The notes under the pieces: generated by a model | The model's database searches: none | Told to the model about the DNA's origin: nothing | The model's input: the letters and a program-made list of their open reading frames with translations, nothing else | Made by a program: the position numbers and the translations under genes | Assembly: GCA_019638775.1 (NCBI GenBank) | Contig: JAHBTD010000001.1 | Location: 1-64,000, forward strand | Reading direction: 5' to 3' | DNA: 64,000 nucleotides | From: Fimbriimonadaceae bacterium | GTDB lineage: Bacteria > Armatimonadota > Fimbriimonadia > Fimbriimonadales > Fimbriimonadaceae | Part shown: piece by piece, positions 1-64,000 of the stretch | How the letters are laid out: every line of letters starts with the position of its first letter | How positions within the stretch are numbered: the stretch's first letter is position 1

Positions 1-1836
1 GAACCGAAGGTCCGGCTCAAGTTTGGCTACTGGTCCGCAATCGCCCCACGCTCGTGGGGATGAACCGAGCGGTCTTTTGATAGTCGCTAAAGACTTCCGA
101 ATCGCCCCACGCTCGTGGGGATGAACCGGTGAATGGGCAATCGCCGAAGGCGCACGTTTTAATCGCCCCACGCTCGTGGGGATGAACCGTAGCAAGAGGG
201 CAAGCTGGCACCTGCCTGCCTAATCGCCCCACGCTCGTGGGGATGAACCGGCATCGGGAACTCCCGAAGCTGTCGCGGTGCCAATCGCCCCACGCTCGTG
301 GGGATGAACCGTGCAAGGCGCGATCGCTCGAGCCGCGGCCCGAAATCGCCCCACGCTCGTGGGGATGAACCGCGCAAAGCAAACGCATTCGAAGGTTTGC
401 CCTTAATCGCCCCACGCTCGTGGGGATGAACCGTTAGAGAGTTAGCGAAAGAGATTGTAAAACGAAATCGCCCCACGCTCGTGGGGATGAACCGACATCT
501 ATTTGGACCTTCTCGGCGCAGCTACCAATCGCCCCACGCTCGTGGGGATGAACCGGCAGACCTTTTTCACTTATGCCGATCCTCAGAAATCGCCCCACGC
601 TCGTGGGGATGAACCGAGTCGGCGGGGTCGTTCGGAAACAGCCACACTAATCGCCCCACGCTCGTGGGGATGAACCGGGACGGAACCGTTCGCCCGATGA
701 GGTCAATTGAATCGCCCCACGCTCGTGGGGATGAACCGAAGATGCGTCTACAGCGAACCCCCAAAATAAAATCGCCCCACGCTCGTGGGGATGAACCGTC
801 CGGAACACGTGCGCGACTTGCCTACAAACGAATCGCCCCACGCTCGTGGGGATGAACCGATCGACGGGGCGAGCGCGGCGGCGAAGCTCTAAATCGCCCC
901 ACGCTCGTGGGGATGAACCGAACCTTCCCGACGTATCCGATGCGCCGGATAAAATCGCCCCACGCTCGTGGGGATGAACCGCACCGAAAGCAGGGGGAAG
1001 GGACGCTGGAAACAATCGCCCCACGCTCGTGGGGATGAACCGGCCTTTGAAATGTGGCTGCAGGCTTGCCTAGCAATCGCCCCACGCTTGTGGGGATGAA
1101 CCGTCCAAAAGCAGATAGTCGAGGGCCTTAAGTGGAATCGCCCCACGCTCGTGGGGATGAACCGCGCAAGGACAATGTGCTGGTGAGGGCGGTGGTAAAT
1201 GCCCCACGCTCGTGGGGATGAACCGCGATCCGCCGCTACAGACCGAAAGGCGCGAGCAAATGCCCCACGCTCGTGGGGATGAACCGTACACGCTATCGAC
1301 GTTCGCTTTGGCGGGTGCAACTGCCCCACGATCGTGGAGAAGAACCGAATCCAAAACGCAAGTCTGATCGAGAGATTGCAACTGCCCCACGCTCGTGGGG
1401 ATGAACTGGCCTCAATCCGATCACTCCACCTTATCTGCGTAACTGCCCCACGCTCGTGGGGATGAACCGAACCGATACGTGCAAAGCGCTGGATCTGCCG
1501 TAACCGCCCCACGCTCGTGGGGATGAACCGAGAGTTGCGCCAGATGCTTGCTATTGGCAAACAACCGCCCCACGTTCGTGGGGATGAACCGCCGATTACA
1601 CAGTAGACCCAGAAGGCGTAGCGAACCGCCCCACACTCGTGGGGATGAACCGGCGTGACGGGTTGCTTTAGTGGTAAGCCTCAAAACCGCCCCACGTTCG
1701 TGGGGATGAACCGTCGTAATTCGGCGCAAACATAATCGCCCAGTCAACCGCCCCACATTCGTGGGGATGAACCGTTCTCCAAGAACAACATCGACCTGGT
1801 TCTTGGAACCGCCCCACGCTCGTGGAGCGGTTCGTG
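1..1836 (+). CRISPR. CRISPR array, type I-E-like, 30 spacers in window
   Basis: Twenty-nine full 29-bp repeats start at 39, 100, 161 and so on to 1746, with the tail of another repeat at 1-6 and a degenerate last copy at 1808. Spacers are 31-33 bp (mostly 32), giving a 61-bp period. Each repeat contains the palindrome CCCCACGCTCGTGGGG and ends in ATGAACCG, the architecture of type I-E repeats. Decay of the repeat toward 1.83 kb and clean repeats to the left place the leader, and probably the cas genes, beyond the left edge; the crRNA precursor would be read on the plus strand. No cas gene is present here. I saw no spacer matching elsewhere in the window, but this was an eye search only. Confidence 0.98.
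1808..1827 (+). repeat. Degenerate terminal CRISPR repeat
   Basis: The first 20 bases still match the repeat (AACCGCCCCACGCTCGTGGA form); the following bases (GCGGTTCGTGCC) no longer match the GATGAACCG end. A broken last repeat is the usual mark of the leader-distal end of an array. Confidence 0.9.
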
Positions 1837-1888
1837 CCCGATAGATGGCCTCAAACCTTTGACTGACATTGAAATACTAGCTGCTTAC

Positions 1889-1903
1889 GATTCTTGACTG
1901 AAG
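1889..1903 (+). repeat. Left copy of possible attachment-site repeat
   Basis: GATTCTTGACTGAAG here and GATTCTTGATTGAAG at 7370-7384 match at 14 of 15 positions in the same orientation. They bracket the recombinase-to-methyltransferase block, and this copy lies 109 bp outside the end of the serine recombinase gene. That is where an att site would be expected, but a match this short could be chance. Confidence 0.35.
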
Positions 1904-2011
1904 TCAACGTAGAGCCTGCGGTAGAACGCAATTATCTCTGTTGCCCTCTCCCGTCGATGATTCGGACTTGTGTGCGAGTGCTCCACCACAGGGGATTTGA
2001 ACGGCTTGGAT

Positions 2012-3661
2012 TCAGCCGGACAGCGTATCAGGCTCGTCAAAAAGACCAGCCGTATTGAATTCCCACTTCTTCTCTGTTAACAGAGTTCGCATGTCAGTTC
2101 GGCCTCTCCGCTGTCCGGGACGCGAGGCCATAGTTTCGCCTATTTGAACCATATCGCGAGGCGCATTTGGACGTTCGAACCTGCTTATTTTCAGTAGTAG
2201 CGGGTCCGGCCTGATTCTCAGCTTTCCCAGAGTGAGAACACATTCGTCGACCAATACGCTTGCAACCTGTCGTCGCTGGCTGACGATGCCGCCGGTGAAA
2301 ACCTGAGGTGCTTTATGAAGGAATCGAACGGCACGCCGAAGCTGCACGACGTTTTGCTCAATTATCTTTGAGTCGTCTTCTATGCTCGACTCTCGCTTCC
2401 AGATTTCCTGCAGGTGGATCCGTCTTCTCTTTTGAAATTCTTCGGCAGAAATCTCCTGGTTTTCTCTCATCGCAATCAGGGAATCAAGCCGCAATTGAGC
2501 TTGGTCTAGTGCTGTCTGTCTTGAGCGCCTAACTTCATTCTGGTTCTTTGCAACCTTTCCCTCAGCGAAGTCGATTGCTTCGTTACCTATGATATAGGCA
2601 TCCTTGTCTAGGTGCCAAGCCTCCAACAGGTTTCCGATGCTGCGAACGATGAACTCCTCAGAAACGCTGTTTTTTGGGCAGCCTCTGCGACCTGTGCAGT
2701 GGTAGTAGACGTATTCTCGTTGCCCTCCTGTTGAAGGGTAGCGCTTGACCTTTCGCTCGGCGGTAATCATGCAGCCGCAGACACCGCACCGGATAAGCCC
2801 CGTAAAGGCAAACTCGTGCTTCTGGGGTCTGATCTGGCTATGCCGTCCGAGCAGGCGTTGGACTCGTGCAAACTCGTCAACAGTTACCATTGCCTCATAT
2901 GCACCTTCATGCCACTCGTCGCCGTATAGAAAACGCCCAGCATAGAATGGGTCAGAAAAGAGTCGGTAAAGCCCTGACCGAGACATGGGCCGTCCAGCCC
3001 TGCCCTTTCCAGATAGTGAACGGTAGCCCCAGCTTTCAAGGGCATCCAAGATTTGAGGCACAGAGTGTGCACCTGTCAGCATCATCTCCCATGCACGCCT
3101 AAGAATCGAAAAACGGTCGGGGTCTGGCTCCTGTACACAAGATTCCCTTCCACCGATCACCTGGATGACTGATCTGTATCCGGGCTTTGGCTTAGTGGGC
3201 CACCAACCGCGCCGTGCCTTTTCGTGCAGGCCCCGTTTAACGTTCTTGCTTAGGTCAATGATCTGTTGGTTGGCGTGGGCTGCTTCGACGGCAAGAAGCA
3301 ACACGTTATCCTCCGGCCTATACTCTCGGTCTATGGTACGAATGGATTGAATGATGCCCTTCTGCAGCATCCACTGAACCTCACCTGCATCTACGGGGTT
3401 GCGGAAGAGCCTGTTTGTGCCCCAGCATAGAATCCCATTTGCTTCTCCTTTGCGAATCCGTTCAAGCATCGAAGCGAAAACCGGGCGAATGCCAGGCTCT
3501 TTCGCCGAGTGTGCCTCTTCCAACCGGTCTACTATCTGCAGATCGAGAGTCTTGGCTTGGCGGAGCAGGGCTGAGTTCTGATCGGGGATACTCTGAACCT
3601 GACGGTCTTCCTCTTCAGAGCTTTTCCGTGCGTACAGAAAATATTGAATATCGCTTGGCAT
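2012..3661 (-). CDS. Large serine recombinase (site-specific integrase)
   Basis: This is a 549-residue protein of the large serine recombinase family, which integrates or excises mobile DNA through a covalent serine-DNA intermediate. The N-terminal resolvase domain carries the Y-x-R-x-S signature (Y10, R12, S14 as nucleophile) and the later segment with GTNRLFR. A recombinase domain follows (about 160-280), then a zinc ribbon with CGVCG and a second Cys pair (about 300-345), then a coiled-coil-rich tail, the usual order. ATG at 3661 is preferred over an in-frame TTG at 3688, because the homologous part begins just after it and the TTG has a Shine-Dalgarno-like GAGG only 3 bp away. It overlaps a small ORF at its start. 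Its place between a CRISPR array and replication, nuclease and methylase genes suggests it mobilises that block. Confidence 0.93.
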   Translation of the reverse strand: MPSDIQYFLYARKSSEEEDRQVQSIPDQNSALLRQAKTLDLQIVDRLEEAHSAKEPGIRPVFASMLERIRKGEANGILCWGTNRLFRNPVDAGEVQWMLQKGIIQSIRTIDREYRPEDNVLLLAVEAAHANQQIIDLSKNVKRGLHEKARRGWWPTKPKPGYRSVIQVIGGRESCVQEPDPDRFSILRRAWEMMLTGAHSVPQILDALESWGYRSLSGKGRAGRPMSRSGLYRLFSDPFYAGRFLYGDEWHEGAYEAMVTVDEFARVQRLLGRHSQIRPQKHEFAFTGLIRCGVCGCMITAERKVKRYPSTGGQREYVYYHCTGRRGCPKNSVSEEFIVRSIGNLLEAWHLDKDAYIIGNEAIDFAEGKVAKNQNEVRRSRQTALDQAQLRLDSLIAMRENQEISAEEFQKRRRIHLQEIWKRESSIEDDSKIIEQNVVQLRRAVRFLHKAPQVFTGGIVSQRRQVASVLVDECVLTLGKLRIRPDPLLLKISRFERPNAPRDMVQIGETMASRPGQRRGRTDMRTLLTEKKWEFNTAGLFDEPDTLSG

Positions 3662-3758
3662 AGCAGATACAGACCACCCTTCTAGCAACCTCGTACGCTT
3701 CCTTTGGAGTCAATTCTACGTTGAATTTGCGCTTGTACAAGGCTAGGATCGCGTTCAT
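3615..3758 (-). CDS. Small recombinase-associated protein
   Basis: A 47-residue ORF overlaps the start of the recombinase gene by about 47 bp in another frame. Its core, LYKRKFNVELTPKEAYEVA, resembles short conserved ORFs that I recall lying directly upstream of serine recombinases in mobile elements; their function is unknown. The overlap suggests translational coupling. ATG at 3758 is chosen because the conserved part begins there and an AGG lies 5-7 bp upstream; an earlier in-frame start exists at 3809. It is short, so coding status rests mainly on the motif and position. Confidence 0.5.
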   Translation of the reverse strand: MNAILALYKRKFNVELTPKEAYEVARRVVCICYAKRYSIFSVRTEKL

Positions 3759-3789
3759 AGTGGCCTGACTGGGTGAGGGCAAATCCATA

Positions 3790-4060
3790 GAGCCTACGCC
3801 GAGCGCCAAGCTTGCTTGTCAGCCTTTGGCCCTCTTGATAGAGTTGCGCTATGAGAAGAATCTCTGCGACTATCGCACGCAAGGTTGAGATCGAGGTTCC
3901 TGCCTTTGCTAGAGCCGTCCACCAAAGGGGCGCAGACAGGATTATCATGACGATTGATGCGTTTGCAGGCGAGCCGAACCTTTTCTACCAGTGCGTTTGG
4001 TATGCCGTCAGTCACGGAAAGTACATCGAAATCGCACCCTTGTAGCTCTCTTGGACGTGT
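3790..4060 (-). pseudogene. Possible frameshifted coding remnant
   Basis: Two adjacent minus-strand frames look protein-like in sequence: one carries DFDVLSVTDGIPNALVEK and the next, from about 3930 down, carries WWTALAKAG and AEILLIAQLYQEG. One indel near 3925 would join them into a plausible helical C-terminal domain of the sort found on replication-organiser proteins of mobile elements. Neither frame has a good start of its own. I cannot name a family, and this may be chance. Confidence 0.25.
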
Positions 4061-4094
4061 ACCTGGCTTCTCCATGCGATGCGAATTTCGCTTT

Positions 4095-4655
4095 TCAGCT
4101 TCCAGTCTGGGCCTCCGTTCCGTTCGGTTTTTGTTCGGCATCAAGAATCGACATCTGACCATCCAAAGGACCGCCTGTGGAAAACTTCCAGTGTTTGCTG
4201 TGTTGTTGTTTTCTTTTGTCAAAGTTTCTTTTGTTATTTACGTATTCGGAACTTCGGAAACGAGCAAGCGCAAACCGTTTTTGAAACTTGGGAGTGGCAA
4301 CTTGCGGATGGAGTGCAAAGTTTAGGTGGGAGTGCGACCGCCGCCGAGCCGCAGGGGTGTAGAGCCCGTACCCGTGCCGATCGCGAACGGCGATCAGACC
4401 GGACCGGACCAGCACGTCGATGGCCCGCGAAATCGCTGCGCTCTGCCTGCCTGTTTTGCGCTTGAATTGGAAATGAGAAAGCCAGTCAGAGCCCTTACGG
4501 ATGCCGGAGCCGATGCTCCAGCCGTAAGTCTGGCGGACGATTATACAGATGATCCGCCACTCGGTGTCCGTGAGACGGGGCATGACCCGGTCAAGCAGGA
4601 AGTTGGGAAACGGCGTCGTGCCGACGATGAAGCGGTACTGCCTGGGTTTATTCAT
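4095..4655 (-). CDS. Phage/plasmid-type replication protein (RepO N-terminal-like)
   Basis: The 186-residue product has an N-terminal winged-helix region with FPNFLLDRVMPRLTDTEWRI, IVRQTYGW, SRAIDVLVRSGLI and a YGLYTP turn. This is the pattern of replication-initiation proteins of the lambda O N-terminal type, which bind the origin of phages and integrative elements. The C-terminal 60 residues are basic and low in complexity, with no recognised domain. The start at 4655 (MNKPRQ) overlaps the upstream gene by 8 bp, consistent with one transcript from 5675 downward. The protein is shorter than most homologues, and the downstream sequence holds a coding-like remnant in other frames, so the C-terminus may have been lost. 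Confidence 0.6.
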   Translation of the reverse strand: MNKPRQYRFIVGTTPFPNFLLDRVMPRLTDTEWRIICIIVRQTYGWSIGSGIRKGSDWLSHFQFKRKTGRQSAAISRAIDVLVRSGLIAVRDRHGYGLYTPAARRRSHSHLNFALHPQVATPKFQKRFALARFRSSEYVNNKRNFDKRKQQHSKHWKFSTGGPLDGQMSILDAEQKPNGTEAQTGS

Positions 4656-4962
4656 TTGGTGCATAGGCTGGAGCATCGTAGTCGTGCTCAATGGCCGCAA
4701 TGAGAAGTGAAGCCGGGCGCTTGGCGGCCCGGTACGGCAGCCAGCGGAGTTGTTTACGGATCAGATCATACGAATAGCCTGAGGCGATGTTATCCGCCTT
4801 GCGCAAAGAAATTCCGACTTCGACGAGTTGAAGAACCAGCTCTTCTCGCTCGGTCAATACAACGTCGTCTGGAGTCGGCTTGCGACGACGCTTTGGTTCA
4901 TTCTCGGGCAGCAGTTCTCCTATCGGTTGAAAGCCGTTCAAAACGACTCCTTTGCCAGCCAT
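4648..4962 (-). CDS. Mobile-element replication-associated protein, C-terminal-type domain
   Basis: The product is 104 residues. A basic linker (PKRRRKPTPDD) is followed by a helical segment with LVLQLVEVGISLRKADNIA, then IRKQLRWLPYR and PASLLIAAIEHDY. That run (defective-translocation helix, LDWLPYR-type turn, NPAALLxxAI) recurs in replication or primase-loading proteins of integrative elements. The exact role is unknown. ATG at 4962 lies inside the end of the upstream nuclease gene (25-bp overlap), and the stop overlaps the next replication-type gene by 8 bp, so the three genes are likely co-translated. A longer frame to 5010 exists but would run further into the neighbour. Confidence 0.5.
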   Translation of the reverse strand: MAGKGVVLNGFQPIGELLPENEPKRRRKPTPDDVVLTEREELVLQLVEVGISLRKADNIASGYSYDLIRKQLRWLPYRAAKRPASLLIAAIEHDYDAPAYAPNE

Positions 4963-5675
4963 AACGAAGCGAAGAAGGCCAGGATCAGCAGGATCATAAC
5001 GACGTACCAAACCCAGCGAAGCGGGTCACTGGGTGGACCGCTCCGAACATCGACAAAGTCCTCCGATTGGGAAACTGCCAGCGGCCTGACATGAACCCTT
5101 GGCTCAGTGTTCGCGGTACAGACAGAGCACCCAGCTAAGCGCAGGTGTGTAAGGGAGTCGAAATAGCGTTCATCCAGTACCCGCCACGTGTCTGTCTGAA
5201 CAATGCCAAGACCCAGGTTGATCATCGAACGGGACAGATCCTGAAGAGAAACCAACTGGACCGGCCGCCCTGGATACTCGTTAATCGCTCTTTGAGCCGA
5301 GTCTTGGTAACGGCCGTTAGAGACAACCAGTCCGGTCGGAATTCCGTTGCGAAGCATGAATCCCCAAAGCTCATCGATAGCTCGTCGCTGGACCGGAGTC
5401 TGGCAATGCCTCAATTGAATCGCAATCTTAACTTGAGGATCCTGGGATGCCAAGGCTACAAAGTCGGCCCCTCCATTCTTGCGCCTTCCCCTTTGGTGGC
5501 AGCGGCCAAGCGAACGAACGTGGCTAAATCCCTGCCTGCTAAGCCAAAGCAAAGTGCAAATCTGAAACGAAGGAAAATCAAGGTTTCGCACTTTTCGCTC
5601 AAGAGCAATAAAAACGTTGCTGCTGCTGTGGTCGCTGTAGCGGCGGCTGTCGTCGTGGTTGTGAAGACGGATCAT
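4938..5675 (-). CDS. Mrr-like nuclease-fold protein with C-terminal membrane anchor
   Basis: The 245-residue product has a central Mrr-type restriction-endonuclease fold: helix with LLWLSRQGF, then GGADFVAL (D71), then IAIQLRH (Q87-x-R89), then RRAIDELWGFM, GLVVSNG and VQLVSLQDL. In active Mrr nucleases the third motif is (E/Q)-x-K; here the lysine is arginine, so catalysis is uncertain. The last 25 residues (about 219-243) form one hydrophobic helix, giving a tail-anchored protein facing the cytoplasm. The ATG at 5675 overlaps the stop of the XRE regulator as ATGA, so the two genes are translationally coupled. It may restrict foreign DNA or process DNA during transfer of the element. Confidence 0.7.
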   Translation of the reverse strand: MIRLHNHDDSRRYSDHSSSNVFIALERKVRNLDFPSFQICTLLWLSRQGFSHVRSLGRCHQRGRRKNGGADFVALASQDPQVKIAIQLRHCQTPVQRRAIDELWGFMLRNGIPTGLVVSNGRYQDSAQRAINEYPGRPVQLVSLQDLSRSMINLGLGIVQTDTWRVLDERYFDSLTHLRLAGCSVCTANTEPRVHVRPLAVSQSEDFVDVRSGPPSDPLRWVWYVVMILLILAFFASLWLAKESF

Positions 5676-6121
5676 TGCCGATCTCCCAAATCTTCTTGAG
5701 ACTTCAACCAAACGCCGCCAAACTCTCCGGTATCGCCAGTCCAACGACCGGACGTGATGTGCAGATACCGTCGGTCACGGCTTCCATTTGGCTCGTACAA
5801 CCGGTCCGGTAGGCAGCCAGGACAACCAACGAGGTCGCAGACATACTGCGTCAGATATGTGCCATTCGGTGAGAAGACATCTCGGACATCAAGGGGCTTC
5901 CTTATCTCAACCTCTAAGCACTTGACAACCTTGGCCAGTGTGCTATACCGAGGACTAGACCGGCCATGCAGGAGCCGGGTTATTGCCGAAGTTGAGACGC
6001 CCGCGTCACGAGCTAGCCTTGATGTTCCTAAGAATGAGTAGCGGCCCGTATGCACCATGATAGCGGCCACGCGGTTGTGGCATCTCGCGGAAACGCTCAC
6101 GCTGCGATCGATACTCGACAT
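5672..6121 (-). CDS. XRE-family regulator with Cys-rich C-terminal segment
   Basis: The 149-residue product has a helix-turn-helix at about residues 30-75 (TSRLARDAGVSTSAITRLL, then STLAKVVKCLEVEI), the Cro/CI-type fold. It is followed by a segment with CDLVGCPGCLP, a Cys-x4-Cys-x2-Cys cluster that could bind metal. It begins the minus-strand operon of the element (regulator, nuclease, two replication-type genes) and is divergent from the DNA methyltransferase, with about 100 bp between them. By position it is the likely repressor of both directions. The ATG at 6121 is used; a second ATG at 6058 would also retain the whole HTH. Confidence 0.75.
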   Translation of the reverse strand: MSSIDRSVSVSARCHNRVAAIMVHTGRYSFLGTSRLARDAGVSTSAITRLLHGRSSPRYSTLAKVVKCLEVEIRKPLDVRDVFSPNGTYLTQYVCDLVGCPGCLPDRLYEPNGSRDRRYLHITSGRWTGDTGEFGGVWLKSQEDLGDRQ

Positions 6122-6222
6122 ATCTTAATCGCAGCGTGACCGCCTCCGTGAGAGCGTGCAAATGTTCTGGCTTTGAAGCCCGTCTTCTTGCGCCCTCCGG
6201 GACACGGCGCTTATGTGCCCCA

Positions 6223-7110
6223 ATGGGAAAACTACTTAGCCGCATGATCATTGGGGATGCTTTGACGGAGCTCAAGAAGCTTCCGGGCGAGTCGGTAAAC
6301 TGCTGCGTCACTTCGCCGCCGTACTGGCAATTGCGGGACTACCGAGTTGACGGACAAATTGGATTAGAAAATGATCCATCCCAGTACATAAGCAAGCTCG
6401 TAGCCGTCTTTCGAGAAGTTAGGCGGGTTCTGAGGAAGGACGGCACTCTTTGGCTGAATCTGGGCGATACGTATATGTCGGCCTGGGCATGTTCAAGGGT
6501 CAGCCGGATCGGGCAGGGAGCGCCCCAGGCACACCAGCGACGAAACCGACTGGTTGGAGATCTCAAAGAAAAAGACATGGCCGGAATCCCTTGGCGGGTG
6601 GCATTCGCTCTGCAGAAGGATGGTTGGTATTTGCGCACCGACATTATCTGGCACAAGCCCAACGGCCTGCCCGAGCGCGTCCGTGATCGACCAACTAGGG
6701 CACACGAGTACCTTTTCCTCTTCAGCAAGTCAAGGCGGTACTACTACGACGTTGACGCTATCCGTGAGCCCCACCGATCGAAGCCGAAGAACACCGGCAA
6801 GCACTGGCCTGGTCCGATGTTTCGTAATCATCCTTCGGGAGGCTCACAAACTCTAAAGCCGAGGCAGATGTTTCACCCTTTGGGCAGAAACAAACGCACC
6901 GTTTGGACCATCCCCGTCAGCCATGGCCAAGGAGGTCACTTTGCCACCTTCCCCGAAAAACTGGTTGAACCATGCATCCTGGCAGGCTGCCCGTTAGGAG
7001 GAGTGGTTCTCGACCCGTTTGCAGGAACCGGCACAATGCTCCGAGTAGCACTGAGACTCGGTAGAAAGGGATTGGGGATAGAGCTCAACCCCGCTTATCC
7101 TCTACGATGA
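6223..7110 (+). CDS. Site-specific DNA methyltransferase (beta class, N4-cytosine-like)
   Basis: The 295-residue product carries TSPPYW (motif IV, S31-P-P-Y34) near the N-terminus and DPFAGTGT (motif I, SAM binding, about residue 264) near the C-terminus. This IV-before-I order marks beta-class enzymes, and SPPY rather than DPPY favours N4-methylcytosine. IIWHKPN (motif VIII region) and a TVWTIP segment typical of the target-recognition part also appear. ATG at 6223 is preferred because homologous sequence starts at MIIGDAL just after it; an earlier frame start at 6136 adds 29 unlikely residues. There is no cognate type II endonuclease, so it is an orphan methylase or partner of the Mrr-like protein. 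Confidence 0.9.
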   Translation: MGKLLSRMIIGDALTELKKLPGESVNCCVTSPPYWQLRDYRVDGQIGLENDPSQYISKLVAVFREVRRVLRKDGTLWLNLGDTYMSAWACSRVSRIGQGAPQAHQRRNRLVGDLKEKDMAGIPWRVAFALQKDGWYLRTDIIWHKPNGLPERVRDRPTRAHEYLFLFSKSRRYYYDVDAIREPHRSKPKNTGKHWPGPMFRNHPSGGSQTLKPRQMFHPLGRNKRTVWTIPVSHGQGGHFATFPEKLVEPCILAGCPLGGVVLDPFAGTGTMLRVALRLGRKGLGIELNPAYPLR

Positions 7111-7181
7111 AGGTAGATATGAGCCGCCGCCTCTCCCTGTATCAAGGAGAGCCCTTGGACTCCTCTCATCCCCAATCTATA

Positions 7182-7199
7182 GACCGCCTAAAGGCGGTC
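7182..7199 (+). terminator. Hairpin downstream of the methyltransferase
   Basis: Perfect 7-bp stem GACCGCC/GGCGGTC with a TAAA loop, 72 bp after the methyltransferase stop. No U tract follows, so it is a weak terminator or an mRNA 3'-end structure. Confidence 0.4.
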
Positions 7200-7369
7200 G
7201 GGAAGCCCAGCCCAATGCCAGTAAAGCGCGGCGGCCCTTGAGATAGTTTTCGGCGGGCATTTGAGAGTACGGCACTAGTGCCTTTGCGGCTTTGCTCACA
7301 ATATCTTATAGAAGCGAAAAGGATAGGTGAGCATTCAGCGCTTCAGCTCTTAAACAATTAACAGCTAAT

Positions 7370-7384
7370 GATTCTTGATTGAAG
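7370..7384 (+). repeat. Right copy of possible attachment-site repeat
   Basis: GATTCTTGATTGAAG, one mismatch from the copy at 1889-1903 in direct orientation. With that copy it encloses the recombinase, replication, nuclease, regulator and methylase genes. Confidence 0.35.
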
Positions 7385-7492
7385 CGTTAACTTCGCATTA
7401 ACAAAGGAAGTCTCTCGGCATAACAATTTGTACATCCAAGCTCAAATCCTGAGTGTAGAGGTCGATTACTGAAAAAAGTAGCGGAAAAGCAC

Positions 7493-7522
7493 TTGGCATT
7501 TCGGCAAAGCGTATCGTACTAT
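7493..7522 (+). promoter_or_regulatory. Putative sigma70-type promoter of the Rhs locus
   Basis: TTGGCA (7493-7498) and TACTAT (7517-7522) are separated by 18 bp. They lie 30 bp before the GTG of the IscU-like gene in a gene-free stretch. Confidence 0.4.
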
Positions 7523-7552
7523 ATTCAGCAGTGATTCTGGGGTAGGCGAAAA

Positions 7553-7927
7553 GTGATACTCTCTCCCATAGCAGCAGAGCATGTCCACTCACCGCGCAAC
7601 GCGGGCGAGCTTGAGGACGCAACCCACGTGGGAACCGGCGGAACGCCGGGCGAGGGTCCCTACGTCCGGCTGTGGCTCATCTTGGAGGAAGGAACCGTCC
7701 GCAAGGCCACCTACGCCTGCAACGGCTGCCCGTCTAGCATCGCCGCCGCCAGTATGTCCGCCCTACTGCTCGCCGGAAGAACAGTTGCCCAGGCGCTTTC
7801 CATTGATGCTAGGGACGTGATGACCGTACTGGGAGGGCTGCCGGAGGGGAAGGAGTACTACGCAGACCTTGCCGTGCAGGCGATCCAGGACGCTTTGAAG
7901 GAAGAACTATCGGAGAGACAGCTATGA
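7553..7927 (+). CDS. IscU/NifU N-terminal-like protein lacking two cluster ligands
   Basis: The 124-residue product has the fold signature of the iron-sulfur scaffold IscU/NifU-N: a SPRNAGEL helix, a GTGGTPG turn, a YACNGCP segment, then IAAASMSALLLAGRT and a C-terminal helix. True scaffolds use three cysteines. Here the first (usually xCGD) is replaced by Glu/Gly in TPGEGPYV, the second is kept (C59 in NGCPSS), and the third is replaced by Tyr in EYYADLA. It is unlikely to assemble a normal cluster and is better seen as a relative with another role. It starts with GTG and its stop overlaps the next ATG (ATGA), so it belongs to the Rhs locus. Confidence 0.7.
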   Translation: MILSPIAAEHVHSPRNAGELEDATHVGTGGTPGEGPYVRLWLILEEGTVRKATYACNGCPSSIAAASMSALLLAGRTVAQALSIDARDVMTVLGGLPEGKEYYADLAVQAIQDALKEELSERQL

Positions 7928-8178
7928 ATCCAATCTGTGTGCCATTTACAACTGGCGGCTCGGGAAGCTACGGAGGCGGAAGCTCTGGCGGAGGCTACGG
8001 TGCGCCCTCAGGAGGAGGGGGTTTGTACTACCCTGCTGGTGCGCCGGTCTGCTCCTCATGTTCTGCTTGCTGCACGACCGGAACTCCAGGCACTTTCGTC
8101 TCCCCTGGCGATTCTTCGCCGCCTCCTACAACATCACCATGTGGAAACCGACCCTGCTTCCAGTTCACATTCCCATAA
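7924..8178 (+). CDS. Small Gly/Ser-rich, Cys-containing protein
   Basis: The 84-residue product has no family I recognise. Residues 10-35 are mostly Gly, Ser and Tyr, followed by CSSCSACC and a Pro-rich C-terminal part with two further cysteines. No signal peptide is visible. The ATG overlaps the stop of the IscU-like gene by four bases (ATGA), and the Rhs gene starts 33 bp after its stop, so the three are probably one transcript. A role as a small partner or chaperone of the Rhs protein is only inferred from position. Confidence 0.55.
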   Translation: MNPICVPFTTGGSGSYGGGSSGGGYGAPSGGGGLYYPAGAPVCSSCSACCTTGTPGTFVSPGDSSPPPTTSPCGNRPCFQFTFP

Positions 8179-8211
8179 GACGGCCAGGCATAGAAACCGA
8201 GCGAGAAGATC

Positions 8212-11200
8212 ATGCTGAACATTCCTAACCCTCCCGGATATGCTCCAAGCGCCGATCGGCAAGGCTGCGACCGACCGACCGAACGAATGCATCCTCATTT
8301 CCCAATGCCAGATCCCCGGACAGGCGAGCTCAAGATAGATCCGGAGATCGAGCTGAAGGCCAAAAAGTTTAACCTTGCCGTCAGCCTGTACTACAGTTCG
8401 GCCAACTCCGACGCCAGCGAGTACGGCTCAGGCCGCTCAGCCTCCATTCGCACTTACATCACCAACACTGGCGGCGTGGCAACTCTGCGACGGGGAGACT
8501 TTAGTGAACAGTACTTCCAGCAGGTTGGAACTTCAGGAACAGTGACTACCTATGTCTCATCAGACAACACACGCAACGTCACGACGCTTAGCTACGACTC
8601 AGCCCCGGACGCTTACACTGAGTACTTCTCCGACGGCATGAAGATGGTTTACAAGCGTCATGTGATCGGCGGCTCGCGGTATGAGTTAGACTGCGTCGTT
8701 GATCCCGACGGCGTCACCCAGACCTACACCTACGGCTCCACGCCCGAGGCGGGCCTCATTAAGACGATTGTGGTACCTGGAGGAAAGACGGCGACGCTGA
8801 GCTATACGCCCGGACCCTCGACCGTTTCGCTGGTCAGCAGTATCGAAGACTGGGGAAGCCGCCGCTGGACGTTCCAGTACGACGCGGCTGGGTATCTCAC
8901 GACCTTTCAGACACCGCTGGGCTGCATCACCAAGTACGGCTACTCTTCTGCTGGAGCAGGACCTGGCGTCTCGATGATCCACACCATCGAGGATCCGCGC
9001 GGCTATGTGACGACGTACATGTACGACACGAGCAAGCGCACAGTCACGATGGCGGCAGGCTCGGCGGTCTGGTCCTACACCTACAACAACTTCCAGACGG
9101 TGGAGACCTGGCCCTCCGGCGCGGCAGTGACCTACAACTTTGCCCAGAATCTGGGCACGAACACGACGACCGTCAGGCCTGAAGGCTACACCGTTACCTA
9201 CACCTACAACACCAACAAGCTGATGACCAAGGCGCAGATTCCAAGCGGAACGGTGACGAGCATCAGCTATAACAGCCTCTGGCTGGTCGAGCTGTCCGAC
9301 GATCCCTTGGGCAACCGGACGACGTTCCAGTACGATGCCTTCGGCAACCTGACGACCTTGACGGACGCCTTGGGCAACGTGACGACGTTCGGCTACGATG
9401 GCTCGGGAACCACCCACCGCCGCATTCGTATGACTGATCCTTTGGGCCGTGTGATGAGCTACGCCTACGACGCCGACGGGCAGCCGCTAGCTGTCGCAGA
9501 CGGGCGAGGGCTCACCACCACGATGGCCTACGACGCCTATGGAAACGTGGCAAGCATCCTGTATTCCGACGGCGGGGTCGTCACCTACACATACGACTCG
9601 CTAAACCGCAGGCAGACGATGGTCGACCAGCTTGGGCGCACCACCACCTACGCCTACGACGCAGCCGACCACGTGATCGCGGTCACCAACCCGATGGGAG
9701 AGACGACCACCACGATCTACGACACCTGCCTGGTGCAGGCGGTGGTTGATCCACTGAACCACCGGACCAGCTTCACCTACGGACGATTCGACAAGATGAC
9801 TACCCAGAAGGACGCCCTCGGGTATGTCACCACCTACGGCTTCGACAATATGGGCTACCGCCAGACGGTCACCGACCCGCTGGGCAGAGTCAGCACGACG
9901 GTCTACAATGCCGCCAAGCAGGTGACGGCGAGCATCGATCCCCTTGGATACCAAACCACCTTCACCTACGACTCTTCCGGTCGGCAGGAGACGGTGAAGA
10001 ACGCTCGGGGGTACGTGACGACCAGCGTATACAACGCTCGCGACATGATTGCGACGGTGGATGCGCTTGGCAATCGTTGGACCTCGGTCTACGACAATGT
10101 CGGAAGACAGATAGAGAGCCAGACTCCACTGGGCTTTAGAAGCACGACAGTATCTGATGCGGTGGGGCAAGTGCAAGCGACTATTGACCCGCTGGGCAAC
10201 CGAACGACGTCTACATACGACAACGCAGGCAATAGGGAGACTGTCAAAGACGCTCTCGGCAATGTGACGACCAGCGTCTACTTCTCCACAAGCAACCGTC
10301 TGAACGCGACCATTGACGCCCTTGGGAACAGAACCACATTCGCCTACGATCTTGCCGGGGAGCAGACGGAAGTTCAGGACGCGAGAGGCAACCGAACGAC
10401 GTGGACTTACGATAACGCGGGACGGAGAACGACGTCTAAAGACGCAGTGGGAAGCGTAACGACCTACGGATACGACGCGGCGGGAAGGCAAATCTCGATG
10501 ACTGACGCTAGAGGCAACATCTGGAGGACCGGGTACGACGCGGTGAACCGGGCCGTGACGACGACGACTCCGCTCGGGTTCGTCTCAACCTCCGTCTACG
10601 ACGCCGCAGGGCAGCAAACGGAGAGCGTCAACCCGCTCGGCAACATCTGGACCACGGTCTACGACAACGGCGGGCGAACCCAGGCGATGGTCAATCCGCT
10701 GGGTTATCGAACCACATTCGCTTACGATGCGGTCGGAAACCAAACTGAGATATTGGACGCAAGAGGCAACCGAGTCACAACCGCTTACGACGCTCTGAAC
10801 AGAGCCCAGGCGGTGCAGGACCAGCTTGGCAGCCGCACGACCTACACTTTCGACAGCGACGGTCGAAACACTGTCATCAAGGACCCGCGAGACGGCCTGA
10901 TAACGATGACATACACAAGCCGCTCTGAACTGGAGTCCATCCGCGACCAATTGAACAATGCCACAACCTATACCTACGACGCAGTAGGACGAAGAGCCTC
11001 ACGCAAGTTCCCCAACGGAGACCTGACCACCTATTCCTACGATGCTGTGGGAAGTCCGACAACCACGCTCTACGCCGACGCGACGAGAGTGACGTTCGCC
11101 TACGACGCAGCCGGAAACCAGACGACGATGCAGGACAGCACCGGAACGACAACCTACGCCTATGACTCAGTGAACAGGCTGTTCGGCAAGACAGATCCCG

Positions 11201-11961
11201 GCTCGCTTGTGCAGACCTATGAATACGATGCCGCCGGAAACCGAACGAAACTGACCGATCCCGACGGCGGAGTCCGAACCTACGTGTACGACAATGACGG
11301 CAGGAATGCGCTCTTCCAAGACCCAGACGCCAAGCGGACAACTTTTTCTTACGACGCAGCAGGCAGGGAGACAACTGCGACCTACGATTCGGGCTTAGTG
11401 CGAAGAACGACATACGATGCGAACGACCAGATCGTCTCGATCATCGACCAGACGGGCGGCGGAGGCGTGCTTGCTCGATTCACCTTCAGCTACGATGAAG
11501 TCGGAAACCGCAAGGCGATCTTCGACTCCAACGGCGCTTCGACAACATTTTCCTATGACGCCAAGAACCGCCTGACGCAGGACGCGACCGTTGGAACTAA
11601 CGCGCACACGTACGACTATTCCTACGACTCCACCGACAACCGGCTGACATCCAGCGAAACCGGAGTCGTATCTACCTTCAGCTATGACGCGGCCAGCAGG
11701 CTCACCACAAGCACGAACGGAACGCTGGTGACGACCTACACGTTCAACGCCAACGGCAATCAAACCGTCGTTTCGGCTCAAGGCAGTTCGCCTGTGACTA
11801 TGGCCTACGACAAAGAGAACAGAATGACGGAATACGACGACAATGGAGCAATAACGACGTATACTTACAGCGGAGACGGCTTGAAGCGATCCGAGAAGGA
11901 CGGGTCAGGAACGACGACTCTGGTTTGGGACGGCAGCGACTATCTGCAGGGGAGAAGCTAA
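8212..11961 (+). CDS. RHS/YD-repeat protein, large N-terminal part
   Basis: The 1,249-residue product is built mainly of YD repeats (recurring xxYxYDxxGRxxxxxDxxG units, e.g. TYTYDSLNRRQTMVDQLG), which fold into the beta-cage that encloses the C-terminal tip in Rhs and teneurin-type proteins. The first 120 residues are a non-repeat N-terminal domain (PDPRTGELKIDPEIEL) without a clear signal peptide. The frame stops just before the Rhs core; the remaining core lies in the next frame and begins at an ATG that overlaps this stop by one base (TAATG). The split may be natural with coupled re-initiation, or a frameshift. DNA here is GC-rich and highly repetitive at the codon level. Confidence 0.92.
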   Translation: MLNIPNPPGYAPSADRQGCDRPTERMHPHFPMPDPRTGELKIDPEIELKAKKFNLAVSLYYSSANSDASEYGSGRSASIRTYITNTGGVATLRRGDFSEQYFQQVGTSGTVTTYVSSDNTRNVTTLSYDSAPDAYTEYFSDGMKMVYKRHVIGGSRYELDCVVDPDGVTQTYTYGSTPEAGLIKTIVVPGGKTATLSYTPGPSTVSLVSSIEDWGSRRWTFQYDAAGYLTTFQTPLGCITKYGYSSAGAGPGVSMIHTIEDPRGYVTTYMYDTSKRTVTMAAGSAVWSYTYNNFQTVETWPSGAAVTYNFAQNLGTNTTTVRPEGYTVTYTYNTNKLMTKAQIPSGTVTSISYNSLWLVELSDDPLGNRTTFQYDAFGNLTTLTDALGNVTTFGYDGSGTTHRRIRMTDPLGRVMSYAYDADGQPLAVADGRGLTTTMAYDAYGNVASILYSDGGVVTYTYDSLNRRQTMVDQLGRTTTYAYDAADHVIAVTNPMGETTTTIYDTCLVQAVVDPLNHRTSFTYGRFDKMTTQKDALGYVTTYGFDNMGYRQTVTDPLGRVSTTVYNAAKQVTASIDPLGYQTTFTYDSSGRQETVKNARGYVTTSVYNARDMIATVDALGNRWTSVYDNVGRQIESQTPLGFRSTTVSDAVGQVQATIDPLGNRTTSTYDNAGNRETVKDALGNVTTSVYFSTSNRLNATIDALGNRTTFAYDLAGEQTEVQDARGNRTTWTYDNAGRRTTSKDAVGSVTTYGYDAAGRQISMTDARGNIWRTGYDAVNRAVTTTTPLGFVSTSVYDAAGQQTESVNPLGNIWTTVYDNGGRTQAMVNPLGYRTTFAYDAVGNQTEILDARGNRVTTAYDALNRAQAVQDQLGSRTTYTFDSDGRNTVIKDPRDGLITMTYTSRSELESIRDQLNNATTYTYDAVGRRASRKFPNGDLTTYSYDAVGSPTTTLYADATRVTFAYDAAGNQTTMQDSTGTTTYAYDSVNRLFGKTDPGSLVQTYEYDAAGNRTKLTDPDGGVRTYVYDNDGRNALFQDPDAKRTTFSYDAAGRETTATYDSGLVRRTTYDANDQIVSIIDQTGGGGVLARFTFSYDEVGNRKAIFDSNGASTTFSYDAKNRLTQDATVGTNAHTYDYSYDSTDNRLTSSETGVVSTFSYDAASRLTTSTNGTLVTTYTFNANGNQTVVSAQGSSPVTMAYDKENRMTEYDDNGAITTYTYSGDGLKRSEKDGSGTTTLVWDGSDYLQGRS

Positions 11962-12908
11962 TGCCTGTAACGAACTATTACACAGCAAACGGAAGATTGA
12001 TCGGCGAAGCGACAGCTGGAGACCGAACGGACTACCTGACGGACGCGCTCGGTAGCGTCACAGCTATTGTGGATCAGAGTCAGGCGGTTCAGAATACTTA
12101 CAGGTTCAAGCCGTATGGGGAGCTTCTGAACAAAACGGGAGCCGCCGCCGATCCTATGTTCTTATGGGTTGGCAACCTCGGGTACCTATTCACTGCACTC
12201 GCTATCGCTTCTCATTATGTTCGTTACCGACATTATAGCGATGTAACGGCGACGTGGATTACAAAAGATCCTGTCTGGCCGGATACTCATACCTACGGAT
12301 ACGCAAATGCTATCCCTGTCACAGTGTTTGATTATTGGGGGTTGTCTCCATGCCAAGTCCAAGATCGGTATAAGGATAATGATTGCTCAAAAGACAAGTC
12401 GCTCATGGGGGCGTGCATCGCGATGATTTGTTCATTCGGCACAGTAAAAGAAATGTACGATGATTTAGATGCGGGTATCGGAGCAGTAGATAAAGGACTT
12501 AAAGACAAGTATAAGTATCTTAAGGGTATCATAGGAAAGAAGTACTCGCCTGTCGAGTGTTGCCGAGATGCGCATGGTAAGCCAGTAGGACCGCGTTTAA
12601 AATGCGGGATCATAATTAAGATAGCATTTCCACCAGTTGTGATCCCTTATTGCAAAATCATTCCGCCTACATTTGCATGGATTGCGCAACAGATATGTAA
12701 GTCAATTATTGATAGCAAGCATGGAAACTGCTTTTTCGTCTGTCATTCGCGTAGCAATCAAGAATGCCTTAGCAATTGCTACTACATGTCCGGAGTGTTA
12801 AGGGAGGACTGCATACGTGAATGTAATGCCGCGACTTATACGGATGACGGCTGGGTGGAGGATACTGTTTGTAATTGTCGTCGCCAGGGCTTGAATCAAA
12901 GAGCATAA
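11961..12908 (+). CDS. RHS core and Cys-rich C-terminal tip
   Basis: The product is 315 residues. Residues 1-128 continue the Rhs core: YLTDALGSVTAI, RFKPYGE, HYVRYRHYSDVTATW, ITKDPVWP and YGYANAIPVTVFDYWGL, the last matching the usual DPxGL hinge. After it comes a tip of about 187 residues with about 20 cysteines and a hydrophobic middle, unlike any toxin domain I recognise. Base composition becomes markedly AT-richer at about 12,350, exactly where the tip begins, as expected for an exchanged polymorphic-toxin tip. Start choice: ATG overlapping the upstream TAA. A TTG at 11925 in the same frame would also work. Confidence 0.85.
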   Translation: MPVTNYYTANGRLIGEATAGDRTDYLTDALGSVTAIVDQSQAVQNTYRFKPYGELLNKTGAAADPMFLWVGNLGYLFTALAIASHYVRYRHYSDVTATWITKDPVWPDTHTYGYANAIPVTVFDYWGLSPCQVQDRYKDNDCSKDKSLMGACIAMICSFGTVKEMYDDLDAGIGAVDKGLKDKYKYLKGIIGKKYSPVECCRDAHGKPVGPRLKCGIIIKIAFPPVVIPYCKIIPPTFAWIAQQICKSIIDSKHGNCFFVCHSRSNQECLSNCYYMSGVLREDCIRECNAATYTDDGWVEDTVCNCRRQGLNQRA

Positions 12909-12914
12909 ATAATC

Positions 12915-13523
12915 ATGAAGGTCTACTTAGCTTCAATCACAATAGTTTCACTTTTCAGCATGATGATAGCAATAGGATGCCGTTCTTCTGGTCAAGAGTA
13001 CCGCTCATTGTTCGCAGAGTACTCTGCGCGATCTCGTAAGTTTTTCGAGCATGCTGAAGATGGCCCGTCGGCTTCTGAGCTTGATGCATATCGGAAGAAG
13101 CTATCTACAGAACCTGATCTTTCATTTTTGAGCCAGCAACTAACTGATACAGGCGATGTGTTTGGCCAGTATGCTGCCCTATCGATATTAGCCCATATAG
13201 AGGATAGGGATAGTTTAATCGAGAAATGCAAAGCAGTTTCACTGAAGAGTGACATTACTTTTATTGAACTGTCTATAAGTATTCTTTGTCGACCCAATAA
13301 CGAACAAGACATAGAGTACGTGCTTTATATTATTGCATCAGATTCTCGGCCGAAGGCCATCATTGCAGGTATGAATGCAACTTCTTTGTACACGGATGAT
13401 GGTTTAAGGAAACGAATCTCAGAGACATTAAACCAAAGACTGAGTAGTCCTTCAGATAAGTGGGGCGACGTGGAACTGGATTCGATCTTGAAACGAGCAC
13501 GTTACTTGCGCTTATTGGAGTAG
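12915..13523 (+). CDS. Lipoprotein, candidate immunity protein for the Rhs tip
   Basis: The 202-residue product has an N-terminal hydrophobic signal (residues 3-21) ending in a lipobox IAIGC with Cys22. The mature part is all-helical with paired helices resembling HEAT-type repeats (FGQYAALSILAHIEDRDSL, FIELSISIL). It starts 6 bp after the Rhs tip and shares its AT-rich composition, so the two appear to have been acquired together. Membrane placement would suit protection against a tip that acts at the envelope. Function is inferred from context; no immunity family was recognised. Confidence 0.6.
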   Translation: MKVYLASITIVSLFSMMIAIGCRSSGQEYRSLFAEYSARSRKFFEHAEDGPSASELDAYRKKLSTEPDLSFLSQQLTDTGDVFGQYAALSILAHIEDRDSLIEKCKAVSLKSDITFIELSISILCRPNNEQDIEYVLYIIASDSRPKAIIAGMNATSLYTDDGLRKRISETLNQRLSSPSDKWGDVELDSILKRARYLRLLE

Positions 13524-13692
13524 GCAGTACATGAGTCTAAGCGCTAAGAAATTAGATTGATATACGCCCTATTTTATGATAGATTAGGCAGTATTTCGTG
13601 TGTCGTTTCATATGAACGTTTATTCTCTTGTCCCGCGGTAGGCAATGAGGGTAACTTGTTGCAAGTTAAGACTGACGAACTTGAATTACTTC

Positions 13693-16600
13693 TTATACTG
13701 GTTTTCTATTCTTGTGCATAGTTGACGTTGTGTCAGAGTGCTCCGGATCAAGAGCGTGCGCCTGCTCAAGCCACGCCCTTGCCTTTTCTAGATCCCCTGT
13801 CTCTTTCGCTAGAACACCGAGGAAGTACGCGCCTTCGGCCTCTCCAGCCTGCTGGAGGATATCCAGGTGCGGGATGGCAGCTTCGGCATGGCCTGCGTTC
13901 AGCAGATGCCTTGCCAGGACTTTCCTGACGCCCGTATTCTCCGGCTGCATATGGAGCACCGTGTGCCAATGCACCATCGGATCGAGCCCGGCATGCTCGG
14001 AGAGCCGTCCCACCATGTTCGCCCATGGCTCGACGAAGCCAAGATTCTTCACCGTCCAGTCCAGCATCTCTTTGGCAGTTGGGAGGTCGTCGTTCTCCAT
14101 CGCACAGTCGAATAGCGTCATCGCCAACTCCGGCTTGCCAGAGTCCTGCAACCCCATCTTCCAGTTATCCCGCGCCATGGCGTAGTTCTTCTTCGCCAGG
14201 TACGCAAGCGCCATGTTGTGCCTGGTCTTCCAGCTTAAGATCGCAGGATCGAGGCTGGTGAACACGCCGGAGATATCGGCCTCCAAGACCTTCTTGTAGA
14301 ACATGATCGCCCGGTCGTGCTTGCCTTCGGCATATGCCATCTGGGCCAGGTGGAACTGGATTTCTGGATCGGTTGGGAACTTGCTCAGACCTTCACTGAG
14401 CAGCCGCTGAGCTTCATCGTTTCGTTCCAGGATCCTTAAGGACGCCCCATAAAGCGCATACGCCTTGCGCACATGTGATTCTTCATCCCGTGAGTGTTCT
14501 AGACAGTTCTTGAACCACTCGACCGCCTCTTCATGCGCACCCGTGTAATGAGCCGTCATGCCAAGGTTGAATAGCACGAACGGATGATCCGGCCGCTCCG
14601 CAAGATCCAGCTTGAGCAGGTGTTCGTCCCGTTCCCGTTTCTTGGCTTGACCCGCCTCGCTTGTGTCGTAGCCCGAATGCAGAACGTAAGCGTTAAGCCG
14701 CGCAATCCGACCCCCGGCCTCAAACCCTCTATTGAGCCCTTCCCGGCGGAGCTCCGGCAGGATCTGTTCGTGAATCCGGCCTTCCCACGTTAGCCCCGGC
14801 CAATTGCGGAAGACTTTGACGTGATCGACCTGCGTACCAAAGCCCTTCTCCTCAACAAAGCGAACCGGAACAACGAAACCAATAACGTCCTCGGGTGCGT
14901 GATTGACCGCGCGGATAATCTCCTCTCCACACTCGAATGGGAGCGTGTCGTCTGCGTCCAGCCACATGATCCATTTGCCCGTGGCTCCCTGCATCGACTC
15001 GGTCCGGGCCAAAGCAAAACTGTCGGGCCATTCCGTCTGCCGAACGATCGCACCGCACTCTTTGGCTATTTCGACCGTGCTATCGGTAGAACCTGTGTCC
15101 AGGAATAGAATCTCTTTGAAGAAGGGCTTGGCGCTTTCCAGACAGTCGCGGATCACGCGCTCTTCGTTCTTAGCGATCATGCACAGCGAGATATCCGCCT
15201 TTTCAACGAGGTGCTCAATCGCCTCGCGGCGAATCTCAGGCTTTCTTTCAGGATTGAAAACGACCTTTTCCGGTCCAAGCCCACTGAGCGTCGAGGCAAA
15301 ACCGGACTCCAAGTCTTCCCGCCATTTGGCAATGTATTTGCGCTGGTTCTCTTCAAGGAGTCGGTGGATGTCGAGATCTGCATCCCTGGACTCCTGCATC
15401 CGCCGCATCGTCTTAGAACCTTCGTGATGCACGAACGCCTTGGCGGCAATGACCATCCGGTAACCAGCCCGGCGAATGCGGTAGCAAAGATCGTTGTCTT
15501 CGAAGAAGCCCAGGCCGAACCGGTCGTCGAACGCGCCGACCTCATCGATCACCCGCCGCCGCACCGCTAGGCAGAATCCTACGAGCATGTCGGTGTCGAT
15601 ATCCTCTCCCGACCACCTGGCGAAGTCTTCGGCGAAGAGATCGATAGTTTCGTGAGAGGTGTAGGTCGACGGGATACGCTGGAAATGCCCGCAGTTGTTG
15701 GAATACGGTCCAGCCGCGGCGATAGAGCCGCTGGCATTGAGTGATTCCAGGAGCTTCTCAAGCCCGGTTCTGGGGACTATCGTGTCGCTATTGAGGAAGA
15801 GCAGAATTTCTCCCTTGGAAGCCGAAATCCCTTGGTTGCAGGCTTTGGAAAAGCCAAGGTTTTCTTCATTGCGAATGAGGGTGACGCCCTTAGGGACGGT
15901 GATGGGCACGGCGCTGCCATTGTCGATCACCACAATCTCTGAATATAAGCCTTCACACTTGGTTAGGCTTTCAAGGCAACGGTCGAGATCGTACTGGCCG
16001 CCCCTTGCGGGGATAATGATGGAGACGGACGCCTTGGACTTCTTGGCGGTCTTAGGCTTAGGCTTTTCCTGAGGCACCGCGATGCCGAGATCGACGAAGA
16101 GCTGAGGCGGGTGAATGCGCTCGGCAAATCGGTAGGATTCGGGATGCGTGGGGTGAATGTTCTGCATAAGACGCTGATCTTCCCAACCCTTCCAGACACA
16201 CTCCCACCACCGGGGCACGATCTCATCACGATGGCTCCACCCCGTGATCTTTTTCCAAATCCGCTCATCCGTACCGGCGTAGCTTAGGTGGTGGACGATG
16301 CCATAGCTCTCGTTTAGGAAAAGCCCGCGCCCACCCTCATACTCGCGGATATGCACCTGACGGGCATTGCGCAGATCGATCATGATGCAGGGCGTAAACG
16401 GCTCGCGCGGACGAATAACATACTCCGGCGATTTCCAGTAGGTGTCCCAGCGAATATAGACACGGTCCGCCAGTTCTCCATCGGCGATCTGGATTAAGTG
16501 TTCAAGGAGCTGCTTCTCGATGATTTCGTCCGAATCGACGGTCAGAGCATGGGTGAAGCCTTGCTCCAATAGGTAGGCGTAAGCAGCTTGACGGTGCTCG

Positions 16601-16809
16601 TTCTCCTCTTTCCAATCCCCGACGATGACGGTCGCACCTTCGGCCTCCGCGATCCTGACGCTTTCCTCCCAATTGCCAACGGTTCCGTTCCATCCGGTTT
16701 TACTGGCAAAAACGAATCTGGGCAAGCTCGCCAGGTTTCTTAGAACCGGAGCGAGGTAAGTGTGATCGTCGTGAATGACGATCGAGGCGCAAAGTTTCGC
16801 TTTCTGCAT
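13693..16809 (-). CDS. Three-domain GT2 glycosyltransferase with TPR tail
   Basis: The 1,038-residue product has three GT-A family 2 modules in series: residues about 3-230 (SIVIHDDH, VDSDEII), 265-480 (VSIIIPARGG, LNSDT, FFEDNDLCYRIRRAG) and 545-760 (ISLCMIAKNEE, LDTGSTDST, WLDADDT). TPR helices follow to about 1,020. Each module transfers an activated sugar to an acceptor; TPRs likely hold the protein substrate or partner. Middle-module sequence is the rhamnosyl/chain-extending type, and the third plus TPR resembles protein-glycosylation enzymes. ATG at 16809 is chosen because it lies 22 bp after the upstream gene and conserved sequence starts there; the longer frame to 16890 would overlap that gene by 59 bp. 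It is last in a four-gene minus-strand operon. Confidence 0.88.
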   Translation of the reverse strand: MQKAKLCASIVIHDDHTYLAPVLRNLASLPRFVFASKTGWNGTVGNWEESVRIAEAEGATVIVGDWKEENEHRQAAYAYLLEQGFTHALTVDSDEIIEKQLLEHLIQIADGELADRVYIRWDTYWKSPEYVIRPREPFTPCIMIDLRNARQVHIREYEGGRGLFLNESYGIVHHLSYAGTDERIWKKITGWSHRDEIVPRWWECVWKGWEDQRLMQNIHPTHPESYRFAERIHPPQLFVDLGIAVPQEKPKPKTAKKSKASVSIIIPARGGQYDLDRCLESLTKCEGLYSEIVVIDNGSAVPITVPKGVTLIRNEENLGFSKACNQGISASKGEILLFLNSDTIVPRTGLEKLLESLNASGSIAAAGPYSNNCGHFQRIPSTYTSHETIDLFAEDFARWSGEDIDTDMLVGFCLAVRRRVIDEVGAFDDRFGLGFFEDNDLCYRIRRAGYRMVIAAKAFVHHEGSKTMRRMQESRDADLDIHRLLEENQRKYIAKWREDLESGFASTLSGLGPEKVVFNPERKPEIRREAIEHLVEKADISLCMIAKNEERVIRDCLESAKPFFKEILFLDTGSTDSTVEIAKECGAIVRQTEWPDSFALARTESMQGATGKWIMWLDADDTLPFECGEEIIRAVNHAPEDVIGFVVPVRFVEEKGFGTQVDHVKVFRNWPGLTWEGRIHEQILPELRREGLNRGFEAGGRIARLNAYVLHSGYDTSEAGQAKKRERDEHLLKLDLAERPDHPFVLFNLGMTAHYTGAHEEAVEWFKNCLEHSRDEESHVRKAYALYGASLRILERNDEAQRLLSEGLSKFPTDPEIQFHLAQMAYAEGKHDRAIMFYKKVLEADISGVFTSLDPAILSWKTRHNMALAYLAKKNYAMARDNWKMGLQDSGKPELAMTLFDCAMENDDLPTAKEMLDWTVKNLGFVEPWANMVGRLSEHAGLDPMVHWHTVLHMQPENTGVRKVLARHLLNAGHAEAAIPHLDILQQAGEAEGAYFLGVLAKETGDLEKARAWLEQAHALDPEHSDTTSTMHKNRKPV

Positions 16810-16831
16810 GATGGGTTCCCCAATAAGCGGG

Positions 16832-17674
16832 CTAATTTGCCGCCACCCCCGCTTGTTCATTGACCTGGCTGTCTTGTATCTGATTTTCAAAAGGCCAGGC
16901 AGAAAAAATCCGTTGATGCTCAGGACGGAGGCTCAAGTCTTCACTGATCTTCGCGTAGCGAAGGCGCATCTCTTCCAGTTCCTCCCGCTCAAGCATGTGC
17001 TGGCTGCCCCAGCCAATCTTCTTATCTTCGTCCGAGAGTTGTCCCTTTATTTGGAGCTTGCGGGCAAGGAATTGCTCGTTCCAAGGGCTGTAGCCGCACC
17101 AAAGAATGAGAGCTCCCGGAGGGTGCCATACGTGCGGATGACCAGAGTTATGTCGCCCGAAGGTGTAGGCTCCGTCGGGAAAGCGGTGGAAAAACCGGCT
17201 GCGCATCATCACGGTCTGAGGCCCCATGCGCTCGTCTTCGAAAAAGCCATGATGTCGCTGAGCGACTAAAGGCCGCACGGGGTCGGGTTCAGCGTAGGTA
17301 TCGGGCGGGTCAACCAGCACCACTCCCCGAATGCCGAACATTCCACGTCCATCCATCTCAAGGAAAGCACGGAACATCTCGAAGTCGCGGCAACAGAAAA
17401 ACTCGGTGATGTTGATCGAGAGCTTCCAGCCCTCAAACCTGCGCTCAACTTCCATGACTTCCAGATCGATAGTCTCGGCGCTGAACACATCGCTTTGCCT
17501 CGGGACGACTTCCCAACCGGGAGCCAGTTCACGGACGATTTCGGTAGACCGGTCGGTCGAATGAGAGTCGATGATGACGCCATGGTCAAACAGCGGATAA
17601 TGGTGCTTCAGCCACCAGGGAAGCAGGTACTCCTCATTGAAGCATTGGGCTATGACAACGGCTGGTTCTGGCAA
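16832..17674 (-). CDS. Glycosyltransferase family 2-like protein
   Basis: The 280-residue product begins VVIAQCFNEEYLLPWWLKHHY and continues VIIDSHSTDRSTEIV, the start of the GT-A fold in the GT2/GT92-like group that transfers single sugars. GVVLVDPPDTY may hold a metal or nucleotide contact in place of the classical DxD. There is no membrane segment. Its start overlaps the end of the methyltransferase gene by 25 bp, and the three-module glycosyltransferase follows 22 bp after its stop. Donor and acceptor cannot be told from sequence. Confidence 0.8.
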   Translation of the reverse strand: MPEPAVVIAQCFNEEYLLPWWLKHHYPLFDHGVIIDSHSTDRSTEIVRELAPGWEVVPRQSDVFSAETIDLEVMEVERRFEGWKLSINITEFFCCRDFEMFRAFLEMDGRGMFGIRGVVLVDPPDTYAEPDPVRPLVAQRHHGFFEDERMGPQTVMMRSRFFHRFPDGAYTFGRHNSGHPHVWHPPGALILWCGYSPWNEQFLARKLQIKGQLSDEDKKIGWGSQHMLEREELEEMRLRYAKISEDLSLRPEHQRIFSAWPFENQIQDSQVNEQAGVAAN

Positions 17675-18873
17675 ATTTTCGGATCCGGAAAGTATTGAAA
17701 GAAAACGTCGTTTACGGCATTTGGCCTTTGGGCAGCTACCCGTTTCATGATTTCGCCAGCAAAGTTCCAGGCGAGCATGACCACGGCCAAGGGTTCCTCG
17801 ATCTTAGGCAAGAAGGCGCTTGGCAGAATGGGGATGTTGCGGCCGGGGGTCTTCAGACCAACCTTGAGCGGGTTGTCGTCGATAATTCCGTCGAGGTCGA
17901 GTCCGGCGTAGTTCAGGAAGGTGTTGGCTTTGGCGGCCGCCCCATAACCAATAACCCGGTATCCCTGTCTTCGAAAAGCAGCGATCTGAGCATGGATCAC
18001 TTGGGCGGTTCGGCGCACTTTGTCCGCAAATCTTTCATAGGTTGCGGGGTCATAGAAGCCGTCAGCTTCCTCTTGGTCGATCATTTCCTGACAGGCGACT
18101 TCGCAATGACTCAATCCTTCAGCCAGCGTCCACAAATAGCTGCTTCCATGAACGGGAACGCGGGTAGCGCCGACAACACTGAAACCGGCGCGGTGGGCAA
18201 GCTCCCGGAAAGACTTTGCCGTAAAGAACGAATGATGCTCGTGGTAAATGGTGTCGAACTCGCCGTTCACGACCATCCGGCTCTGCGACGTCTGGATATA
18301 GACATTGCCGCCCGGCTTCAACGCTGCCTTACAAGCAGTCAAGAACTCGAGCGGACTTGCGACGTGCCCGAGCACGTTCATCGCTATGATCGTATCGAAG
18401 CTCGGGCCTAGGGAATTGGCAAGTTCTGGCGACCAATAGTCCACTTGCGTAGGCACACCTCGGTCTGCTGAGGCATTGGCAAGATTCTCCGCTGGATCGA
18501 CACCGAGAACCGTATGCCCCCTCAAGAGGAACTGCTCCAAGAGCGAGCCGTCGTTGCTGGCGATGTCCAGCACCGACATGCCGCTTCCTTGTCGCTGTTC
18601 AACCTGCTGAACGAAGTCCTTGAAATAGTCCACGAGCGTTGCTGTCGTGCCGCTAACGTAGAGATATTCCTTGAACATCAGATCTGGATCAACGGCGACG
18701 GTGAGCTGGCTATGCCAGCAACGCTTGCAACGGTTCACACCTAAGGGGAATGTTTCGAGCGGCTTCGAGCCGTCGTGGTAGGAGTTCGCCAGCGGCTGAA
18801 CGCCCAGATCGAGATACGTTTGCATGTCCGCTGAGCCGCAGGCCAGGCATTCGGTCATCGGTGTGTAGTTCAC
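17650..18873 (-). CDS. NDP-sugar C-methyltransferase (Methyltransf_13/23/C-MT14 type)
   Basis: The 407-residue product has the three-part layout of sugar C-methyltransferases such as TylC3/TcaB9. An N-terminal zinc module (CLACG ... CKRCWH, residues 9-53) is followed by a Rossmann SAM-binding domain with VLDIASNDGSLL (about 100-112) and YHEHHSFF, the catalytic His/Tyr region. The C-terminal domain has VIGYGAAAKANTFLNYAG. It methylates a keto-deoxysugar nucleotide in this family. The ATG overlaps the epimerase stop by four bases. It would supply a branched deoxysugar to the neighbouring glycosyltransferases. Confidence 0.87.
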   Translation of the reverse strand: MNYTPMTECLACGSADMQTYLDLGVQPLANSYHDGSKPLETFPLGVNRCKRCWHSQLTVAVDPDLMFKEYLYVSGTTATLVDYFKDFVQQVEQRQGSGMSVLDIASNDGSLLEQFLLRGHTVLGVDPAENLANASADRGVPTQVDYWSPELANSLGPSFDTIIAMNVLGHVASPLEFLTACKAALKPGGNVYIQTSQSRMVVNGEFDTIYHEHHSFFTAKSFRELAHRAGFSVVGATRVPVHGSSYLWTLAEGLSHCEVACQEMIDQEEADGFYDPATYERFADKVRRTAQVIHAQIAAFRRQGYRVIGYGAAAKANTFLNYAGLDLDGIIDDNPLKVGLKTPGRNIPILPSAFLPKIEEPLAVVMLAWNFAGEIMKRVAAQRPNAVNDVFFQYFPDPKICQNQPLS

Positions 18874-19937
18874 AACAGCAGACTCCTTTGGTACGCCGGA
18901 GACTTGAGCAGATCGGCAACGATGCTCTCGATACTGCCTTTGAATTCGAAGCTATATTCCGACTCGAACTTTGCTGAGCTGACGGTGAAATCGTAAGTCG
19001 GGGAATCTGGCTGTCGGATGACCGGGACATCCATGATCCAAGCCACTTTTTCGGCAATCTCTCCAATACGGGCGTTGAAGCTGGCGAGGTTGTAAAGCCC
19101 GGGCTTGCCATCATGTTTCAGCATTGCCTCAATAGCCCGACAAAGATCGCAAATATCCAGAATGGGCCGATGCGCATCCGGATTGGATACTTCGACGCAT
19201 CCTTTCTCCAGCGCCGTCATCACCATCCGGTTGATCATGAGTTCGCCGCGAAGATTGGGTGAGGGGCCATTTACCGTGCCAAACCGCAGACCGTAGGCCG
19301 GGACGTCGGAGATTTCAGCCATGACATCGCTGCAGTGCTTGGTAAGGTCGTACATATTGGTCGGTCGAAAGCTTCGGTCTTCCTCACTAGCCGAAGCCGG
19401 CGACATCCCCGAGTACACGCTGGACGAGCTCGCATAGATAAGGCGTGTGTTTCCAAGCTTTTGCAGGAGTTTGAAGAAGCCGACGGTGTTGTTATCGAGT
19501 GCGCCTTCCGGATCGCTCAGGGCTGCTCCTACGCTGGAGTGCGCGGCGAGAAGGATGACAGCTTCGAAGCTTTGAAGGAAGTCTGACTCAATATCTCGAT
19601 AGTCACGGCAGATATGGGGATGTGCAGACGGAGTGACTATCACTTCAAAATCTACAGAAGAAACGGAGACTCCCGAGTCCAACAAATGCTTACAAAGGGC
19701 GGACCCTATGTAACCGCACCCGCCAAGAACAAGTACGGGCGCACCACTCGGCGCCTTAATATCCGGAAGCCTCCCCGTGTCTGGATTCATCGCCTTCCCC
19801 TGTGCATCCATTATCCGGCAGCTTTGGCAAACTGGGGCATCTTTTTGCGGATTGCGAGTGAAATTTTCGCAATTGCTGCAGCCGGAAGCTCTTGCGCAGA
19901 CGCCGCAGAGCTTGCACCCTGCCTCATCGTTGCTCAC
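18870..19937 (-). CDS. NAD-dependent sugar epimerase/dehydratase with Cys-rich N-terminus
   Basis: The product is 355 residues. From about residue 68 it is an extended SDR: VLVLGGCGYIGSALCKHLL (GxxGxxG NAD site), YASSSSVYSG, YDLTK (catalytic Tyr and Lys), then LRFGTVNGPSPN and a C-terminal substrate part. These enzymes epimerise or dehydrate nucleotide sugars. The first 42 residues hold seven cysteines in CxxCxxC-x5-CxxC-x13-CxxC order, which is not part of the SDR fold and probably binds zinc. The start is GTG at 19937; the same frame stays open and Cys-rich for about 40 codons upstream but has no start codon. It is first in the sugar operon, followed by an ATGA overlap. Confidence 0.85.
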   Translation of the reverse strand: MSNDEAGCKLCGVCARASGCSNCENFTRNPQKDAPVCQSCRIMDAQGKAMNPDTGRLPDIKAPSGAPVLVLGGCGYIGSALCKHLLDSGVSVSSVDFEVIVTPSAHPHICRDYRDIESDFLQSFEAVILLAAHSSVGAALSDPEGALDNNTVGFFKLLQKLGNTRLIYASSSSVYSGMSPASASEEDRSFRPTNMYDLTKHCSDVMAEISDVPAYGLRFGTVNGPSPNLRGELMINRMVMTALEKGCVEVSNPDAHRPILDICDLCRAIEAMLKHDGKPGLYNLASFNARIGEIAEKVAWIMDVPVIRQPDSPTYDFTVSSAKFESEYSFEFKGSIESIVADLLKSPAYQRSLLL

Positions 19938-20219
19938 ACTTGGAACGAAGCAGCCTTGAAGCTCACAGCCTTGAAAGGCCCGTTGGCAGCCATGCCTCGT
20001 GTAGGGGCAGCGTGGAGATGCTAGGGCTTTTCGGTTGGTTGGGCCGACCTAGGCAATTCAGAAGGCACCCGACTCACTGACTCATATGACCGCTAGAAGA
20101 ACCATTAATCATTGCCTGCAGCCTCATTGTCAGTAAGGCCTATGAGCGTCTTGAGGCAAACCGGCTGCAAGTGCCTTGAGGCGGCAGCCAGCTGTAAAGA
20201 CGACCATCTGACGCCGGAG

Positions 20220-20225
20220 TATAAT
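20220..20225 (+). promoter_or_regulatory. Putative -10 box for the membrane protein gene
   Basis: A perfect TATAAT lies 31 bp before a GTG start that has a good ribosome site (GGAGGC, 20247-20252). No clear -35 is seen. Confidence 0.45.
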
Positions 20226-20256
20226 TGCACCATCCAACTTAGTCCCGGAGGCGACA

Positions 20257-21135
20257 GTGAGTGATATTAAGACTGCTAGCTACAATCACCTGGCAGATTA
20301 CTACGGCCGCATCGTTTCAACCCGGTTCGCAGTGTTCGGCTTCTATATCACGGCGCTTGTCGCTTTGATGACGCTGCTTGCCCAGCAAGAGGCTACTCCC
20401 GAATCGGCCCAAGCCCAGCCGGTTGCTGTTATCAGTCTGACGCAGCACAGCGAGAAAAAGGGAGGGGACAATGTGTTCGCACCGCATGTTTCACCGGCTC
20501 AGACCGGGCATGAGTCTCATTCTCAGTCGGCGAAAAGCTATCCCTGGCTGCCATGGGTTGCGATACTAGTTGCAAACTCTCTATTCCGCCTTTTTGAAGC
20601 CAGGAATATTCGAATCTTGAGCCAAGTGGCATATGAAGGCGTCGAACTGGAGAAACATAGCGAAGGCGTTGAACACAGCCTGTTCAAGATTCACCCTTTC
20701 ATCGACATGAAAGACCCTACAGCGCTTTCATCGACAGAAGCGCTTTGCCAAACATTCCTTCCGCTCTACAGGGTATTTAAGGCCAGCAAGGGTGAGTTCC
20801 TTGATTGCATTGCCAGTCATTCCTTTGCATTGACTGCTACAATAGGTGCTGTCAACTTCGTTGCCGTCTGGAAACTCTGCGAGATTTTCAAAGGGTTCCT
20901 TTATATGTTTAATCCGTTTTGGAAATCAGCAGGAATTACGATTGTTTTTGCATTTGTATCGTTCTTAATGGCAAAGCGGATCAAGACAGGAAGCCACAAT
21001 ACAGAGCATGAAAATGATTCTAAGACTCTAATAAATGAAGCAATATCAATCATTTTTTTTGTAGCCTTTGTAGTATTCGCGTTGGTGGCAAACAAAACTG
21101 AAACTCAAGATGCAGAAGAGGAACAAGAGACTTAA
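20257..21135 (+). CDS. Membrane protein of unknown function
   Basis: The 292-residue product has about four predicted membrane helices: residues 23-43, 94-113, a pair spanning about 185-245, and 263-283. A long hydrophilic loop with several His (about 50-90) follows the first helix, and a helical soluble segment (115-180) lies between helices 2 and 3. The C-terminus is acidic (AEEEQET). No family is recognised. The GTG start has GGAGGC 5-10 bp upstream. It is a single gene, AT-rich in its last third, divergent from the sugar operon. Confidence 0.7.
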   Translation: MSDIKTASYNHLADYYGRIVSTRFAVFGFYITALVALMTLLAQQEATPESAQAQPVAVISLTQHSEKKGGDNVFAPHVSPAQTGHESHSQSAKSYPWLPWVAILVANSLFRLFEARNIRILSQVAYEGVELEKHSEGVEHSLFKIHPFIDMKDPTALSSTEALCQTFLPLYRVFKASKGEFLDCIASHSFALTATIGAVNFVAVWKLCEIFKGFLYMFNPFWKSAGITIVFAFVSFLMAKRIKTGSHNTEHENDSKTLINEAISIIFFVAFVVFALVANKTETQDAEEEQET

Positions 21136-21204
21136 AGCCCTAAATAACCATCAACCTTTGGGAGACATGAAGAGACTCCTCCGGCATTCCGGAAGAGCCT
21201 TGGG

Positions 21205-21755
21205 TCAGCCTTTAGCCCATTCGGGCAGGGGCGTCAGGGGGTCGTAAGGGGAGCGTAGCCCCGGGTGTTCGCCTGTCGCGATAGCGGCGATGAGGCGGTC
21301 GACGGTCGGGTTGTGCAAAGCGAAGGTCGGCAGCTTCTCCGGAGCGCGGCGGGAGACCGCCAGGTCCACCTTGGCGTCCCACTGGAACCGCCAGAGCATC
21401 GCCCCCGGAACGGCTCGCGGTCGAGATTCGGACCGAGATGGCGGCGGAAGCCGCCCGACATCACCACGATCCGGGGAGCGCTCCAGCGCAGCGGCACGAG
21501 AGCCGTCCTCTGGTGCGCGGGACTGTGGATGCCGACGACGAGGGTTCTGCCTGCCAGGACCAGCCGCTCGGCCTCTTTCTCCAGCTCGTCCAGCTCGGCC
21601 TTGGTGTGGCCGGGCAGGCCTGCCGCATTCGGCAGATATGCCAGCTCCGATTGCAGCAAGCGGACGTTTCCGTAGAGCCAGAGCCTTCCGTCTTCGTAGT
21701 ATCCCGGCTCGGCCTCGTAAGGCAGCGAGCGCCTGGGGGGAGTCTCAGGGGACAT
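21205..21755 (-). pseudogene. DprA/LOG-like Rossmann protein, frameshifted
   Basis: The first frame (from 21755) encodes an N-terminal part with LPGHTKAELDELEKEAERL and GRTLVVGIHSPAHQ, then IVVMSGGFRRHLG, a Rossmann-type pattern resembling short DprA-family DNA-processing proteins. At about 21405 the homology-like sequence moves to another frame (MLWRFQWDAKVDLAVSRRAP ... PLPEWAKG, stop at 21205). The junction lies in a run of five G (CCGGGGGCG, minus strand); adding one G would restore a 184-residue protein. So this is either a one-base deletion in a homopolymer or a sequencing error. The start has a strong GGAGGTG ribosome site. Family assignment is by pattern and tentative. Confidence 0.6.
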
Positions 21756-21853
21756 CGGGTTTCACCTCCAAAGTGCAGAGCCCGCTTCCGGCAGGCTCAT
21801 TCCCCCACGCTCGGCCCTTTGTCGCAAGGGTGCAAATTCTGCGGCGCACGAAG

Positions 21854-21878
21854 AAAAGCGGGTCCGCAAGGGACCCGC
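21854..21878 (-). terminator. Rho-independent terminator of the DUF932 gene
   Basis: An 8-bp perfect stem GCGGGTCC/GGACCCGC (21858-21865 with 21871-21878) is followed on the minus strand by TTTTC. It lies 16 bp beyond the stop of the DUF932 gene. Confidence 0.8.
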
Positions 21879-21893
21879 CGGGTTGAAGGGTTA

Positions 21894-22865
21894 CTACAGC
21901 CGGGACAGATCGCGATCGAGCAGGCTGCCAGCTAACGTCTCCAACCGGTATCGTTCGTCAGCCGGTTGGAGCTGAGCTGTGGCGGTAATGGCGTTGATGA
22001 GGTCGAAGGCGGTAAAGGCGAGCCTATTCATCGGCAACTGGCGCTGGATCGTCTCCAAAACGCTCTCCGTCAGCGTCCAAGCCTTAGAGAGATTGTCGAG
22101 TGTCGACTTGGGCTCAGTAATCCGAAAGTTTCGCGATTGCTGCAACTTGTTCAGTTCAATACGGCCTGTATCCAAGGCTTCCCTTGCCGACAGTTGGATA
22201 ATCTCGCACAGGTTCTCCGGCTGAGCGCCGATATGCTTGCGCGCATAGAGGTTCTGGTTCCGGACCAACCGCACCATGCCGTTGGTGCAGACCTGCCGGT
22301 AGAGGATCGCATTGATCGTCAGTGTCCGCATACCGACTTCGCTGTTGGCGATGTGGACTCCGGCTAAGATCGGATCGTCGTCCCCCGATCCGATCTTCGG
22401 ACTAACCAATCGCAAGTGAAAACTGACGTCGGTGAGCTCAAACCAGGTCACGATCAGTCCATCCTCCATCAATGGCTCAACCGCCTCAATCAGCTTAGAG
22501 TTGTCGATGCAGGCATACTTCTCACTCAGCACTCCGCGAAGCGTAAGACCAGATGCACGTAAGAACAGCTGCCGATCTGGCTGCCCTGATTCGGCAAACC
22601 GGCGCATCCAATACTCAAACTGCAGGTCCTGCAAAGACGGAGGGCAGCGCTTGAAATAGCCGGAGGGTATGCCGAGCTTCGTACATAACTGGCCAAGCGC
22701 CCAGGTGTTTGGCTTTAAATTGACTGAACGATCGCCTTCGATGTCGAGCGAGAGCGCTCCATCCCGCATGGCGAGCGCCGTCGGCGAAACGGTTGTGTCC
22801 CAAGTGTCACTGGCGGCTTTTTCGGTACGGTTGACGATTTCTGGAAAGGTACAAGTAGCTTTCAT
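21894..22865 (-). CDS. DUF932 (phage/plasmid-like) protein
   Basis: The 323-residue product matches the DUF932 pattern: a leading region with GIPSGYFKRCP, then FLRASGLTLRGVLSEKYACIDNSKLIEAV, a beta-rich middle (VSFHLRLVSP, VGMRTLTINAILYRQVCTNGMV) and a helical C-terminus. These proteins are common on phages, plasmids and integrative elements; their role is unknown. ATG at 22865 is preferred because AGGAGA lies 6-11 bp upstream, whereas the longer frame to 23111 gives an unlike, Cys/Arg-rich leader that overlaps another coding remnant. A strong terminator follows the stop. It is a single-gene unit next to relic genes. Confidence 0.85.
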   Translation of the reverse strand: MKATCTFPEIVNRTEKAASDTWDTTVSPTALAMRDGALSLDIEGDRSVNLKPNTWALGQLCTKLGIPSGYFKRCPPSLQDLQFEYWMRRFAESGQPDRQLFLRASGLTLRGVLSEKYACIDNSKLIEAVEPLMEDGLIVTWFELTDVSFHLRLVSPKIGSGDDDPILAGVHIANSEVGMRTLTINAILYRQVCTNGMVRLVRNQNLYARKHIGAQPENLCEIIQLSAREALDTGRIELNKLQQSRNFRITEPKSTLDNLSKAWTLTESVLETIQRQLPMNRLAFTAFDLINAITATAQLQPADERYRLETLAGSLLDRDLSRL

Positions 22866-23014
22866 GTGATTCTCCTGAATGGCGTGAGTTGTTGTTCGCT
22901 CACACCATTCGGGAACACAGTAAGAAGTTGATTTGCAGAGAGCAAAAACTAGGGCGTTTGATTTGCGATTGGCGAGCGGCCGCATGTAACCATGCCGAGC
23001 GCATAATGGGTTGC

Positions 23015-23310
23015 ATGTGTTCCCGAGCATCCCATATTGCCGGGGGGAATCAGCTCGAGAGCCTCCTTGACATTGAGGACGCCTTCGAGGATGTTGAGGA
23101 GTACAACGCAACGCCTAGGACACTACTGCCAGTCGTGATTCTGAAAGACGGCAAGCGCAAGCTCGAATGCATGTCTTGGGGGATTCATCCTCAGTGGGAC
23201 CCTAAGCGCCCTCTTGTCATGTGAGATCCGAGACGGCTTTAGGAAAGCCGACTATTCGGCATTCGGTGGATTAGCGCAGGTGTTTGGTGCCGGTGTCGGG
23301 CCTCTCCTCG
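23015..23310 (+). pseudogene. Decayed SRAP (YedK/HMCES-type) peptidase gene
   Basis: The frame begins MCSRASHIAG, with Cys at position 2 as in SRAP proteins, which crosslink to abasic sites in single-stranded DNA. It continues EEYNATPRTLLPVVILKDG and MSWGIHPQWDPKRPLV, matching the family's YNIAPTQ...PVV and WGLIPxW segments, then stops at 23224. The next frame resumes RSETALGKPTIR (family: ARSETxxxKPxFR), and a third resumes RRCLVP near 23275. One base deletion near 23218 plus further changes have destroyed it. Homology by remembered family pattern. Confidence 0.65.
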
Positions 23311-23456
23311 TTTGCCAGGATGCTGGGCATACATGACCAATACCGTACACCAGGTCCTCATGAATCTGGACGTGGGCACAAGTGAGGCTGCTCTCGGTCA
23401 CCTAAGCATGCTCGTGCATAGCTAGCTATTGACGGTCTCCATATTGTAGGAGCATA

Positions 23457-26400
23457 ATGAACCTGGTGGGGAACGGAACAATAAGGGCAGCTGAACTGCT
23501 TGAGCGATTCAGAGACAACCTGCTAGGGACTGAACGGAACAACCGGCTCGTAAACTTTCGCAGCCGAACCTTGACGTCAAAACGGCCCATCGAGCGCGTA
23601 GTCGAAGTTACGGGAGAAGACCCGACTCAAGTCTTCTCAACTCTAGTAAATGAACAACGCGTGATGTCTTTCCACGGGCAACCTGACAAACAGGATCGCC
23701 TTGATTTGGAGCAGGAAGGCGAGTCCAATGAGTACTTTGATGAAGCTAGCGAAAGCCAAGTGGATCAAACGGATGAAAAGCTCAACACACCGTTACAAAG
23801 AAGTCGACTTGAGCGTCATCTGACCAAGATTCACCGTGACCAAGTCGCGATGATTGAGGAACAAGGTGTCAACGCCCTTTACTTGGCCCTGGGGATGTTG
23901 GAGTGGTACGAAGCCGATCATTCATGCGAAAGAAGACTCGCTCCCCTTGTCTTGGTTCCAGTGCTGCTTGAGCGAACCGAGCGGGGAGGATTCAAGCTGA
24001 CCTGGGATGGCGCTGAGATCGGCACTAACCTGTCACTTGCTGCTCTGCTTAAGAAGGACTTTGCCATTGACCTTCCCATGGTGCCAAGCGAAGAGATTGA
24101 TGTGGACAAGTACGCCGCCCAGGTGTCAGCGGCAATCCGAGATCAGAAGGATTGGAAGGTTCAGACCGACACCATCGCGCTTGCCTTCTTCAGCTTCGCG
24201 AAGTTCCTGATCTACAAAGACCTTGCCCCCTCATCTTGGCCCAAAGCACGGAGCATTCTTGAACACCCCGTACTGCAGGCGTTGTTTAAGGTCACAGAAT
24301 TTGAGGAGATCGAGAATGCGCTTACGGACAACGATGACCTCGACTCACATAGGCCAATTGGTCAAACCAACGAGGTCTTCGATGCCGACTCGTCGCAGAC
24401 GCTTGCTATCTTGCAGGCCCAGCAAGGCAAGTCAATGGTCATCGAAGGACCTCCAGGTACTGGGAAATCACAAACTATCGCAAACCTCATCGCAGAATTC
24501 GTGTCGCAGGGCAAGCGAGTTCTGTTTGTCTCGGAAAAGGGAGCCGCGCTTAACGTTGTTCACGACAACCTCAAGAGGGCCAAGCTGGACCAGTGCTGCA
24601 TAGAAATTCACGGCACCAAGTCAAAAAAGCAAGCCTTCTATCAAGGATTGAAAGACACCGTCGAACAGGCACAGCCAAGACTTGCGGCTGCAAATGAGGC
24701 ACTCAGAACGCTGTCAAACAGCCGTGATACGTTGAACCACTACGTCGAGGCACTTCACACCCCTCTTGGTGTATCGATACGAACTTCTGAGAAGTATGTA
24801 AGCGAAGGAAATCGGGAACAGGGCACAGTCGGGGTACTGCGGGGAATTTCTCCTCGTGAAGCAATCGGACGCCTTATCAGCTTAGGACCTGAACCCGATA
24901 CTGACGGGCGCATGTCGTTCGAGTGGATGTATGGTTGGACGCAGGACGACTTCGATTCAAAGTTAGAGCTTGTCGCATCGCTGGAGGCGCAGGTGAGCAG
25001 GTTAGGTCGCCCAGCTCATCATGCATTCGCAGGTTCGAAGCGAACGTATATTTCACCTGACGACAAACGCGACCTCGCCCGCAAGATAGACGAGGCTGTT
25101 GCATCCTTTGGAAAGTTCCGGGCAGCGATTGACTTTCTCACCAACCGGCTCCACCTTGAACCTGCAGTAGATTTGGACGATGTTATCAATTTTGGTCATG
25201 TAGTCGACTTCATCGTGTCCGCGCCAGACACGCGAGGGGTTGACTTTGGTCAAGCCATATGGAAAACCGATCCAGAGCGCATTAAGTCGGCCGTTCAGTG
25301 CGGAGGAGAAGCGGCAACCATTGAATCTGAATACGCAGATCACGTAAAGCCCGACTCATGGAAAGCAGACACCAATGGCCTTGAAGAAGGCCTGCTGCCT
25401 CCGTCTCACACACTTGAAAATATTGGAGAACTGTCTGGCTACCTTAGCGCTGTTGATGGGCTTGACTTCGCAATGACGGAAATGAGGACCCTGGCCAAGC
25501 GTCTTGCCGAATTGATGGGCGTAGAAGTACCAAGCTCGTTCTGGAACCAAGAGTCGTTGGCTACAACAGCCAAAAGACTCGCCGCCGCGCCCGATTTGCG
25601 GGGGCTAAACGTTGAAAGCGAAAAGTGGCTCACAGAAGAGGCTACGTTGCGTAAGGCGCTGGAACTCTTAAAGTCTTGCCAAAGCGCTCATATGAAACTT
25701 CAGGGCAAGGTGTCCCCAAGCGTTTGGACCACAGACATTGAGCCGATGCTGATGACTCTTGAGAAAGAGGGCGCTTCAGTTTTAAAGCGGTGGTTTAGTC
25801 GCCGCTACCGAGATGCAGCAACCTCGTCAACAAGAGCGCTCGGCTTGCAAGGCAAAGTAACCCATGTCAACCTTGTGGCGATGCTCAGTGAGGTCCGTGT
25901 GGAGCGACAGTCACGGGCTCGCCTCACACAACTGCGACCTTCGCTTCTGGAGCTCTTTGCGGAGCGCTGGTCAATCGAAGATGCTAATGCCGACGAGCTT
26001 GCTTCGTGTATTGACTTTCTTTCGTTGCTCCACGGTGACGTTGGTAAGGACAAACTTGAAAGGGGCACCGTCCGTTGCCTGCTCCGCCAAGACTCCTTGC
26101 GTGATATTGGCAAGTTGGCTGACGGACTTCGCACCGCCATGTCTACAAGCTCGACAACAATCGGGCAATTTCGTACGGCACTTCAGGTTCACGACTCGGG
26201 GGCATTCGAGTCAGATACAGGCGACCCGAACGAAAGGCTATACCGTTTTGTAATCGACATCATTGAACCGGCCAAAGCTATAGCTGACGGACTATTTAGA
26301 CCCTCAAGCTCCACGCCAACTTGGCAAGAACGACTCCGACGCATTGACGCAATTCGACGGCATCAATCAGCCACAAAAGAATACACGGAGGAAGAAAAAA

Positions 26401-29117
26401 CCTTAGTCAAGTGCCTCGGATCGGAGACGTTGGCGACGGCCGACTGGTTTGGCCTACATCGATTGATTGACTGGACGGTGGACTTGATCAATCGCGTTGA
26501 AACAGGAGTTTTGCCAACCGGACTCCTGCAGTTTTTTGGCAAGGGCGATAGTCCAAAGGGGCTTGAAGAACAGCTTGCAGAGCTTCGACACTTACGTGAC
26601 TCCTATTCAGGTCTCATTGATAGCATCTCCGACCGTGCCCAACTGGATGGGGGCGGCGAAGCGTTTCTACAACAGTCATTAGATGTACAAGAGGCTCGGC
26701 TGAAGGCGTGGCAGACGCACGTAGAGGACCTGGAAAGCTATTTTCGCTACAACTTGCTTTCCAAGCAAGTCCATGAAGCAGGCATAGAGCAAGCAACGCA
26801 GCTTGCCGAGACTTGGGAGCCTGCAGGATCGCGATTAGCTGCCGAATTTAAGCGAGCCTGGTACAACGGCTTGCTTGACGAGGCGGTGCAGTCACGTCCT
26901 GTGCTTCAAGAGTTCGATCGGAAGACACACGAGGAGATTGTTGAGTCCTTCCGGTCTTTAGATCGGGGCCTAATCGAACTCAATCAAACGAAGGTAGCGC
27001 TATCCCACTGGAAGACCGTACCCAGAGGATCAGCAGTTGGTGAGATGGGATTCCTTTTGCTTCAGATGAATCGCCAGCGCGGGCACAAGGCAATACGGAT
27101 TGCAATGAAGGAAGCCCCCTCCGCAATACAAGCGATCAGGCCAGTCTTTCTAATGAGCCCAATGTCTGTGGCGATGTATCTTCCGCCGGATGGGCCTGAG
27201 TTTGATGTTGTGATCTTTGACGAGGCAAGCCAGATAAAGCCCGAAGACTCCCTTGGTAGCATCATACGGGCAAAGCAAATGATTGTCGTGGGCGACTCGA
27301 AGCAAATGCCACCAACTAGTGTATTCGAGCGAATGACAGCTTCAGACGACGGAGACCTAGAATCTGAAGAGGATCAAGAAGCTCAGGACCTTGGCGAGCA
27401 AGAGAGTATCTTGGCTCTTGCTTCGGCACGGATTCCTGAGGGTTCATCAAATCGAAGGGATTTGCGGTGGCATTATCGGAGCCGCCATCAGGACCTCATT
27501 TTAACGTCGAACCGACTTTTTTACAAAGATCGGCTTGTGATCTTTCCACACCCGCGTGAGAAAGATAGTGAAATGGGCCTTATCTTTCGGCATTTGCCTT
27601 CCACGATCTACAGTAGGGGAGGATCACGTAAGAATGAAATGGAGGCGAAGGCTATCGTAGAAGCTGTTGTCAAGCATGTCTTGGAATCCCCAAACTTGAC
27701 GCTCGGAATTGTTGCTTTTAGCAAGGCTCAGCAAGAGGCAATAGAGGACCAACTTGACCTTGCCAGGAAAGCAGAACCAGCCTTACGACACTTTGACGAG
27801 CAACACGGGCTAGACAGACTCTTTGTCAAGAATCTTGAGACAGTTCAAGGAGATCAGCGAGATGTAATCTTCATCTCGGTTGGTTACGGTCGTGACGAGA
27901 ATGGGTTTATGGATGGTCGGTCCTTTGCAACACTCAACAAGGCTGGTGGAGAACGTCGACTAAATGTGTTGATCACACGTGCACGAATTCGTACAGTGGT
28001 CTTCTCAAACTTCCGAGCCGCAGATATGCGAATAGAGGCCTCCCAAGGCGCAGGGGTTCATGCATTTCACACGTTCCTCGCCTTCGCTGAATCCGGGCAC
28101 CTCGATGCAATGCCATCCGTTTTCAAGCCGGAACCGTCCTACTTCGAGGACTGCGTTTTCGAGCAGTTGCGAAACCGTGGTTATGACGTGACACGGCAGG
28201 TAGGGTCAGAACACTTCTATATTGACCTCGCAGTACGGAATCCAGCCGAGCCCGGGAAGTACTCAATCGGAATTGAATGCGACGGTCGTATGTACCACTC
28301 AGCAAAGTCTGCACGCGACCGAGATCGGCTTCGCCAACAAGTCCTTGAAGATCGTGGTTGGCGAATTCACAGGATCTGGAGTACCGATTGGTGGCGGCAC
28401 CCAGAGCGCGAACTTGAGAGATGTGCCGAGGCGATTGAAGCATCCTTCAGGTTTGAGGGGATCATGGCTGACCCAGCCGCGACGCCTACAGAACAACAGC
28501 TTATCCATGAAACGGGGGAAGAAGACGAGGGACAATCCACCCCCCAATCTAACAAAGAGTCATCAATAGTGCCCGACTACATTCTTGCAGAATTGACTTG
28601 GCCCCGGTACCAAGAGCTTCTTGACACTCCCCCTTGGCAGCTAGCGGGCCTCGTTGGCAAGGTCGCCCAAGTTGAAGCGCCAGTGCATTTTGATGAGATA
28701 GTTCGACGAATTCGGGAGGCTGCAGGTAAAAGTCGTGCGGGCTCACAAATCAGGCCGCATATTGAGGGCGCTGTCAGGGCGGCAGAACGGCAAGGATTGA
28801 TCAAATTCAAAATGCCATTCGTATACTTGCCCAATCAGACTGAGTTTGTAGTACGGAGTCGATCACAGTTTCCGCAGCAGGTCAAGAAGATTGACCTGAT
28901 TGCGCCAGAAGAGATTGAACTGGCTGCCACAGAAATTCTCAGGGACTCGATTGCCGTTGAGCCGGATCAAATCGCCCGCCCTCTTGCAAACCGGCTTGGG
29001 TTTGACCGAGTAACGCCTGAGATAGCGGCGCACGTGCTCAAAGTAATTGATGCGGCCACAAAGGCTGGACGGTTTGAGAAATCTCTAAGCCGACTCAAAC
29101 GCCCTGCTGAAACATGA
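23457..29117 (+). CDS. DUF4011-SF1 helicase-nuclease-DUF3320 defence-type protein
   Basis: The product is 1,886 residues. The N-terminus matches DUF4011 (LLERFRDNLLGTERNNRL). An SF1 helicase core follows: Walker A GPPGTGKS (331-338), a long helical insertion, DEAS (about 1255), GDSKQMPP, LRWHYRSRH, and ETVQGDQRDVIF with LNVLITRAR. Next is a Vsr/MTES_1575-like PD-(D/E)xK nuclease (FEQLRNRGYDV, IDLAV, GIECDG at about 1605-1610, RIHRIWSTDWW). The last 190 residues are DUF3320 (DTPPWQLAGLVGKV, EAPVHFDEIVRRIREA). Such single proteins occur in bacterial defence islands and are thought to unwind and cut invading nucleic acid. AGGAG precedes the ATG. It stands alone between decayed repair genes. Confidence 0.92.
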   Translation: MNLVGNGTIRAAELLERFRDNLLGTERNNRLVNFRSRTLTSKRPIERVVEVTGEDPTQVFSTLVNEQRVMSFHGQPDKQDRLDLEQEGESNEYFDEASESQVDQTDEKLNTPLQRSRLERHLTKIHRDQVAMIEEQGVNALYLALGMLEWYEADHSCERRLAPLVLVPVLLERTERGGFKLTWDGAEIGTNLSLAALLKKDFAIDLPMVPSEEIDVDKYAAQVSAAIRDQKDWKVQTDTIALAFFSFAKFLIYKDLAPSSWPKARSILEHPVLQALFKVTEFEEIENALTDNDDLDSHRPIGQTNEVFDADSSQTLAILQAQQGKSMVIEGPPGTGKSQTIANLIAEFVSQGKRVLFVSEKGAALNVVHDNLKRAKLDQCCIEIHGTKSKKQAFYQGLKDTVEQAQPRLAAANEALRTLSNSRDTLNHYVEALHTPLGVSIRTSEKYVSEGNREQGTVGVLRGISPREAIGRLISLGPEPDTDGRMSFEWMYGWTQDDFDSKLELVASLEAQVSRLGRPAHHAFAGSKRTYISPDDKRDLARKIDEAVASFGKFRAAIDFLTNRLHLEPAVDLDDVINFGHVVDFIVSAPDTRGVDFGQAIWKTDPERIKSAVQCGGEAATIESEYADHVKPDSWKADTNGLEEGLLPPSHTLENIGELSGYLSAVDGLDFAMTEMRTLAKRLAELMGVEVPSSFWNQESLATTAKRLAAAPDLRGLNVESEKWLTEEATLRKALELLKSCQSAHMKLQGKVSPSVWTTDIEPMLMTLEKEGASVLKRWFSRRYRDAATSSTRALGLQGKVTHVNLVAMLSEVRVERQSRARLTQLRPSLLELFAERWSIEDANADELASCIDFLSLLHGDVGKDKLERGTVRCLLRQDSLRDIGKLADGLRTAMSTSSTTIGQFRTALQVHDSGAFESDTGDPNERLYRFVIDIIEPAKAIADGLFRPSSSTPTWQERLRRIDAIRRHQSATKEYTEEEKTLVKCLGSETLATADWFGLHRLIDWTVDLINRVETGVLPTGLLQFFGKGDSPKGLEEQLAELRHLRDSYSGLIDSISDRAQLDGGGEAFLQQSLDVQEARLKAWQTHVEDLESYFRYNLLSKQVHEAGIEQATQLAETWEPAGSRLAAEFKRAWYNGLLDEAVQSRPVLQEFDRKTHEEIVESFRSLDRGLIELNQTKVALSHWKTVPRGSAVGEMGFLLLQMNRQRGHKAIRIAMKEAPSAIQAIRPVFLMSPMSVAMYLPPDGPEFDVVIFDEASQIKPEDSLGSIIRAKQMIVVGDSKQMPPTSVFERMTASDDGDLESEEDQEAQDLGEQESILALASARIPEGSSNRRDLRWHYRSRHQDLILTSNRLFYKDRLVIFPHPREKDSEMGLIFRHLPSTIYSRGGSRKNEMEAKAIVEAVVKHVLESPNLTLGIVAFSKAQQEAIEDQLDLARKAEPALRHFDEQHGLDRLFVKNLETVQGDQRDVIFISVGYGRDENGFMDGRSFATLNKAGGERRLNVLITRARIRTVVFSNFRAADMRIEASQGAGVHAFHTFLAFAESGHLDAMPSVFKPEPSYFEDCVFEQLRNRGYDVTRQVGSEHFYIDLAVRNPAEPGKYSIGIECDGRMYHSAKSARDRDRLRQQVLEDRGWRIHRIWSTDWWRHPERELERCAEAIEASFRFEGIMADPAATPTEQQLIHETGEEDEGQSTPQSNKESSIVPDYILAELTWPRYQELLDTPPWQLAGLVGKVAQVEAPVHFDEIVRRIREAAGKSRAGSQIRPHIEGAVRAAERQGLIKFKMPFVYLPNQTEFVVRSRSQFPQQVKKIDLIAPEEIELAATEILRDSIAVEPDQIARPLANRLGFDRVTPEIAAHVLKVIDAATKAGRFEKSLSRLKRPAET

Positions 29118-29490
29118 CGTAACTGAGGATCGCCACTCGGCACATCGTGGCTGGTGCCACAGGTCGAAAACCGTAATTCAGCCGTATTTCGGAGGCTTGG
29201 GATTCCTCTTCGCACAGTGTCCCGTAAAGGGTCTTTGAAAGGTCTTTTAACGCGTTTTGCAAGGGTTTCGGTATCTTCATGGGCCCCCACAGAACATGCG
29301 CCCTGTAAGCGTATCCGGGGGACAGACTTTCTGGACCGGATCGCTTAGTCTGCCGGTAGCAGCAAGCCGAATGAGAGACGCTATCTTTCCAACTGTTTCT
29401 GCAAGACCGTATCCGGCAAAGACGTTACCTTGCCTATCGTCTCATAGCACGAAAACTTGAGCCAGCCCCTACACTCAGGTGGAACAGGCG
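29118..29490. other. Gene-free stretch
   Basis: No gene or clear terminator is seen between the end of the large helicase and the relic polymerase. Short open frames here have no coding signature. Confidence 0.5.
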
Positions 29491-29992
29491 CTAAATGTCA
29501 ATCGGGAGGTCTTTCAGGAATTTGGAAGGCCGAGAAACGGCCTTCTCATCAAATGCGGTCTGTGCAGAAACGGCAGCGATCCACTGCACCCGACCCCACG
29601 CGCACGCGCTAGCCGAACTCATCCCAAAGCCGCGTCACTGTGGCATGAGGAAGACTGCCGGGGTTTGGGTGTCCAGAAAGGTCTACAAAGGCAATGTGAG
29701 GCTCAGCAAACTCAATAACGTCCGAATAGTCGGTCAGAACGTCGAGCCAAGCGGATTGCGCGGTCTCAAAGTCGAACGCACTCAACTCGACAAAGCGGGC
29801 GTCGGACATAATTGACAGTGCTTGCCGCTCGGCCATGCCGGGTGAAATCCCTTTGGTTTGAGCCGAGAAATAAGCTTCCAGAACCGCTTTGTTCCGAACA
29901 ACGATCAGCGGCCTCCCCAAGTTTTCTGGATCGTCAAAAGTCAGCGCTTGCCCAAAGAAGTATTCAATGTGAAAACACACGACATAGTGCAT
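29491..29992 (-). pseudogene. Y-family DNA polymerase (ImuB/DinB-like) N-terminal remnant
   Basis: From 29992 the frame reads MHYVVCFHIEYFFGQAL, then GRPLIVVRNKAVLEAYFSAQTKGISPGM, YSDVIEFAEPHIAFVDLSG. This is the start of a Y-family polymerase: catalytic-site strand, RPLVV, AxxxGI.pGM, and E...D.AFVDLxG. The typical first catalytic Asp is replaced (HIEYFF). A stop comes at 29609 after RLWDEFG. Protein-like sequence resumes in the neighbouring frame (WGRVQWIAAV, EKAVSRPSKF) to 29491. The palm, fingers and little-finger domains are otherwise missing, so this is a truncated relic of a translesion polymerase. Confidence 0.55.
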
Positions 29993-30411
29993 TTGCGTCT
30001 ACTGTGATACACTGATTATCCACAATGACCACGAGCACTGTGTGGGCAGAGACACATTCTATATTTGGAAGCACAAGTGCACGGGGATGCAGATGAACAA
30101 CCAAACCCCACCGGTCGCCGAGCACTCTGCAGACGCCGTTCGGGATACCCCCCCCCGGATTCTGGGGTGTCATCACTTGAAGCGGCCTAGTGTTACGAGT
30201 GAACGAGTCAATGAGGGCAGTCCACTTGTTTTTTTGTATTCAGTGACTTCAGGAAGACGTGCTACTTTTTTATTTAGACTGGACATGCGTTAGATGCTGA
30301 GATAACGTTGCATGGTCGAGCACACCAGCACGTCGCAACCGCATGATTCCAAATCGCGTACACTTGTACAAATGCTTGACCTGAATGTCAATCAAGCTGG
30401 AGAGTGAAAGA
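29993..30411. other. Intergenic upstream region of the ABC-transporter operon
   Basis: This 419-bp AT-rich stretch has no credible gene. It holds a run of C residues near 30150 and, close to the operon, two inverted repeats listed separately. The promoter should lie here, but I could not fix -35/-10 boxes with confidence. Confidence 0.5.
30358..30391 (+). promoter_or_regulatory. Two inverted repeats, candidate operators of the ABC operon
   Basis: GTACACTTGTAC (30358-30369) and TTGACCTGAATGTCAA (30376-30391; arms TTGAC/GTCAA with a 6-bp spacer) lie directly before the ribosome site and ATG at 30412. Two palindromes in 34 bp suggest a regulator site in the 5' leader or core promoter. Confidence 0.4.
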
Positions 30412-31551
30412 ATGAACGGAAAGTTTCTACTTGTCGTAGCCGCATCGGTCGTATTGGTCTTGGGATGTCGCAGCGAGCGACGCTCCGTTGCCACATCATC
30501 TCCTGCCAAATTAGTGTTAGTAGGCTCGATAATGCCTCTGACAGGCGATGCTGCGTCATTAGGTAAGCCTTGTGAACAGGGCATCGAGCTGGCAATTCAA
30601 CAATATAATGCCTCAAAGACGGTAAACGAGCCAGAAATCAGAATTGTTTCAGAGGACGATCAGGCAGACGCTGCGAAGGCTGTAAGCGCATTCCAGAAGC
30701 TCGCAGACGCTGATGGAGTGAAGGTGATTATTGGACCTCTTACAAGCGGCGGCACGCTTGCCGTTGCACCGCTTGCTAACCAAAAGAGTGTAATTGTTCT
30801 ATCGCCAGGAGCATCCGCAGCTGAGGTCACGTCCGCAGGCGACTATGTTTTTCGTAACGAGATATCTGAGTCTACCGGCTCGAGTGAACTTGCAGCTCTC
30901 ACTATTCAAAAGCTAGGTAGCTTGAAGATCGCAGTACTGTACGTAAACAATCCTTACGGAGCGAGCACAAGGTCTCCTTTCGAGGCCAAGGTAAAGGAGT
31001 TGGGAAGTACTATCGTTGCATCAGAGCCTTTCAATACAGATGCAACCAATCTTCGCTCGCAACTAGAACGAGCCCGTCAAGCAGGCGCTGACACATTGTA
31101 CGTAGTCTATCAAGACGAACGTCATATCAAGGACGTACTTCGACAACGTGACGAATTGGGCCTTAGAGCTCGTGTTCTAACGACTCCAGTGTTCGCAGAC
31201 GAAGGAACTATTGCGACTTTGGGTAAATTGGCAGAAGGAGTCATATTCGGCTACTACGGGTCTTACAATTTAAATACGTCAGATCTGGGGGCCCGCAACT
31301 TTATTGCAGCTTACAAAGAGCGATTTAAGACGAGCCCGTCCTACTTTGCCGCCCAAGGCTATGACGCAGCGAATCTTATCATCGCAGGACTAAGAAATGC
31401 GCACTTTCATCCTAGTTCCCTGAAAGAGTCCCTCCTCCAATTATCGACGTTCAAGGGAGTTTCTGGGGCCATGTCATTCGATGCAAACGGCGACGTCAAA
31501 AAGGAAGTATCCTTAAAAGTTGTAAAGGGAGGGAGAATCGTTGAGTTCTGA
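30412..31551 (+). CDS. Substrate-binding lipoprotein of a branched-chain-amino-acid-type ABC transporter
   Basis: The 379-residue product has a lipoprotein signal (hydrophobic residues 4-17, lipobox VLGC with Cys18). A type-1 periplasmic binding protein follows: VGSIMPLTGDAASLGKPCEQGIELA, VKVIIGPLTSGGTLAVAP, IVLSPGAS, ILYVNNPYG-like strand and YFAAQGYDAANLI. Homologues bind branched-chain amino acids, amides or urea-like compounds; the ligand here is unknown. ATG at 30412 has GGAGAG 8-13 bp upstream. It is first of seven overlapping genes; the next starts inside its last 11 bp. Confidence 0.9.
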   Translation: MNGKFLLVVAASVVLVLGCRSERRSVATSSPAKLVLVGSIMPLTGDAASLGKPCEQGIELAIQQYNASKTVNEPEIRIVSEDDQADAAKAVSAFQKLADADGVKVIIGPLTSGGTLAVAPLANQKSVIVLSPGASAAEVTSAGDYVFRNEISESTGSSELAALTIQKLGSLKIAVLYVNNPYGASTRSPFEAKVKELGSTIVASEPFNTDATNLRSQLERARQAGADTLYVVYQDERHIKDVLRQRDELGLRARVLTTPVFADEGTIATLGKLAEGVIFGYYGSYNLNTSDLGARNFIAAYKERFKTSPSYFAAQGYDAANLIIAGLRNAHFHPSSLKESLLQLSTFKGVSGAMSFDANGDVKKEVSLKVVKGGRIVEF

Positions 31552-32389
31552 GTCTTCTCGGCTTGTGGTGGTCACGGGTGTAGGTTTCCGCGGCTCGGCA
31601 TCGGACAATGTATTCAACAGCAAAGAGGCCAAGGCAAACCTTGGGGCTTGGTCTGCCCTAAAGATTGCAGGAGATGGTCTTCCTGTACTCGCCGTGGCCA
31701 GGTCTGAGGAGAAGCTAAAGCGTGTTGTAGAGTCAATACGAGAAGTTCATCCACATTCGAATATCACCGAGCGCTCTGCTGATGTACTAGACAGGACACA
31801 AGTGAGTAAATTGGTTAAGTCGATAGACTCAAATACCAGAATCGATCTTGTCCACAGCGTGGGACTTTCGAGCGGTGCATACACAATACCTGAGGATAAT
31901 CCTTATTTAAATATTGGGAATACTCCTGATGACTTGCCCACACGTGAGTTCGACACAGTTGTTCGATCACTGCTTCTGATGGTGCAGGAACTGTTGCCAA
32001 GATGGGAGTTACAAGCGGAAACAAACTTAGTCGTAATCGCAAGTATGAGCGGGATCAGACCGTATCCCTTGGGTTACGCACATGCGAGCGCTAAGGCTGG
32101 ACTGCATCATGCGGTTCGTGTTCTAACGCTAGAGCTACTAAAAAAGGGGGTATACGTGTCTGAGATAAACCCCGGCATGGTAGACACTGGCATGTACGAC
32201 AGCATTGCTGTAAAAGAGGCAGTGACAAGAATTGCAAAAGAGTTTGGCTATGACTATTCAAAAGGTGAATTGCCACAGGCTCCTCCAGAATCAATTGCGG
32301 ACCTAGCCTTAGTGTGCCTACGGTCCAGGCTTCATGTTCTCTCTGTCAACGCTGTTGCGAAGGGGCAGTTTCCACATGCCGGAGCTTAG
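31541..32389 (+). CDS. Atypical short-chain dehydrogenase/reductase
   Basis: The 282-residue product has an SDR fold: VVVTGVGFRGSASD (expanded nucleotide loop instead of TGxxxGIG), an Asp-Val after RSADV, DLVHSVG (in place of NNAG), VVIASMSG (catalytic Ser), and HASAKAGLHHAV. The usual Tyr four residues before the active-site Lys is His here, with Tyr two residues earlier (GYAHASAK). It ends with INPGMVDTGMY. It may still reduce or oxidise a substrate, or only bind it. The start is TTG with GGGAGGGAG just upstream, overlapping the binding-protein gene. Placement inside a transporter operon suggests it acts on the imported compound or senses it. Confidence 0.8.
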   Translation: MSSESSRLVVVTGVGFRGSASDNVFNSKEAKANLGAWSALKIAGDGLPVLAVARSEEKLKRVVESIREVHPHSNITERSADVLDRTQVSKLVKSIDSNTRIDLVHSVGLSSGAYTIPEDNPYLNIGNTPDDLPTREFDTVVRSLLLMVQELLPRWELQAETNLVVIASMSGIRPYPLGYAHASAKAGLHHAVRVLTLELLKKGVYVSEINPGMVDTGMYDSIAVKEAVTRIAKEFGYDYSKGELPQAPPESIADLALVCLRSRLHVLSVNAVAKGQFPHAGA

Positions 32390-33323
32390 CGGAACCAAGA
32401 TTGCACTGCCAGGGCTTAACCCCGCTGACATAGCTATAGGATTCAGTGAAGTTCCGAACTCCATTGCAATAACAGCTATTTGCACTGCCAGCTGTGCGAG
32501 GTATCAGTCGCTCGAAGACTACTTGGAGGTGCAGACTGCTAAAGATCAAGTATTGAAACTCTTCACCGACACTGCGAGTTTGGATCACGCCATGGATCTT
32601 GGCTATGCGCTCGGACTAATAGCATTGCAAATGACCGAAACAAAAACTGCTGAGATTGCTTCTGTAGCTAGCGAGATCTTGTCAAAGGGATATACCGTTT
32701 CATTTCCTAAACAAAACCGCAACAAAACTTGGTTATCGATCAAGAAGTTACTCAAGGTACTCGAACAAGTTGAATTTGATGACGCCCTGCTGTGCCAGTT
32801 TTTCGACGCTGCTACTGGGGTGCCCATTCAGATAGAGATTAACAGGAGAGAGTTACAGAGCGAACGTGACTACCTGTTCCGCTTTGGAATGGCCATGGAA
32901 AGGGCGATGTTTGGCAAGTTTGAGAGTCTCGTCGGCCTTTGGCTTAACGACATGAATACGGATGGTCATCGAACTGCACTGTGCGTCTGGTGCAACAAAG
33001 GTGACTTTGAATTAGTAAGTGCAGGCATGCAAGCATTGTTCGAAAACAGTCTAGTTGGCGGTGGCCCTTTGGAAAAGACTAGAAGCGAAGTCCTAAAGTA
33101 CATCAACGATCTGCGGCAGCCACGCGTATTGCTTCCCAATAAAAGACTACTATCAGAGCAACGTGACAAGTATCTATCCGACCTGCAAGATGTTGCGCAA
33201 AACAGCACCTCGATAGAACACTTATCGGCAATTTTAGAGCGACTTAGGATCCAAGGGCAAGGTGCCTCACCTGCTGATATTCAACAGCTAACTATTGAGT
33301 TTTCAGAGAGTAAAAACCAATGA
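32376..33323 (+). CDS. Unknown, mostly helical protein within the ABC operon
   Basis: The 315-residue product has no recognised domain. It is predicted to be nearly all-helical and cytoplasmic (no signal or membrane helix). Features are ADIAIGFSEVPNSIAITAICTASCARY near the start, an amphipathic middle, CVWCNKGDFELV (about 225) and a charged C-terminus. ATG at 32376 overlaps the SDR gene by 14 bp, with AAGGGG 11 bp upstream, and its stop overlaps the permease start by ATGA. Being held between coupled genes implies a role tied to the transporter, but what it does is not apparent. Confidence 0.75.
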   Translation: MPELSGTKIALPGLNPADIAIGFSEVPNSIAITAICTASCARYQSLEDYLEVQTAKDQVLKLFTDTASLDHAMDLGYALGLIALQMTETKTAEIASVASEILSKGYTVSFPKQNRNKTWLSIKKLLKVLEQVEFDDALLCQFFDAATGVPIQIEINRRELQSERDYLFRFGMAMERAMFGKFESLVGLWLNDMNTDGHRTALCVWCNKGDFELVSAGMQALFENSLVGGGPLEKTRSEVLKYINDLRQPRVLLPNKRLLSEQRDKYLSDLQDVAQNSTSIEHLSAILERLRIQGQGASPADIQQLTIEFSESKNQ

Positions 33324-34606
33324 GGTCTTTCCGCATTTCTTGGAGTTCTTTCCCCACTACACTACTAGGCTTCACTCCAGAAGCCCATCTGATCGTTGTC
33401 GTTGCCCTACTCTTGGGAGTCGCCGGGACGGGTGTGAGTAATAGTCTTTACTCATCTTTTGACCTAAAGCACCTTACTTCTGCTGTTGCACTTCTGGTTG
33501 GAACATCATCATATTTGCGAGTTGTAGAGAAGGCAAATCAGGTGTGGGTCGAAGCAAAGACTACGGCTTTGGCTACTTCCAAGTCAGGCGAGGAGCGCGT
33601 CTCGCCTGATGCCATTGTGAAGCATATATTGCGACAGGCTCCTGCGCAATTCATCCTCGATACTGCTCGCGCCTTTAGAACCGCCTTGATATGGGTCTCT
33701 ATTGGCATTCTTATACCATTCACATCCCTACCACCAGCCTCGATAATCATAAATGGAGTTCACTCCGGTGCGATGATTGGGTTACTTGGTGTGTCATTTG
33801 GTGTCATCTACAACCCTACCAAGATTTTTCATCTTGCGCACACCTCAGTCTATGCTGGCTCAGGATACATGCTGTTGTGGTTGAAAGATGCTACCCACCT
33901 GCCAGCATTTTTTAAAATTCTTGCGGCTATAGTACTCGCTGGACTGCTGGGAGTAGCAATAAATGAGCTTTTCTTCCGAAAAGCTAGTCCGTCTGAAGGT
34001 AGACACACCGGAATCGGGCCTATCGCAGTATCCTTCGGAGTCTACATACTCTTTTCTTCAGTTCTTATTTTTGCCTTCGGTCCACAGAGCAGGGATTTGT
34101 GGCCAGTCGACGCCCAGCCGACCGTACACATCTTCGGTATACAGATTTCTTGGCTACGGTTAATTCAGATAGGGGTAGCAGTGTTCGCTTGTACCGTAGT
34201 CCACGTCTTATTGCAGTTCACACTCATTGGAAGATGTTTTAGGGCGGTCAGTGACAATGTTCGACTAGCTGTGACCGATGGCATCGATCCCGTTAGAATC
34301 CGAAGGTGCGCTTTCTTTATTGGGTCTTGCTTGGTCGGTATCGGCGGGCTTTTGCAGGCCGCAGACACGGGACTTCAGCCAATGATGGGCCTTGAGCCTG
34401 TTTTGTACGGCATTGTCGTAGGTTTAGCTGTTCAATTCAGGTCACCACTATCGGTTTTTTGTTCAGGGATTGTTTTCGGTTTGATTACGCAAGTGGCGGT
34501 CTGGCTTATGGGTGCTACTTGGGCCCCAGTCGCTTCCTTTGGCGTCGTCCTGCTTGCAATTGTCTTCCAGGCTTCAGCTGAGAGTTCAGATGGGGGCATA
34601 CCTTGA
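33320..34606 (+). CDS. LivH-type ABC permease with long N-terminal extension
   Basis: The product is 428 residues against about 300 for LivH. The standard permease begins near residue 140 (IIINGVHSGAMIGLLGVSFG, IFHLAHTSVYAGSGYMLL) and continues with about eight membrane helices including GPIAVSFGVYILFSSV, RAVSDNVRLAVTDGID and IGGLLQAADTGLQPMMGLEP. The first 138 residues form an added domain with membrane helices near 23-42 and 120-138 and a soluble segment holding SKSGEERVSPDAIVKHIL. It makes half of the membrane channel with the next gene. It starts with ATG overlapping the unknown gene's stop. Confidence 0.85.
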   Translation: MRSFRISWSSFPTTLLGFTPEAHLIVVVALLLGVAGTGVSNSLYSSFDLKHLTSAVALLVGTSSYLRVVEKANQVWVEAKTTALATSKSGEERVSPDAIVKHILRQAPAQFILDTARAFRTALIWVSIGILIPFTSLPPASIIINGVHSGAMIGLLGVSFGVIYNPTKIFHLAHTSVYAGSGYMLLWLKDATHLPAFFKILAAIVLAGLLGVAINELFFRKASPSEGRHTGIGPIAVSFGVYILFSSVLIFAFGPQSRDLWPVDAQPTVHIFGIQISWLRLIQIGVAVFACTVVHVLLQFTLIGRCFRAVSDNVRLAVTDGIDPVRIRRCAFFIGSCLVGIGGLLQAADTGLQPMMGLEPVLYGIVVGLAVQFRSPLSVFCSGIVFGLITQVAVWLMGATWAPVASFGVVLLAIVFQASAESSDGGIP

Positions 34607-35445
34607 TTGAGTCTCTTATTGGCCAAGTAATTGTTGTTGCACTTTTAGCTGTATCAATATCCTTTACTGCGGGACTAAGTGGATATTTGTCACTCGCTTT
34701 TCCGGCTTTCTTTGGAGTCGGAGCCATTCTTTTCGGTTGGCTAAGTGCGACATTCATTGGTCCTTGGTGCGCATATATGCTTGTAACATGCTTGGGATTC
34801 ATCGCTGGCCTGATCCTAACTACCCTATCAAGGCGAGTCCGTGGAGAGTATTTTGTGATAGCAACTCTTGCTCTTCTCCTCCTTGTTTCTAGTCTCTTTA
34901 AAGCAGTCGATGGAGGCGGTCGTGTGATCCTCGCGGCCTCTTATCATTTGTTTGGCCTGGATGCTATCTCTAGCAAATTGCTTGTTGCAGTATTGGCCCT
35001 ATCTATTTCGTTTGCAATAGCCGAACTGTCTAAAAGATCCAGGCTGGGACTTTATCTGATAGCTATTCGAGACGACGAAGAGCTTGCTATATCGCTCGGA
35101 GTGTCAAAATTTAAAGCATTATGTCTTGCCTTTGGCTTTAGTGGTGCGGTTTCTGCTATAGCTGGCTGTGTTTATTTGGCTCATGTCAACTATGTGGACT
35201 CTTCGTTATTTGACTTCTCACTGATTATTGGCCCCATAGTAGCTGCTTTTTTGATTAATATTGATAGGATTTGGGGGGGCGCTGCCGGTGCGCTTGTCGT
35301 CGTAGGCGTTCCAGAAGCGTTTCGATTGCTCAACGTCAGTAGCTCAGATGCATCGATCATTAAGCAGGGCCTATATGGGGCAGTCCTGGTTGCTATGGGG
35401 ATGTTATTAAAGAGGACGAATTGGAGGAAACACAACCGCAGATGA
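34603..35445 (+). CDS. LivM-type ABC permease
   Basis: The 280-residue product is a polytopic membrane protein of the LivM type, with ISFTAGLSGYLSLAFPAFFGVGAI near the start (family: TGxxGxxSLGHAAFxGxGAY), RRVRGEYFVIATLAL, and LIAIRDDEELAISLGVSKFKALCLAFGFSG, the cytoplasmic EAA-like coupling loop that contacts the ATPases. It pairs with the LivH-type subunit. The start is TTG overlapping the previous stop (CTTGA); the stop overlaps the ATPase ATG (ATGA). Confidence 0.87.
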   Translation: MIESLIGQVIVVALLAVSISFTAGLSGYLSLAFPAFFGVGAILFGWLSATFIGPWCAYMLVTCLGFIAGLILTTLSRRVRGEYFVIATLALLLLVSSLFKAVDGGGRVILAASYHLFGLDAISSKLLVAVLALSISFAIAELSKRSRLGLYLIAIRDDEELAISLGVSKFKALCLAFGFSGAVSAIAGCVYLAHVNYVDSSLFDFSLIIGPIVAAFLINIDRIWGGAAGALVVVGVPEAFRLLNVSSSDASIIKQGLYGAVLVAMGMLLKRTNWRKHNRR

Positions 35446-36176
35446 CAGTAAAACTAGAATCAGTCACTCGCGTTATGGGAGGAAACATCGTCTTGGATAC
35501 CATCGATCAAGTGTTTGTACCGGGGCACGTCACCGCTCTTATCGGCCCGAACGGAAGTGGCAAAAGTACATTGCTAAATATCATTGCGGGCACATTACCG
35601 GTCACCTACGGCCGTGTGATGTTCAACGACGAAGATGTTACACATCTGGAAGCAAGCAAGCGAGCGAAGTACGGAGTTGCTCGTACATTCCAGGGTTCCA
35701 GAGTGCTGAACTCTTCTTCTGTGTTGGAGAATGTCTTGATTGCATTCTACGCACGCTCCCAGGATTTCTCAACTGGATTCTTGAGTGGATCTCGGTGGTC
35801 CGAAGAAGAGTATGTACGAGCAATACGAGCGCTGACACAAGTTGGTCTATCTTCAGTATCTGAACAGCAAGCCGGAGAACTCTCTTTTGGGCAAAAGAGA
35901 GTTCTGAACTTTACGTGCGCGCTGGCGCTAAATCCTCGCCTACTAATTCTGGACGAGCCTTTCGCAGGACTGGACCGCACCGCTTCCACTGTTGTAGCCA
36001 GTATTATTAAGGTATTAGCTCAGGACGGGGCCACAATTATTGTTGCGGAACACGACGGCTATATTCTCAGTAATTTAGCTGACCGGTTTCTAGCTCTTGA
36101 CAAAGGGCGGTGCAAAATAGACGGGTTCTGGAGCCAGATACCTATTGAATTGGAGCCCCGAAAGAGGTTTAGTTGA
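35442..36176 (+). CDS. LivG-type ABC transporter ATPase
   Basis: The 244-residue product has Walker A GPNGSGKS (35-42), Q-loop in ARTFQGSRV, a signature of LSFGQKR (variant of LSGGQ, normal for LivG), Walker B LLILDEPFAGLD and the switch His in VAEHDG. It hydrolyses ATP to drive transport with LivF. ATG at 35442 overlaps the LivM stop (ATGA) and has GGAGG about 14 bp upstream; an in-frame TTG at 35421 is the alternative. Confidence 0.9.
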   Translation: MTVKLESVTRVMGGNIVLDTIDQVFVPGHVTALIGPNGSGKSTLLNIIAGTLPVTYGRVMFNDEDVTHLEASKRAKYGVARTFQGSRVLNSSSVLENVLIAFYARSQDFSTGFLSGSRWSEEEYVRAIRALTQVGLSSVSEQQAGELSFGQKRVLNFTCALALNPRLLILDEPFAGLDRTASTVVASIIKVLAQDGATIIVAEHDGYILSNLADRFLALDKGRCKIDGFWSQIPIELEPRKRFS

Positions 36177-36892
36177 TGTCTGACGCGATCCTGACCGTCA
36201 CCAATCTCAGCGTCTCAATTGAGGGTACTCAGGTCTTGCATTCGATTACTCTAAGAGTCGAACCGGGTGAAGCTGTGGCAATCATCGGAAGAAACGGATC
36301 TGGAAAGACTACCCTTTTTCGCGCATTGGTGGGGCAACTTAGCGATATTGATGGGATGATCGATTTCGAAGGGCTTTCGCTCATAAATCTTTCTCCTCAC
36401 AAAGCTAAGTCGTTGGGTCTCTACATGGTTGCGCAAGGATCGCCCTTGTATTCCTCGCTTGACGTCCTGAGCAATATTCAACTAGCTCATAGCCCCACGT
36501 CAGGATTGAATTGGCGCGAAGTTGCAGAGGCGGCTATCAGGCGCATTCCCGGTTTGGCTACCTTGATGTTTCGACCTGCAAAGTCATTATCGGGAGGTGA
36601 ACGTCAGATGGTAGGCTTAGTTCGCGCGGTAGCGGCGCAACCCAAACTCTTGTTACTCGACGAGCCCTCATTGGGGCTGGCCCCCGATACAGTTGCGTCA
36701 CTAGAGCAACTTATCAGTGAACTCACTGCAGAGGGCACAGCAATACTCTTGTCGGAACAAGATCTCAACCTAGTCAAATCAGTATGCAGTCGAGTCTACG
36801 TGATTGAAGGAGGCAGAATCTATGGTGAGTGCAAGACGCCTGACGACGAGGTGTGTTGGAATTCTTTCTTGGCGCAATTCGACAAGCATTAG
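36176..36892 (+). CDS. LivF-type ABC transporter ATPase
   Basis: The 238-residue product has Walker A GRNGSGKT (38-45), VAQGSPLYSSLDV (family: VPEGRxxFxxLTV), signature LSGGERQ, Walker B LLLLDEPSLGLAP and LLSEQD in the switch region. It is the second nucleotide-binding subunit of the transporter. ATG shares one base with the LivG stop (TGATG). It ends the seven-gene operon; no strong plus-strand terminator follows. Confidence 0.9.
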   Translation: MSDAILTVTNLSVSIEGTQVLHSITLRVEPGEAVAIIGRNGSGKTTLFRALVGQLSDIDGMIDFEGLSLINLSPHKAKSLGLYMVAQGSPLYSSLDVLSNIQLAHSPTSGLNWREVAEAAIRRIPGLATLMFRPAKSLSGGERQMVGLVRAVAAQPKLLLLDEPSLGLAPDTVASLEQLISELTAEGTAILLSEQDLNLVKSVCSRVYVIEGGRIYGECKTPDDEVCWNSFLAQFDKH

Positions 36893-36967
36893 TCACAGCA
36901 TTACCCCCATATGGTTTGAGGTTGCCGTATAGCGTACTTGATGATATCGCGCAATGCGTAGGCACAC

Positions 36968-36999
36968 AAAAAAGGGGCCCTTGCGATTGGCAAAGCCCC
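36968..36999 (-). terminator. Rho-independent terminator of the pseudo-receiver gene
   Basis: Read on the minus strand, a two-part stem (GGGGC...GCCCC enclosing TTGC...GCAA) at 36974-36999 is followed by six T (36968-36973). It lies 23 bp past the stop of the minus-strand gene. Confidence 0.8.
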
Positions 37000-37022
37000 G
37001 AAAAGGTTACGAAAGGCCTACT

Positions 37023-37745
37023 TTAGAAATCCCTTCCTAAGCCCATCCGAAGGAGTTCCAAATGGAGAGGCGATGGTTCGAGAAATTCTTTAGTAGCCTG
37101 GTTAAGACTAGCTCCCAGGAGGTCTCGATCGCCAAGCCTAGCATAGCGGCTAGTAATCCGGCTAGATCTCTGAAATCGCGGATCACTTGGATGGTGTCCC
37201 CAAATCTTGCAATCATCAATCAGGTACATGCCGGACTTAATTCCCATGCTCAGAGCGATAGCGCCAAACATGACTAACTTCCACGCTCGCAGGGATTCAT
37301 CGTGTGTGCTGGTGGAAGCACATACGAACATCTCCAGTCCATGGTCGCGACCCCACTTAACGTGAGCCTTCAGCCCTTCTTCCTGCGGGTCTTCTGTTGT
37401 GTACCAAACCACTGGCTTATTCGCATTCAGACTCGACTTGACCACTGCACGTCCATGGTGAGCGTCGATTGTTCCCTTGTCGTCGCTCATGCATGCATTG
37501 GTGATGACAACCTCAGCCCCTGTAAGCCTCGGTGATACCGCATTCGATGAGGTGACGCATTCTGAGATAATCTTAATCGGCAGTCCCGCCCGAGCAGTCT
37601 CCAACATTGATTGGAATGCAGCGTAGCGAATCTCGCTATGCTCAACAACAAGAATAGTAAATAGATTCTTCAATGCTCCCTCCTTGCTGGCAGCAATCCG
37701 ATCTATTGCGATAGATGAGATTGCCACCGACAAGGACCCGGCCAT
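37023..37745 (-). CDS. Unknown protein with response-regulator-like fold
   Basis: The product is 240 residues. Residues 28-150 follow the alternating strand/helix plan of a receiver domain: FTILVVEHSEIRYAAFQSML, then AEVVITNACMSDD, KPVVWYTTEDP, and GLEMFVCASTS. The strand-3 phospho-acceptor Asp is absent (ITNACM), so it would be a pseudo-receiver. The C-terminal 80 residues hold basic and helical stretches (RFQRSSRITSRYARLGDRD) with no recognised HTH. It is convergent with the ABC operon and has its own terminator. It could be a regulator, but this is inference. Confidence 0.55.
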   Translation of the reverse strand: MAGSLSVAISSIAIDRIAASKEGALKNLFTILVVEHSEIRYAAFQSMLETARAGLPIKIISECVTSSNAVSPRLTGAEVVITNACMSDDKGTIDAHHGRAVVKSSLNANKPVVWYTTEDPQEEGLKAHVKWGRDHGLEMFVCASTSTHDESLRAWKLVMFGAIALSMGIKSGMYLIDDCKIWGHHPSDPRFQRSSRITSRYARLGDRDLLGASLNQATKEFLEPSPLHLELLRMGLGRDF

Positions 37746-38505
37746 TTGTATAAGTGCGATAGCCCAATTCTAACACAGATTTATTTCGAATTCAATGAAC
37801 TAGGCAGGATAGTGTGTATTCAACGTTCTTGCCTGCCATGGCCTTCCCGAGCAACTAAGATGTTCTGCTGCACAGCAGCTCTACACACGCTAGTATGCTT
37901 TGCGTCTTTGTGTGCCTACTTTGAAGCAATTGAGACATCCTCCAACGTACATTTGCATACCTGGACTTCTGTGTCTCGTACAATCGAAGTGTAGTTTTGT
38001 TACGACTTCGATACATTCCCTCCTGTTCCGCGACTTTGGGGGAGCCCAGACCCATTCCTAGTACGCCGTGCATTATTGAGCCAGACTCGTTAGAAGCTAG
38101 TGAAATCTTGTTGTACACGGATGCTTGCCTAATAGATACCCCTTCGGTTGAGTACAAGGTGCAAGCGGTCGCACCTAACATAGACTCCCAATATCCGACT
38201 TTTTAGAAGGCAAAGTGGAAGTGCTCGGCTTGAGCAGTTGCATAGTTGTGGCTGACAATGACATTCACTCTTCGTGGCGTTCAACAAACGTGCGGAGGAT
38301 GTCACTGTATGAGTAGAATTTCGTCGTCACTAAGACAAGATTCTTAGATCTCACATACTAGCAGTGCTCCAATTAACTAGATTTGGGAAACTCACGAACT
38401 TCGAAGTGCCACCTATCTGATTTCAATTACTACATGTCATAGAAGCGCCCTATTGATCGGTGCGGATTACATGTCTTAATTACTATGCTGTTTTTAGGGA
38501 TCGAC

Positions 38506-38530
38506 TTGCGTCCAAGATGGGCACCCATTC
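38506..38530 (-). repeat. Dispersed coding-like repeat, copy 1 (short)
   Basis: TTGCGTCCAAGATGGGCACC and following bases share a core with the copies at 38694 and 45015. Read on the minus strand it gives EWVPILDASRSLKTA then stop. Confidence 0.5.
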
Positions 38531-38693
38531 TAGTCACAAGCGGTAGATCCTGGTCTGACATACTGTTGACATACCGTGCACTGTTCTGTGGCGTGCTCTG
38601 AGGGGCCCTGTAAGGTTGCCTGCGAGCCTGGACGAACACACAGTCCATCTTGTAAGCGGATGGCCGCTTATCCCCGATCCTGCTTGCTGAGTG

Positions 38694-38728
38694 TTCGAAC
38701 TGCGTCCAAGATGGGCAGCCAGTCTTTT
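38694..38728 (-). repeat. Dispersed coding-like repeat, copy 2
   Basis: Matches 45015-45049 at 28 of 35 positions. On the minus strand it encodes KDWLPILDAVRTL and stops soon after. Differences from copy 3 are largely synonymous in this frame, suggesting a conserved peptide rather than a DNA site. A stop lies just upstream in frame, so this copy is a fragment. Confidence 0.55.
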
Positions 38729-38846
38729 TGAGTTCAAAAGTTCTCTCATCCCAACTAGGACATCGAACTCTACACCGATCCCTACCGAGCGGCTTCAGGT
38801 GCTCGCTACACCTATGCAGGTCTTGGAGTGGATGAGCTTACACGAC

Positions 38847-41800
38847 TCACTCAATGGGCTCTAAACTTGATGGATCGTGTCGAAGTACACGGACCCGTAG
38901 CCACCGCACCAAATCATCAATAAGCGTGTGCATGATCGGAATGTCGACTAGTGATAGAATCGTGCCCGCGATCAGACCTCCGACAATGACAGTCCCCATC
39001 GGCTGGTAAGCATCCAAACCAGACTTGGGCTTGAATGCAATCAAGGCCATAACGATGACCGTAATGATAGTGGTCATGAGAATGGGCCTGAGTCTTTGTG
39101 GGCTCGCCTTAATCACGGCAACGTTTCGCGGCATTCCCTTCTTTCGATAGTCAATGATCAGGTCAATCATGAGGATCGCGGTGACAACGTCCATCCCGCT
39201 TAGGATGATCACACCCATGATTGAGACCGTGCTGAAAGCATGATGCATGAGCCAGAGCATCACGAAGACGCCGGATAGCTCTAGCGGAAGGCTGAACATC
39301 ATTTGCAGCGGCTGCAAGAAGCCTTGGAACTGCGCAACTAGGATCAAGTACATTAGGACAAGCGCAATCGCAAGCCCAGTCAGAAGCACACGGAACGAGT
39401 CCATCATCTGCGTCATGTCCCCACGTGCTTCGATTGCGTAACCAAGAGGCCAGTTGAGTTTGGCTTGTGCTTGCATCTGGAGGTCCATCGTCACATCCAT
39501 GCTCGGTCTGCCGTCTTTTCGGTAGTAGCCGCCAAAGTTCAACGCACGCCTTAGCTGATCGTGTTCGATCAGAGAAGGGGCCAACCGCTTCTCGAAGCGT
39601 ACCAACTCCTTTAAGGGTACTTGCCTCCCTCTGGAGTCGGCTATAAACATAGAATCCAGCTTGCTCAAGTCATCCCTGGCGTCCTCTTGGTAGCGCACCT
39701 GGATCGAAATGGGACGTCGGTTTGGCAATCGGTAGAAGGTTTCAGTAAGCCCCCCGCGCAAAGCATAGTAAGCCTGCTGACTGATGGCAACGGACGAAAG
39801 GCCGTGAGCCGCCGCCTTTGCCTTGTCGACGACCAAGTCGTACGTCGGCTTTGACATCTCCCAAGTAAGGAACGGTTGAGCGATATCAGGTTTGCCCGTT
39901 CTTGGATTAACAACATCCTTCTTCGCAATAGCCATCACCTCCTTGCCAAGCTTGTCCAGGGCATTCAAGTCATCGCCGACAATCACAAGTGCAACAGGAG
40001 CCAAGGCTGTCGCCATGACATCGCTTCCCATCTCTTTTAACTGGATGCGCCGAATTCCTGGTATCTCGGACATCGCCCTTTCATGGATTCGGTCGATGAT
40101 TCGCCAAACATCCGGACGCCCACTGTCCTTGTCTGAAAAAGTGAGCATTGCGGACGCCCCATTTACCATACGCATCCCATATCCTGTGTAAGCAACATCT
40201 TGGGGCATCCCCGGCCCTGCTTCGTTTCCAATCTCAATGCTCGCCTTGCGAATCCAACCCTGCCGACCGCCCTCCTCTGCCATGATCTGCTCAAGCTGTC
40301 GTACTCCACCCTTCGTTGCGGCAAAGCTCGTCCCTGGCTGCATTTCTAGCTGCATAGAGGCTTGCCCGACATCGGCAAGCGGCATCATTTCGCTACCGAT
40401 AAAGTAGTAAAACCCGAAGCCGATCATCACCGTGACAAGCACACGGACCATATTCGCAAACCTATGCCGCAGCAGCCAGCGTATCAGCTTCTCATAGCCG
40501 TGCTCCAGCCGTTTTAATCCATTGTCGAAGGGGGCAAGAATAAGCTGGCTAAACCAAGTTATCCGACGAGAATCTGGATGCCGTAAAAAGCGTGAGCATA
40601 AGACCGATGTCAGGGTCATCGATACAAAGTAGCTGAAAGCAACGCCAAAGATAATTGGCCAACAAAGGCCCACGAACATCAGTTGAGTAATCCCGCCGGA
40701 GAACAAAAGAGGGACCAATGCGACGATCAGAACAACAGTTCCCGCAAGCACCGACTTCCGCACCTCACTGATGCCGTCGATCGTTGCTGTCCGCACATCC
40801 TTGCCCAATCTCATATGACGTTCCACCGCGTGGATGTCAATGATTGCATCATCAACGAGACGTCCGATCGAAATCAACAGCCCGATCAGCGTCGAAGAGT
40901 TTAGGCTAAATCCGAACGCTGCCATGAACAGGAGCGTCATCGCCATCGACGTTGGGATTGCTGTGAGGGCAATCAGCGTGCCCCTCCACTCGCCCAAGAA
41001 AAGAAGAACGGCTATCCCTGTCAAGACCACGGCAATGATCAATTCATGCGTCATGTTGTCGAACAAAATGTCAACAAAGCTTGCGTTGTTGTAGGCGACT
41101 TCCAGACGGATCCCTGGATAGTCCTTCTCAAGCTGACGCGCAATCTTCAGAGCAGCTTTGATCGTGACCGGTGAAGAGGCGTCAGGGTTCTGCAAGATAT
41201 GGATCGCAAGAGCGTCCTTGGGCTCACCGTCTTGTATATAGCGATAACCAGACCGCTGTTCAACCTCCGTGTCCAGCACCTCGGCCACATCCCCAATCTT
41301 CACGACCTGAGTTCCGTCGGCTTTTATAGGGTAATCCGCGACGTTTGCGGCTCTCTTGGCAAGAGTATCGAGCCGGAAGACGGGTTCAGAGCCGCTTTGT
41401 GTGACATGCCCTGCAGGTTTTGCCACGTTGTATCGGTCGATCGCGTCCTTGACGTCAATAATGGAAAGCCCTACGCTCTTAAGCTTTGCCGGATCGACCC
41501 TTACTTGGAGCTGTCTTCGATGTCCACCGAACGTACTCACCGAATAGACATTTTTGCTAAGGGTTTTAAACCGATTCAGAATCTGATTGTCCGCCAAGTC
41601 CCTAAGCTGGGTGTCTGTCCAACCTAGGCTTTCATCCCCGGTGAGCGCTAACGTCAGAACTGGTAGATTGAGCGGGTCCACCTTCACGATAAAGCTCGGC
41701 GTCCGGTTAGCGTCGTCCCCTGGCAATTCGCCTTTCGCAGACTCCATCAGCGCTTGAACCTCGGTGTACGCCTTCTGCATGTTGTGCCCATAAGGGAACT

Positions 41801-42113
41801 CCAGGACAACCATGCTAAACCCGTCCTGACTGACGGAGCGGATGTAGCGGACGCTCTGGATCGAGATCATCTTCTGTTCGATCGGGGAGCTGTAATACGT
41901 CTCCATATCCTCCGCGGAGAGCCCTGGCATTTCCGTGACGATGCCGATGAGGGGTGACTCAACGTAAGGCATAAACCGCTTTGGCATCAGTTGGCTGATC
42001 GCGAGCCATCCCAAGACCAATACCGCCAAAAACAGGGCGACCACTCCATACGGATTGTCGACCGACCATCGGACGATGCCACCCTCACGTTTCGTCTCGG
42101 GCGGTTCGTTCAC
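38847..42113 (-). CDS. RND efflux permease (metal/multidrug inner-membrane pump)
   Basis: The 1,088-residue product is a full-length RND pump with the twofold plan: TM1, a large periplasmic porter domain (PGLSAEDMETYYSSPIEQK), TM2-7 with VDDAIIDIHAVERH in the proton-relay helix, a second porter domain, and TM8-12 (LIVAQFQGFLQPLQMM, VIILSGMDVVTAILMIDLI). It exports substrate by proton antiport with the adaptor encoded next to it. GTG at 42113 is preferred: it overlaps the adaptor stop (GTGA) and removes a 31-residue leader that lies inside the adaptor gene. The adaptor's metal modules suggest copper/silver-type substrates. No outer-membrane channel gene is nearby. Confidence 0.9.
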   Translation of the reverse strand: MNEPPETKREGGIVRWSVDNPYGVVALFLAVLVLGWLAISQLMPKRFMPYVESPLIGIVTEMPGLSAEDMETYYSSPIEQKMISIQSVRYIRSVSQDGFSMVVLEFPYGHNMQKAYTEVQALMESAKGELPGDDANRTPSFIVKVDPLNLPVLTLALTGDESLGWTDTQLRDLADNQILNRFKTLSKNVYSVSTFGGHRRQLQVRVDPAKLKSVGLSIIDVKDAIDRYNVAKPAGHVTQSGSEPVFRLDTLAKRAANVADYPIKADGTQVVKIGDVAEVLDTEVEQRSGYRYIQDGEPKDALAIHILQNPDASSPVTIKAALKIARQLEKDYPGIRLEVAYNNASFVDILFDNMTHELIIAVVLTGIAVLLFLGEWRGTLIALTAIPTSMAMTLLFMAAFGFSLNSSTLIGLLISIGRLVDDAIIDIHAVERHMRLGKDVRTATIDGISEVRKSVLAGTVVLIVALVPLLFSGGITQLMFVGLCWPIIFGVAFSYFVSMTLTSVLCSRFLRHPDSRRITWFSQLILAPFDNGLKRLEHGYEKLIRWLLRHRFANMVRVLVTVMIGFGFYYFIGSEMMPLADVGQASMQLEMQPGTSFAATKGGVRQLEQIMAEEGGRQGWIRKASIEIGNEAGPGMPQDVAYTGYGMRMVNGASAMLTFSDKDSGRPDVWRIIDRIHERAMSEIPGIRRIQLKEMGSDVMATALAPVALVIVGDDLNALDKLGKEVMAIAKKDVVNPRTGKPDIAQPFLTWEMSKPTYDLVVDKAKAAAHGLSSVAISQQAYYALRGGLTETFYRLPNRRPISIQVRYQEDARDDLSKLDSMFIADSRGRQVPLKELVRFEKRLAPSLIEHDQLRRALNFGGYYRKDGRPSMDVTMDLQMQAQAKLNWPLGYAIEARGDMTQMMDSFRVLLTGLAIALVLMYLILVAQFQGFLQPLQMMFSLPLELSGVFVMLWLMHHAFSTVSIMGVIILSGMDVVTAILMIDLIIDYRKKGMPRNVAVIKASPQRLRPILMTTIITVIVMALIAFKPKSGLDAYQPMGTVIVGGLIAGTILSLVDIPIMHTLIDDLVRWLRVRVLRHDPSSLEPIE

Positions 42114-43996
42114 TCGGGTTCTCCCTTCTTCAAAGGAGTCAGATCCATCTTGCATATCGGGCAAATGCCAGGCGTGTCCGCGATCACTTCCGGATGCATC
42201 GGGCACGTGTATTTCTGGCTTGCTGCATCTCCGGTTGCAGCCTGTCCACCCGTATTGAGCGGCTTCGTCGGTTCCGTCCCAACGGACGCGTGGTCTTCAT
42301 GATCCGAGCTACCGATTTTATTAGGTTGCTCCTCCAAAGCGCTCTTGGCTCGCTCCACTGGCTTTACTGCCGCTCCAGGAAACAACTCGTCATCGCCACG
42401 GGTCGTCACTTGCTCGCCTGGGTCAAGCCCTGAAACAATCTCTGTGAAGCTTCCATCGTGAAGCCCTATCACGACTTTGCGGCGTTGGACGGACATGTTC
42501 CCACGAGCGTCGCGCGGAACCAGCTCCATCTTGCAGATCGGGCAAAGACCAGGCCCCTTTTGGGAAACTTGGGGATGCATCGTGCAGGTGTATTCGGCGT
42601 TGTTGTCAGTTTGCGCTTTGCCTTCATGAACAACCCAGACGAAACGTGTTCCGTCGCTCGCAGTCTTTACGGCTTCATTGCGAACCGACAATCGCCTTGA
42701 AGGCTTGTCGGTGAACACCTCAATCTCCGAATAGCTGCCGACATCCCAACCCTTGCCCGGACTGTCAATCATGACTTCCACTCGGAAAGTCCGCGACATA
42801 TCGTCAACATACGGAAACACGCTTGAAACGGCACCTTCAAGAATATGGCCGTTGGTCTTAATCCGGGCTGGCGAGCCCGGGGTGACTTTGCCTGCGTAGC
42901 TTTGCGGCAGATCTGCCTGCACGCGGAGTTTGGATGTCGACTTTATGCGCAGTATCACTTGCCCTGACATGACTGGCGTGCCTGGACTGACAACGCGCTC
43001 TGTCACGACGCCTGCCGATAAGGCGCGAAGCTCGACATAGGACGCGACCGTCTTCGCAGAGTCTGCTTTCGCAGACACTGCCGACGCATTTGCGGACTCT
43101 GCCGCCGCTTGTCGGAACGCCGTTTTCAAGCGGGCTTCTGCTTCTGCGATTGCCGCTCGCATCGCCGACAATCCGTTGCGTTCAGCTTCCAAAGAGGACT
43201 GGGCTGCTTGCACCTCGATCGATGCCGTTTCCACAGCGGACTTAGCCTGCTGCTCTGCAGCCCTTGCGCCCGATAGCCGTGAACGCACTGTGTCGCGGGT
43301 TCTGACCATTTCCTCAAACTTGATTTTGGGGACGGCACCCTCCTCATAGAGCGAGCGATATCTCTTGACATTTTCCTCTGCCAAGGTGAGCTCAGCGATC
43401 TGCTCGTCGATCTCGGCTTTTCGGCGGGGGACTTCGTCCCGTGCCTCTTGCAGGCGAGATTGGGCAGCCCTATGTTTGGCCTCAGCGCCACGTACCTTCG
43501 ATTCTGTCGTTTTTAACTCCGCTTTGGCTCTCGCTACTGAAGCCTGCTCCTGGGCAATCATGGATTGCATCGCGGACGACTTCATCCGAGCAGCTTCTGC
43601 ATCAAGCCCTGCTGCAACTCCTTGACTGCCGAGTTCGTGGGCTTCCACCATCCCTAAGAGCTGTCCTGGCTTTACCGAGTCCCCAGGATAGACCTCAATC
43701 TTCTTGACAAGGCCGGCAACTCGGGCAACGACATCCTCATCGTTCAGAGCTTGGACCGTTGCCGGAAAGGTGGCGCTCCCCCCAATCATCCGCTCAATAG
43801 CAAAATCTGTCTCGACCGGGAACGTCCCTACTGGCGCTTTCATGGTCGTCATATCCATAGATTGCGCTTCGATAACGCTCATCGAACCTCGCGGACGCAA
43901 CGCTTTCACTGTCCAGACAACGCCCAGGGCAACCGCTGTTAGCAACAAAATGCTAAACCACTGCTTCTTGAGAAATTGAGCAAACAAACTCATCAT
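42110..43996 (-). CDS. RND periplasmic adaptor with two heavy-metal-binding modules
   Basis: The 628-residue product has one N-terminal membrane helix (residues 8-28), a barrel-sandwich hybrid (VAGLVKKIEVYPGDSVKPGQLL), a long alpha-hairpin rich in Ala/Glu/Arg (about 125-290), and beta-barrel and membrane-proximal domains (SPARIKTNGHI, SRTFRVEVMIDS). Two CxMHP...CPICKM modules follow: one inside the C-terminal domain (YTCTMHP ... CPICKMELVP, about 485-510), one at the very end (YTCPMHP ... CPICKMDLTP). These bind soft metal ions. It links the pump to the outer membrane. ATG at 43996 begins just before the membrane helix; the longer frame to 44116 is not signal-like. Confidence 0.9.
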   Translation of the reverse strand: MMSLFAQFLKKQWFSILLLTAVALGVVWTVKALRPRGSMSVIEAQSMDMTTMKAPVGTFPVETDFAIERMIGGSATFPATVQALNDEDVVARVAGLVKKIEVYPGDSVKPGQLLGMVEAHELGSQGVAAGLDAEAARMKSSAMQSMIAQEQASVARAKAELKTTESKVRGAEAKHRAAQSRLQEARDEVPRRKAEIDEQIAELTLAEENVKRYRSLYEEGAVPKIKFEEMVRTRDTVRSRLSGARAAEQQAKSAVETASIEVQAAQSSLEAERNGLSAMRAAIAEAEARLKTAFRQAAAESANASAVSAKADSAKTVASYVELRALSAGVVTERVVSPGTPVMSGQVILRIKSTSKLRVQADLPQSYAGKVTPGSPARIKTNGHILEGAVSSVFPYVDDMSRTFRVEVMIDSPGKGWDVGSYSEIEVFTDKPSRRLSVRNEAVKTASDGTRFVWVVHEGKAQTDNNAEYTCTMHPQVSQKGPGLCPICKMELVPRDARGNMSVQRRKVVIGLHDGSFTEIVSGLDPGEQVTTRGDDELFPGAAVKPVERAKSALEEQPNKIGSSDHEDHASVGTEPTKPLNTGGQAATGDAASQKYTCPMHPEVIADTPGICPICKMDLTPLKKGEPE

Positions 43997-44058
43997 TAAC
44001 CTGCCAATATCTGCATGCAAAGGTTGGACAGGCCAAGGCCTGCCCAACGCGATGGAGC

Positions 44059-44394
44059 TTAAAGGGCTTTGCCGTCTTCGAACTTGGCCGGATCGGCCTT
44101 GAATTCGTCGGGGCATGAACCACAGCAGAAGTAGTAGCGCTTCCCGTTGTAGTCTTGGTAACCCACCGCCTTCGACTTGTCCTCAACGACAGTTCCCATC
44201 ACAGGGCAGAGTATCTGGCCTTTATCATTGGTGAAGGCCGCAGGAGTCGAAGGCACAGGCGTGCTAGCCGCACTGTCTTCCCCCTTCGCGGGCGAGGGTG
44301 TGTCTGCAGGCTGCGAACATCCCACGATAAACACGGCAAAGAGGGTGATTAACCCTATAATTGTGAGTTTGTTAGTATTAGTGGCAAATTTCAT
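44059..44394 (-). CDS. YHS-domain lipoprotein
   Basis: The 111-residue product has a lipoprotein signal with FIVGCS (Cys26), a Pro/Ser/Thr-rich linker, and a YHS module: LCPVMGTVVEDKSKAVGYQ, YNGKRYYFCCGSCPDEF. YHS domains bind heavy metals, here by the CPVM, CC and CP cysteines. It probably passes metal to the adaptor of the RND pump, whose gene begins 63 bp downstream. ATG at 44394 gives the signal peptide at the N-terminus; the earlier frame start at 44439 adds a basic leader. Confidence 0.87.
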   Translation of the reverse strand: MKFATNTNKLTIIGLITLFAVFIVGCSQPADTPSPAKGEDSAASTPVPSTPAAFTNDKGQILCPVMGTVVEDKSKAVGYQDYNGKRYYFCCGSCPDEFKADPAKFEDGKAL

Positions 44395-44442
44395 TAGTCT
44401 TCTCCGGTCGGGGTTCGCGCAAGCGAACGCGATTGACAAACG

Positions 44443-44838
44443 TCAAACTGCCGGAGGAGCCCTTCCAGGCCGAAGCAAAATCGGACATTCAGGGGGTGGC
44501 CCATGATTAAAGGTGATTATCTCGGTTGCCTTTTGAATGACAGGCCAATCTAGGATATCGTCTGGTGTTAGCAAAGCGGCTATAAGGGTGCCGAACGGAG
44601 GCAAGGTGACCTTGCCTCCAGTAATCTGCTGGATTTCGGATGCAGAGACCTTGGAGCAGTCACACTTCTTTGCCGCCTCTGAGCATGCACTTTTGCAACA
44701 AGGCAATTGTGGGCCCATATCCTGGCACACAACTACCCTAGAATCGCATTGTCCCCAACACGACTGAGCAATGACGGCCTGGGTAAGAAATACCAGCGCC
44801 GCCACGACCAGATGGTGTAACTCTGCTCGTGAGGACAT
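44443..44838 (-). CDS. Exported Cys-rich protein of the metal-efflux operon
   Basis: The 131-residue product has a signal peptide (MSSRAELHHLVVAALVFLTQ, cleavage near AQS). A mature part with about ten cysteines follows (SCWGQC, VVCQDMG, LPCCKSACSEAAKKCDCSK), then a helical C-terminus. No family recognised. The cysteine spacing fits metal binding, and it heads the minus-strand operon with the YHS lipoprotein, adaptor and pump. ATG at 44838 is chosen for the signal peptide; a longer frame to 44919 exists. Confidence 0.65.
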   Translation of the reverse strand: MSSRAELHHLVVAALVFLTQAVIAQSCWGQCDSRVVVCQDMGPQLPCCKSACSEAAKKCDCSKVSASEIQQITGGKVTLPPFGTLIAALLTPDDILDWPVIQKATEIITFNHGPPPECPILLRPGRAPPAV

Positions 44839-45179
44839 ATCCACATCAATGCTACCAGACGGGAGATGGTTCCCTTTCACATCGCTCACCCAGTCGCGTT
44901 TTGTCGTCGTTTTGCTCAAAAAACTTTGTGAAAACTATCGTCGGTAAAGTAAGTCGCATGTGAAGCGATCAGCATAAGAGTGCTTGCAGACCCTGTTGGC
45001 AAAGTTTCTCAGTTTTCGAACTGCATCCAAGACTGGTAGCCAATTTTCTTTCTCCAAAACTTGCTTCTTCACGAAGTTGTACTTTGTTCACACGAGCGTG
45101 CTTCATAATTTGGGATTCCAAGTCGGATCAAAAATCAACTGCTTAACAGCGCGGATTCTCGCGCCCAACAGTAGCCGGA
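44839..45179. other. Intergenic region between metal-efflux and nitrate clusters
   Basis: Divergent promoter region with no firm gene. It contains dispersed repeat copy 3 at 45015-45049, within a small minus-strand frame (GTG near 45075, about 43 codons) reading KENWLPVLDAVRKL. The nitrate-type palindrome begins at its right end. Confidence 0.45.
45015..45049 (-). repeat. Dispersed coding-like repeat, copy 3
   Basis: 28 of 35 positions match 38694-38728. On the minus strand it encodes ENWLPVLDAVRKL, with silent changes at the Leu, Pro and Asp codons relative to copy 2. Confidence 0.55.
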
Positions 45180-45222
45180 TATGACAGTTGTCATAGCGCG
45201 CCCTCTGCCTCCTCAACAGACT
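45180..45222 (+). promoter_or_regulatory. Fnr-type operator and -10 of the nitronate monooxygenase gene
   Basis: Palindrome TATGAC-AGTT-GTCATA at 45180-45195, then 21 bp, then CAGACT (45217-45222) as a weak -10. The spacing is that of class II Crp/Fnr promoters (site centred near -41.5), predicting a start near 45229, 35 bp before the TTG of the gene. Confidence 0.65.
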
Positions 45223-45263
45223 TGTCTTGGTGGCCCCGGATAGCTGTGGCCAAGGAATGGGCA

Positions 45264-46706
45264 TTGATATTTCCAAGGATCATTCAGGGTGGCATGGGCA
45301 TCGCAGTTTCGTCTTGGCCCCTCGCTTCAGCTGTTTCCAGAAGAGGCCAGCTCGGGGTCGTTTCCAGCTCTGGATTAGACGCTGTTTTGGCACGTCGGCT
45401 ACAAATGGGTGACCTCGGCGGACACTTACGACATGCGTTCGATCACTTCCCAATCAAGGAGATGGCTGACCGGATTTGGGCTCGTTATTTCATCGAGGGT
45501 GGCAAGTCCCCGTTGGCCGCCTTCAAGTCCAAGCCTCTCCCAGCCATCCGACCTTCGCAGGCTTTGCTTGAGCTGATCATTCTCGCAAACTATGTGGAAG
45601 TGTTCCTCGCCAAGCGCGGACACAATGGGCTGGTCGGGATCAATTTGCTTGAGAAAATTCAACTCCCGACCCTGCCTTCGCTCTACGGCGCGATGCTCGC
45701 CAAAGTTGATTACGTGTTGATGGGGGCTGGAATTCCCCGCGCAATCCCTGCCATCCTCGACCAGCTTTCCCAGCTAAAACCTGTGGAGCTGCCGCTCGAC
45801 GTTGTCGGAGCAGACCAGACCTACTTCACAAAATTTGAGCCTAAAGAGTTTTGTCCAGCCGGGACAACAGAGCTTCCACGCCCTGAATTCCTCGCGATCG
45901 TCTCCTCCTCCGCTCTGGCCTTGACGCTGGCAAGAAAGTGTACGGGCAAGGTGAATGGCTTTGTGGTCGAGGGAAAAACTGCCGGTGGGCACAATGCGCC
46001 CCCGCGTGGCGCCCTCGTGCTTGACGAGGCAGGCGAGCCCGTATATGGACCTCGCGATAACCCCGATCTGGGACAATTCCGAGAGATAGGGTTGCCGTTT
46101 TGGTTGGCGGGATCGTTTGGAAACTCGCTCAAACTGCACGAAGCTGTCGAGACTGGGGCGCAGGGTATTCAGGTCGGCACAGCGTTTGCCTTTTGCAACG
46201 AATCGGGGCTGGATCCAGCGATCAAATCGCGAACCCTTCACCAGAGCCTTGAGCATCGTGCCCGAGTTTTCACCGACCCGCTTGCATCCCCAACGGGCTT
46301 TCCCTTCAAAGTACTGCAATCCGAAGGCACACTATCCGAGGAATCGGTCTACGAAGATAGGGAGCGGATTTGCGATCTGGGATACCTTCGCGAACTCTAC
46401 CAAAAGGAGGATGGGAAAGTGGGATATCGATGCCCAGCAGAGCCGCTCGACGACTACATCAGCAAGGGCGGTGATCCTGCAAAGGCTGTGGGTCGGAAGT
46501 GCGTATGCAATGGGCTTTTTGCGACCATAGGCTTGGGCCAGGTTCGGAAAGAAATACCCGAAGCGGCCCTTGTCACGGCAGGGGACGATGTGCAGAACAT
46601 CGCCCAATTCCTCAAGCCCGGACAGGATTCCTACTCGGCTGACGATGTTATCGACAGTCTCCTTCCCGCCGCTTCGCCAGATGAACCGCCTACTCTGGCT
46701 GTGTAG
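45264..46706 (+). CDS. Nitronate monooxygenase family protein (NMO/NPD-like)
   Basis: The 480-residue product is an FMN-binding TIM barrel: [18 protein letters not shown] at the start, then [43 protein letters not shown] (active-site region) and [19 protein letters not shown] (phosphate loop). Known members oxidise nitronates such as propionate-3-nitronate, releasing nitrite or nitrate. TTG at 45264 is preferred: AAGGA is 7 bp upstream and homology begins right there; a longer TTG start at 45222 would overlap the -10. The operator upstream ties it to the nitrate cluster. Its tail overlaps the convergent reductase by 17 bp. Confidence 0.85.
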
Positions 46707-48873
46707 ATGGAGAGATCTTCACGCATGCCTTCTTGAATTCTGGGATCTTGCTGAGGGGATCATAGGCTCGAATAGTCAGGTTGTTCGCTGCTTTCGGTCC
46801 TGCCCAATGGTAAGGAATGAAGACTGTGTCGGGACGGATCGTTGTCACGACCTTCGCCTTAAGAACGACCTCACCGCGCCGACTCTCAACTCGCATCCAC
46901 TCCCCATCCTTGATCCCATACTCTTCAGCAAGCTGTGGATGAATCTCGACATAGGGATCGGGACACAAGTCCACCAACGCACCGATGCGGCGCGTTTGCG
47001 TACCGCTGAGATAGTGCATCACCACCCGCCCAGTCGTTAGGATCACCGGATATTCCTCGTCCGGCTCTTCGGCACTGGGACGATATGCGGTTGGGTGGAA
47101 ATGAGCTTTACCGTCGGGTGTGTGAAATTTGAGGTCTTCAAATAACCGTGGTGTTCCGGGATGTCCGATCTCCGGGCAAGGCCAAAAGACGCCCATTTCG
47201 TCAACGACGCGCTGATAGGTGATGCCGTAATAGTCGGCAGTACCACCTTTGCTGGCGATGCGAAGTTCGTTAAAGATGTCTTCGGAGGTCTTGAAGTGAC
47301 TGAAGTATTGACCTCGTCCGAGCTTCTCCGCAAGTGTGAGGATGATTTCTGTATCAGCCCTGGCATCCCCAGGAGGATCGACGGCCTTATTGATCTTGAT
47401 GACGCGGCCCTCGGCGCTGGTGCTAGTGCCCTCTTCCTCCTCGTGGAGTGAACCGGCCATGACGATGTCGGCATGGTGAGCTGTCTCGTTCAAGAAAAAG
47501 TCGATGGCGGTGTAGTGCTCCAACTTATCGAGGGCTTCGCGCGTGAAATTGGAGTCCGGCAATGAAACGAGCGGGTTGAAGCAGATGCTGATAAGGGCCT
47601 TAATCTCCCCGGCGTGGATCATCTCCATGATCTCGGGAGCGGGGTGGCCCTTGCCAGGGAGCTCCGGTTCGGGGATTCCCCACACATCAGCGATGTACTT
47701 CCGATGCTCTGGATTGGTGATGTCTCGGTTACCGGGCAGCTGGTCGCACTTATGCCCATGCTCACGTCCGCCTTGTCCATTCCCCTGACCAGTGATCGTT
47801 GCATAGCCGCAGCCGGGCTTACCCAAGCGTCCAGTGGCAAGAACAAGGTTGATGCAAGCGAGGACATTATCGACACCTTTCGTGTGGTGCTCGATCCCGC
47901 GCGCATGCAGCAAGAAAGATGTTTTGGCCTGGCCCCACATTCGGGCGGCAGCGACGATGTCCTCCACATTCACACCGCTGATTCGGCTGGCCTCATCCAA
48001 GCTCATCGCCAAAGCCGTCTGCTTGGTCTCCTCCCAGCCTGAGGTGTAGTTGGAGATGAACTCTTCGTTGGTAAAACCTTCTTCAATCAGGACTCGTAGC
48101 ATTCCAAGCAGAAGCGCCGAATCAGCGCCCGGCCTCACCGGAAGATGGAGTGTGCAGGTTCGCGCGATCGGGGTCACCCGAGGGTCGATCACGATCAGCT
48201 TTGCGCCCTTGTCGCGGGCGCGCCAGACATAATCGGTGGTAATGGGGGAGCATTCGGCTACATTCGTACCGATGCAAAGAATGACCTCGGCGGTTAGGAT
48301 GTCTTCCCAAGAGTTCGCCGCTCGGTCAATGCCAAAAGCTTTTTTGTTTCCTGTCCCCGCGCTCACCATACAAAGCCGGCCATTGTAGTCCAGTTCCTTG
48401 GTTTGAAGAGCAACTCGGGCAAATTTCCCGACCAGATAGCTCTTCTCGTTAGTCAGTGAGACTCCAGAAAGGATAGCGACAGCATCCTTGCCATATTTCG
48501 CCTGGACGCGCTGGATCTCACTCACCGTCGTGGCGTATGCCTCCTCCCATGAAATCGGAACAAATCCCTTGCCTTCCACACGCTTCATCGGGTGCATAAG
48601 GCGGTCAGGGTGACTGCCCTGCATATAGCGCTTGATTCCCTTCGGGCACAGTTTGCCGCGATTAAATGGAAAGTCTTCCCACGGTTCAAAGCCGATCACC
48701 CGGTTATCTTTGACCTTGAGCTGGATACCGCACTGCTGGCCACAGAAGCAACAATGGGTCTTGACAAGCTTGTCCGGTTCGCCCCGCCCAACCCAACCTC
48801 CCGGCGGGTCGTAATTCAGCGTCGGGCCGAACTGCTTCTGTAACTCTTCGATGGTAATCGGCGGGTGGGCCAT
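46690..48873 (-). CDS. Molybdopterin oxidoreductase, assimilatory nitrate reductase-like (NarB/NasA type)
   Basis: The product is 727 residues. The N-terminal 4Fe-4S site is C41-x2-C44-x3-C48 ... C76 ([17 protein letters not shown]). [16 protein letters not shown] supplies the Cys molybdenum ligand seen in NarB/NapA/FdhF, and a C-terminal molydopterin-binding domain has [18 protein letters not shown]. Length and the Cys ligand fit cytoplasmic assimilatory nitrate reductase better than formate dehydrogenase (no selenocysteine codon), but the substrate is inferred from neighbours. No Tat signal. ATG at 48873 is chosen because the Fnr-type operator predicts transcription starting near 48920. Divergent from the NarG-like operon and sharing its operator. 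Confidence 0.82.
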
Positions 48874-48953
48874 ACCCAAATGTTGGCTCTCACACGAGCG
48901 CGCGTCTATGACGCGAATCATGCCTCGGTAACTCCACGAAAAAAGACTCCGAA

Positions 48954-48997
48954 TATGACCGCAGTCATAGCGCACATACGTCTCCACGCCTGAGAAT
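48954..48997 (+). promoter_or_regulatory. Shared Fnr-type operator between the two molybdoenzyme genes
   Basis: Palindrome TATGAC-CGCA-GTCATA at 48954-48969, 22 bp before a good -10, GAGAAT (48992-48997). The predicted start near 49003 lies 38 bp before the NarG-like ATG. The same site lies about 41 bp before a plausible start (48920) for the divergent reductase. Bases after the site (GCGCA) also resemble those after the 45180 site (GCGCG). Confidence 0.7.
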
Positions 48998-49040
48998 CAG
49001 CCTAACGGTGAGAGAAATCTCCCCGTTAAGGTGCAGAAAA

Positions 49041-51485
49041 ATGGCAACGCGACATGCGGTTCCTGGCAGATTTAAGAAGCCCAAACCTGAAGAAGAGGTT
49101 CGAGTTGTACGAACCACCGACAGTCCGAACTGTACGGGAGCTTGCGGCTGGCTTGCCACTGTTATCAATGACGTCATTGTGGATTTGAAACCAGCTGCAG
49201 ACTATCCGTGCCAAGAGTACAACCCCCGAGGTTGCCTGCGTGGAATGTCGATGACGCACCTCATCTACGGGCCGGACCGCATCAAGGCCCCTCTCATCCG
49301 CGATGGCGCTCGTGGAGAGGGGAAATGGCGGACAGTGACGTGGGACGAAGCTCTGGATTACATCGCCGGAAAGATGATCCACATCCGCGATAATTACGGC
49401 CCGGAAAGCATGTTGCTGTTCAATCAAGTGGTCGGTACGGGCTACGTCCAGAAGGGTGCGCAAGTGCGGATGGCGGCTCTTCTTGGTATGTCCTTCGCTA
49501 CCGCCTATGATTTCAATGGCGACATCTCGATGGGCTTTACGCACACGGTGGGTATCGATTGTGTCGAATGCGAAACGAAGAGTTGGGGGCATTGCAAGAC
49601 CGCAATCTTGTGGTCGAGCAACGTTTTCCAAACCCGCATTCCCGACGCCAAATTCCTGACGACCCACGCCAAACAACGCAACAACTGCCAGATCATCAGC
49701 ATTGATCCCCGGTGCAGCCAGACCGCCAAAGGGGCCGATCAATGGCTGCCCATTAACCCCGGAACCGATGCGGCACTCGCCCTTTCGATGTGCCAAGTCG
49801 TGATCGAGAATCAGCACGTCGATTGGGAGTTTGTCAAGAAGTACACCGACTTTGGCACCTTGATCCGCGACGACAACGGGGCCCGTCTTCGTGCCTCTGA
49901 TGTTGGTATGGGAACGGAGGCGGAGTTCATCGTTTGGGATGAAGGCAAAGATGAGCTATTCAAGCTCCCGATGGAATCGTTGAAGCTCCCGGACGACATT
50001 CGATTTGCCTTTCATGGAACTCGCGAAATCAAGTTGAAGGATGGGGGCACGATCAAGGTCACTCCCGTCTATCAACTCCTCGAAGACATCGTAATGCGGC
50101 AGGAGTATTCGCCGGAACGGGTCGCCGAAATCACCGATATCCCCGCTGCAACGATCCGCGACATCGCCATTCGCTACGCCACCGAAAGGCCAAGTTCGAT
50201 CATTATCGGCATGGGGATCAACCACCGACTGCATGGTGATCTCACCATCCGGGCGATTCTCCTTCTCTCGGCCCTGGTTGGGGCACATGGCAAGCCGGGT
50301 GAATCGGTCTCCATCTACTCTGGGCAGCACCACTTTCGGCTGGATGTGTCCAGTTGGTGGTTCCCAGACGGCAAACGGCCGAACGGCGTGCCGATGCATT
50401 ACTTCGTCATGGGCAAACCCACAGAGACGATCAACCCCAAGATCAAGTACCCCAAAGATGGATTTAAAGCGCTCTTTGTCTCGCACGGCAATCCTTTGGT
50501 TACTGAGTTTTCTGGTCCGCTGAAAGAGGCTATTGACAAGCTTGATCTCTTTGTGACCATCGACTTTTCGATGTCGCCGACATGCGAATATTCCGACGTC
50601 GTTTTGCCCGCACCTACGTTCTGGGAGAAAGTAGATTTGGTCGGCACCAGTTGCCACCCCTATCTTCAAATTCAGCAGGAAGTCTTGACTCCCCGATACG
50701 ACAGCCGTACGGAGATGTGGATGGTGCGCGAACTGCTAAAGCGCATCGACCCCAGCCTCAACAAGTACTTCGATCTCAACGAATTTGACGCGATTGAGAT
50801 GATGCTCAAATCGGGTGGCAAAGAGGTTGAGGGGATCACCGTCGAACAGCTTAAAGAGGGTCCGGTGCGGCTGAACGTTCACGACCCCGAATGCGGGCTT
50901 GACGAGCAGTTCCACGAAGACAAGCTCTTCCCGCCCCGAGCCTATCCGTTCCCAGAAGGCGTCCAGCGCGAATTTCTCAAGACGGGCCGCATGGAGTTCT
51001 ATAAGGAGGAGGAGATTTTCCAGAAGGTTGGTGAGAGCGTCCCAATCTTTAAGTGGGCATTCGAGCATCTGCCGGAAGATCAGCAGAGGATGCCGCTTGC
51101 CATCGTGACCCCCCACTCGAAATGGAGAGTCCATTCCACCCACAGCAACAATACGTTCCTGCTCAACCTCAACCGCAAGCCAGTGATCGAGATCAACCCA
51201 CGCGATGCTGCAGCGCGAGGCATCGCCGACGGCGACCAGGTTGAAGTCTTTAACGACAACGGTTCTTACCAACTGTGGGCGCTGATCACTGAATCGATCA
51301 AGCCTGGCGTGGTTTGTGTGGACCACGGTTGGTGGGATCGATATCTCGGTGGGGGCAAGTATCACAGTGTCCATACCCACCAAAAGGTCAAACCGACCCA
51401 CGAGAACTATTATCTCCCTGCCGTGTATGCCCCTGGGCAGCACTGGAAAGACACCCGTGTAGACATCAGGAAGGTGAATGCGTAA
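49041..51485 (+). CDS. NarG-like molybdoenzyme catalytic subunit, type II DMSO-reductase family
   Basis: The 814-residue product resembles NarG in NCTGACGW, YNPRGCLRG and AYDFNGDISMG...TAILWSSNVFQTRIPDAKFL. Asp157 aligns with NarG's Asp molybdenum ligand. C31-x3-C35 and C65 align with FS0 ligands, but the position of NarG's His ligand is Asp27 (DSPNC). It is about 400 residues shorter than NarG and has no Tat signal, so it should act on the cytoplasmic side. With the electron-transfer genes downstream it probably reduces nitrate; other oxyanions are possible. ATG at 49041 has AAGGTG 8 bp upstream. It starts a six-gene operon; the stop overlaps the next ATG (TAATG). Confidence 0.85.
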   Translation: MATRHAVPGRFKKPKPEEEVRVVRTTDSPNCTGACGWLATVINDVIVDLKPAADYPCQEYNPRGCLRGMSMTHLIYGPDRIKAPLIRDGARGEGKWRTVTWDEALDYIAGKMIHIRDNYGPESMLLFNQVVGTGYVQKGAQVRMAALLGMSFATAYDFNGDISMGFTHTVGIDCVECETKSWGHCKTAILWSSNVFQTRIPDAKFLTTHAKQRNNCQIISIDPRCSQTAKGADQWLPINPGTDAALALSMCQVVIENQHVDWEFVKKYTDFGTLIRDDNGARLRASDVGMGTEAEFIVWDEGKDELFKLPMESLKLPDDIRFAFHGTREIKLKDGGTIKVTPVYQLLEDIVMRQEYSPERVAEITDIPAATIRDIAIRYATERPSSIIIGMGINHRLHGDLTIRAILLLSALVGAHGKPGESVSIYSGQHHFRLDVSSWWFPDGKRPNGVPMHYFVMGKPTETINPKIKYPKDGFKALFVSHGNPLVTEFSGPLKEAIDKLDLFVTIDFSMSPTCEYSDVVLPAPTFWEKVDLVGTSCHPYLQIQQEVLTPRYDSRTEMWMVRELLKRIDPSLNKYFDLNEFDAIEMMLKSGGKEVEGITVEQLKEGPVRLNVHDPECGLDEQFHEDKLFPPRAYPFPEGVQREFLKTGRMEFYKEEEIFQKVGESVPIFKWAFEHLPEDQQRMPLAIVTPHSKWRVHSTHSNNTFLLNLNRKPVIEINPRDAAARGIADGDQVEVFNDNGSYQLWALITESIKPGVVCVDHGWWDRYLGGGKYHSVHTHQKVKPTHENYYLPAVYAPGQHWKDTRVDIRKVNA

Positions 51486-52204
51486 TGGCACGAATGTCCA
51501 TGCTGGTCGACCTCACGCGGTGCATTGGTTGCGATGCTTGTACGATGGCATGCAAGCAGGAGAACGGCACTCCAATGGATACGTTTTTTGCCCGTGTGCT
51601 GAACGTCGAAGTTGGTGAGTATCCGAATGTAAAACGGGTCTACATTCCCGTCCTTTGCAACCACTGTGAGGATGCTCCTTGCCTGAAAGCCTGTCCCAAC
51701 AAAGCGATCGTTCGTCGTCAGGACGGCATCGTCTTGATAGACCAAGATCGTTGTCGAGGGACCGGAGCATGCGTCTCTTCATGCCCGTACGGAAACATCA
51801 TTTTGTCGCAGGTCGACGGTTGGTATCTGGACGGTGAAGAGCCCTATGAAGAGGAGTACGTCAAGCCGAGACTGAAGCCAAACGTCGCCCGAAAGTGCAC
51901 TTACTGTGCGCATCGAGTGGATGAGGGTTTGAAGCCCGCTTGTGTGGTGGCCTGCCCAACAACAGCCCGCATCTTCGGCGATTTAGATGATCCTGAAAGT
52001 GACGTTTCTACTTACATCGTTGAGCAGGAGCGCTTGACTGGACGGAAGCCGTTTCATCTGCTTCCCCAAGCCGGGACCAAACCAGCCGGATCGTATCTCG
52101 GCACGATGGCTGACCAAGAGGTGAAGACCACGGGTCAGGCGGCAAGCCCGGAAAACCCACTCAAGGCCACTGTTGAAGCACATGCCGACGGAGGAAATCT
52201 GTAA
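51485..52204 (+). CDS. Four-cluster ferredoxin subunit (DmsB/NrfC/NarH-like)
   Basis: The 239-residue product has four cysteine groups: CIGCDACTMAC (13-23), CNHCEDAPCLKAC, CRGTGACVSSC and CTYCAHRVDEGLKPACVVAC. This is the ligand set for four iron-sulfur clusters in the electron-transfer subunit of molybdoenzymes. It is about half the length of NarH and closer to DmsB/NrfC. It passes electrons from the membrane subunit to the NarG-like protein. ATG shares one base with the upstream stop and the TAA shares one base with the next ATG, implying fixed stoichiometry. Confidence 0.92.
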   Translation: MARMSMLVDLTRCIGCDACTMACKQENGTPMDTFFARVLNVEVGEYPNVKRVYIPVLCNHCEDAPCLKACPNKAIVRRQDGIVLIDQDRCRGTGACVSSCPYGNIILSQVDGWYLDGEEPYEEEYVKPRLKPNVARKCTYCAHRVDEGLKPACVVACPTTARIFGDLDDPESDVSTYIVEQERLTGRKPFHLLPQAGTKPAGSYLGTMADQEVKTTGQAASPENPLKATVEAHADGGNL

Positions 52205-53349
52205 TGTTCAGATGGCTGTCTTTCGTCATTCTCTGTAGCGTCGTGACCCTTGGCCTCGCTCAAACTTCCGACCTTCAAAAGACCGCTTCCGAGCATAAGG
52301 ATGTCTTCTCAACTTCGAATTGTATGGGTTGCCATGGACAGAACGGAATGGGCGGTCTCGGCCCTCCGATCGTGAAAGGATCGCTTGAATATGAGCATTT
52401 CTTGAAGGTTGTGCGAGAAGGCAAGGGAATGATGCCTGCAACCTCCAAGGCCGATCTTTCTGACGATAAACTGCGTGCGATCTACGACGAACTGCAGTCG
52501 AAAGCATGGCTGCCCCACGAGATCCCGATCGCGTATAAGGTGGGCCAGTTTCTATCGACGAAGAACGTTTCTCGCATCTTCCTCGGAGTGTTCCTATTCG
52601 CCGCAATCTTCGCTATCCGTGGCTTGGGATTGTGGTTCAGAGCTGCTGGCTTTGCTCAACTTTGGCCACGGCTGCTGAAGATGGGGCTGTTCAAATCGTT
52701 GGGTATCGCCATGAAGGCATTCATCGTGGATGGCTTCTTGGTGAGTTCGCTCTGGAAAAAAAGCAAACACCGCTGGCTAATGCACGGACTGATCCTTTAC
52801 GGTTTCTGCGGGCTGCTTGCCGCCGACATCCTGATGGCGATCTACAACCCAACGCGCAGCCAACTGCCCCTCACCAATCCTCTAAAGCTCCTGCCCGTTC
52901 TCTCTGGCATTGCCGTGTTGATGGGTGTCAGCTTCGTCATGGTCCGCTATCGCAAGGACAACTACATCGACAACGGCCTGACTCTCGGGAAGGACTTCCT
53001 TTTCGTGAATCTGCTCTTCCACACGGTCGTCAGCGGGTTCCTGACAGTGGTCCTAAAGAGATTCGGCATCCACGACTGGGTGATGACGATCTACCTCTAT
53101 CATCTGGCCTCAATCACTTTGCTGATCGCCACGGCACCGTTTACGCGCTTCCAGCACGTTTGGGTCGTGCCGATTATGGTCGCTCTCACACGATTGACGG
53201 ATGCTGTTGCCGAATCGGGCGTCGATATCGGATTCGAGCGGGAACCGTCGCCCGGACGGCATCACAAGTCTGAGCGGATCGCCGCCAACGTCATGGAGCA
53301 GCTTGGACCGGAGTACGACGGTCCCATACGCCTCCGCTACTACCCCTAG
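52204..53349 (+). CDS. Cytochrome c / NarI-like membrane cytochrome b fusion
   Basis: The 381-residue product starts with a signal peptide (residues 1-19). A mono-heme cytochrome c domain follows with CMGCH (40-44) and a Met ligand candidate in GKGMMPAT (about 75). The rest is a membrane domain with about six helices: FLGVFLFAAIFAIRGLG, HRWLMHGLILYGFCGLLAADILM, FVNLLFHTVVSGFL, IYLYHLASITLLIATAPF. Paired His residues suit two b hemes as in NarI-type quinol oxidases. Covalent joining of a periplasmic cytochrome c to a NarI-like anchor would let quinol and cytochrome electrons meet in one subunit. Confidence 0.82.
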   Translation: MFRWLSFVILCSVVTLGLAQTSDLQKTASEHKDVFSTSNCMGCHGQNGMGGLGPPIVKGSLEYEHFLKVVREGKGMMPATSKADLSDDKLRAIYDELQSKAWLPHEIPIAYKVGQFLSTKNVSRIFLGVFLFAAIFAIRGLGLWFRAAGFAQLWPRLLKMGLFKSLGIAMKAFIVDGFLVSSLWKKSKHRWLMHGLILYGFCGLLAADILMAIYNPTRSQLPLTNPLKLLPVLSGIAVLMGVSFVMVRYRKDNYIDNGLTLGKDFLFVNLLFHTVVSGFLTVVLKRFGIHDWVMTIYLYHLASITLLIATAPFTRFQHVWVVPIMVALTRLTDAVAESGVDIGFEREPSPGRHHKSERIAANVMEQLGPEYDGPIRLRYYP

Positions 53350-53357
53350 GTGCCCTT

Positions 53358-53861
53358 ATGAGTCACAACAATTCGAACCCTCAAGATGACACTGTCAAGA
53401 ACAAGGAGAGACGAAAATTCCTTGGGATCGCCGTCGGGGTCATCAACATCGCCCTGATTGGTGCGATTGTCGGGCCTGTACTCGGTTTCGTCGCTTCTCC
53501 TTTGAAGCGACGCAAAAAAGGAGAGTGGGTGGCTGTCCTTGATGACAGCCACCTAGCCCCCGGAGACGTCAAGGATGTCAGCTTCACGATGCGGATTCGC
53601 GACGGTTTTCAGGACGTGGATCGGCAATATACAGTCTTTCTACGCAAGTCGGACGACGGCGTAGTATGCATCGACCCGGCCTGTACACACCTCGGCTGTC
53701 GAGTGAAGTACCAATCTGATCAACACCGGTTCCTTTGCCCATGCCATGGCGGCGTTTTCAACCAAGATGGCGACGTCGTTTCCGGTCCTCCGCCCAGGCC
53801 GCTTGACAAGCATCCGGTGAAGGTTGAGGGCGGGAAAATCTGGATCTATAAGGAGGTTTAG
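53358..53861 (+). CDS. Rieske iron-sulfur protein
   Basis: The 167-residue product has an N-terminal membrane anchor (residues 22-45, following basic KERRK). A Rieske fold follows with CTHLGC (C109, H111, C114) and CPCHGG (C127, H130), the four 2Fe-2S ligands plus disulfide cysteines, then the GPPPRPL loop. It lies 8 bp after the cytochrome c/b fusion and before the cytochrome b gene, together forming the core of a bc-type quinol-oxidising complex. Confidence 0.94.
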   Translation: MSHNNSNPQDDTVKNKERRKFLGIAVGVINIALIGAIVGPVLGFVASPLKRRKKGEWVAVLDDSHLAPGDVKDVSFTMRIRDGFQDVDRQYTVFLRKSDDGVVCIDPACTHLGCRVKYQSDQHRFLCPCHGGVFNQDGDVVSGPPPRPLDKHPVKVEGGKIWIYKEV

Positions 53862-53864
53862 GCA

Positions 53865-55118
53865 GTGTCAAAAATACTTCTCCCCCATGACGACAAAGAG
53901 CACACGCTATCCCCTGAAGTCCCCGCAGATAAAACTCGAGAGACCGAGACTGAAGAAGAGGAGCTGCGTCTTCGCCGGCCAAGTCTTGGCGACTGGCTTG
54001 ATCTTCGCTTGGGTTGGTACGGGTTCGTTCGCAAGAATCTCGACGAGCCAATGCCCGCCGGTGTTGGATGGTGGCAAACACTCGGGAATTTGCTGTTAAC
54101 CCTTTTGATGTTCCAGTTCATCACCGGCTTTGCACTGGCGATGTACTACACGCCGAGCACCGTAGGGGCGCATGCGAGCGTCAAGCACATCACGTATGAA
54201 GTGACCCTCGGCTCTTTCGTTCGTGGGCTTCACGTTTGGGGCTCAACCATCATCGTGATTGCCGTTGTGCTCCACACTTTGCGTGTCTTTTTCTGGGGCT
54301 CCTACAAGAAGCCCCGTGAGCTCACCTGGGTTGTTGGCGTGCTCATCTTCCAGGTCATTCTCGGCTTTTCGTTCACCGGCTACCTATTGCCGTGGGATCA
54401 GAAAGCGTATTGGGCGACGGTCGTCGGGACGAATATTGCAGGCACGATCCCAGTGATCGGAGACGACCTCATTCTGCTCGTCCGTGGTGGGCCGGAGGTC
54501 GGGGCGCTGACCCTCACGCGGTTCTTCTCACTCCACGTCATGTTCTTGCCAGCGATGCTCATGGGATTGATGGGCTTGCATCTGTACCTTGTACGCAAGC
54601 ACCACATCGCTGGCCCAGTGAATCCTCAAAAGGGACCGCCCGTGGCGTTCTATCCCAACCAACTCTTTAAAGACGCCATTGTTCTGCTCTTTGGGGTTGG
54701 CTTGGTCATTTACCTCGCCATCGGTTTCCCGCCAGCGTTAGAAGCGATCGCCGATCCGACGGGAACCGACTTCTCCCCGCGTCCCGAGTGGTACTTCCTC
54801 GGCCTGTACGAGTTGCTAAAGATCATGCCTGCGGGATATGAAATCGTCGCAACTGCCATTATCCCAGGGCTCGTCACCATCGGCATGTTTGCCTTGCCTT
54901 GGCTTGATCGTTCAAAGTCGCGGCATCCGGCAAAGAGGCAATGGATTATCTATACCGGGACGGCCGTAATTCTCATGATCGGCTTGATGACTTTGAAAGG
55001 GATTTTGGAGACACCGCCCGAGCACAAAGCTCCACCCGTAGTAGGAGCTACTCAGGCTCCTTCGTCAATGCGTGAAGTAGCACCGAAATCACTGCCAGCG
55101 GAGGGCAAACAACCATGA
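53865..55118 (+). CDS. Cytochrome b of a bc/b6f-type complex
   Basis: The 417-residue product has a charged N-terminal 60 residues, then about eight membrane helices with the heme His pairs (RGLHVWGSTIIVIAVVLHTLR; FFSLHVMFLPAMLMGLMGLH). GYLLPWDQKAYWA lies at the quinol site and PEWYFLGLYELLK (the conserved PEWY) in the subunit-IV-like half, which is fused here. It oxidises quinol with the Rieske protein. GTG at 53865 has AGGAGG 8 bp upstream; the stop overlaps the hemerythrin ATG (ATGA). No separate bc cytochrome c1 is present; the upstream c domain may serve. Confidence 0.94.
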   Translation: MSKILLPHDDKEHTLSPEVPADKTRETETEEEELRLRRPSLGDWLDLRLGWYGFVRKNLDEPMPAGVGWWQTLGNLLLTLLMFQFITGFALAMYYTPSTVGAHASVKHITYEVTLGSFVRGLHVWGSTIIVIAVVLHTLRVFFWGSYKKPRELTWVVGVLIFQVILGFSFTGYLLPWDQKAYWATVVGTNIAGTIPVIGDDLILLVRGGPEVGALTLTRFFSLHVMFLPAMLMGLMGLHLYLVRKHHIAGPVNPQKGPPVAFYPNQLFKDAIVLLFGVGLVIYLAIGFPPALEAIADPTGTDFSPRPEWYFLGLYELLKIMPAGYEIVATAIIPGLVTIGMFALPWLDRSKSRHPAKRQWIIYTGTAVILMIGLMTLKGILETPPEHKAPPVVGATQAPSSMREVAPKSLPAEGKQP

Positions 55119-55585
55119 AACGCCATAAAGTACTGCAACCATTTTCGCGCGACCACAACGTCGGGCTGGTTCTCGCGCGTCATCTCATCCAGAACCCCAA
55201 ACAAGAGACTCTCGCCAAGTGCGTGCAGGTGTGGGACGATGAGATGAAGAACCACTTCGAAGAAGAGGAGTTGTTGCTTGTTCCGATGGCAAGCATCGCA
55301 ATGTCGGCAAGACTTTTCAAGGAGCATGAAGATATTCGGGAGACGATTGAATCGGCTCGTGCGGGAACGCTTCCCGAAGCGAAGATACGCGATCTTGGCA
55401 AAAAGTTGCGGGAGCACATCCGTTGGGAAGAGAACGAACTCTTTCCTGCGGTTGAAAGAAGCGGGGCGATAGAGTCGATCTTGGAAGCAACGGATGCGAT
55501 GGAGGCCCGTCGAAGTAACTCCCCCCACAGCCCGCGTCGTGGCGAGCTAGTGAGCAGAGGCCGTAACAATGCCGACCACCTCTGA
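55115..55585 (+). CDS. Hemerythrin-domain protein
   Basis: The 156-residue product is a four-helix HHE protein: SRDHNVGLVLARHL, KNHFEEEELLLVP, LFKEHEDIRETI and LREHIRWEENELFPAVE give the His/Glu set for a di-iron site. Such proteins bind oxygen or nitric oxide, or help repair iron centres under nitrosative stress. It is the last gene of the nitrate operon (ATGA overlap with cytochrome b), in keeping with NO made during nitrate or nitrite reduction. The C-terminal 30 residues are a basic, disordered tail. Confidence 0.9.
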   Translation: MKRHKVLQPFSRDHNVGLVLARHLIQNPKQETLAKCVQVWDDEMKNHFEEEELLLVPMASIAMSARLFKEHEDIRETIESARAGTLPEAKIRDLGKKLREHIRWEENELFPAVERSGAIESILEATDAMEARRSNSPHSPRRGELVSRGRNNADHL

Positions 55586-55635
55586 CCTGCCATCAAGCTT
55601 GAGGCGACAAAGCATTCAGGCAAACTCCTGAATCG

Positions 55636-55660
55636 GCCCCCACTCAACAGGGGGCTTTTT
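55636..55660 (+). terminator. Rho-independent terminator of the NarG-like operon
   Basis: Stem GCCCCC/GGGGGC (55636-55641 with 55650-55655), 8-base loop, then TTTTT. It lies 51 bp after the hemerythrin stop. Confidence 0.88.
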
Positions 55661-55788
55661 CATGTCTAAATCCTACTTAGGTCTGAGACTAAGCGCTGTC
55701 CATCTCCTCGCCGTCCCGACAGCGATGCCTCCCCCTTAGCCTCCCCCGTAGGAGGGTGGAGGTTGATGATCCCGCAATGGCCCGCACA

Positions 55789-56526
55789 TTACTTCAGAGC
55801 AAGCTTGACAGCAGCAAAGATCAGAACGCATGCAAGGGCACGCCGCAACGTTGTATTGGGGATAGCAAACGCGCCTACGTACGAGCCCACCAGCGATCCA
55901 CACAGTCCAGCAAAGGCGAAGACCCAAATCTGATTCGGAAGCGTTGCTCCCTGAGAAATGCGACCCGCTAACCCGATCGCTGAATTTGCCACGATAAAGA
56001 TCGCTGAGCTTGCAGAGGTTTCCTTTGCCGTTGCCCAACGATGAAGGACAAGAATTGGGCTGAGAAAGATTCCTCCCCCCACACCGACCATGCCCGACAG
56101 CAACCCGATCCCTGCGCCAGCCGCAATACCGACAGGAACGCTAGACGGTCTTGTCGGCAAACCGTCATCATGCTTGCGAATGAACAACAGACGAACGCCC
56201 GCAATCAGTAGGGTAAGGCCGACGAGTGTAAAGTAAGCCGTGTCCGTAAGCTTGATGATTGAACCCACAAATGCAAGAGGCAAAGAACCGATCAGAAACG
56301 GCCAAGTAAGTCGCCAGTTAAAATGCTTCGCCAGGCTGTAGAGCACGAACGAGGTCCCCGCTACAACCAGGTTGATGGTGAGTGCGATTACCGCGATTTG
56401 CTTTGGTAAGAGGGGCGAGATCGCCAGAAGGCCGAGATAACCAGAAGCCCCGCCGTGCCCCACCATCGAATAGATCATCGCAATGACAGCGATGCCGGCA
56501 ACAAACCAAAGAGAAAGATCAGCCAT
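55789..56526 (-). CDS. TauE/SafE-family membrane transporter
   Basis: The 245-residue product has eight hydrophobic segments in two similar halves. The first begins GIAVIAMIYSMVGHGGASGYL, the second GIGLLSGMVGVGGGIFLSPIL, the GxxxGxGGG repeat marking TauE/SafE (sulfite or organosulfonate export). ATG at 56526 has GGAGAGG 5-11 bp upstream and overlaps the MoaE-MoeB fusion by 8 bp; the longer frame to 56616 runs into that gene. As last gene of the Moco operon it may move sulfite, sulfur compounds or another anion linked to cofactor sulfur chemistry; substrate unknown. Confidence 0.87.
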   Translation of the reverse strand: MADLSLWFVAGIAVIAMIYSMVGHGGASGYLGLLAISPLLPKQIAVIALTINLVVAGTSFVLYSLAKHFNWRLTWPFLIGSLPLAFVGSIIKLTDTAYFTLVGLTLLIAGVRLLFIRKHDDGLPTRPSSVPVGIAAGAGIGLLSGMVGVGGGIFLSPILVLHRWATAKETSASSAIFIVANSAIGLAGRISQGATLPNQIWVFAFAGLCGSLVGSYVGAFAIPNTTLRRALACVLIFAAVKLALK

Positions 56527-58057
56527 GACCTCTCCTTCCTGCTGTTTCGCTTGAGGATGTTCTGGACGACGTGTGTGGAGGGGTGGAGGCCAGCTGGCAA
56601 TTTCCTTCAACACCACCCGCTAGGGACCGCACGTTCGTAAAGCCCCGTTCACGCAACATTTCAACGGCTCGATAGCTCCGCAACCCACTCTTGCAGACCG
56701 TTAGATAGGAGCGATTGGGATTGAGCCCTTCAATGCCTTCCTCAAATTTTGATAGAGGGAAATGCCGCCAATCATCGACGCCGAAGTCCAAACGCGGACG
56801 CTCTTCATCCAATTCTCGAACGTCCAATATCACTAAGTTTAAGGATTCTTCCTTGCTCAATTCGGACATGTCCACTTCGAGTGATAGTCGTGTGTGTCCT
56901 CCACATCCACAAACCGGACACTCAGGATTCCTCGGACGATCCAGGTGATGCACAGCATATGTCTGCAAATCCATCAGCAAGAGGCTACGGCTGAGTATGT
57001 CGGGAAAGCCGAGCAGATATTTGATCGCCTCATTGGCTTGCAGCGCTCCGAACACTCCCGGCACCACGCCGAGCACCCCAATCTCGGCACATGTGCCTAC
57101 ACAACCGTCTGTCGGTGCTTCGGGCCATAGACAGCTTAAACATCCTGCATTCGAGGATGGATCGTAGAGGTGAATCTGGCCCTCGAATCGGTGGATGCTG
57201 GCTTGAACGAGCGGTTTTGCGTGTCGAACCGCGAGATCGTTCAGCAAGAACTTCGTGCGGAAATTGTCGGTGCAATCGAGAACCAGGTCGTAGCCCTTGA
57301 GTAATGCCTCGGCGTTGCTTGGGGTCAGCCTGCACACATGTGCGTTAGCCTCGATAAATGGATTCTGTCGAGCGATGCGGGTGGCAGCGAGTTCAGCCTT
57401 TGGTTTACCCACGTCCGCAGCACCGAAGAGTGTCTGACGGTGGAGGTTTGTGGCATCGACCCGGTCAAAGTCACAAACGCCGATCGTCCCTACTCCTGCC
57501 GCTGCGAGATAGGGCAACGCCGCACAGCCCAATCCCCCCACCCCAACGACCAGCACACGGGCGTCACGTAGGTGTTGCTGCCCGACATCTCCAACTTCTT
57601 CAAGTCGGATTTGACGTCCGTAAAAAGAAGCCTCGTTGACAGGTGCGGCCGAGGGCGCCGCGTCAGCGCCTACCCAGCCCGAATCGCCATCAGCATAATG
57701 CTCTTTCTTCCAAATCGGGACCCGGCGCTTTAACGCATCCAAAATCCATTCGCAGGCCTCAAACGCCTCTCTGCGATGCGCCGCCGCTACCCCGATCCAA
57801 ACGGCAGTTTCACCAATCTCCAATCTGCCAACACGGTGAATAGCCTCAACTGAAAGCAAGCCGAACCTCTCAGCTGCCTCCAAAAGGAGTTGCCTACCCT
57901 CGGCTTCAGCAAGGTCTTGGGGGGCCTCATATTCTAGCGCGAGAACTTCACGGCCCTGGTGATGGTCGCGAATCTTTCCCTCGAAACTGACGAAACCGCC
58001 TGCCCCCGCACAATGCATCACGACGGGTACAAGCGGTTCAGAAGTGATCCTGAACAT
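56519..58057 (-). CDS. MoaE-MoeB-rhodanese fusion
   Basis: The 512-residue product joins three Moco enzymes. Residues 1-135 are MoaE, the large subunit of molybdopterin synthase (FEGKIRDHHQG, KRRVPIWKKEHYADG with the active Lys). Residues 140-390 are MoeB, the adenylyltransferase that activates MoaD (GVGGLGCAALPYLAAAG at about 172, DFDRVDATNLHRQTLFG, and Cys pairs CLSC and CPVC for zinc). Residues 400-500 are a rhodanese (ILDVRE, CKSGLRS with the persulfide Cys). One chain could load sulfur on MoaD and use it. ATG follows the MoaD stop by 2 bp (a GTG at 58060 overlaps it). Confidence 0.92.
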   Translation of the reverse strand: MFRITSEPLVPVVMHCAGAGGFVSFEGKIRDHHQGREVLALEYEAPQDLAEAEGRQLLLEAAERFGLLSVEAIHRVGRLEIGETAVWIGVAAAHRREAFEACEWILDALKRRVPIWKKEHYADGDSGWVGADAAPSAAPVNEASFYGRQIRLEEVGDVGQQHLRDARVLVVGVGGLGCAALPYLAAAGVGTIGVCDFDRVDATNLHRQTLFGAADVGKPKAELAATRIARQNPFIEANAHVCRLTPSNAEALLKGYDLVLDCTDNFRTKFLLNDLAVRHAKPLVQASIHRFEGQIHLYDPSSNAGCLSCLWPEAPTDGCVGTCAEIGVLGVVPGVFGALQANEAIKYLLGFPDILSRSLLLMDLQTYAVHHLDRPRNPECPVCGCGGHTRLSLEVDMSELSKEESLNLVILDVRELDEERPRLDFGVDDWRHFPLSKFEEGIEGLNPNRSYLTVCKSGLRSYRAVEMLRERGFTNVRSLAGGVEGNCQLASTPPHTSSRTSSSETAGRRGHG

Positions 58058-58059
58058 CA

Positions 58060-58308
58060 CTACCCACCCGCCACTGGTGGGATGAGGACGACACAGTCAC
58101 CATCGGCAAGTCCTTGGTTCAAGTCTCCTAGCTTGCCGTTAACGCCCGCCCGAACCATATCGGGGCTTAAAGTAAATCCGTGCTTCACTCGGAGCTCGTT
58201 GTATAGCTCTTTGACATTCGTGACGTGGGCGCTGACTGTTTCGTGGCTAGCTCCGCGCTGCTCGCGAAAGATAGCGAAATATTGCACATCAACTTGAATC
58301 TCTTTCAT
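58060..58308 (-). CDS. moaD: Molybdopterin synthase sulfur carrier MoaD
   Basis: The 82-residue product has a ubiquitin-like fold with the terminal Gly-Gly (PPVAGG) that carries the thiocarboxylate, VQYFAIFREQRG at the start and GVNGKLGDLNQGLADGDCV. It donates sulfur to MoaE. ATG shares one base with the moeA stop (TGATG) and has GGAGG upstream. It directly precedes the MoaE-MoeB-rhodanese gene. Confidence 0.93.
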   Translation of the reverse strand: MKEIQVDVQYFAIFREQRGASHETVSAHVTNVKELYNELRVKHGFTLSPDMVRAGVNGKLGDLNQGLADGDCVVLIPPVAGG

Positions 58309-59555
58309 CACTTCGACCTCCATGGCGTATGCACAAAACTGACAATGCCGCCAGCCTCAATACAATCGCTTTCCGGCGGCAACTTGATCCATGAGTTGGC
58401 GAAGGCAAGGCCACCGAGCATGTGAGAGCCACGCCTTTCGAGTGGTTCTAAAACCCACTCACGATCTCGCCAAACCGCGATCGTAGGCACAAACTCCAGA
58501 CGACCCTTCTTCTTGCGGAGCGGCTTTGCCGTTCGGCCTTCAAACTCTTCGATCAGCGGATCGAGCCCTTGGCAAGATCGTAAAAATGGCTCCACGAGCA
58601 CGGCAAACGTAACGAGAGCCGACATTGGATTTCCGGGGAGTCCGAAGACCGGAACGGTCCGTCCATCCTCCCGAAAAAGGCCAAAGTAGAACGGCTTTCC
58701 GGGTTTGATGGCAACGCCCCAAAACTCAGTCTGGATGCCAGCCTCTTTCATCGCCGATTTCACGGTGTCGTATTGGCCCACCGAAACCCCGCCGGACGTA
58801 ATCACAACATCGTTGCGCATAACCAAGCCACCCAGCGCCGTAACCGTCGGGGCTTCGACATCGGGCGAGTGCACACGTTCAAAGCTTTCGATCCCTAACT
58901 CCCTCAGGGCCGCTTCGATGCCGTAGCTGTTGGATTCATAAATCTGCGTTCCGTGGAGTTCGTATCCAGGTGGCGTCAGCTCGTTTCCAGTAAAGAGCAT
59001 TCCAACTTTCGGTCTGCGCCAGACCCGTATATCCCTTTTTCCCGAAGACGCGGCCATGGAGGCTCCAGCGGGATTCAGCAATGTGTTCGCAGGCAGCAGC
59101 TCTGTCCCAACTTCGTACTCCTCACCGGCGAACCGAATATGCTGGCCGGCACATGCACTTCCCGAAAGGCGAACCTGCGTCCCCTCCATGACGGCGTCCT
59201 CTTGCATCACAATGGCGCTCGTCCGTTCCGGAACACGTGCCCCCGTCAACACATAAGCGGCGACGCCCTCAGCGATGGGGGCTTCGGGTATGGGATCACC
59301 TGCGGCAACGGTTTTCCCAAGATCGAGCATCAAACTCCCCGACTCTTCGAGCTTCATACGATCCGCTTCACTTATCGCAAAACCATCTACGGCTGAGTTG
59401 TCGAATCGCGGCATCGGATGAACGCTAAACACTGGCTCCGACAAGACTCTTCCGATCGCTTGCGACAAGCCCACGCCCTCCGTTCCGAACGTGCGAGCAC
59501 GGGACAGGATTGCGGCAAGCGCCTCTTCGTAGCTTAGGAGTCGGTCCTTAACCAT
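58308..59555 (-). CDS. moeA: Molybdopterin molybdenumtransferase MoeA
   Basis: The 415-residue product, usual length for MoeA, inserts molybdate into adenylylated molybdopterin. Visible are MPRFDNSAVDGFAI (N-terminal substrate site), GARVPERTSAIVMQED, a central MoCF domain with VGMLFTGNEL, IYESNSYGI, VITSGGVSVGQYD and FGLPGNPMSALVTF, and a beta-barrel C-terminus. ATG at 59555 overlaps the previous gene by 8 bp; the longer frame to 59618 is not homologous. Confidence 0.95.
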   Translation of the reverse strand: MVKDRLLSYEEALAAILSRARTFGTEGVGLSQAIGRVLSEPVFSVHPMPRFDNSAVDGFAISEADRMKLEESGSLMLDLGKTVAAGDPIPEAPIAEGVAAYVLTGARVPERTSAIVMQEDAVMEGTQVRLSGSACAGQHIRFAGEEYEVGTELLPANTLLNPAGASMAASSGKRDIRVWRRPKVGMLFTGNELTPPGYELHGTQIYESNSYGIEAALRELGIESFERVHSPDVEAPTVTALGGLVMRNDVVITSGGVSVGQYDTVKSAMKEAGIQTEFWGVAIKPGKPFYFGLFREDGRTVPVFGLPGNPMSALVTFAVLVEPFLRSCQGLDPLIEEFEGRTAKPLRKKKGRLEFVPTIAVWRDREWVLEPLERRGSHMLGGLAFANSWIKLPPESDCIEAGGIVSFVHTPWRSK

Positions 59556-60459
59556 GGGACGCACCTTCTCGCATAGAGAGGTAATGCTTGACGTACGGGA
59601 ACAGACTGTCGAGTGCATCGCGGCATGCTCCCGGTGAACCTGGAAGAGCCAAGATCAACGTGCATCCTCGCTGGCCCGCAACGGTACGGCTGAACATCGC
59701 GAACGGAGTGCGCTGTCGGCTATAGCTTTGAAAATGCTCCTCAATCCCTTCTATGCGCTTGTCCAGTAAGGGCAAGATCGCTTCTGGAGTGAGGTCTCGG
59801 GGGCCGATGCCCGTTCCACCCGTGAGAAGGATGAGGTCGATCCCGTCGTCGTCAGCGAGTTTGCGTACTTGGTTTTGCAGCGCTTCAGGATCGTCCGGCA
59901 GTATTACAAGTCCAACGCCTTGCGCACCGAACTCCTCAAGTCCGGCTTTCAAGATCGCGCCGGATGTATCCTCCCGTTCGCCCTTGCTTGCAGAATCGGA
60001 AACGACAATGACAGCGGAGTGAAACGCCCCTGCAAGTCCATGGGCGAAGTTCGACTTCCCTCCCGTCTTCTCCACGAGCCGGACGCTATCAATCTCCATC
60101 GTATCGTCGAGCATCTTAAGCATGTCGTAAATGTTGAGAACTGCCGCCGAAGCCCCGGTCAACGCCTCCATTTCGACACCAGTTTTATAAATCGCCCGCA
60201 CACTGACCGTGACCTCAATGCGATCCTCTTTAATTTCGAGATCCACACCAATTCCGTCGACAGGAATCGGATGGCAATAAGGAAGGATGAGGGGAGTGTT
60301 CTTCACGGCCTGAATGGCGGCGACCTTCGAGACGGGGATGGGATCGCCCTTGGGGACCTTTCCTTGGCGAATAATGGTGATCGTCTCTGGGGAGACGGTG
60401 ATGACGGCTTTCGCGGTAGCCGTTCTCATTGTTGAAACCTTTGCGGATACGTCTTTCAT
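59548..60459 (-). CDS. moaCB: MoaC-MogA/MoaB fusion
   Basis: The 303-residue product is bifunctional. Residues 1-150 are MoaC, which makes cyclic pyranopterin phosphate (PLILPYCHPIPVDGIGVDLEI, VEMEALTGASAAVLNIYDMLK, VRLVEKTGGKSNF). Residues 155-303 are a MogA/MoaB domain, which adenylylates molybdopterin (VIVVSDSASKGEREDTSG, DLILLTGGTGIGPRDLTPEAI, LPGSPGACRDAL). ATG at 60459 follows the moaA stop by 1 bp. Such fusions are known in several phyla and make the two pathway ends equimolar. Confidence 0.94.
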   Translation of the reverse strand: MKDVSAKVSTMRTATAKAVITVSPETITIIRQGKVPKGDPIPVSKVAAIQAVKNTPLILPYCHPIPVDGIGVDLEIKEDRIEVTVSVRAIYKTGVEMEALTGASAAVLNIYDMLKMLDDTMEIDSVRLVEKTGGKSNFAHGLAGAFHSAVIVVSDSASKGEREDTSGAILKAGLEEFGAQGVGLVILPDDPEALQNQVRKLADDDGIDLILLTGGTGIGPRDLTPEAILPLLDKRIEGIEEHFQSYSRQRTPFAMFSRTVAGQRGCTLILALPGSPGACRDALDSLFPYVKHYLSMREGASHG

Positions 60460-60460
60460 A

Positions 60461-61483
60461 TCAACCCCCGATCTGCACCATCGACCGATTCTCCAGTCTT
60501 TCAAGAAGACCCATTGGTGGATGCTCTTTCCACTTGCCCATCACACACTCACGAATAATCTCAGTCAATGCGTCATCTGAAGCGCCCGACCGCATCGCAT
60601 CGCGAAGGTTCGTCTCCGACGTTGAAAACAGGCAGTTCTTCATTTGCCCGTCGGCAGTCAATCGGACACGATTGCACCCACTGCAAAAGTTGTGGGTCAT
60701 CGACGTGATGAAGCCAATATTGCCTTCTCCATTCTCGATAGAAAATTCGGTCGCCACGGCTCCTGGGCAGGCGTCGATCGGCGCTAATCGATAGGCCGTC
60801 TCGATATCTCGCTTCATTTCGGCGAAGGGATACAGCCCGCCCGCTGACCATCCGTTCGCTTGGAACGGCATGAATTCGATAAAGCGCACCTGGATCAGCA
60901 TGGTCCGAGCCAGCTCCACAAAGTCGAGAATCTCGTCTTCGTTCACGCCCTTCATTACAACCATGTTCAACTTTACGGGTTCAAACCCAACTTCGAGCGC
61001 AGCTTGAATCCCGTCCAAAACTTGAGACAAACCATCGCGCCGGCTGATCGAAAAAAAACGGTCTGGACGCAATGTGTCGAGACTGATGTTGACTCCCGAG
61101 ATGCCAGCACCACGATACAAGGCAGCATGTTTTGCGAGGGCGATCCCATTCGTCGTGAGCAGGAGATCCTTGATGCCCTCGATCTTTGCGAGTGACCGAA
61201 CAAGGTCGGGCAAGTCTTTGCGAACCGTTGGCTCTCCGCCAGTCAATCGAACCTTTGAGACCCCACACTCGGCAAAAATCGTTGTAAGACGAGCGATCTC
61301 TTCAAAACTCAGAATCTCTTCCCGGCTCTTGCACACCACACCTTCCTCGGGCATGCAGTACACACACCTCAGGTTGCAGCGATCAGTGACAGACACCCTA
61401 AGGTAGGTATGCACACGGCCAAACCGATCCGTAAGCGGAGCTCGCCGGGTGTGCAAATCTTTCGGTAACGCGTGTGCGGTCAT
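60461..61483 (-). CDS. moaA: GTP 3',8-cyclase MoaA
   Basis: The 340-residue radical-SAM enzyme has C36-x3-C40-x2-C43 (CNLRCVYC), LTGGEPTVRKDL, ITSMTHNFCSGCNRVRLTADG with the C-terminal cluster cysteines, and a terminal Gly-Gly (QIGG) required for activity. It opens Moco synthesis by cyclising GTP. ATG at 61483 is chosen; the frame to 61615 would run through the divergent promoter. It is first of a six-gene minus-strand operon and lies 61 bp from an Fnr-type operator, so Moco supply should rise with the reductases. Confidence 0.95.
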   Translation of the reverse strand: MTAHALPKDLHTRRAPLTDRFGRVHTYLRVSVTDRCNLRCVYCMPEEGVVCKSREEILSFEEIARLTTIFAECGVSKVRLTGGEPTVRKDLPDLVRSLAKIEGIKDLLLTTNGIALAKHAALYRGAGISGVNISLDTLRPDRFFSISRRDGLSQVLDGIQAALEVGFEPVKLNMVVMKGVNEDEILDFVELARTMLIQVRFIEFMPFQANGWSAGGLYPFAEMKRDIETAYRLAPIDACPGAVATEFSIENGEGNIGFITSMTHNFCSGCNRVRLTADGQMKNCLFSTSETNLRDAMRSGASDDALTEIIRECVMGKWKEHPPMGLLERLENRSMVQIGG

Positions 61484-61543
61484 TTTCCTAAACAGGACCT
61501 GAATGGGTGCTCCATAAATATCCGCCAAAAGATTCGGGCTGGC

Positions 61544-61586
61544 TATGACAGGAATCATAGATAGAAAAATCCAGGGCGCTAAGAAT
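61544..61586 (+). promoter_or_regulatory. Fnr-type operator between moaA and narK
   Basis: Palindrome TATGAC-AGGA-ATCATA (61544-61559), then 21 bp, then AAGAAT (61581-61586) as -10 on the plus strand. This predicts a start at about 61593, next to the narK ATG (61594), so the message would be almost leaderless. On the minus strand GATATT (61522-61517) lies at the matching place for moaA, with a start near 61510. Confidence 0.65.
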
Positions 61587-61593
61587 GTGAGGC

Positions 61594-63069
61594 ATGAGCG
61601 GCAATCGCACTGCAAACCGCATCCTTTTTATCAACACACTTGCGTTCACCATCTGCTTTGCGGTGTGGACGATGTATGGCGTTCTGATCACCTTCCTCGT
61701 CGATAATCGCCTGTTGCTGCTCGACAAGGCTCAGATCGGCTGGCTGATCGGTATCCCCATCCTCACTGGCTCGCTCATGCGCCTTCCGATGGGAATTCTT
61801 ACCGACCGTTATGGAGGCAAGCCGGTCTATATCGGCGTCATGCTTTTCGCTGCAATCTCGGCTTACTTGACGAGTTTTGCGAACTCATTTCTCGGGTTTA
61901 TGATCGGTGGCTTGGCGTTCGGTATGAGCGGCGCCGCGTTTGCAGTTGGGATTGCTTATTCCTCGCTGTGGTTTCCGAAAGAAAAGCAAGGTACCGCACT
62001 TGGAATCTTTGGAATGGGCAATGCCGGAGCAGCCTTGACGACTCTTGCCGCGCCCCACATGCTCAAAGTCTTCACCGACCAAGGCAAGAACCTTGATGGA
62101 TGGAGGACGCTGCCTCAAGTCTACGGATACGTTTTGCTCGCCATGACAGTGATTTTTGCGTTCACAACGGTGAACAAGCTGGACGAAAGGGCGGGCACTC
62201 GCACTATCATTCAAATGCTCAAGCCGCTCTCCGACATCCGCGTTTGGAGATTTGGCCTCTACTACTTCCTGGTTTTTGGCGCGTTCGTCGCGCTGGCTCA
62301 GTGGCTTGTTCCGTACTATCTCAACGTTTACGGCATGACTCTAGCGATGGCTGGCCTGCTCGCTTCTGTTTTCAGCCTGCCATCGGGCGTGATCCGAGCG
62401 TTAGGCGGCTGGGCCTCCGACAAGTTTGGAGCCCGGGCCACGATGTATTGGGTGCTTAGTTTGCTGGCAATCACCTTCTTTCTGCTTGTCGCGCCGAGAA
62501 TGGATATCCGTTCACCGGGAGAAGGCATAATGGCGGATCGTGCGGGAACGGTAACCGAGGTTAGCAAGACCCACGTCGTGGTCGATGACAACATGTATGC
62601 ACTGAAGGAACCCCCGGCAACGCCAATCAGTTCGGCGAAGCAAGGCACCATCATCTGGCCGACTTTTGAATCCTGGCAAGAACCAGCTGTATCGGTTGGG
62701 CAACAAGTGAAGAAGAAGGAGCTTGTCGCGAGAGGCGTGACACAGGTCTTTTTTCAAGCCAACGTTTGGGTCTTCACCGTACTCGTGTTCCTCGCTGGAA
62801 TTGTGATGGGCATTGGAAAGGCCGCCGTTTACAAACATATTCCGGAATACTTCCCCCACGATGTTGGTGTCGTTGGCGGCATCGTTGGTGTGCTTGGTGG
62901 GCTAGGTGGATTCTTCTGTCCAATCTTGTTCGGATACTTCCTTAAGCTCACGGGTTTGTGGACGACATGCTGGCTTTTCCTGGGCTTACTCAGCGTCATC
63001 AGCTTGCTGTGGATGCACTTCACTATTTTGAGGATGGCGAAGAATCAAAACATCGAACGCCAAGGATAG
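61594..63069 (+). CDS. narK: NarK-type nitrate/nitrite transporter with inserted soluble domain
   Basis: The 491-residue product is a 12-helix MFS carrier with LMRLPMGILTDRYGGKPVY (loop 2-3 motif), FGMSGAAFAVGIAYSSLWFPKEKQGTALGIFGMGNAGAA (nitrate signature) and GIVGVLGGLGGFFCPILFGY (second signature). It exchanges or imports nitrate and nitrite. Residues about 305-385, between membrane helices, form an extra soluble segment (GTVTEVSKTHVVVDDN ... AVSVGQQVKKKELVARGV) resembling a biotinyl/lipoyl-type hammerhead; NarK normally has a short loop there. Divergent from moaA and under the 61544 operator. Confidence 0.9.
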   Translation: MSGNRTANRILFINTLAFTICFAVWTMYGVLITFLVDNRLLLLDKAQIGWLIGIPILTGSLMRLPMGILTDRYGGKPVYIGVMLFAAISAYLTSFANSFLGFMIGGLAFGMSGAAFAVGIAYSSLWFPKEKQGTALGIFGMGNAGAALTTLAAPHMLKVFTDQGKNLDGWRTLPQVYGYVLLAMTVIFAFTTVNKLDERAGTRTIIQMLKPLSDIRVWRFGLYYFLVFGAFVALAQWLVPYYLNVYGMTLAMAGLLASVFSLPSGVIRALGGWASDKFGARATMYWVLSLLAITFFLLVAPRMDIRSPGEGIMADRAGTVTEVSKTHVVVDDNMYALKEPPATPISSAKQGTIIWPTFESWQEPAVSVGQQVKKKELVARGVTQVFFQANVWVFTVLVFLAGIVMGIGKAAVYKHIPEYFPHDVGVVGGIVGVLGGLGGFFCPILFGYFLKLTGLWTTCWLFLGLLSVISLLWMHFTILRMAKNQNIERQG

Positions 63070-63297
63070 GAGCTAGGTCGAAACCGAACGCAATCGGGAA
63101 TCCTTCCTCGATTGGGGAAGCAGGCCATGAGTGGGTCTTTGCGACCGGCCGCGAGTTCACACAAGATACGCTGGCTTCCAACAGTCAAGAGGGTTTCAAT
63201 GGATACTTTTTTGAATAGTATTAAGCCTTAGACTTCCGGTCGTCTTTGAATATCTTATTGGGTCAATCGGATCATTATCCCTTTAGAATTCTTGAAA

Positions 63298-63340
63298 CAT
63301 GACAGCCGTCATGGCTGCAAGATGCGCACGGGCTGAAACT
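63298..63340 (+). promoter_or_regulatory. Fnr-type operator of the second nitrate transporter
   Basis: Palindrome CATGAC-AGCC-GTCATG (63298-63313), then 21 bp, then GAAACT (63335-63340) as -10. The predicted start near 63347 is followed at once by AGGAGG (63348-63353). Confidence 0.6.
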
Positions 63341-63359
63341 TCATTGCAGGAGGTTTGCC

Positions 63360-63395
63360 GTGGACTCTGGCCACGCCCAAACCCAAGCTATATGA
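63360..63395 (+). CDS. Eleven-codon leader ORF before the second transporter
   Basis: GTG with AGGAGG 6 bp upstream opens an 11-residue frame (VDSGHAQTQAI) whose TGA overlaps the transporter ATG (ATGA). The strong ribosome site belongs to this ORF and not to the transporter, whose own ATG has none, so translation would be coupled. Confidence 0.45.
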   Translation: MDSGHAQTQAI

Positions 63396-64000
63396 ATAAT
63401 GCTCATTTGCAAGATTGGCGCCCGGAAGATCAAGAATTCTGGGACTCGACCGGCAAAAGCCAAGCCTGGAAGACCTTGTGGATCACCACATTCGCTCTCA
63501 TCCTTTCGTTTACGACCTGGTTTATGGTCAGTGCGATGGTAGTGAAGTTGACCGGCATTGGCTTTGGCTTTACGAAGTCGCAGCTTTTCTGGCTGAATGC
63601 GATGCCTGGCCTCTCAGCAGGAACTCTCCGTATCATCCACACCTTCCTGATTCCCGTCTTTGGCACTCGAAAGACGATCACATGGTCGTCCATCCTCCTT
63701 CTTCTGCCGTGTATCGGTTGGGGGATGGCAGTGTCGAATCCGAACACGAGTTACTCCACGTTTATGGCTCTGGGATTTCTCGCTGGTCTGGGCGGCGGCA
63801 ACTTCAGCTCCTTCATGCCCAGCACATCGCTCTTTTTCCCGAAAAGACTTCAAGGCACCGCATTAGGGATTCAGGCGGGCATTGGCAATTTCGGCGTCAG
63901 CGTCGTGCAATTTCTTGTCCCCGTGCTGATCGGAATCAGCATGGTAGGGAGCTCTCAACACTTCGTCGATAAGAAAGCAGGCAAGGTCGTTAAGGAAACA
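63392..64000 (+). CDS. NarK-type nitrate transporter, N-terminal part (runs off the window)
   Basis: The 203 codons to the right edge encode a soluble N-terminus (LQDWRPEDQEFWDSTGK), then membrane helices starting WITTFALILSFTTWFMVSAMVVKL. The NarK signature appears in FWLNAMPGLSAGTLRIIHTF and LAGLGGGNFSSFMPSTSLFFPKRLQGTALGIQAGIGNFG. It is of the NarK1-like group (longer N-terminus, proton symport in known cases) and distinct from the transporter at 61594. The ATG overlaps the leader ORF stop. Confidence 0.9.
   Translation, partial: MNNAHLQDWRPEDQEFWDSTGKSQAWKTLWITTFALILSFTTWFMVSAMVVKLTGIGFGFTKSQLFWLNAMPGLSAGTLRIIHTFLIPVFGTRKTITWSSILLLLPCIGWGMAVSNPNTSYSTFMALGFLAGLGGGNFSSFMPSTSLFFPKRLQGTALGIQAGIGNFGVSVVQFLVPVLIGISMVGSSQHFVDKKAGKVVKET

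Follow-up and report, generated by a model that had tools for sequence, protein, structure and literature searches.

At the class II promoters of CRP and FNR in E. coli, the regulator site is centred at -41.5, has the geometry TxTGA-N6-TCAxA and accompanies a weak -35 box. The Armatimonadota are a little-studied phylum, with members found in anammox and wastewater communities (PMC6828613, PMC9909701). For regulators of the Crp/Fnr type, the HcpR1 operator of delta-proteobacteria has been described as wyTTGACnnnnGTCAArw, and those of DNR and NnrR as TTGATnnnnATCAA and ctTTGcgnnnncgCAAag (PMC1274295). Rodionov and colleagues also linked two regulator residues to bases of the half-site, R180 to G3 and E181 to A6 (PMC1274295). 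A literature search found no description of a TATGAC-N4-GTCATA operator, the form considered here.

The stretch of DNA analysed, hereafter the window, covers the opening 64 kb of a contig of 1.33 Mb, which belongs to a genome of 4.3 Mb and 126 contigs. The putative operators that it contains, the -10-like hexamers that follow them and the surrounding genes are collected in Table 1. A preliminary description had reported four palindromes with their hexamers 21 or 22 bp downstream (CAGACT, GAGAAT, AAGAAT and GAAACT); all four are real and the hexamers lie as described, while the set was incomplete, a fifth site (operator 2) having been overlooked. This additional site departs from the consensus at two positions, or at one when Y/R is allowed at the inner position. 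Two exact copies were observed, against 0.00 expected in shuffles, and one unrelated match with two mismatches occurs at 31111.

Table 1. Putative operators, genes and regulators of the cluster (contig positions; gap, distance between palindrome and -10 box)
Feature	Position	Strand	Details
Operator 1	45180..45195	+	TATGACAGTTGTCATA, exact TATGAC-N4-GTCATA; upstream of nitronate monooxygenase-like gene; -10 CAGACT at 45217-45222, gap 21 bp; predicted transcription start ~45229
Nitronate monooxygenase-like gene	45264..46706	+	Pfam NMO 4e-14
nasC-like molybdoenzyme	46690..48873	-	Assimilatory nitrate reductase/formate dehydrogenase-like
Operator 2	48907..48922	-	CATGATTCGCGTCATA on minus strand; nasC-like gene; -10 CAACAT, gap 21
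Operator 3	48954..48969	+	TATGACCGCAGTCATA, exact; type II molybdoenzyme operon; -10 GAGAAT, gap 22
Operon	49041..55585	+	DMSO reductase type II-like molybdoenzyme, four-cluster Fe-S subunit, cytochrome c/NarI-like fusion, Rieske protein, cytochrome b, hemerythrin
Molybdenum cofactor genes	55789..61483	-	TauE/SafE-like, MoaE-ThiF-rhodanese, MoeA, MoaC-MogA, MoaA
Operator 4, two-way	61544..61559	.	TATGACAGGAATCATA, one mismatch; -10 AAGAAT, gap 21 (narK1 side); -10 GATATT, gap 21 (moaA side)
narK1, NarK-type transporter 1	61594..63069	+	TIGR00886 2e-56
Operator 5	63298..63313	+	CATGACAGCCGTCATG, two mismatches; -10 GAAACT, gap 21
narK2, NarK/NarU-type transporter 2	63392..64000, on to contig 64720	+	TIGR00886 3e-91; beyond it a cysteine-synthase-like gene
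Site at nnrS	65734		Beyond window
CRP1	67.2-67.9 kb		Crp/Fnr-type, behind nnrS
Site between mobA and AhpD-like gene	68497		Beyond window; genes named from sequence
Site at Rieske and Fe-S protein genes	71997		Beyond window, where NarI-like cytochrome and cupin genes also lie
Site at porin gene	72052		Alginate-export family porin, beyond window
CRP2	73.4-74.1 kb		Crp/Fnr-type, beside porin gene

The genome scan proposed in the preliminary description was run, and the sites proved to be clustered and not randomly spread. Nine matches with at most one mismatch were found genome-wide (four in the reversed control), seven of which lie in a single 27-kb cluster that extends beyond the window end (45180, 48954, 61544, 65734, 68497, 71997 and 72052; 45.2-72.1 kb), the site at 65734 having one mismatch with Y/R allowed at the inner position. 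The eighth match (C61:3422) falls within a 23S rRNA and was rejected as a site, and the ninth (C10:715), which overlaps an ORF start on a small contig, was set aside. Matches with two mismatches number 62 genome-wide against 57 in the reversed control, a background level at which they were rejected as evidence; for this reason the match at 63298 would not suffice alone, and this candidate depends on where it lies, on its -10 box and on the equivalent narK2 sites in relatives.

The comparison with relatives took in another 59 loci, each at most 20 kb long. Sites precede narK1, narK2, nnrS, the nasC-like gene, the type II molybdoenzyme, moaA, the Fe-S/Rieske pair, the porin, mobA/AhpD and sometimes the regulator itself, and the same promoters carry them though the gene order is scrambled. 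In other relatives, further regulon genes encode a multihaem cytochrome, ResB, a truncated globin, NrfB- and NapC-like cytochromes and a hemerythrin. A contig of Armatimonadetes bacterium 55-13, with a regulator 60% identical in the same gene setting, contains six sites with at most two mismatches in 16.9 kb, where 0.25 would be expected. Since some of the 20-kb loci had been selected for exact sites, 29 loci of 3.7 kb, picked by the regulator alone, were used for an unbiased census. Of all perfect 6-bp inverted repeats with gaps of 2 to 8, TATGAC with gap 4 occurs most often there; 19 loci carry a site, and the 26 sites in total compare with 0.035 in shuffles.

A single base, an A, sets the operator apart from those of CRP, FNR/DNR and HcpR. 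In 1.23 Mb of related loci, a set partly picked by exact sites, 64 TATGAC and nine TATGAT palindromes were counted, and no palindrome had C, G or T as its second base. In the same set TTTGAC-N4-GTCAAA is absent (0 versus 64 TATGAC), so the earlier proposal that the half-site is nearest to those of HcpR-like regulators is not supported, the discriminating base being A and not T. With HcpR1 regulons the system shares the Crp/Fnr fold, the N4-spacer palindrome and the inner TGAC/GTCA; it differs in the discriminating base, T in HcpR1, and in its genes, which concern transport, molybdoenzymes, cofactor synthesis and NnrS. DNR and NnrR regulons resemble it in their nitrogen-oxide gene content, and NnrR regulons include nnrS, which here shares an operon with CRP1; they are unlike it in operator sequence and in phylum, and TTTGAT-N4-ATCAAA does not occur in the related loci. 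The half-site had been described earlier as distinct from those of E. coli FNR and CRP; TTTGAT and TGTGAC palindromes both number zero in these loci. With CRP sites the geometry, TATGA-N6-TCATA, is held in common, as are the -41.5 centre and the weak -35 box of CRP/FNR class II promoters in general, whereas the half-site is TATGA and not TGTGA or TTTGA, residues for cAMP and Fe-S are missing and many mRNAs are predicted to be leaderless.

Promoter anatomy was examined in 64 non-redundant one-way sites; apart from the palindrome, their main conserved feature is a downstream -10 box, nAnAAT, at a gap of 21 bp. Counting boxes that score at least 3 of 4, NANAAT is found at gap 21 in 39/64 promoters (shuffle mean 2.8, maximum 11 in 2000 rounds) and in six on the upstream side; with gap 22 allowed the figure is 52/64, or 50/62 when the own genome is left out. 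The spacing is that of a class II Crp/Fnr-type promoter, with the operator near -41.5 and the -10 box 21 bp away. T at -12 is rare (4/39). In a census of 155 oriented sites, made with no selection on the -10 box, 26 have an in-frame ATG or GTG 41.5 bp away from the centre of the palindrome and 29 have one at 42.5 bp, compared with 1 to 8 for each other distance; this spacing puts the operator near -41.5 without recourse to the -10 box. Among 101 regulon promoters with a -10 box in related loci (L051-L107), 44 have the start codon on the predicted +1 or one base after; the pattern suggests that many regulon mRNAs are leaderless. In the own genome this arrangement is seen for the nasC-like gene (ATG on the predicted +1), narK1 (ATG one base after) and mobA. 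Other phyla are known to have leaderless genes (PMC3160421, PMC12340547). Genes that lack the palindrome also show a -10-to-start signal, in weaker form.

These promoters bear on the sense of the regulation, which we take to be activation. A repressor that binds the same operators, covering the -35 region until released by a signal, would be expected to give part of the same pattern: the sites overlap the -35 position, and a G directly follows the palindrome in 72% of cases, on the promoter side only, at -33, where it may be the remnant of a -35 box (TAG-like). Yet the distance to the -10 box stays at 21-22 bp, a constraint that class II activation requires and repression does not, and most promoters lack a good TTGACA at 16-18 bp (at least four matches in only 6/64), which makes repression improbable. 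These sequence features lend good support to class II activation.

No Crp-type HTH gene could be placed in the window, in line with the earlier statement that no regulator gene lies there; two, CRP1 and CRP2, lie in the cluster near the extra sites, 3 and 9 kb past the window end. Both carry a cNMP_binding-fold sensor domain and HTH_Crp_2, each over its cut-off, which assigns them to the Crp/Fnr superfamily. They belong to two separate clades (supports 90/73 and 95/92), and a recognition helix TT[VT]E[TS]xIR is common to nearly all close homologues. With respect to CRP-type proteins, R180 is replaced by V or T, E181 and R185 are kept and the 184 position is Ile; the loss of R180 fits the loss of G3, and Ile may select A at the discriminating base. 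An E. coli-type CRP would have the cAMP residues E72 and R82 and read TGTGA through R180; here the E72 position is not Glu, so that the cAMP glutamate is absent, in addition to the V/T at R180. FNR is defined by N-terminal [4Fe-4S] cysteines and the half-site TTGAT; CRP1 has three cysteines in all and CRP2 two, too few for an FNR-type cluster. A plasmid search for near relatives of the regulator returned only Crp/Fnr proteins 29-33% identical.

Across 251 genomes of the phylum, 46 contain the regulator (E <= 1e-30), 56 an exact palindrome and 35 both, so that the genomes with both, regulator only, palindrome only and neither number 35/11/21/184 (Fisher p = 7e-19); within the family alone the counts are 29/9/2/20 (p = 4e-7), both p-values overstating the certainty because related genomes are not independent. 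In seven of the 11 genomes with a regulator and no exact operator, TATGAT-type forms occur in the fetched loci. Genomes with CRP1 alone at the threshold used (e.g. G165, G099 and G191) keep the operator, as do G061 and G169 with a CRP2-type regulator alone, and each clade is therefore probably enough to use it. Three genomes of another family, f34, have exact palindromes, for which only weak regulator homologues were found; another regulator may use the same operator there. One exact palindrome of this family lies near a NapC-like gene.

The link between operator and regulator is thus one of co-occurrence, and it points to CRP1 and CRP2 as the likely binders. An HcpR-, FNR- or DNR-type protein encoded elsewhere in the genome might be the reader instead, given that the inner TGAC-N4-GTCA is also found in HcpR1 operators (PMC1274295) and that, of three genes well over the cut-off for the Crp-type HTH, one stands outside the cluster, on contig C9, with a weak one at C1:776789. 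The C9 protein was rejected as binder on account of its CRP-type SRET helix, the homologues of CRP1 and CRP2 track the operator across the phylum with one recognition helix in common, and the TTTGAC and TGTGAC palindromes are missing where TATGAC is abundant; this explanation is accordingly even less credible than repression. On contig C9, which might be foreign to this assembly, the SRET-helix regulator gene stands beside a VacJ/MlaA-like gene. A chance or repeat-derived motif with no regulatory role, to which the background level of two-mismatch matches would conform, can practically be dismissed in view of the conservation at orthologous promoters, the fixed -10 spacing and the co-occurrence with the regulator.

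The proposal that the sites define one regulon, with Crp/Fnr-type operators near -41.5, thus finds strong support in the clustering of the sites, the linked regulators, the recurrence of the same promoters in relatives and the fixed distances to the -10 box and the start codon. Comparison of sequences establishes the candidate operators, their clustering, the linked regulators and both spacings. Very probably, the palindromes are operators of a Crp/Fnr-type regulon of nitrate-use genes under class II activation by the cluster's CRP1 and CRP2. A homodimer of either protein would bind TATGAC-N4-GTCATA with its centre about 41.5 bp before the transcript start and, at promoters without a good -35 box, would recruit RNA polymerase as a class II activator. 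The genes turned on would be those for nitrate/nitrite transport, the two molybdoenzymes, molybdenum-cofactor synthesis, NnrS, electron transfer and the porin, as well as the nnrS-crp1 operon itself. The signal may be nitrate, nitrite or NO, and the linkage to nnrS suggests NO or nitrite.

A broader reading, on which the balance stands even, is that of a new Crp/Fnr operator class. Two ancient paralogues, linked to NnrS and to the porin respectively, would use a common helix, with Ile at the position of CRP Gly184/FNR Ser212 reading A at the discriminating base; through them two different signals would enter a single nitrogen-oxide regulon, class II and often leaderless, that extends across an Armatimonadota order and into other families. 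The locus would provide the Armatimonadota with a transcription regulon whose operator and promoter spacing are defined and for which two regulators are proposed, and with a direct test of nitrogen-oxide sensing. It also gives a rule by which the genomes of the group can be scanned (palindrome, 21 bp, nAnAAT, 6-7 bp, start codon), and the known Crp/Fnr base-to-residue code may grow by one base.

Regarding the genes, nitrate as substrate is suggested by gene content, for which the NarK transporters and the cofactor genes argue. Neither molybdoenzyme passes the curated nitrate reductase models: the nasC-like protein has NasC as its best NCBIfam model (831 bits, under the cut-off of 1100), and the type II enzyme is below all cut-offs. 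The solved structures nearest to the latter, 5e7o/4ydd, which we take to be perchlorate reductase, carry only the annotation DMSO reductase family type II. The function of both molybdoenzymes may still be nitrate reduction. The genes at 55789..61483 were named by reading ORF sequences, and the block is also present in relatives. For the nitronate monooxygenase-like gene, the TTG at 45264 is proposed as start, because the ORF start at 45222 lies upstream of the predicted transcript start; the proposal draws on the sequence and on one relative.

The respiratory operon at 49041-55118, with its molybdoenzyme, four-cluster Fe-S subunit, cytochrome c/NarI-like fusion, Rieske protein and cytochrome b, is unusual and is kept in many relatives. 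Its type II molybdoenzyme (49041-51485) carries TTDSPNCTGAC, the NarG equivalent of which is THGVNCTGSC, and Asp appears to take the place of the His ligand of the FS0 cluster. At 63349-63395 a Shine-Dalgarno-like GGAGG is followed by a GTG-started frame of 11 codons whose TGA overlaps the narK2 ATG (ATGA), possibly a leader peptide with translational coupling. On its other side the nitrate cluster adjoins an RND-type heavy-metal efflux pair (CusA/CusB-like, 38847-44116), weaker homologues of which also stand beside the cluster in some relatives (L059, L082 and L109).

Follow-up and report, generated by a model that had tools for sequence, protein, structure and literature searches.

In the haloarchaeal pNar system, genes for a Rieske protein (narB) and a full-length cytochrome b (narC) lie beside those for a type II catalytic subunit (narG), a NarH-like FeS protein (narH) and narJ (PMC2483277). 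In Thermus NarCGHJI and Nitrobacter-type nitrite oxidoreductase (NXR), the enzyme is cytoplasmic and NarI connects it with a cytochrome c on the outside (PMC7694296), and in Streptomyces coelicolor the membrane-bound Nar1 has been proposed to be fed by a bc complex within a bcc-aa3 supercomplex (PMC7931247).

We analysed a 64-kb window (the whole stretch of DNA considered) from an uncultured member of Fimbriimonadaceae (Armatimonadota) and found six close-packed genes on the (+) strand at 49041-55585. The original prediction holds in that a single operon links a cytoplasmic molybdoenzyme with a fusion of cytochrome c to NarI and with a Rieske/cytochrome b pair of its own. With a probability of approximately 0.6, we read it as an operon for a menaquinol:nitrate oxidoreductase whose molybdoenzyme, facing the cytoplasm and lying outside the NarG lineage, would be fed by its own bc complex. 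We recognized no publication describing this operon in literature searches naming Armatimonadota or Fimbriimonadaceae, which covered titles, abstracts and selected passages and few subscription journals, and a term search of the available main text of PMC10100899 gave no occurrence of "armatimonad" or "desulfosporosinus".

Organization of the operon and its neighborhood

The first gene (49041-51485) codes for an 814-aa catalytic Mo-bisMGD subunit (Pfam Molybdopterin and Molydop_binding); its ATG start at 49041 is supported by a conserved N-terminus, MATRHxVPGR. It is followed on the same strand by genes for a 239-aa FeS subunit with four Cys clusters (51485-52204, Fer4), a cytochrome c-NarI fusion (52204-53349, Cytochrome_CBB3 and Nitrate_red_gam), a Rieske 2Fe-2S protein with a twin-Arg N-terminal anchor, RRKFLG (53358-53861, Rieske), a full-length cytochrome b with a GTG start (53865-55118, Cytochrome_B and Cytochrom_B_C) and, as the final gene, a hemerythrin-domain protein (55115-55585, Hemerythrin). 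The catalytic and FeS genes overlap by 1 nt, as do the FeS and c-NarI genes; gaps of 8 nt and 3 nt separate c-NarI from Rieske and Rieske from cytochrome b, and cytochrome b overlaps the hemerythrin gene by 4 nt. Coordinates and Pfam domains thus agree with the six genes originally described, with 1-4 bp overlaps or gaps below 10 bp. For the proposed closing terminator, a hairpin scan located an intrinsic-terminator-like hairpin at 55635-55656 (+), but the scan gave 4 sites in the sequence, fewer than in shuffles (mean 8.0), so that this hairpin is backed by position alone. The absence of NarJ and of a Tat signal was confirmed, as no PF02613 (NarJ) match occurred anywhere in the Fimbriimonadaceae genome and neither the catalytic nor the FeS subunit had a twin-Arg (Tat) motif. 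PF02613 was present somewhere in 5 of the 28 genomes that carry the operon.

A NasC-like assimilatory-type nitrate reductase is encoded divergently from the operon (46690-48987, (-) strand; 831 bits to NasC, cut-off 1100). On the other side, the (-) strand encodes a TauE/SafE-type permease (55789-56616, Pfam), a MoaE-MoeB-rhodanese fusion involved in molybdopterin synthesis (56519-58060, profile scan), a MoaD-like small protein with a GG end (58060-58323, from sequence reading alone), MoeA (58308-59618), a MoaC-MogA fusion (59548-60504) and MoaA (60461-61615). Two NarK-family transporter genes follow on the (+) strand, one at 61594-63069 (191.7 bits to TIGR00886, cut-off 311.7) and the start of another at 63415-64000 (306.9 bits for a match at 63470-64570 of the contig).

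Conservation of the five-gene module

A search for the gene order, as suggested with the original prediction, recovered the catalytic, FeS, c-NarI, Rieske and cytochrome b genes, arranged as in the window, in 31 of the 35 related loci of armatimonad type, a recurrence which places the grouping beyond chance. One more locus, the 32nd, has its catalytic gene ~10 kb away, with the remaining four still together. The five-gene module is a family-level trait of Armatimonadota and no one-off. No E. coli, Thermus or Haloferax operon examined has this order. Hemerythrin, originally counted as part of the unit, does not belong to the conserved module: it was ruled out as a core subunit because it lies behind cytochrome b in the window only, and hemerythrin-like genes elsewhere are near other genes.

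A shorter version, made up of catalytic, FeS and NarI genes with neither a cytochrome c domain nor adjacent Rieske/cytochrome b genes, occurs in relatives from Desulfosporosinus (anaerobes, with strains PR and SbF1 among the carriers), Peptococcaceae CEB3 and a Bacillota MAG. Those of Desulfosporosinus adjoin Hcp and a SLAC1-type anion channel, and one also a NIR_SIR-domain protein. The Chloroflexi relatives have Cys at both the FS0 and the FeS cluster III positions. A Chloroflexi locus (L079) encodes a membrane protein that reads as NrfD-like from its sequence.

Electron-transfer subunits and the bc module

The FeS subunit had been described as a ferredoxin of DmsB size. The size is correct, but cluster III is altered (C-x2-T-x2-C-x3-C, CRGTGAC); one Cys is replaced as in NarH (CRGWRMC), and a 3Fe-4S cluster is therefore predicted. 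The c-NarI protein has one CxxCH in its cytochrome c part and a Nitrate_red_gam match of 23.2 bits (Pfam cut-off 22.9). NarI proteins were the top Foldseek matches of the NarI-like protein (prob 1.00, but E 0.012), and hhalign (82%) aligned His300 and His318 with NarI His187 and His205 of helix 5. Of the four histidines that ligate heme in NarI it retains three, the helix-2 pair being half kept, which makes a two-heme wire uncertain. The FeS subunit is fused to cytochrome c-NarI in 11 of the 31 complete loci, and a single ORF in one further locus comprises the catalytic C-terminus, FeS, c and NarI parts. In the fused FeS-c-NarI proteins the first hydrophobic helix comes after the FeS part and before cytochrome c, so the 11 fusions argue for a cytoplasmic enzyme with an outside cytochrome c.

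The Rieske domain, the PEWY motif and two His pairs of cytochrome b with b6f-type spacing (123/137, 224/239) are all present, as in Rieske/cytochrome b complexes, and this cytochrome b is the only PF00033 match in the Fimbriimonadaceae genome. The same genome has a cluster for an ACIII-like complex (alternative complex III) and caa3 separate from the operon, which disfavors a role of the bc complex as housekeeping complex III. NrfD and COX1 were within ~7 kb in 15/15 operon genomes tested.

The bc module might merely be co-transcribed, with the NarI-like subunit oxidizing menaquinol directly as in NarGHI, and with Rieske/cytochrome b and cytochrome c serving other acceptors. The bc-free relatives described above indicate that a bc complex is dispensable for the enzyme core, and Thermus NarC has been proposed to hand electrons to other acceptors (PMC7694296). 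We nevertheless consider this unlikely: in Armatimonadota a covalent fusion ties cytochrome c to the NarI-like protein, oxygen respiration already has the ACIII-caa3 cluster, and cytochrome b of the operon class, a class drawn up after the table had been seen, occurred in 28/28 family genomes with the operon and 0/57 without it (operon absence called by one cut-off in the 85 genomes). A bc complex dedicated to the molybdoenzyme is the reading we prefer.

Catalytic subunit and nitrogen-oxide context

The description of the catalytic subunit as NarG-like is right only insofar as both belong to the type II DMSO-reductase group. Its top-scoring family is type II DMSO reductase TIGR03479 (492.7 bits, under the cut-off of 984.75), and the NarG equivalog model TIGR01580 gave 256.7 bits against a cut-off of 1084. 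In the phylogeny, which had also been suggested originally, the subunit fell outside a 100/99-supported group of NarG, PcrA, EbdA and a chlorite-dismutase-linked enzyme; the tree covered E. coli, Thermus and haloarchaeal NarG without NXR, and long branches were flagged. Tree and NarG cut-off rule out NarG itself and, along with the absent NarJ, a canonical NarGHI. Asp161 and Asn30 align with NarG Asp222 and Asn52 and are kept as in NarG and PcrA; these positions are known, in part from PMC8387239, as Mo-ligand Asp and substrate-site Asn. The FS0 position is Asp27 here vs His49 in NarG.

A different high-potential oxyanion (chlorate, perchlorate, selenate or iodate) could be the substrate in place of nitrate. 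Perchlorate reductase PcrA was the best match of the catalytic subunit by structure (Z 41.5) as well as by sequence (435 bits), and the closest plasmid match (33%) adjoins a chlorite dismutase family gene. However, the top rows of the structure search mix PcrA, NXR, EbdA and NarG and so leave the substrate undecided; chlorite dismutase was absent among annotated recurring neighbor families, in which rare or unannotated copies could escape, and the linkage to NarK and the NnrS, Hcp and NasC neighbors point to nitrogen oxides. Another oxyanion therefore appears quite improbable. We found no tested substrate for any enzyme of this clade.

In raw genome counts that ignore kinship, NarK-type transporters were detected in 27/28 operon genomes vs 16/57 operon-free ones and, among genomes without full NasC, in 10/10 with the operon vs 1/35 without. 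NarK was located within 15 kb of the operon in 19 of 28 genomes. It was also present in 15 of 22 operon-free genomes having NasC, so that part of the transport may serve assimilation. NrfA was found in 13/28 operon genomes vs 6/57 operon-free genomes (again raw counts, kinship ignored); the Fimbriimonadaceae genome itself had no NrfA, NIR_SIR or NirK above cut-off. No NirK exceeded the cut-off in the 85 genomes, and a single COX1-family protein per genome in 15 genomes implies that these have no separate NorB of this family; complete denitrification was accordingly rejected. The enzyme of A. acetoxydans was rejected as evidence for a nitrate substrate, being a canonical NarG (52% to E. coli). 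From this context we infer nitrate as substrate and electron flow towards it. A reverse reaction, in which a cytoplasmic nitrite oxidoreductase would pass electrons out to cytochrome c and the bc complex would serve reverse electron flow, is very improbable, since cytochrome c is missing in the Desulfosporosinus relatives and the reductive partner NrfA is enriched in operon genomes, even though Nitrobacter-type NXR has NarI and NarC homologs towards complexes III and IV (PMC7694296) and the FS0 Asp ligand recalls Kuenenia NXR, at another motif position (PMC8387239).

Proposed mechanism and implications

In the proposed menaquinol:nitrate oxidoreductase, cytochrome b and Rieske would oxidize menaquinol in a Q-cycle, as suggested by their motifs including PEWY. 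Judging from gene order and fusion, Rieske would then reduce the cytochrome c that the NarI-like protein tethers on the outside, and NarI-type heme b would carry electrons across the membrane to the ferredoxin subunit and Mo, a topology based on the FeS-c-NarI fusions. Nitrate, probably imported by the adjacent NarK proteins, would be reduced to nitrite in the cytoplasm. By textbook accounting, a Q-cycle combined with NarGHI-type charge separation would move ~4 charges per 2 electrons, compared with 2 for NarGHI.

More tentatively, and at somewhat less than even odds, the operon may represent a second, independently evolved (non-NarG) cytoplasmic nitrate reductase lineage, joined with its dedicated bc complex in one supercomplex. 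A Q-cycle followed by inward transfer would give ~2x the NarGHI charge per electron pair; the redox tuning (Asp at FS0, loss of the cluster III Cys) and the NarI-like anchor would then have evolved separately from their NarGHI counterparts, from an ancestor similar to the Chloroflexi relatives.

If correct, nitrate respiration would have two coupling sites in series, like oxygen respiration, and could yield more energy than with textbook NarGHI; one cell would divide the work between ACIII-caa3 for oxygen and bc-Nar for nitrate. Surveys based on NarG/NapA models would overlook such nitrate reducers, because the enzyme falls short of both the NarG and the type II cut-off. Desulfosporosinus acidiphilus, which according to one survey (PMC10949509) reduces nitrate but has neither NarG nor NapA, is a lead in this regard, not a test.

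Comparison with known systems

As had been predicted, this is not the haloarchaeal arrangement: pNar faces outside and is Tat-signalled (PMC2483277, PMC7754194), unlike the armatimonad enzyme, which has no Tat signal. The haloarchaeal operon also codes for an EBDH-related protein and a TorD-family chaperone and has neither NarI nor a c-NarI fusion, and identities to haloarchaeal pNar are 30% (catalytic subunit), 28% (cytochrome b) and 25% (Rieske). Thermus NarCGHJI has a separate cytochrome c protein, a canonical long NarG and NarJ, in an operon without Rieske/cytochrome b. The bcc complex of S. coelicolor is that of oxygen respiration and its Nar1 is a canonical NarGHI; we know of no dedicated operon combining them. 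PcrA is the closest solved structure, yet the armatimonad subunit is outside its clade and has Asp vs His at FS0; to our knowledge, the PcrAB operon has no NarI-like anchor and no bc module. With E. coli NarGHI the operon shares a cytoplasmic Mo enzyme, a 3Fe-4S-type FeS subunit and a NarI-type cytochrome b with aligned helix-5 histidines. However, E. coli NarG has 1247 aa vs 814 aa here (26% identity over a part), NarJ is present, NarI itself oxidizes quinol, and the E. coli operon is without cytochrome c, Rieske and cytochrome b. The armatimonad operon would be a new variant among bc-linked nitrate reductases.

Operon in the window

Six genes in series occupy 49041-55585 of the + strand; three neighbouring pairs overlap (by 1, 1 and 4 nt), the other two are separated by 8 and 3 nt, and a terminator-like hairpin lies 3' of the last gene. 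Based on Pfam and NCBIfam, they encode a Mo-bisMGD catalytic subunit, a ferredoxin-type (FeS) subunit, a cytochrome c-NarI protein (cytochrome c domain at the N-terminus, then a NarI-like part in the membrane), a Rieske protein, full-length cytochrome b and a hemerythrin-domain protein. The tight packing, the cytochrome c-NarI fusion, the Rieske and cytochrome b genes and the closing terminator (as a terminator-like hairpin) of the original prediction were all confirmed, and the observation was widened. Its description of the catalytic subunit as NarG-like held in part: the best NCBIfam model was the type II group TIGR03479 (492.7 bits, below the cut-off of 984.75), but the NarG model gave 256.7 bits against a cut-off of 1084. 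The most likely reading (probability roughly 0.6) is a nitrate reductase with a dedicated bc complex, for which we infer substrate, direction and physical coupling.

Elsewhere in the window, molybdopterin genes at 56519-60504 were unusually fused (MoaE-MoeB-rhodanese and MoaC-MogA), and a heavy-metal-type efflux pump at 38847-44116 comprised an AcrB-family protein and a CusB/HlyD-type protein with heavy-metal-binding domains.

Distribution of the module

The catalytic subunit had matches (E up to 1e-60) in 40 of 291 Armatimonadota genomes, including 28 in the Fimbriimonadaceae; four of the 40 were distant (36-40% identity). In named genomes we detected 33 loci, most in Armatimonadota (65-86% identity), with further relatives in a Bacillota MAG (60%), Desulfosporosinus and Peptococcaceae CEB3 (51-54%) and two Chloroflexi MAGs (44-48%). 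Database records titled Methanoregulaceae and Acidobacteria also hold relatives, with catalytic genes 84% and 72% identical to that of the window (L054, L075); some record titles, among them the archaeal one on the 84% match, look misassigned.

We compared 35 armatimonad-type loci after dropping duplicates within any genome. The complete order of the first five genes was present in 31, including L081 and L084, where the contig ends within the catalytic gene. Two other loci (L054 and L074) run into a contig edge, and in L067 the catalytic gene stands alone, the other four lying together ~10 kb off behind molybdopterin genes. The gene order, previously called unusual, is recurrent among these loci. 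The hemerythrin gene, proposed as an operon member, is present in the window, but none of the 35 loci has one after cytochrome b. In four loci of Desulfosporosinus, CEB3 and the Bacillota MAG, the NarI-like protein lacked CxxCH, and the locus showed neither a Rieske nor a cytochrome b gene.

One locus (L080:9962-15228) had a single 1116-aa ORF joining the catalytic C-terminus, FeS, cytochrome c and NarI, with the catalytic N-terminal part in another frame (a frameshift or an error of assembly). Next in line was a SLAC1/TDT-like protein, as read from sequence, and Rieske/cytochrome b was not seen within the 2.4 kb available.

Phylogeny, cofactors and topology

The proposed phylogeny against NarG and Pcr was inferred from forty rows using IQ-TREE with PMSF, with NXR absent, PcrA (perchlorate reductase catalytic subunit) and EbdA partial and several long branches flagged. 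Armatimonadota and Bacillota sequences formed one clade (100/100), which the Chloroflexi pair joined weakly (83/77). A second group (100/99) contained NarG of E. coli, Thermus and Haloferax, PcrA, EbdA, two Tat-bearing armatimonad enzymes and a chlorite-dismutase-linked enzyme. Because these group apart, the window's catalytic subunit is sister to the sampled known type II enzymes and outside both NarG and PcrA.

Profile alignment placed Asp161 of the catalytic subunit at NarG Asp222, Asn30 at Asn52 and Asp27 at His49; we take Asp222 to be the Mo ligand and His49 the non-Cys ligand of the FeS cluster of the catalytic subunit (FS0). Asp27 was conserved among Armatimonadota and Bacillota members and replaced by Cys in both Chloroflexi members. 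FS0 of Kuenenia NXR has three Cys and one Asp (PMC8387239); the Asp is shared with the window's clade but occupies the next ligand position. FeS cluster III has the motif C-x2-T/A-x2-C-x3-C in this clade; the T/A position is W in NarH, Y in Haloferax NarH, F in the chlorite-dismutase-linked enzyme and Cys in Chloroflexi relatives. Since Cys is replaced, this cluster is predicted to be 3Fe-4S. His300 and His318 of the NarI-like part align with NarI His187 and His205, and helix 2 has one invariant His (194) where NarI has two. The cytochrome b has a PEWY motif and His spacing of 14 and 15, as in b6f types. AlphaFold models of the c-NarI protein and catalytic subunit had mean pLDDT of 82.5 and 80.5; the first structural match of the former was NarI (weak, E 0.012), and the latter matched PcrA (Z 41.5), NXR (39.0), EbdA (37.5) and NarG (35.0).

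Eleven of the 31 complete loci encode FeS and cytochrome c-NarI as a single polypeptide. Two such fusions, checked for hydrophobic helices, had one helix between the FeS part and cytochrome c and membrane helices thereafter. A Tat motif was present in the window's Rieske protein and, as originally noted for the enzyme, absent ahead of its FeS and catalytic subunits. This helix order and Tat distribution suggest that the FeS and catalytic subunits are inside and cytochrome c outside. The fusion linker is signal-peptide-like, so the protein may be cut there on maturation; the topology argument would hold either way.

Genome context

The genome containing the window (4.3 Mb, 126 contigs, 99.9% complete) has two Molydop_binding proteins, that of the operon and the adjacent NasC-like enzyme (46690-48987), and a single cytochrome b, inside the operon. 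A genome scan found no NarJ, consistent with the original prediction, no NrfA or NirK and, despite the NasC-like enzyme, no NIR_SIR nitrite reductase. The one COX1 and an NrfD protein lie ~6 kb apart in the region 751-759 kb of the contig, where pentaheme c, a 1059-aa protein, NrfD and CoxB with a heme-c motif occur in series, read as a putative alternative complex III (ACIII)-caa3 cluster.

Among 85 family genomes, in counts that here and below ignore kinship, the operon-class cytochrome b (defined, once the table had been seen, by a PF00033 match covering profile 3-187) was found in 28/28 genomes with the operon and 0/57 without; other classes occurred in both sets, and one genome (G102) had two copies of the operon class. 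NarK-type transporters were present in 27/28 versus 16/57 genomes (10/10 versus 1/35 where full NasC was absent; 17/18 versus 15/22, p 0.05, where NasC was present), and in 19 of the 28 such a gene lay no more than 15 kb from that of the catalytic subunit. NrfA occurred in 13/28 versus 6/57 and NIR_SIR in 0/28 versus 8/57. Recurrent neighbours included a Crp/Fnr-type regulator (12 loci), NnrS (6 loci) and molybdopterin genes. In Desulfosporosinus relatives, Hcp and a SLAC1-type channel adjoin, and one locus is also by an NIR_SIR protein (from Pfam scans of one example of each).

Proposed mechanism

Menaquinol would be oxidised by cytochrome b and Rieske, and the electron would pass to the cytochrome c fused to the NarI-like protein; NarI-type heme b and then ferredoxin would carry it to molybdenum in the cytoplasm, where nitrate would be reduced. 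In the Bacillota form without cytochrome c, electrons would come directly from quinol; the armatimonad form looks like this core with a bc front end. If true, a Q-cycle is added to NarGHI charge separation, the numbers for which are textbook.

Comparison with known systems

Two outward-facing or plasmid-borne systems were also observed. A separate, outward-facing one in another family of the phylum (G226, L052:106-9430) encodes Rieske, a 513-aa cytochrome b, a six-CxxCH cytochrome and a Tat-bearing type II catalytic subunit, with what look, from sequence, like EBDH-type gamma and TorD chaperone genes; we read it as a bacterial counterpart of haloarchaeal pNar. On an Alisedimentitalea plasmid typed as conjugative (L096:3960-9489), a chlorite dismutase family gene adjoins a Tat-bearing type II enzyme, FeS, TorD and cytochrome c, likely a chlorate or perchlorate reductase.

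The combination of covalent fusions, a non-NarG catalytic subunit and bc genes was not recognised in the literature searched. As originally stated, Rieske and cytochrome b genes beside nitrate reductase genes are known from haloarchaeal nar operons, whose enzyme is reported to be inhibited by antimycin A (PMC2483277, PMC4683180); these genes are common to both systems, but haloarchaeal enzymes face outward whereas the window's is predicted to face inward. In Thermus (through NarC) and in Nitrobacter-type NXR, a cytoplasmic enzyme is coupled to a cytochrome c on the outside (PMC7694296). Streptomyces Nar1 is reported to depend on bcc-aa3 (PMC7931247).
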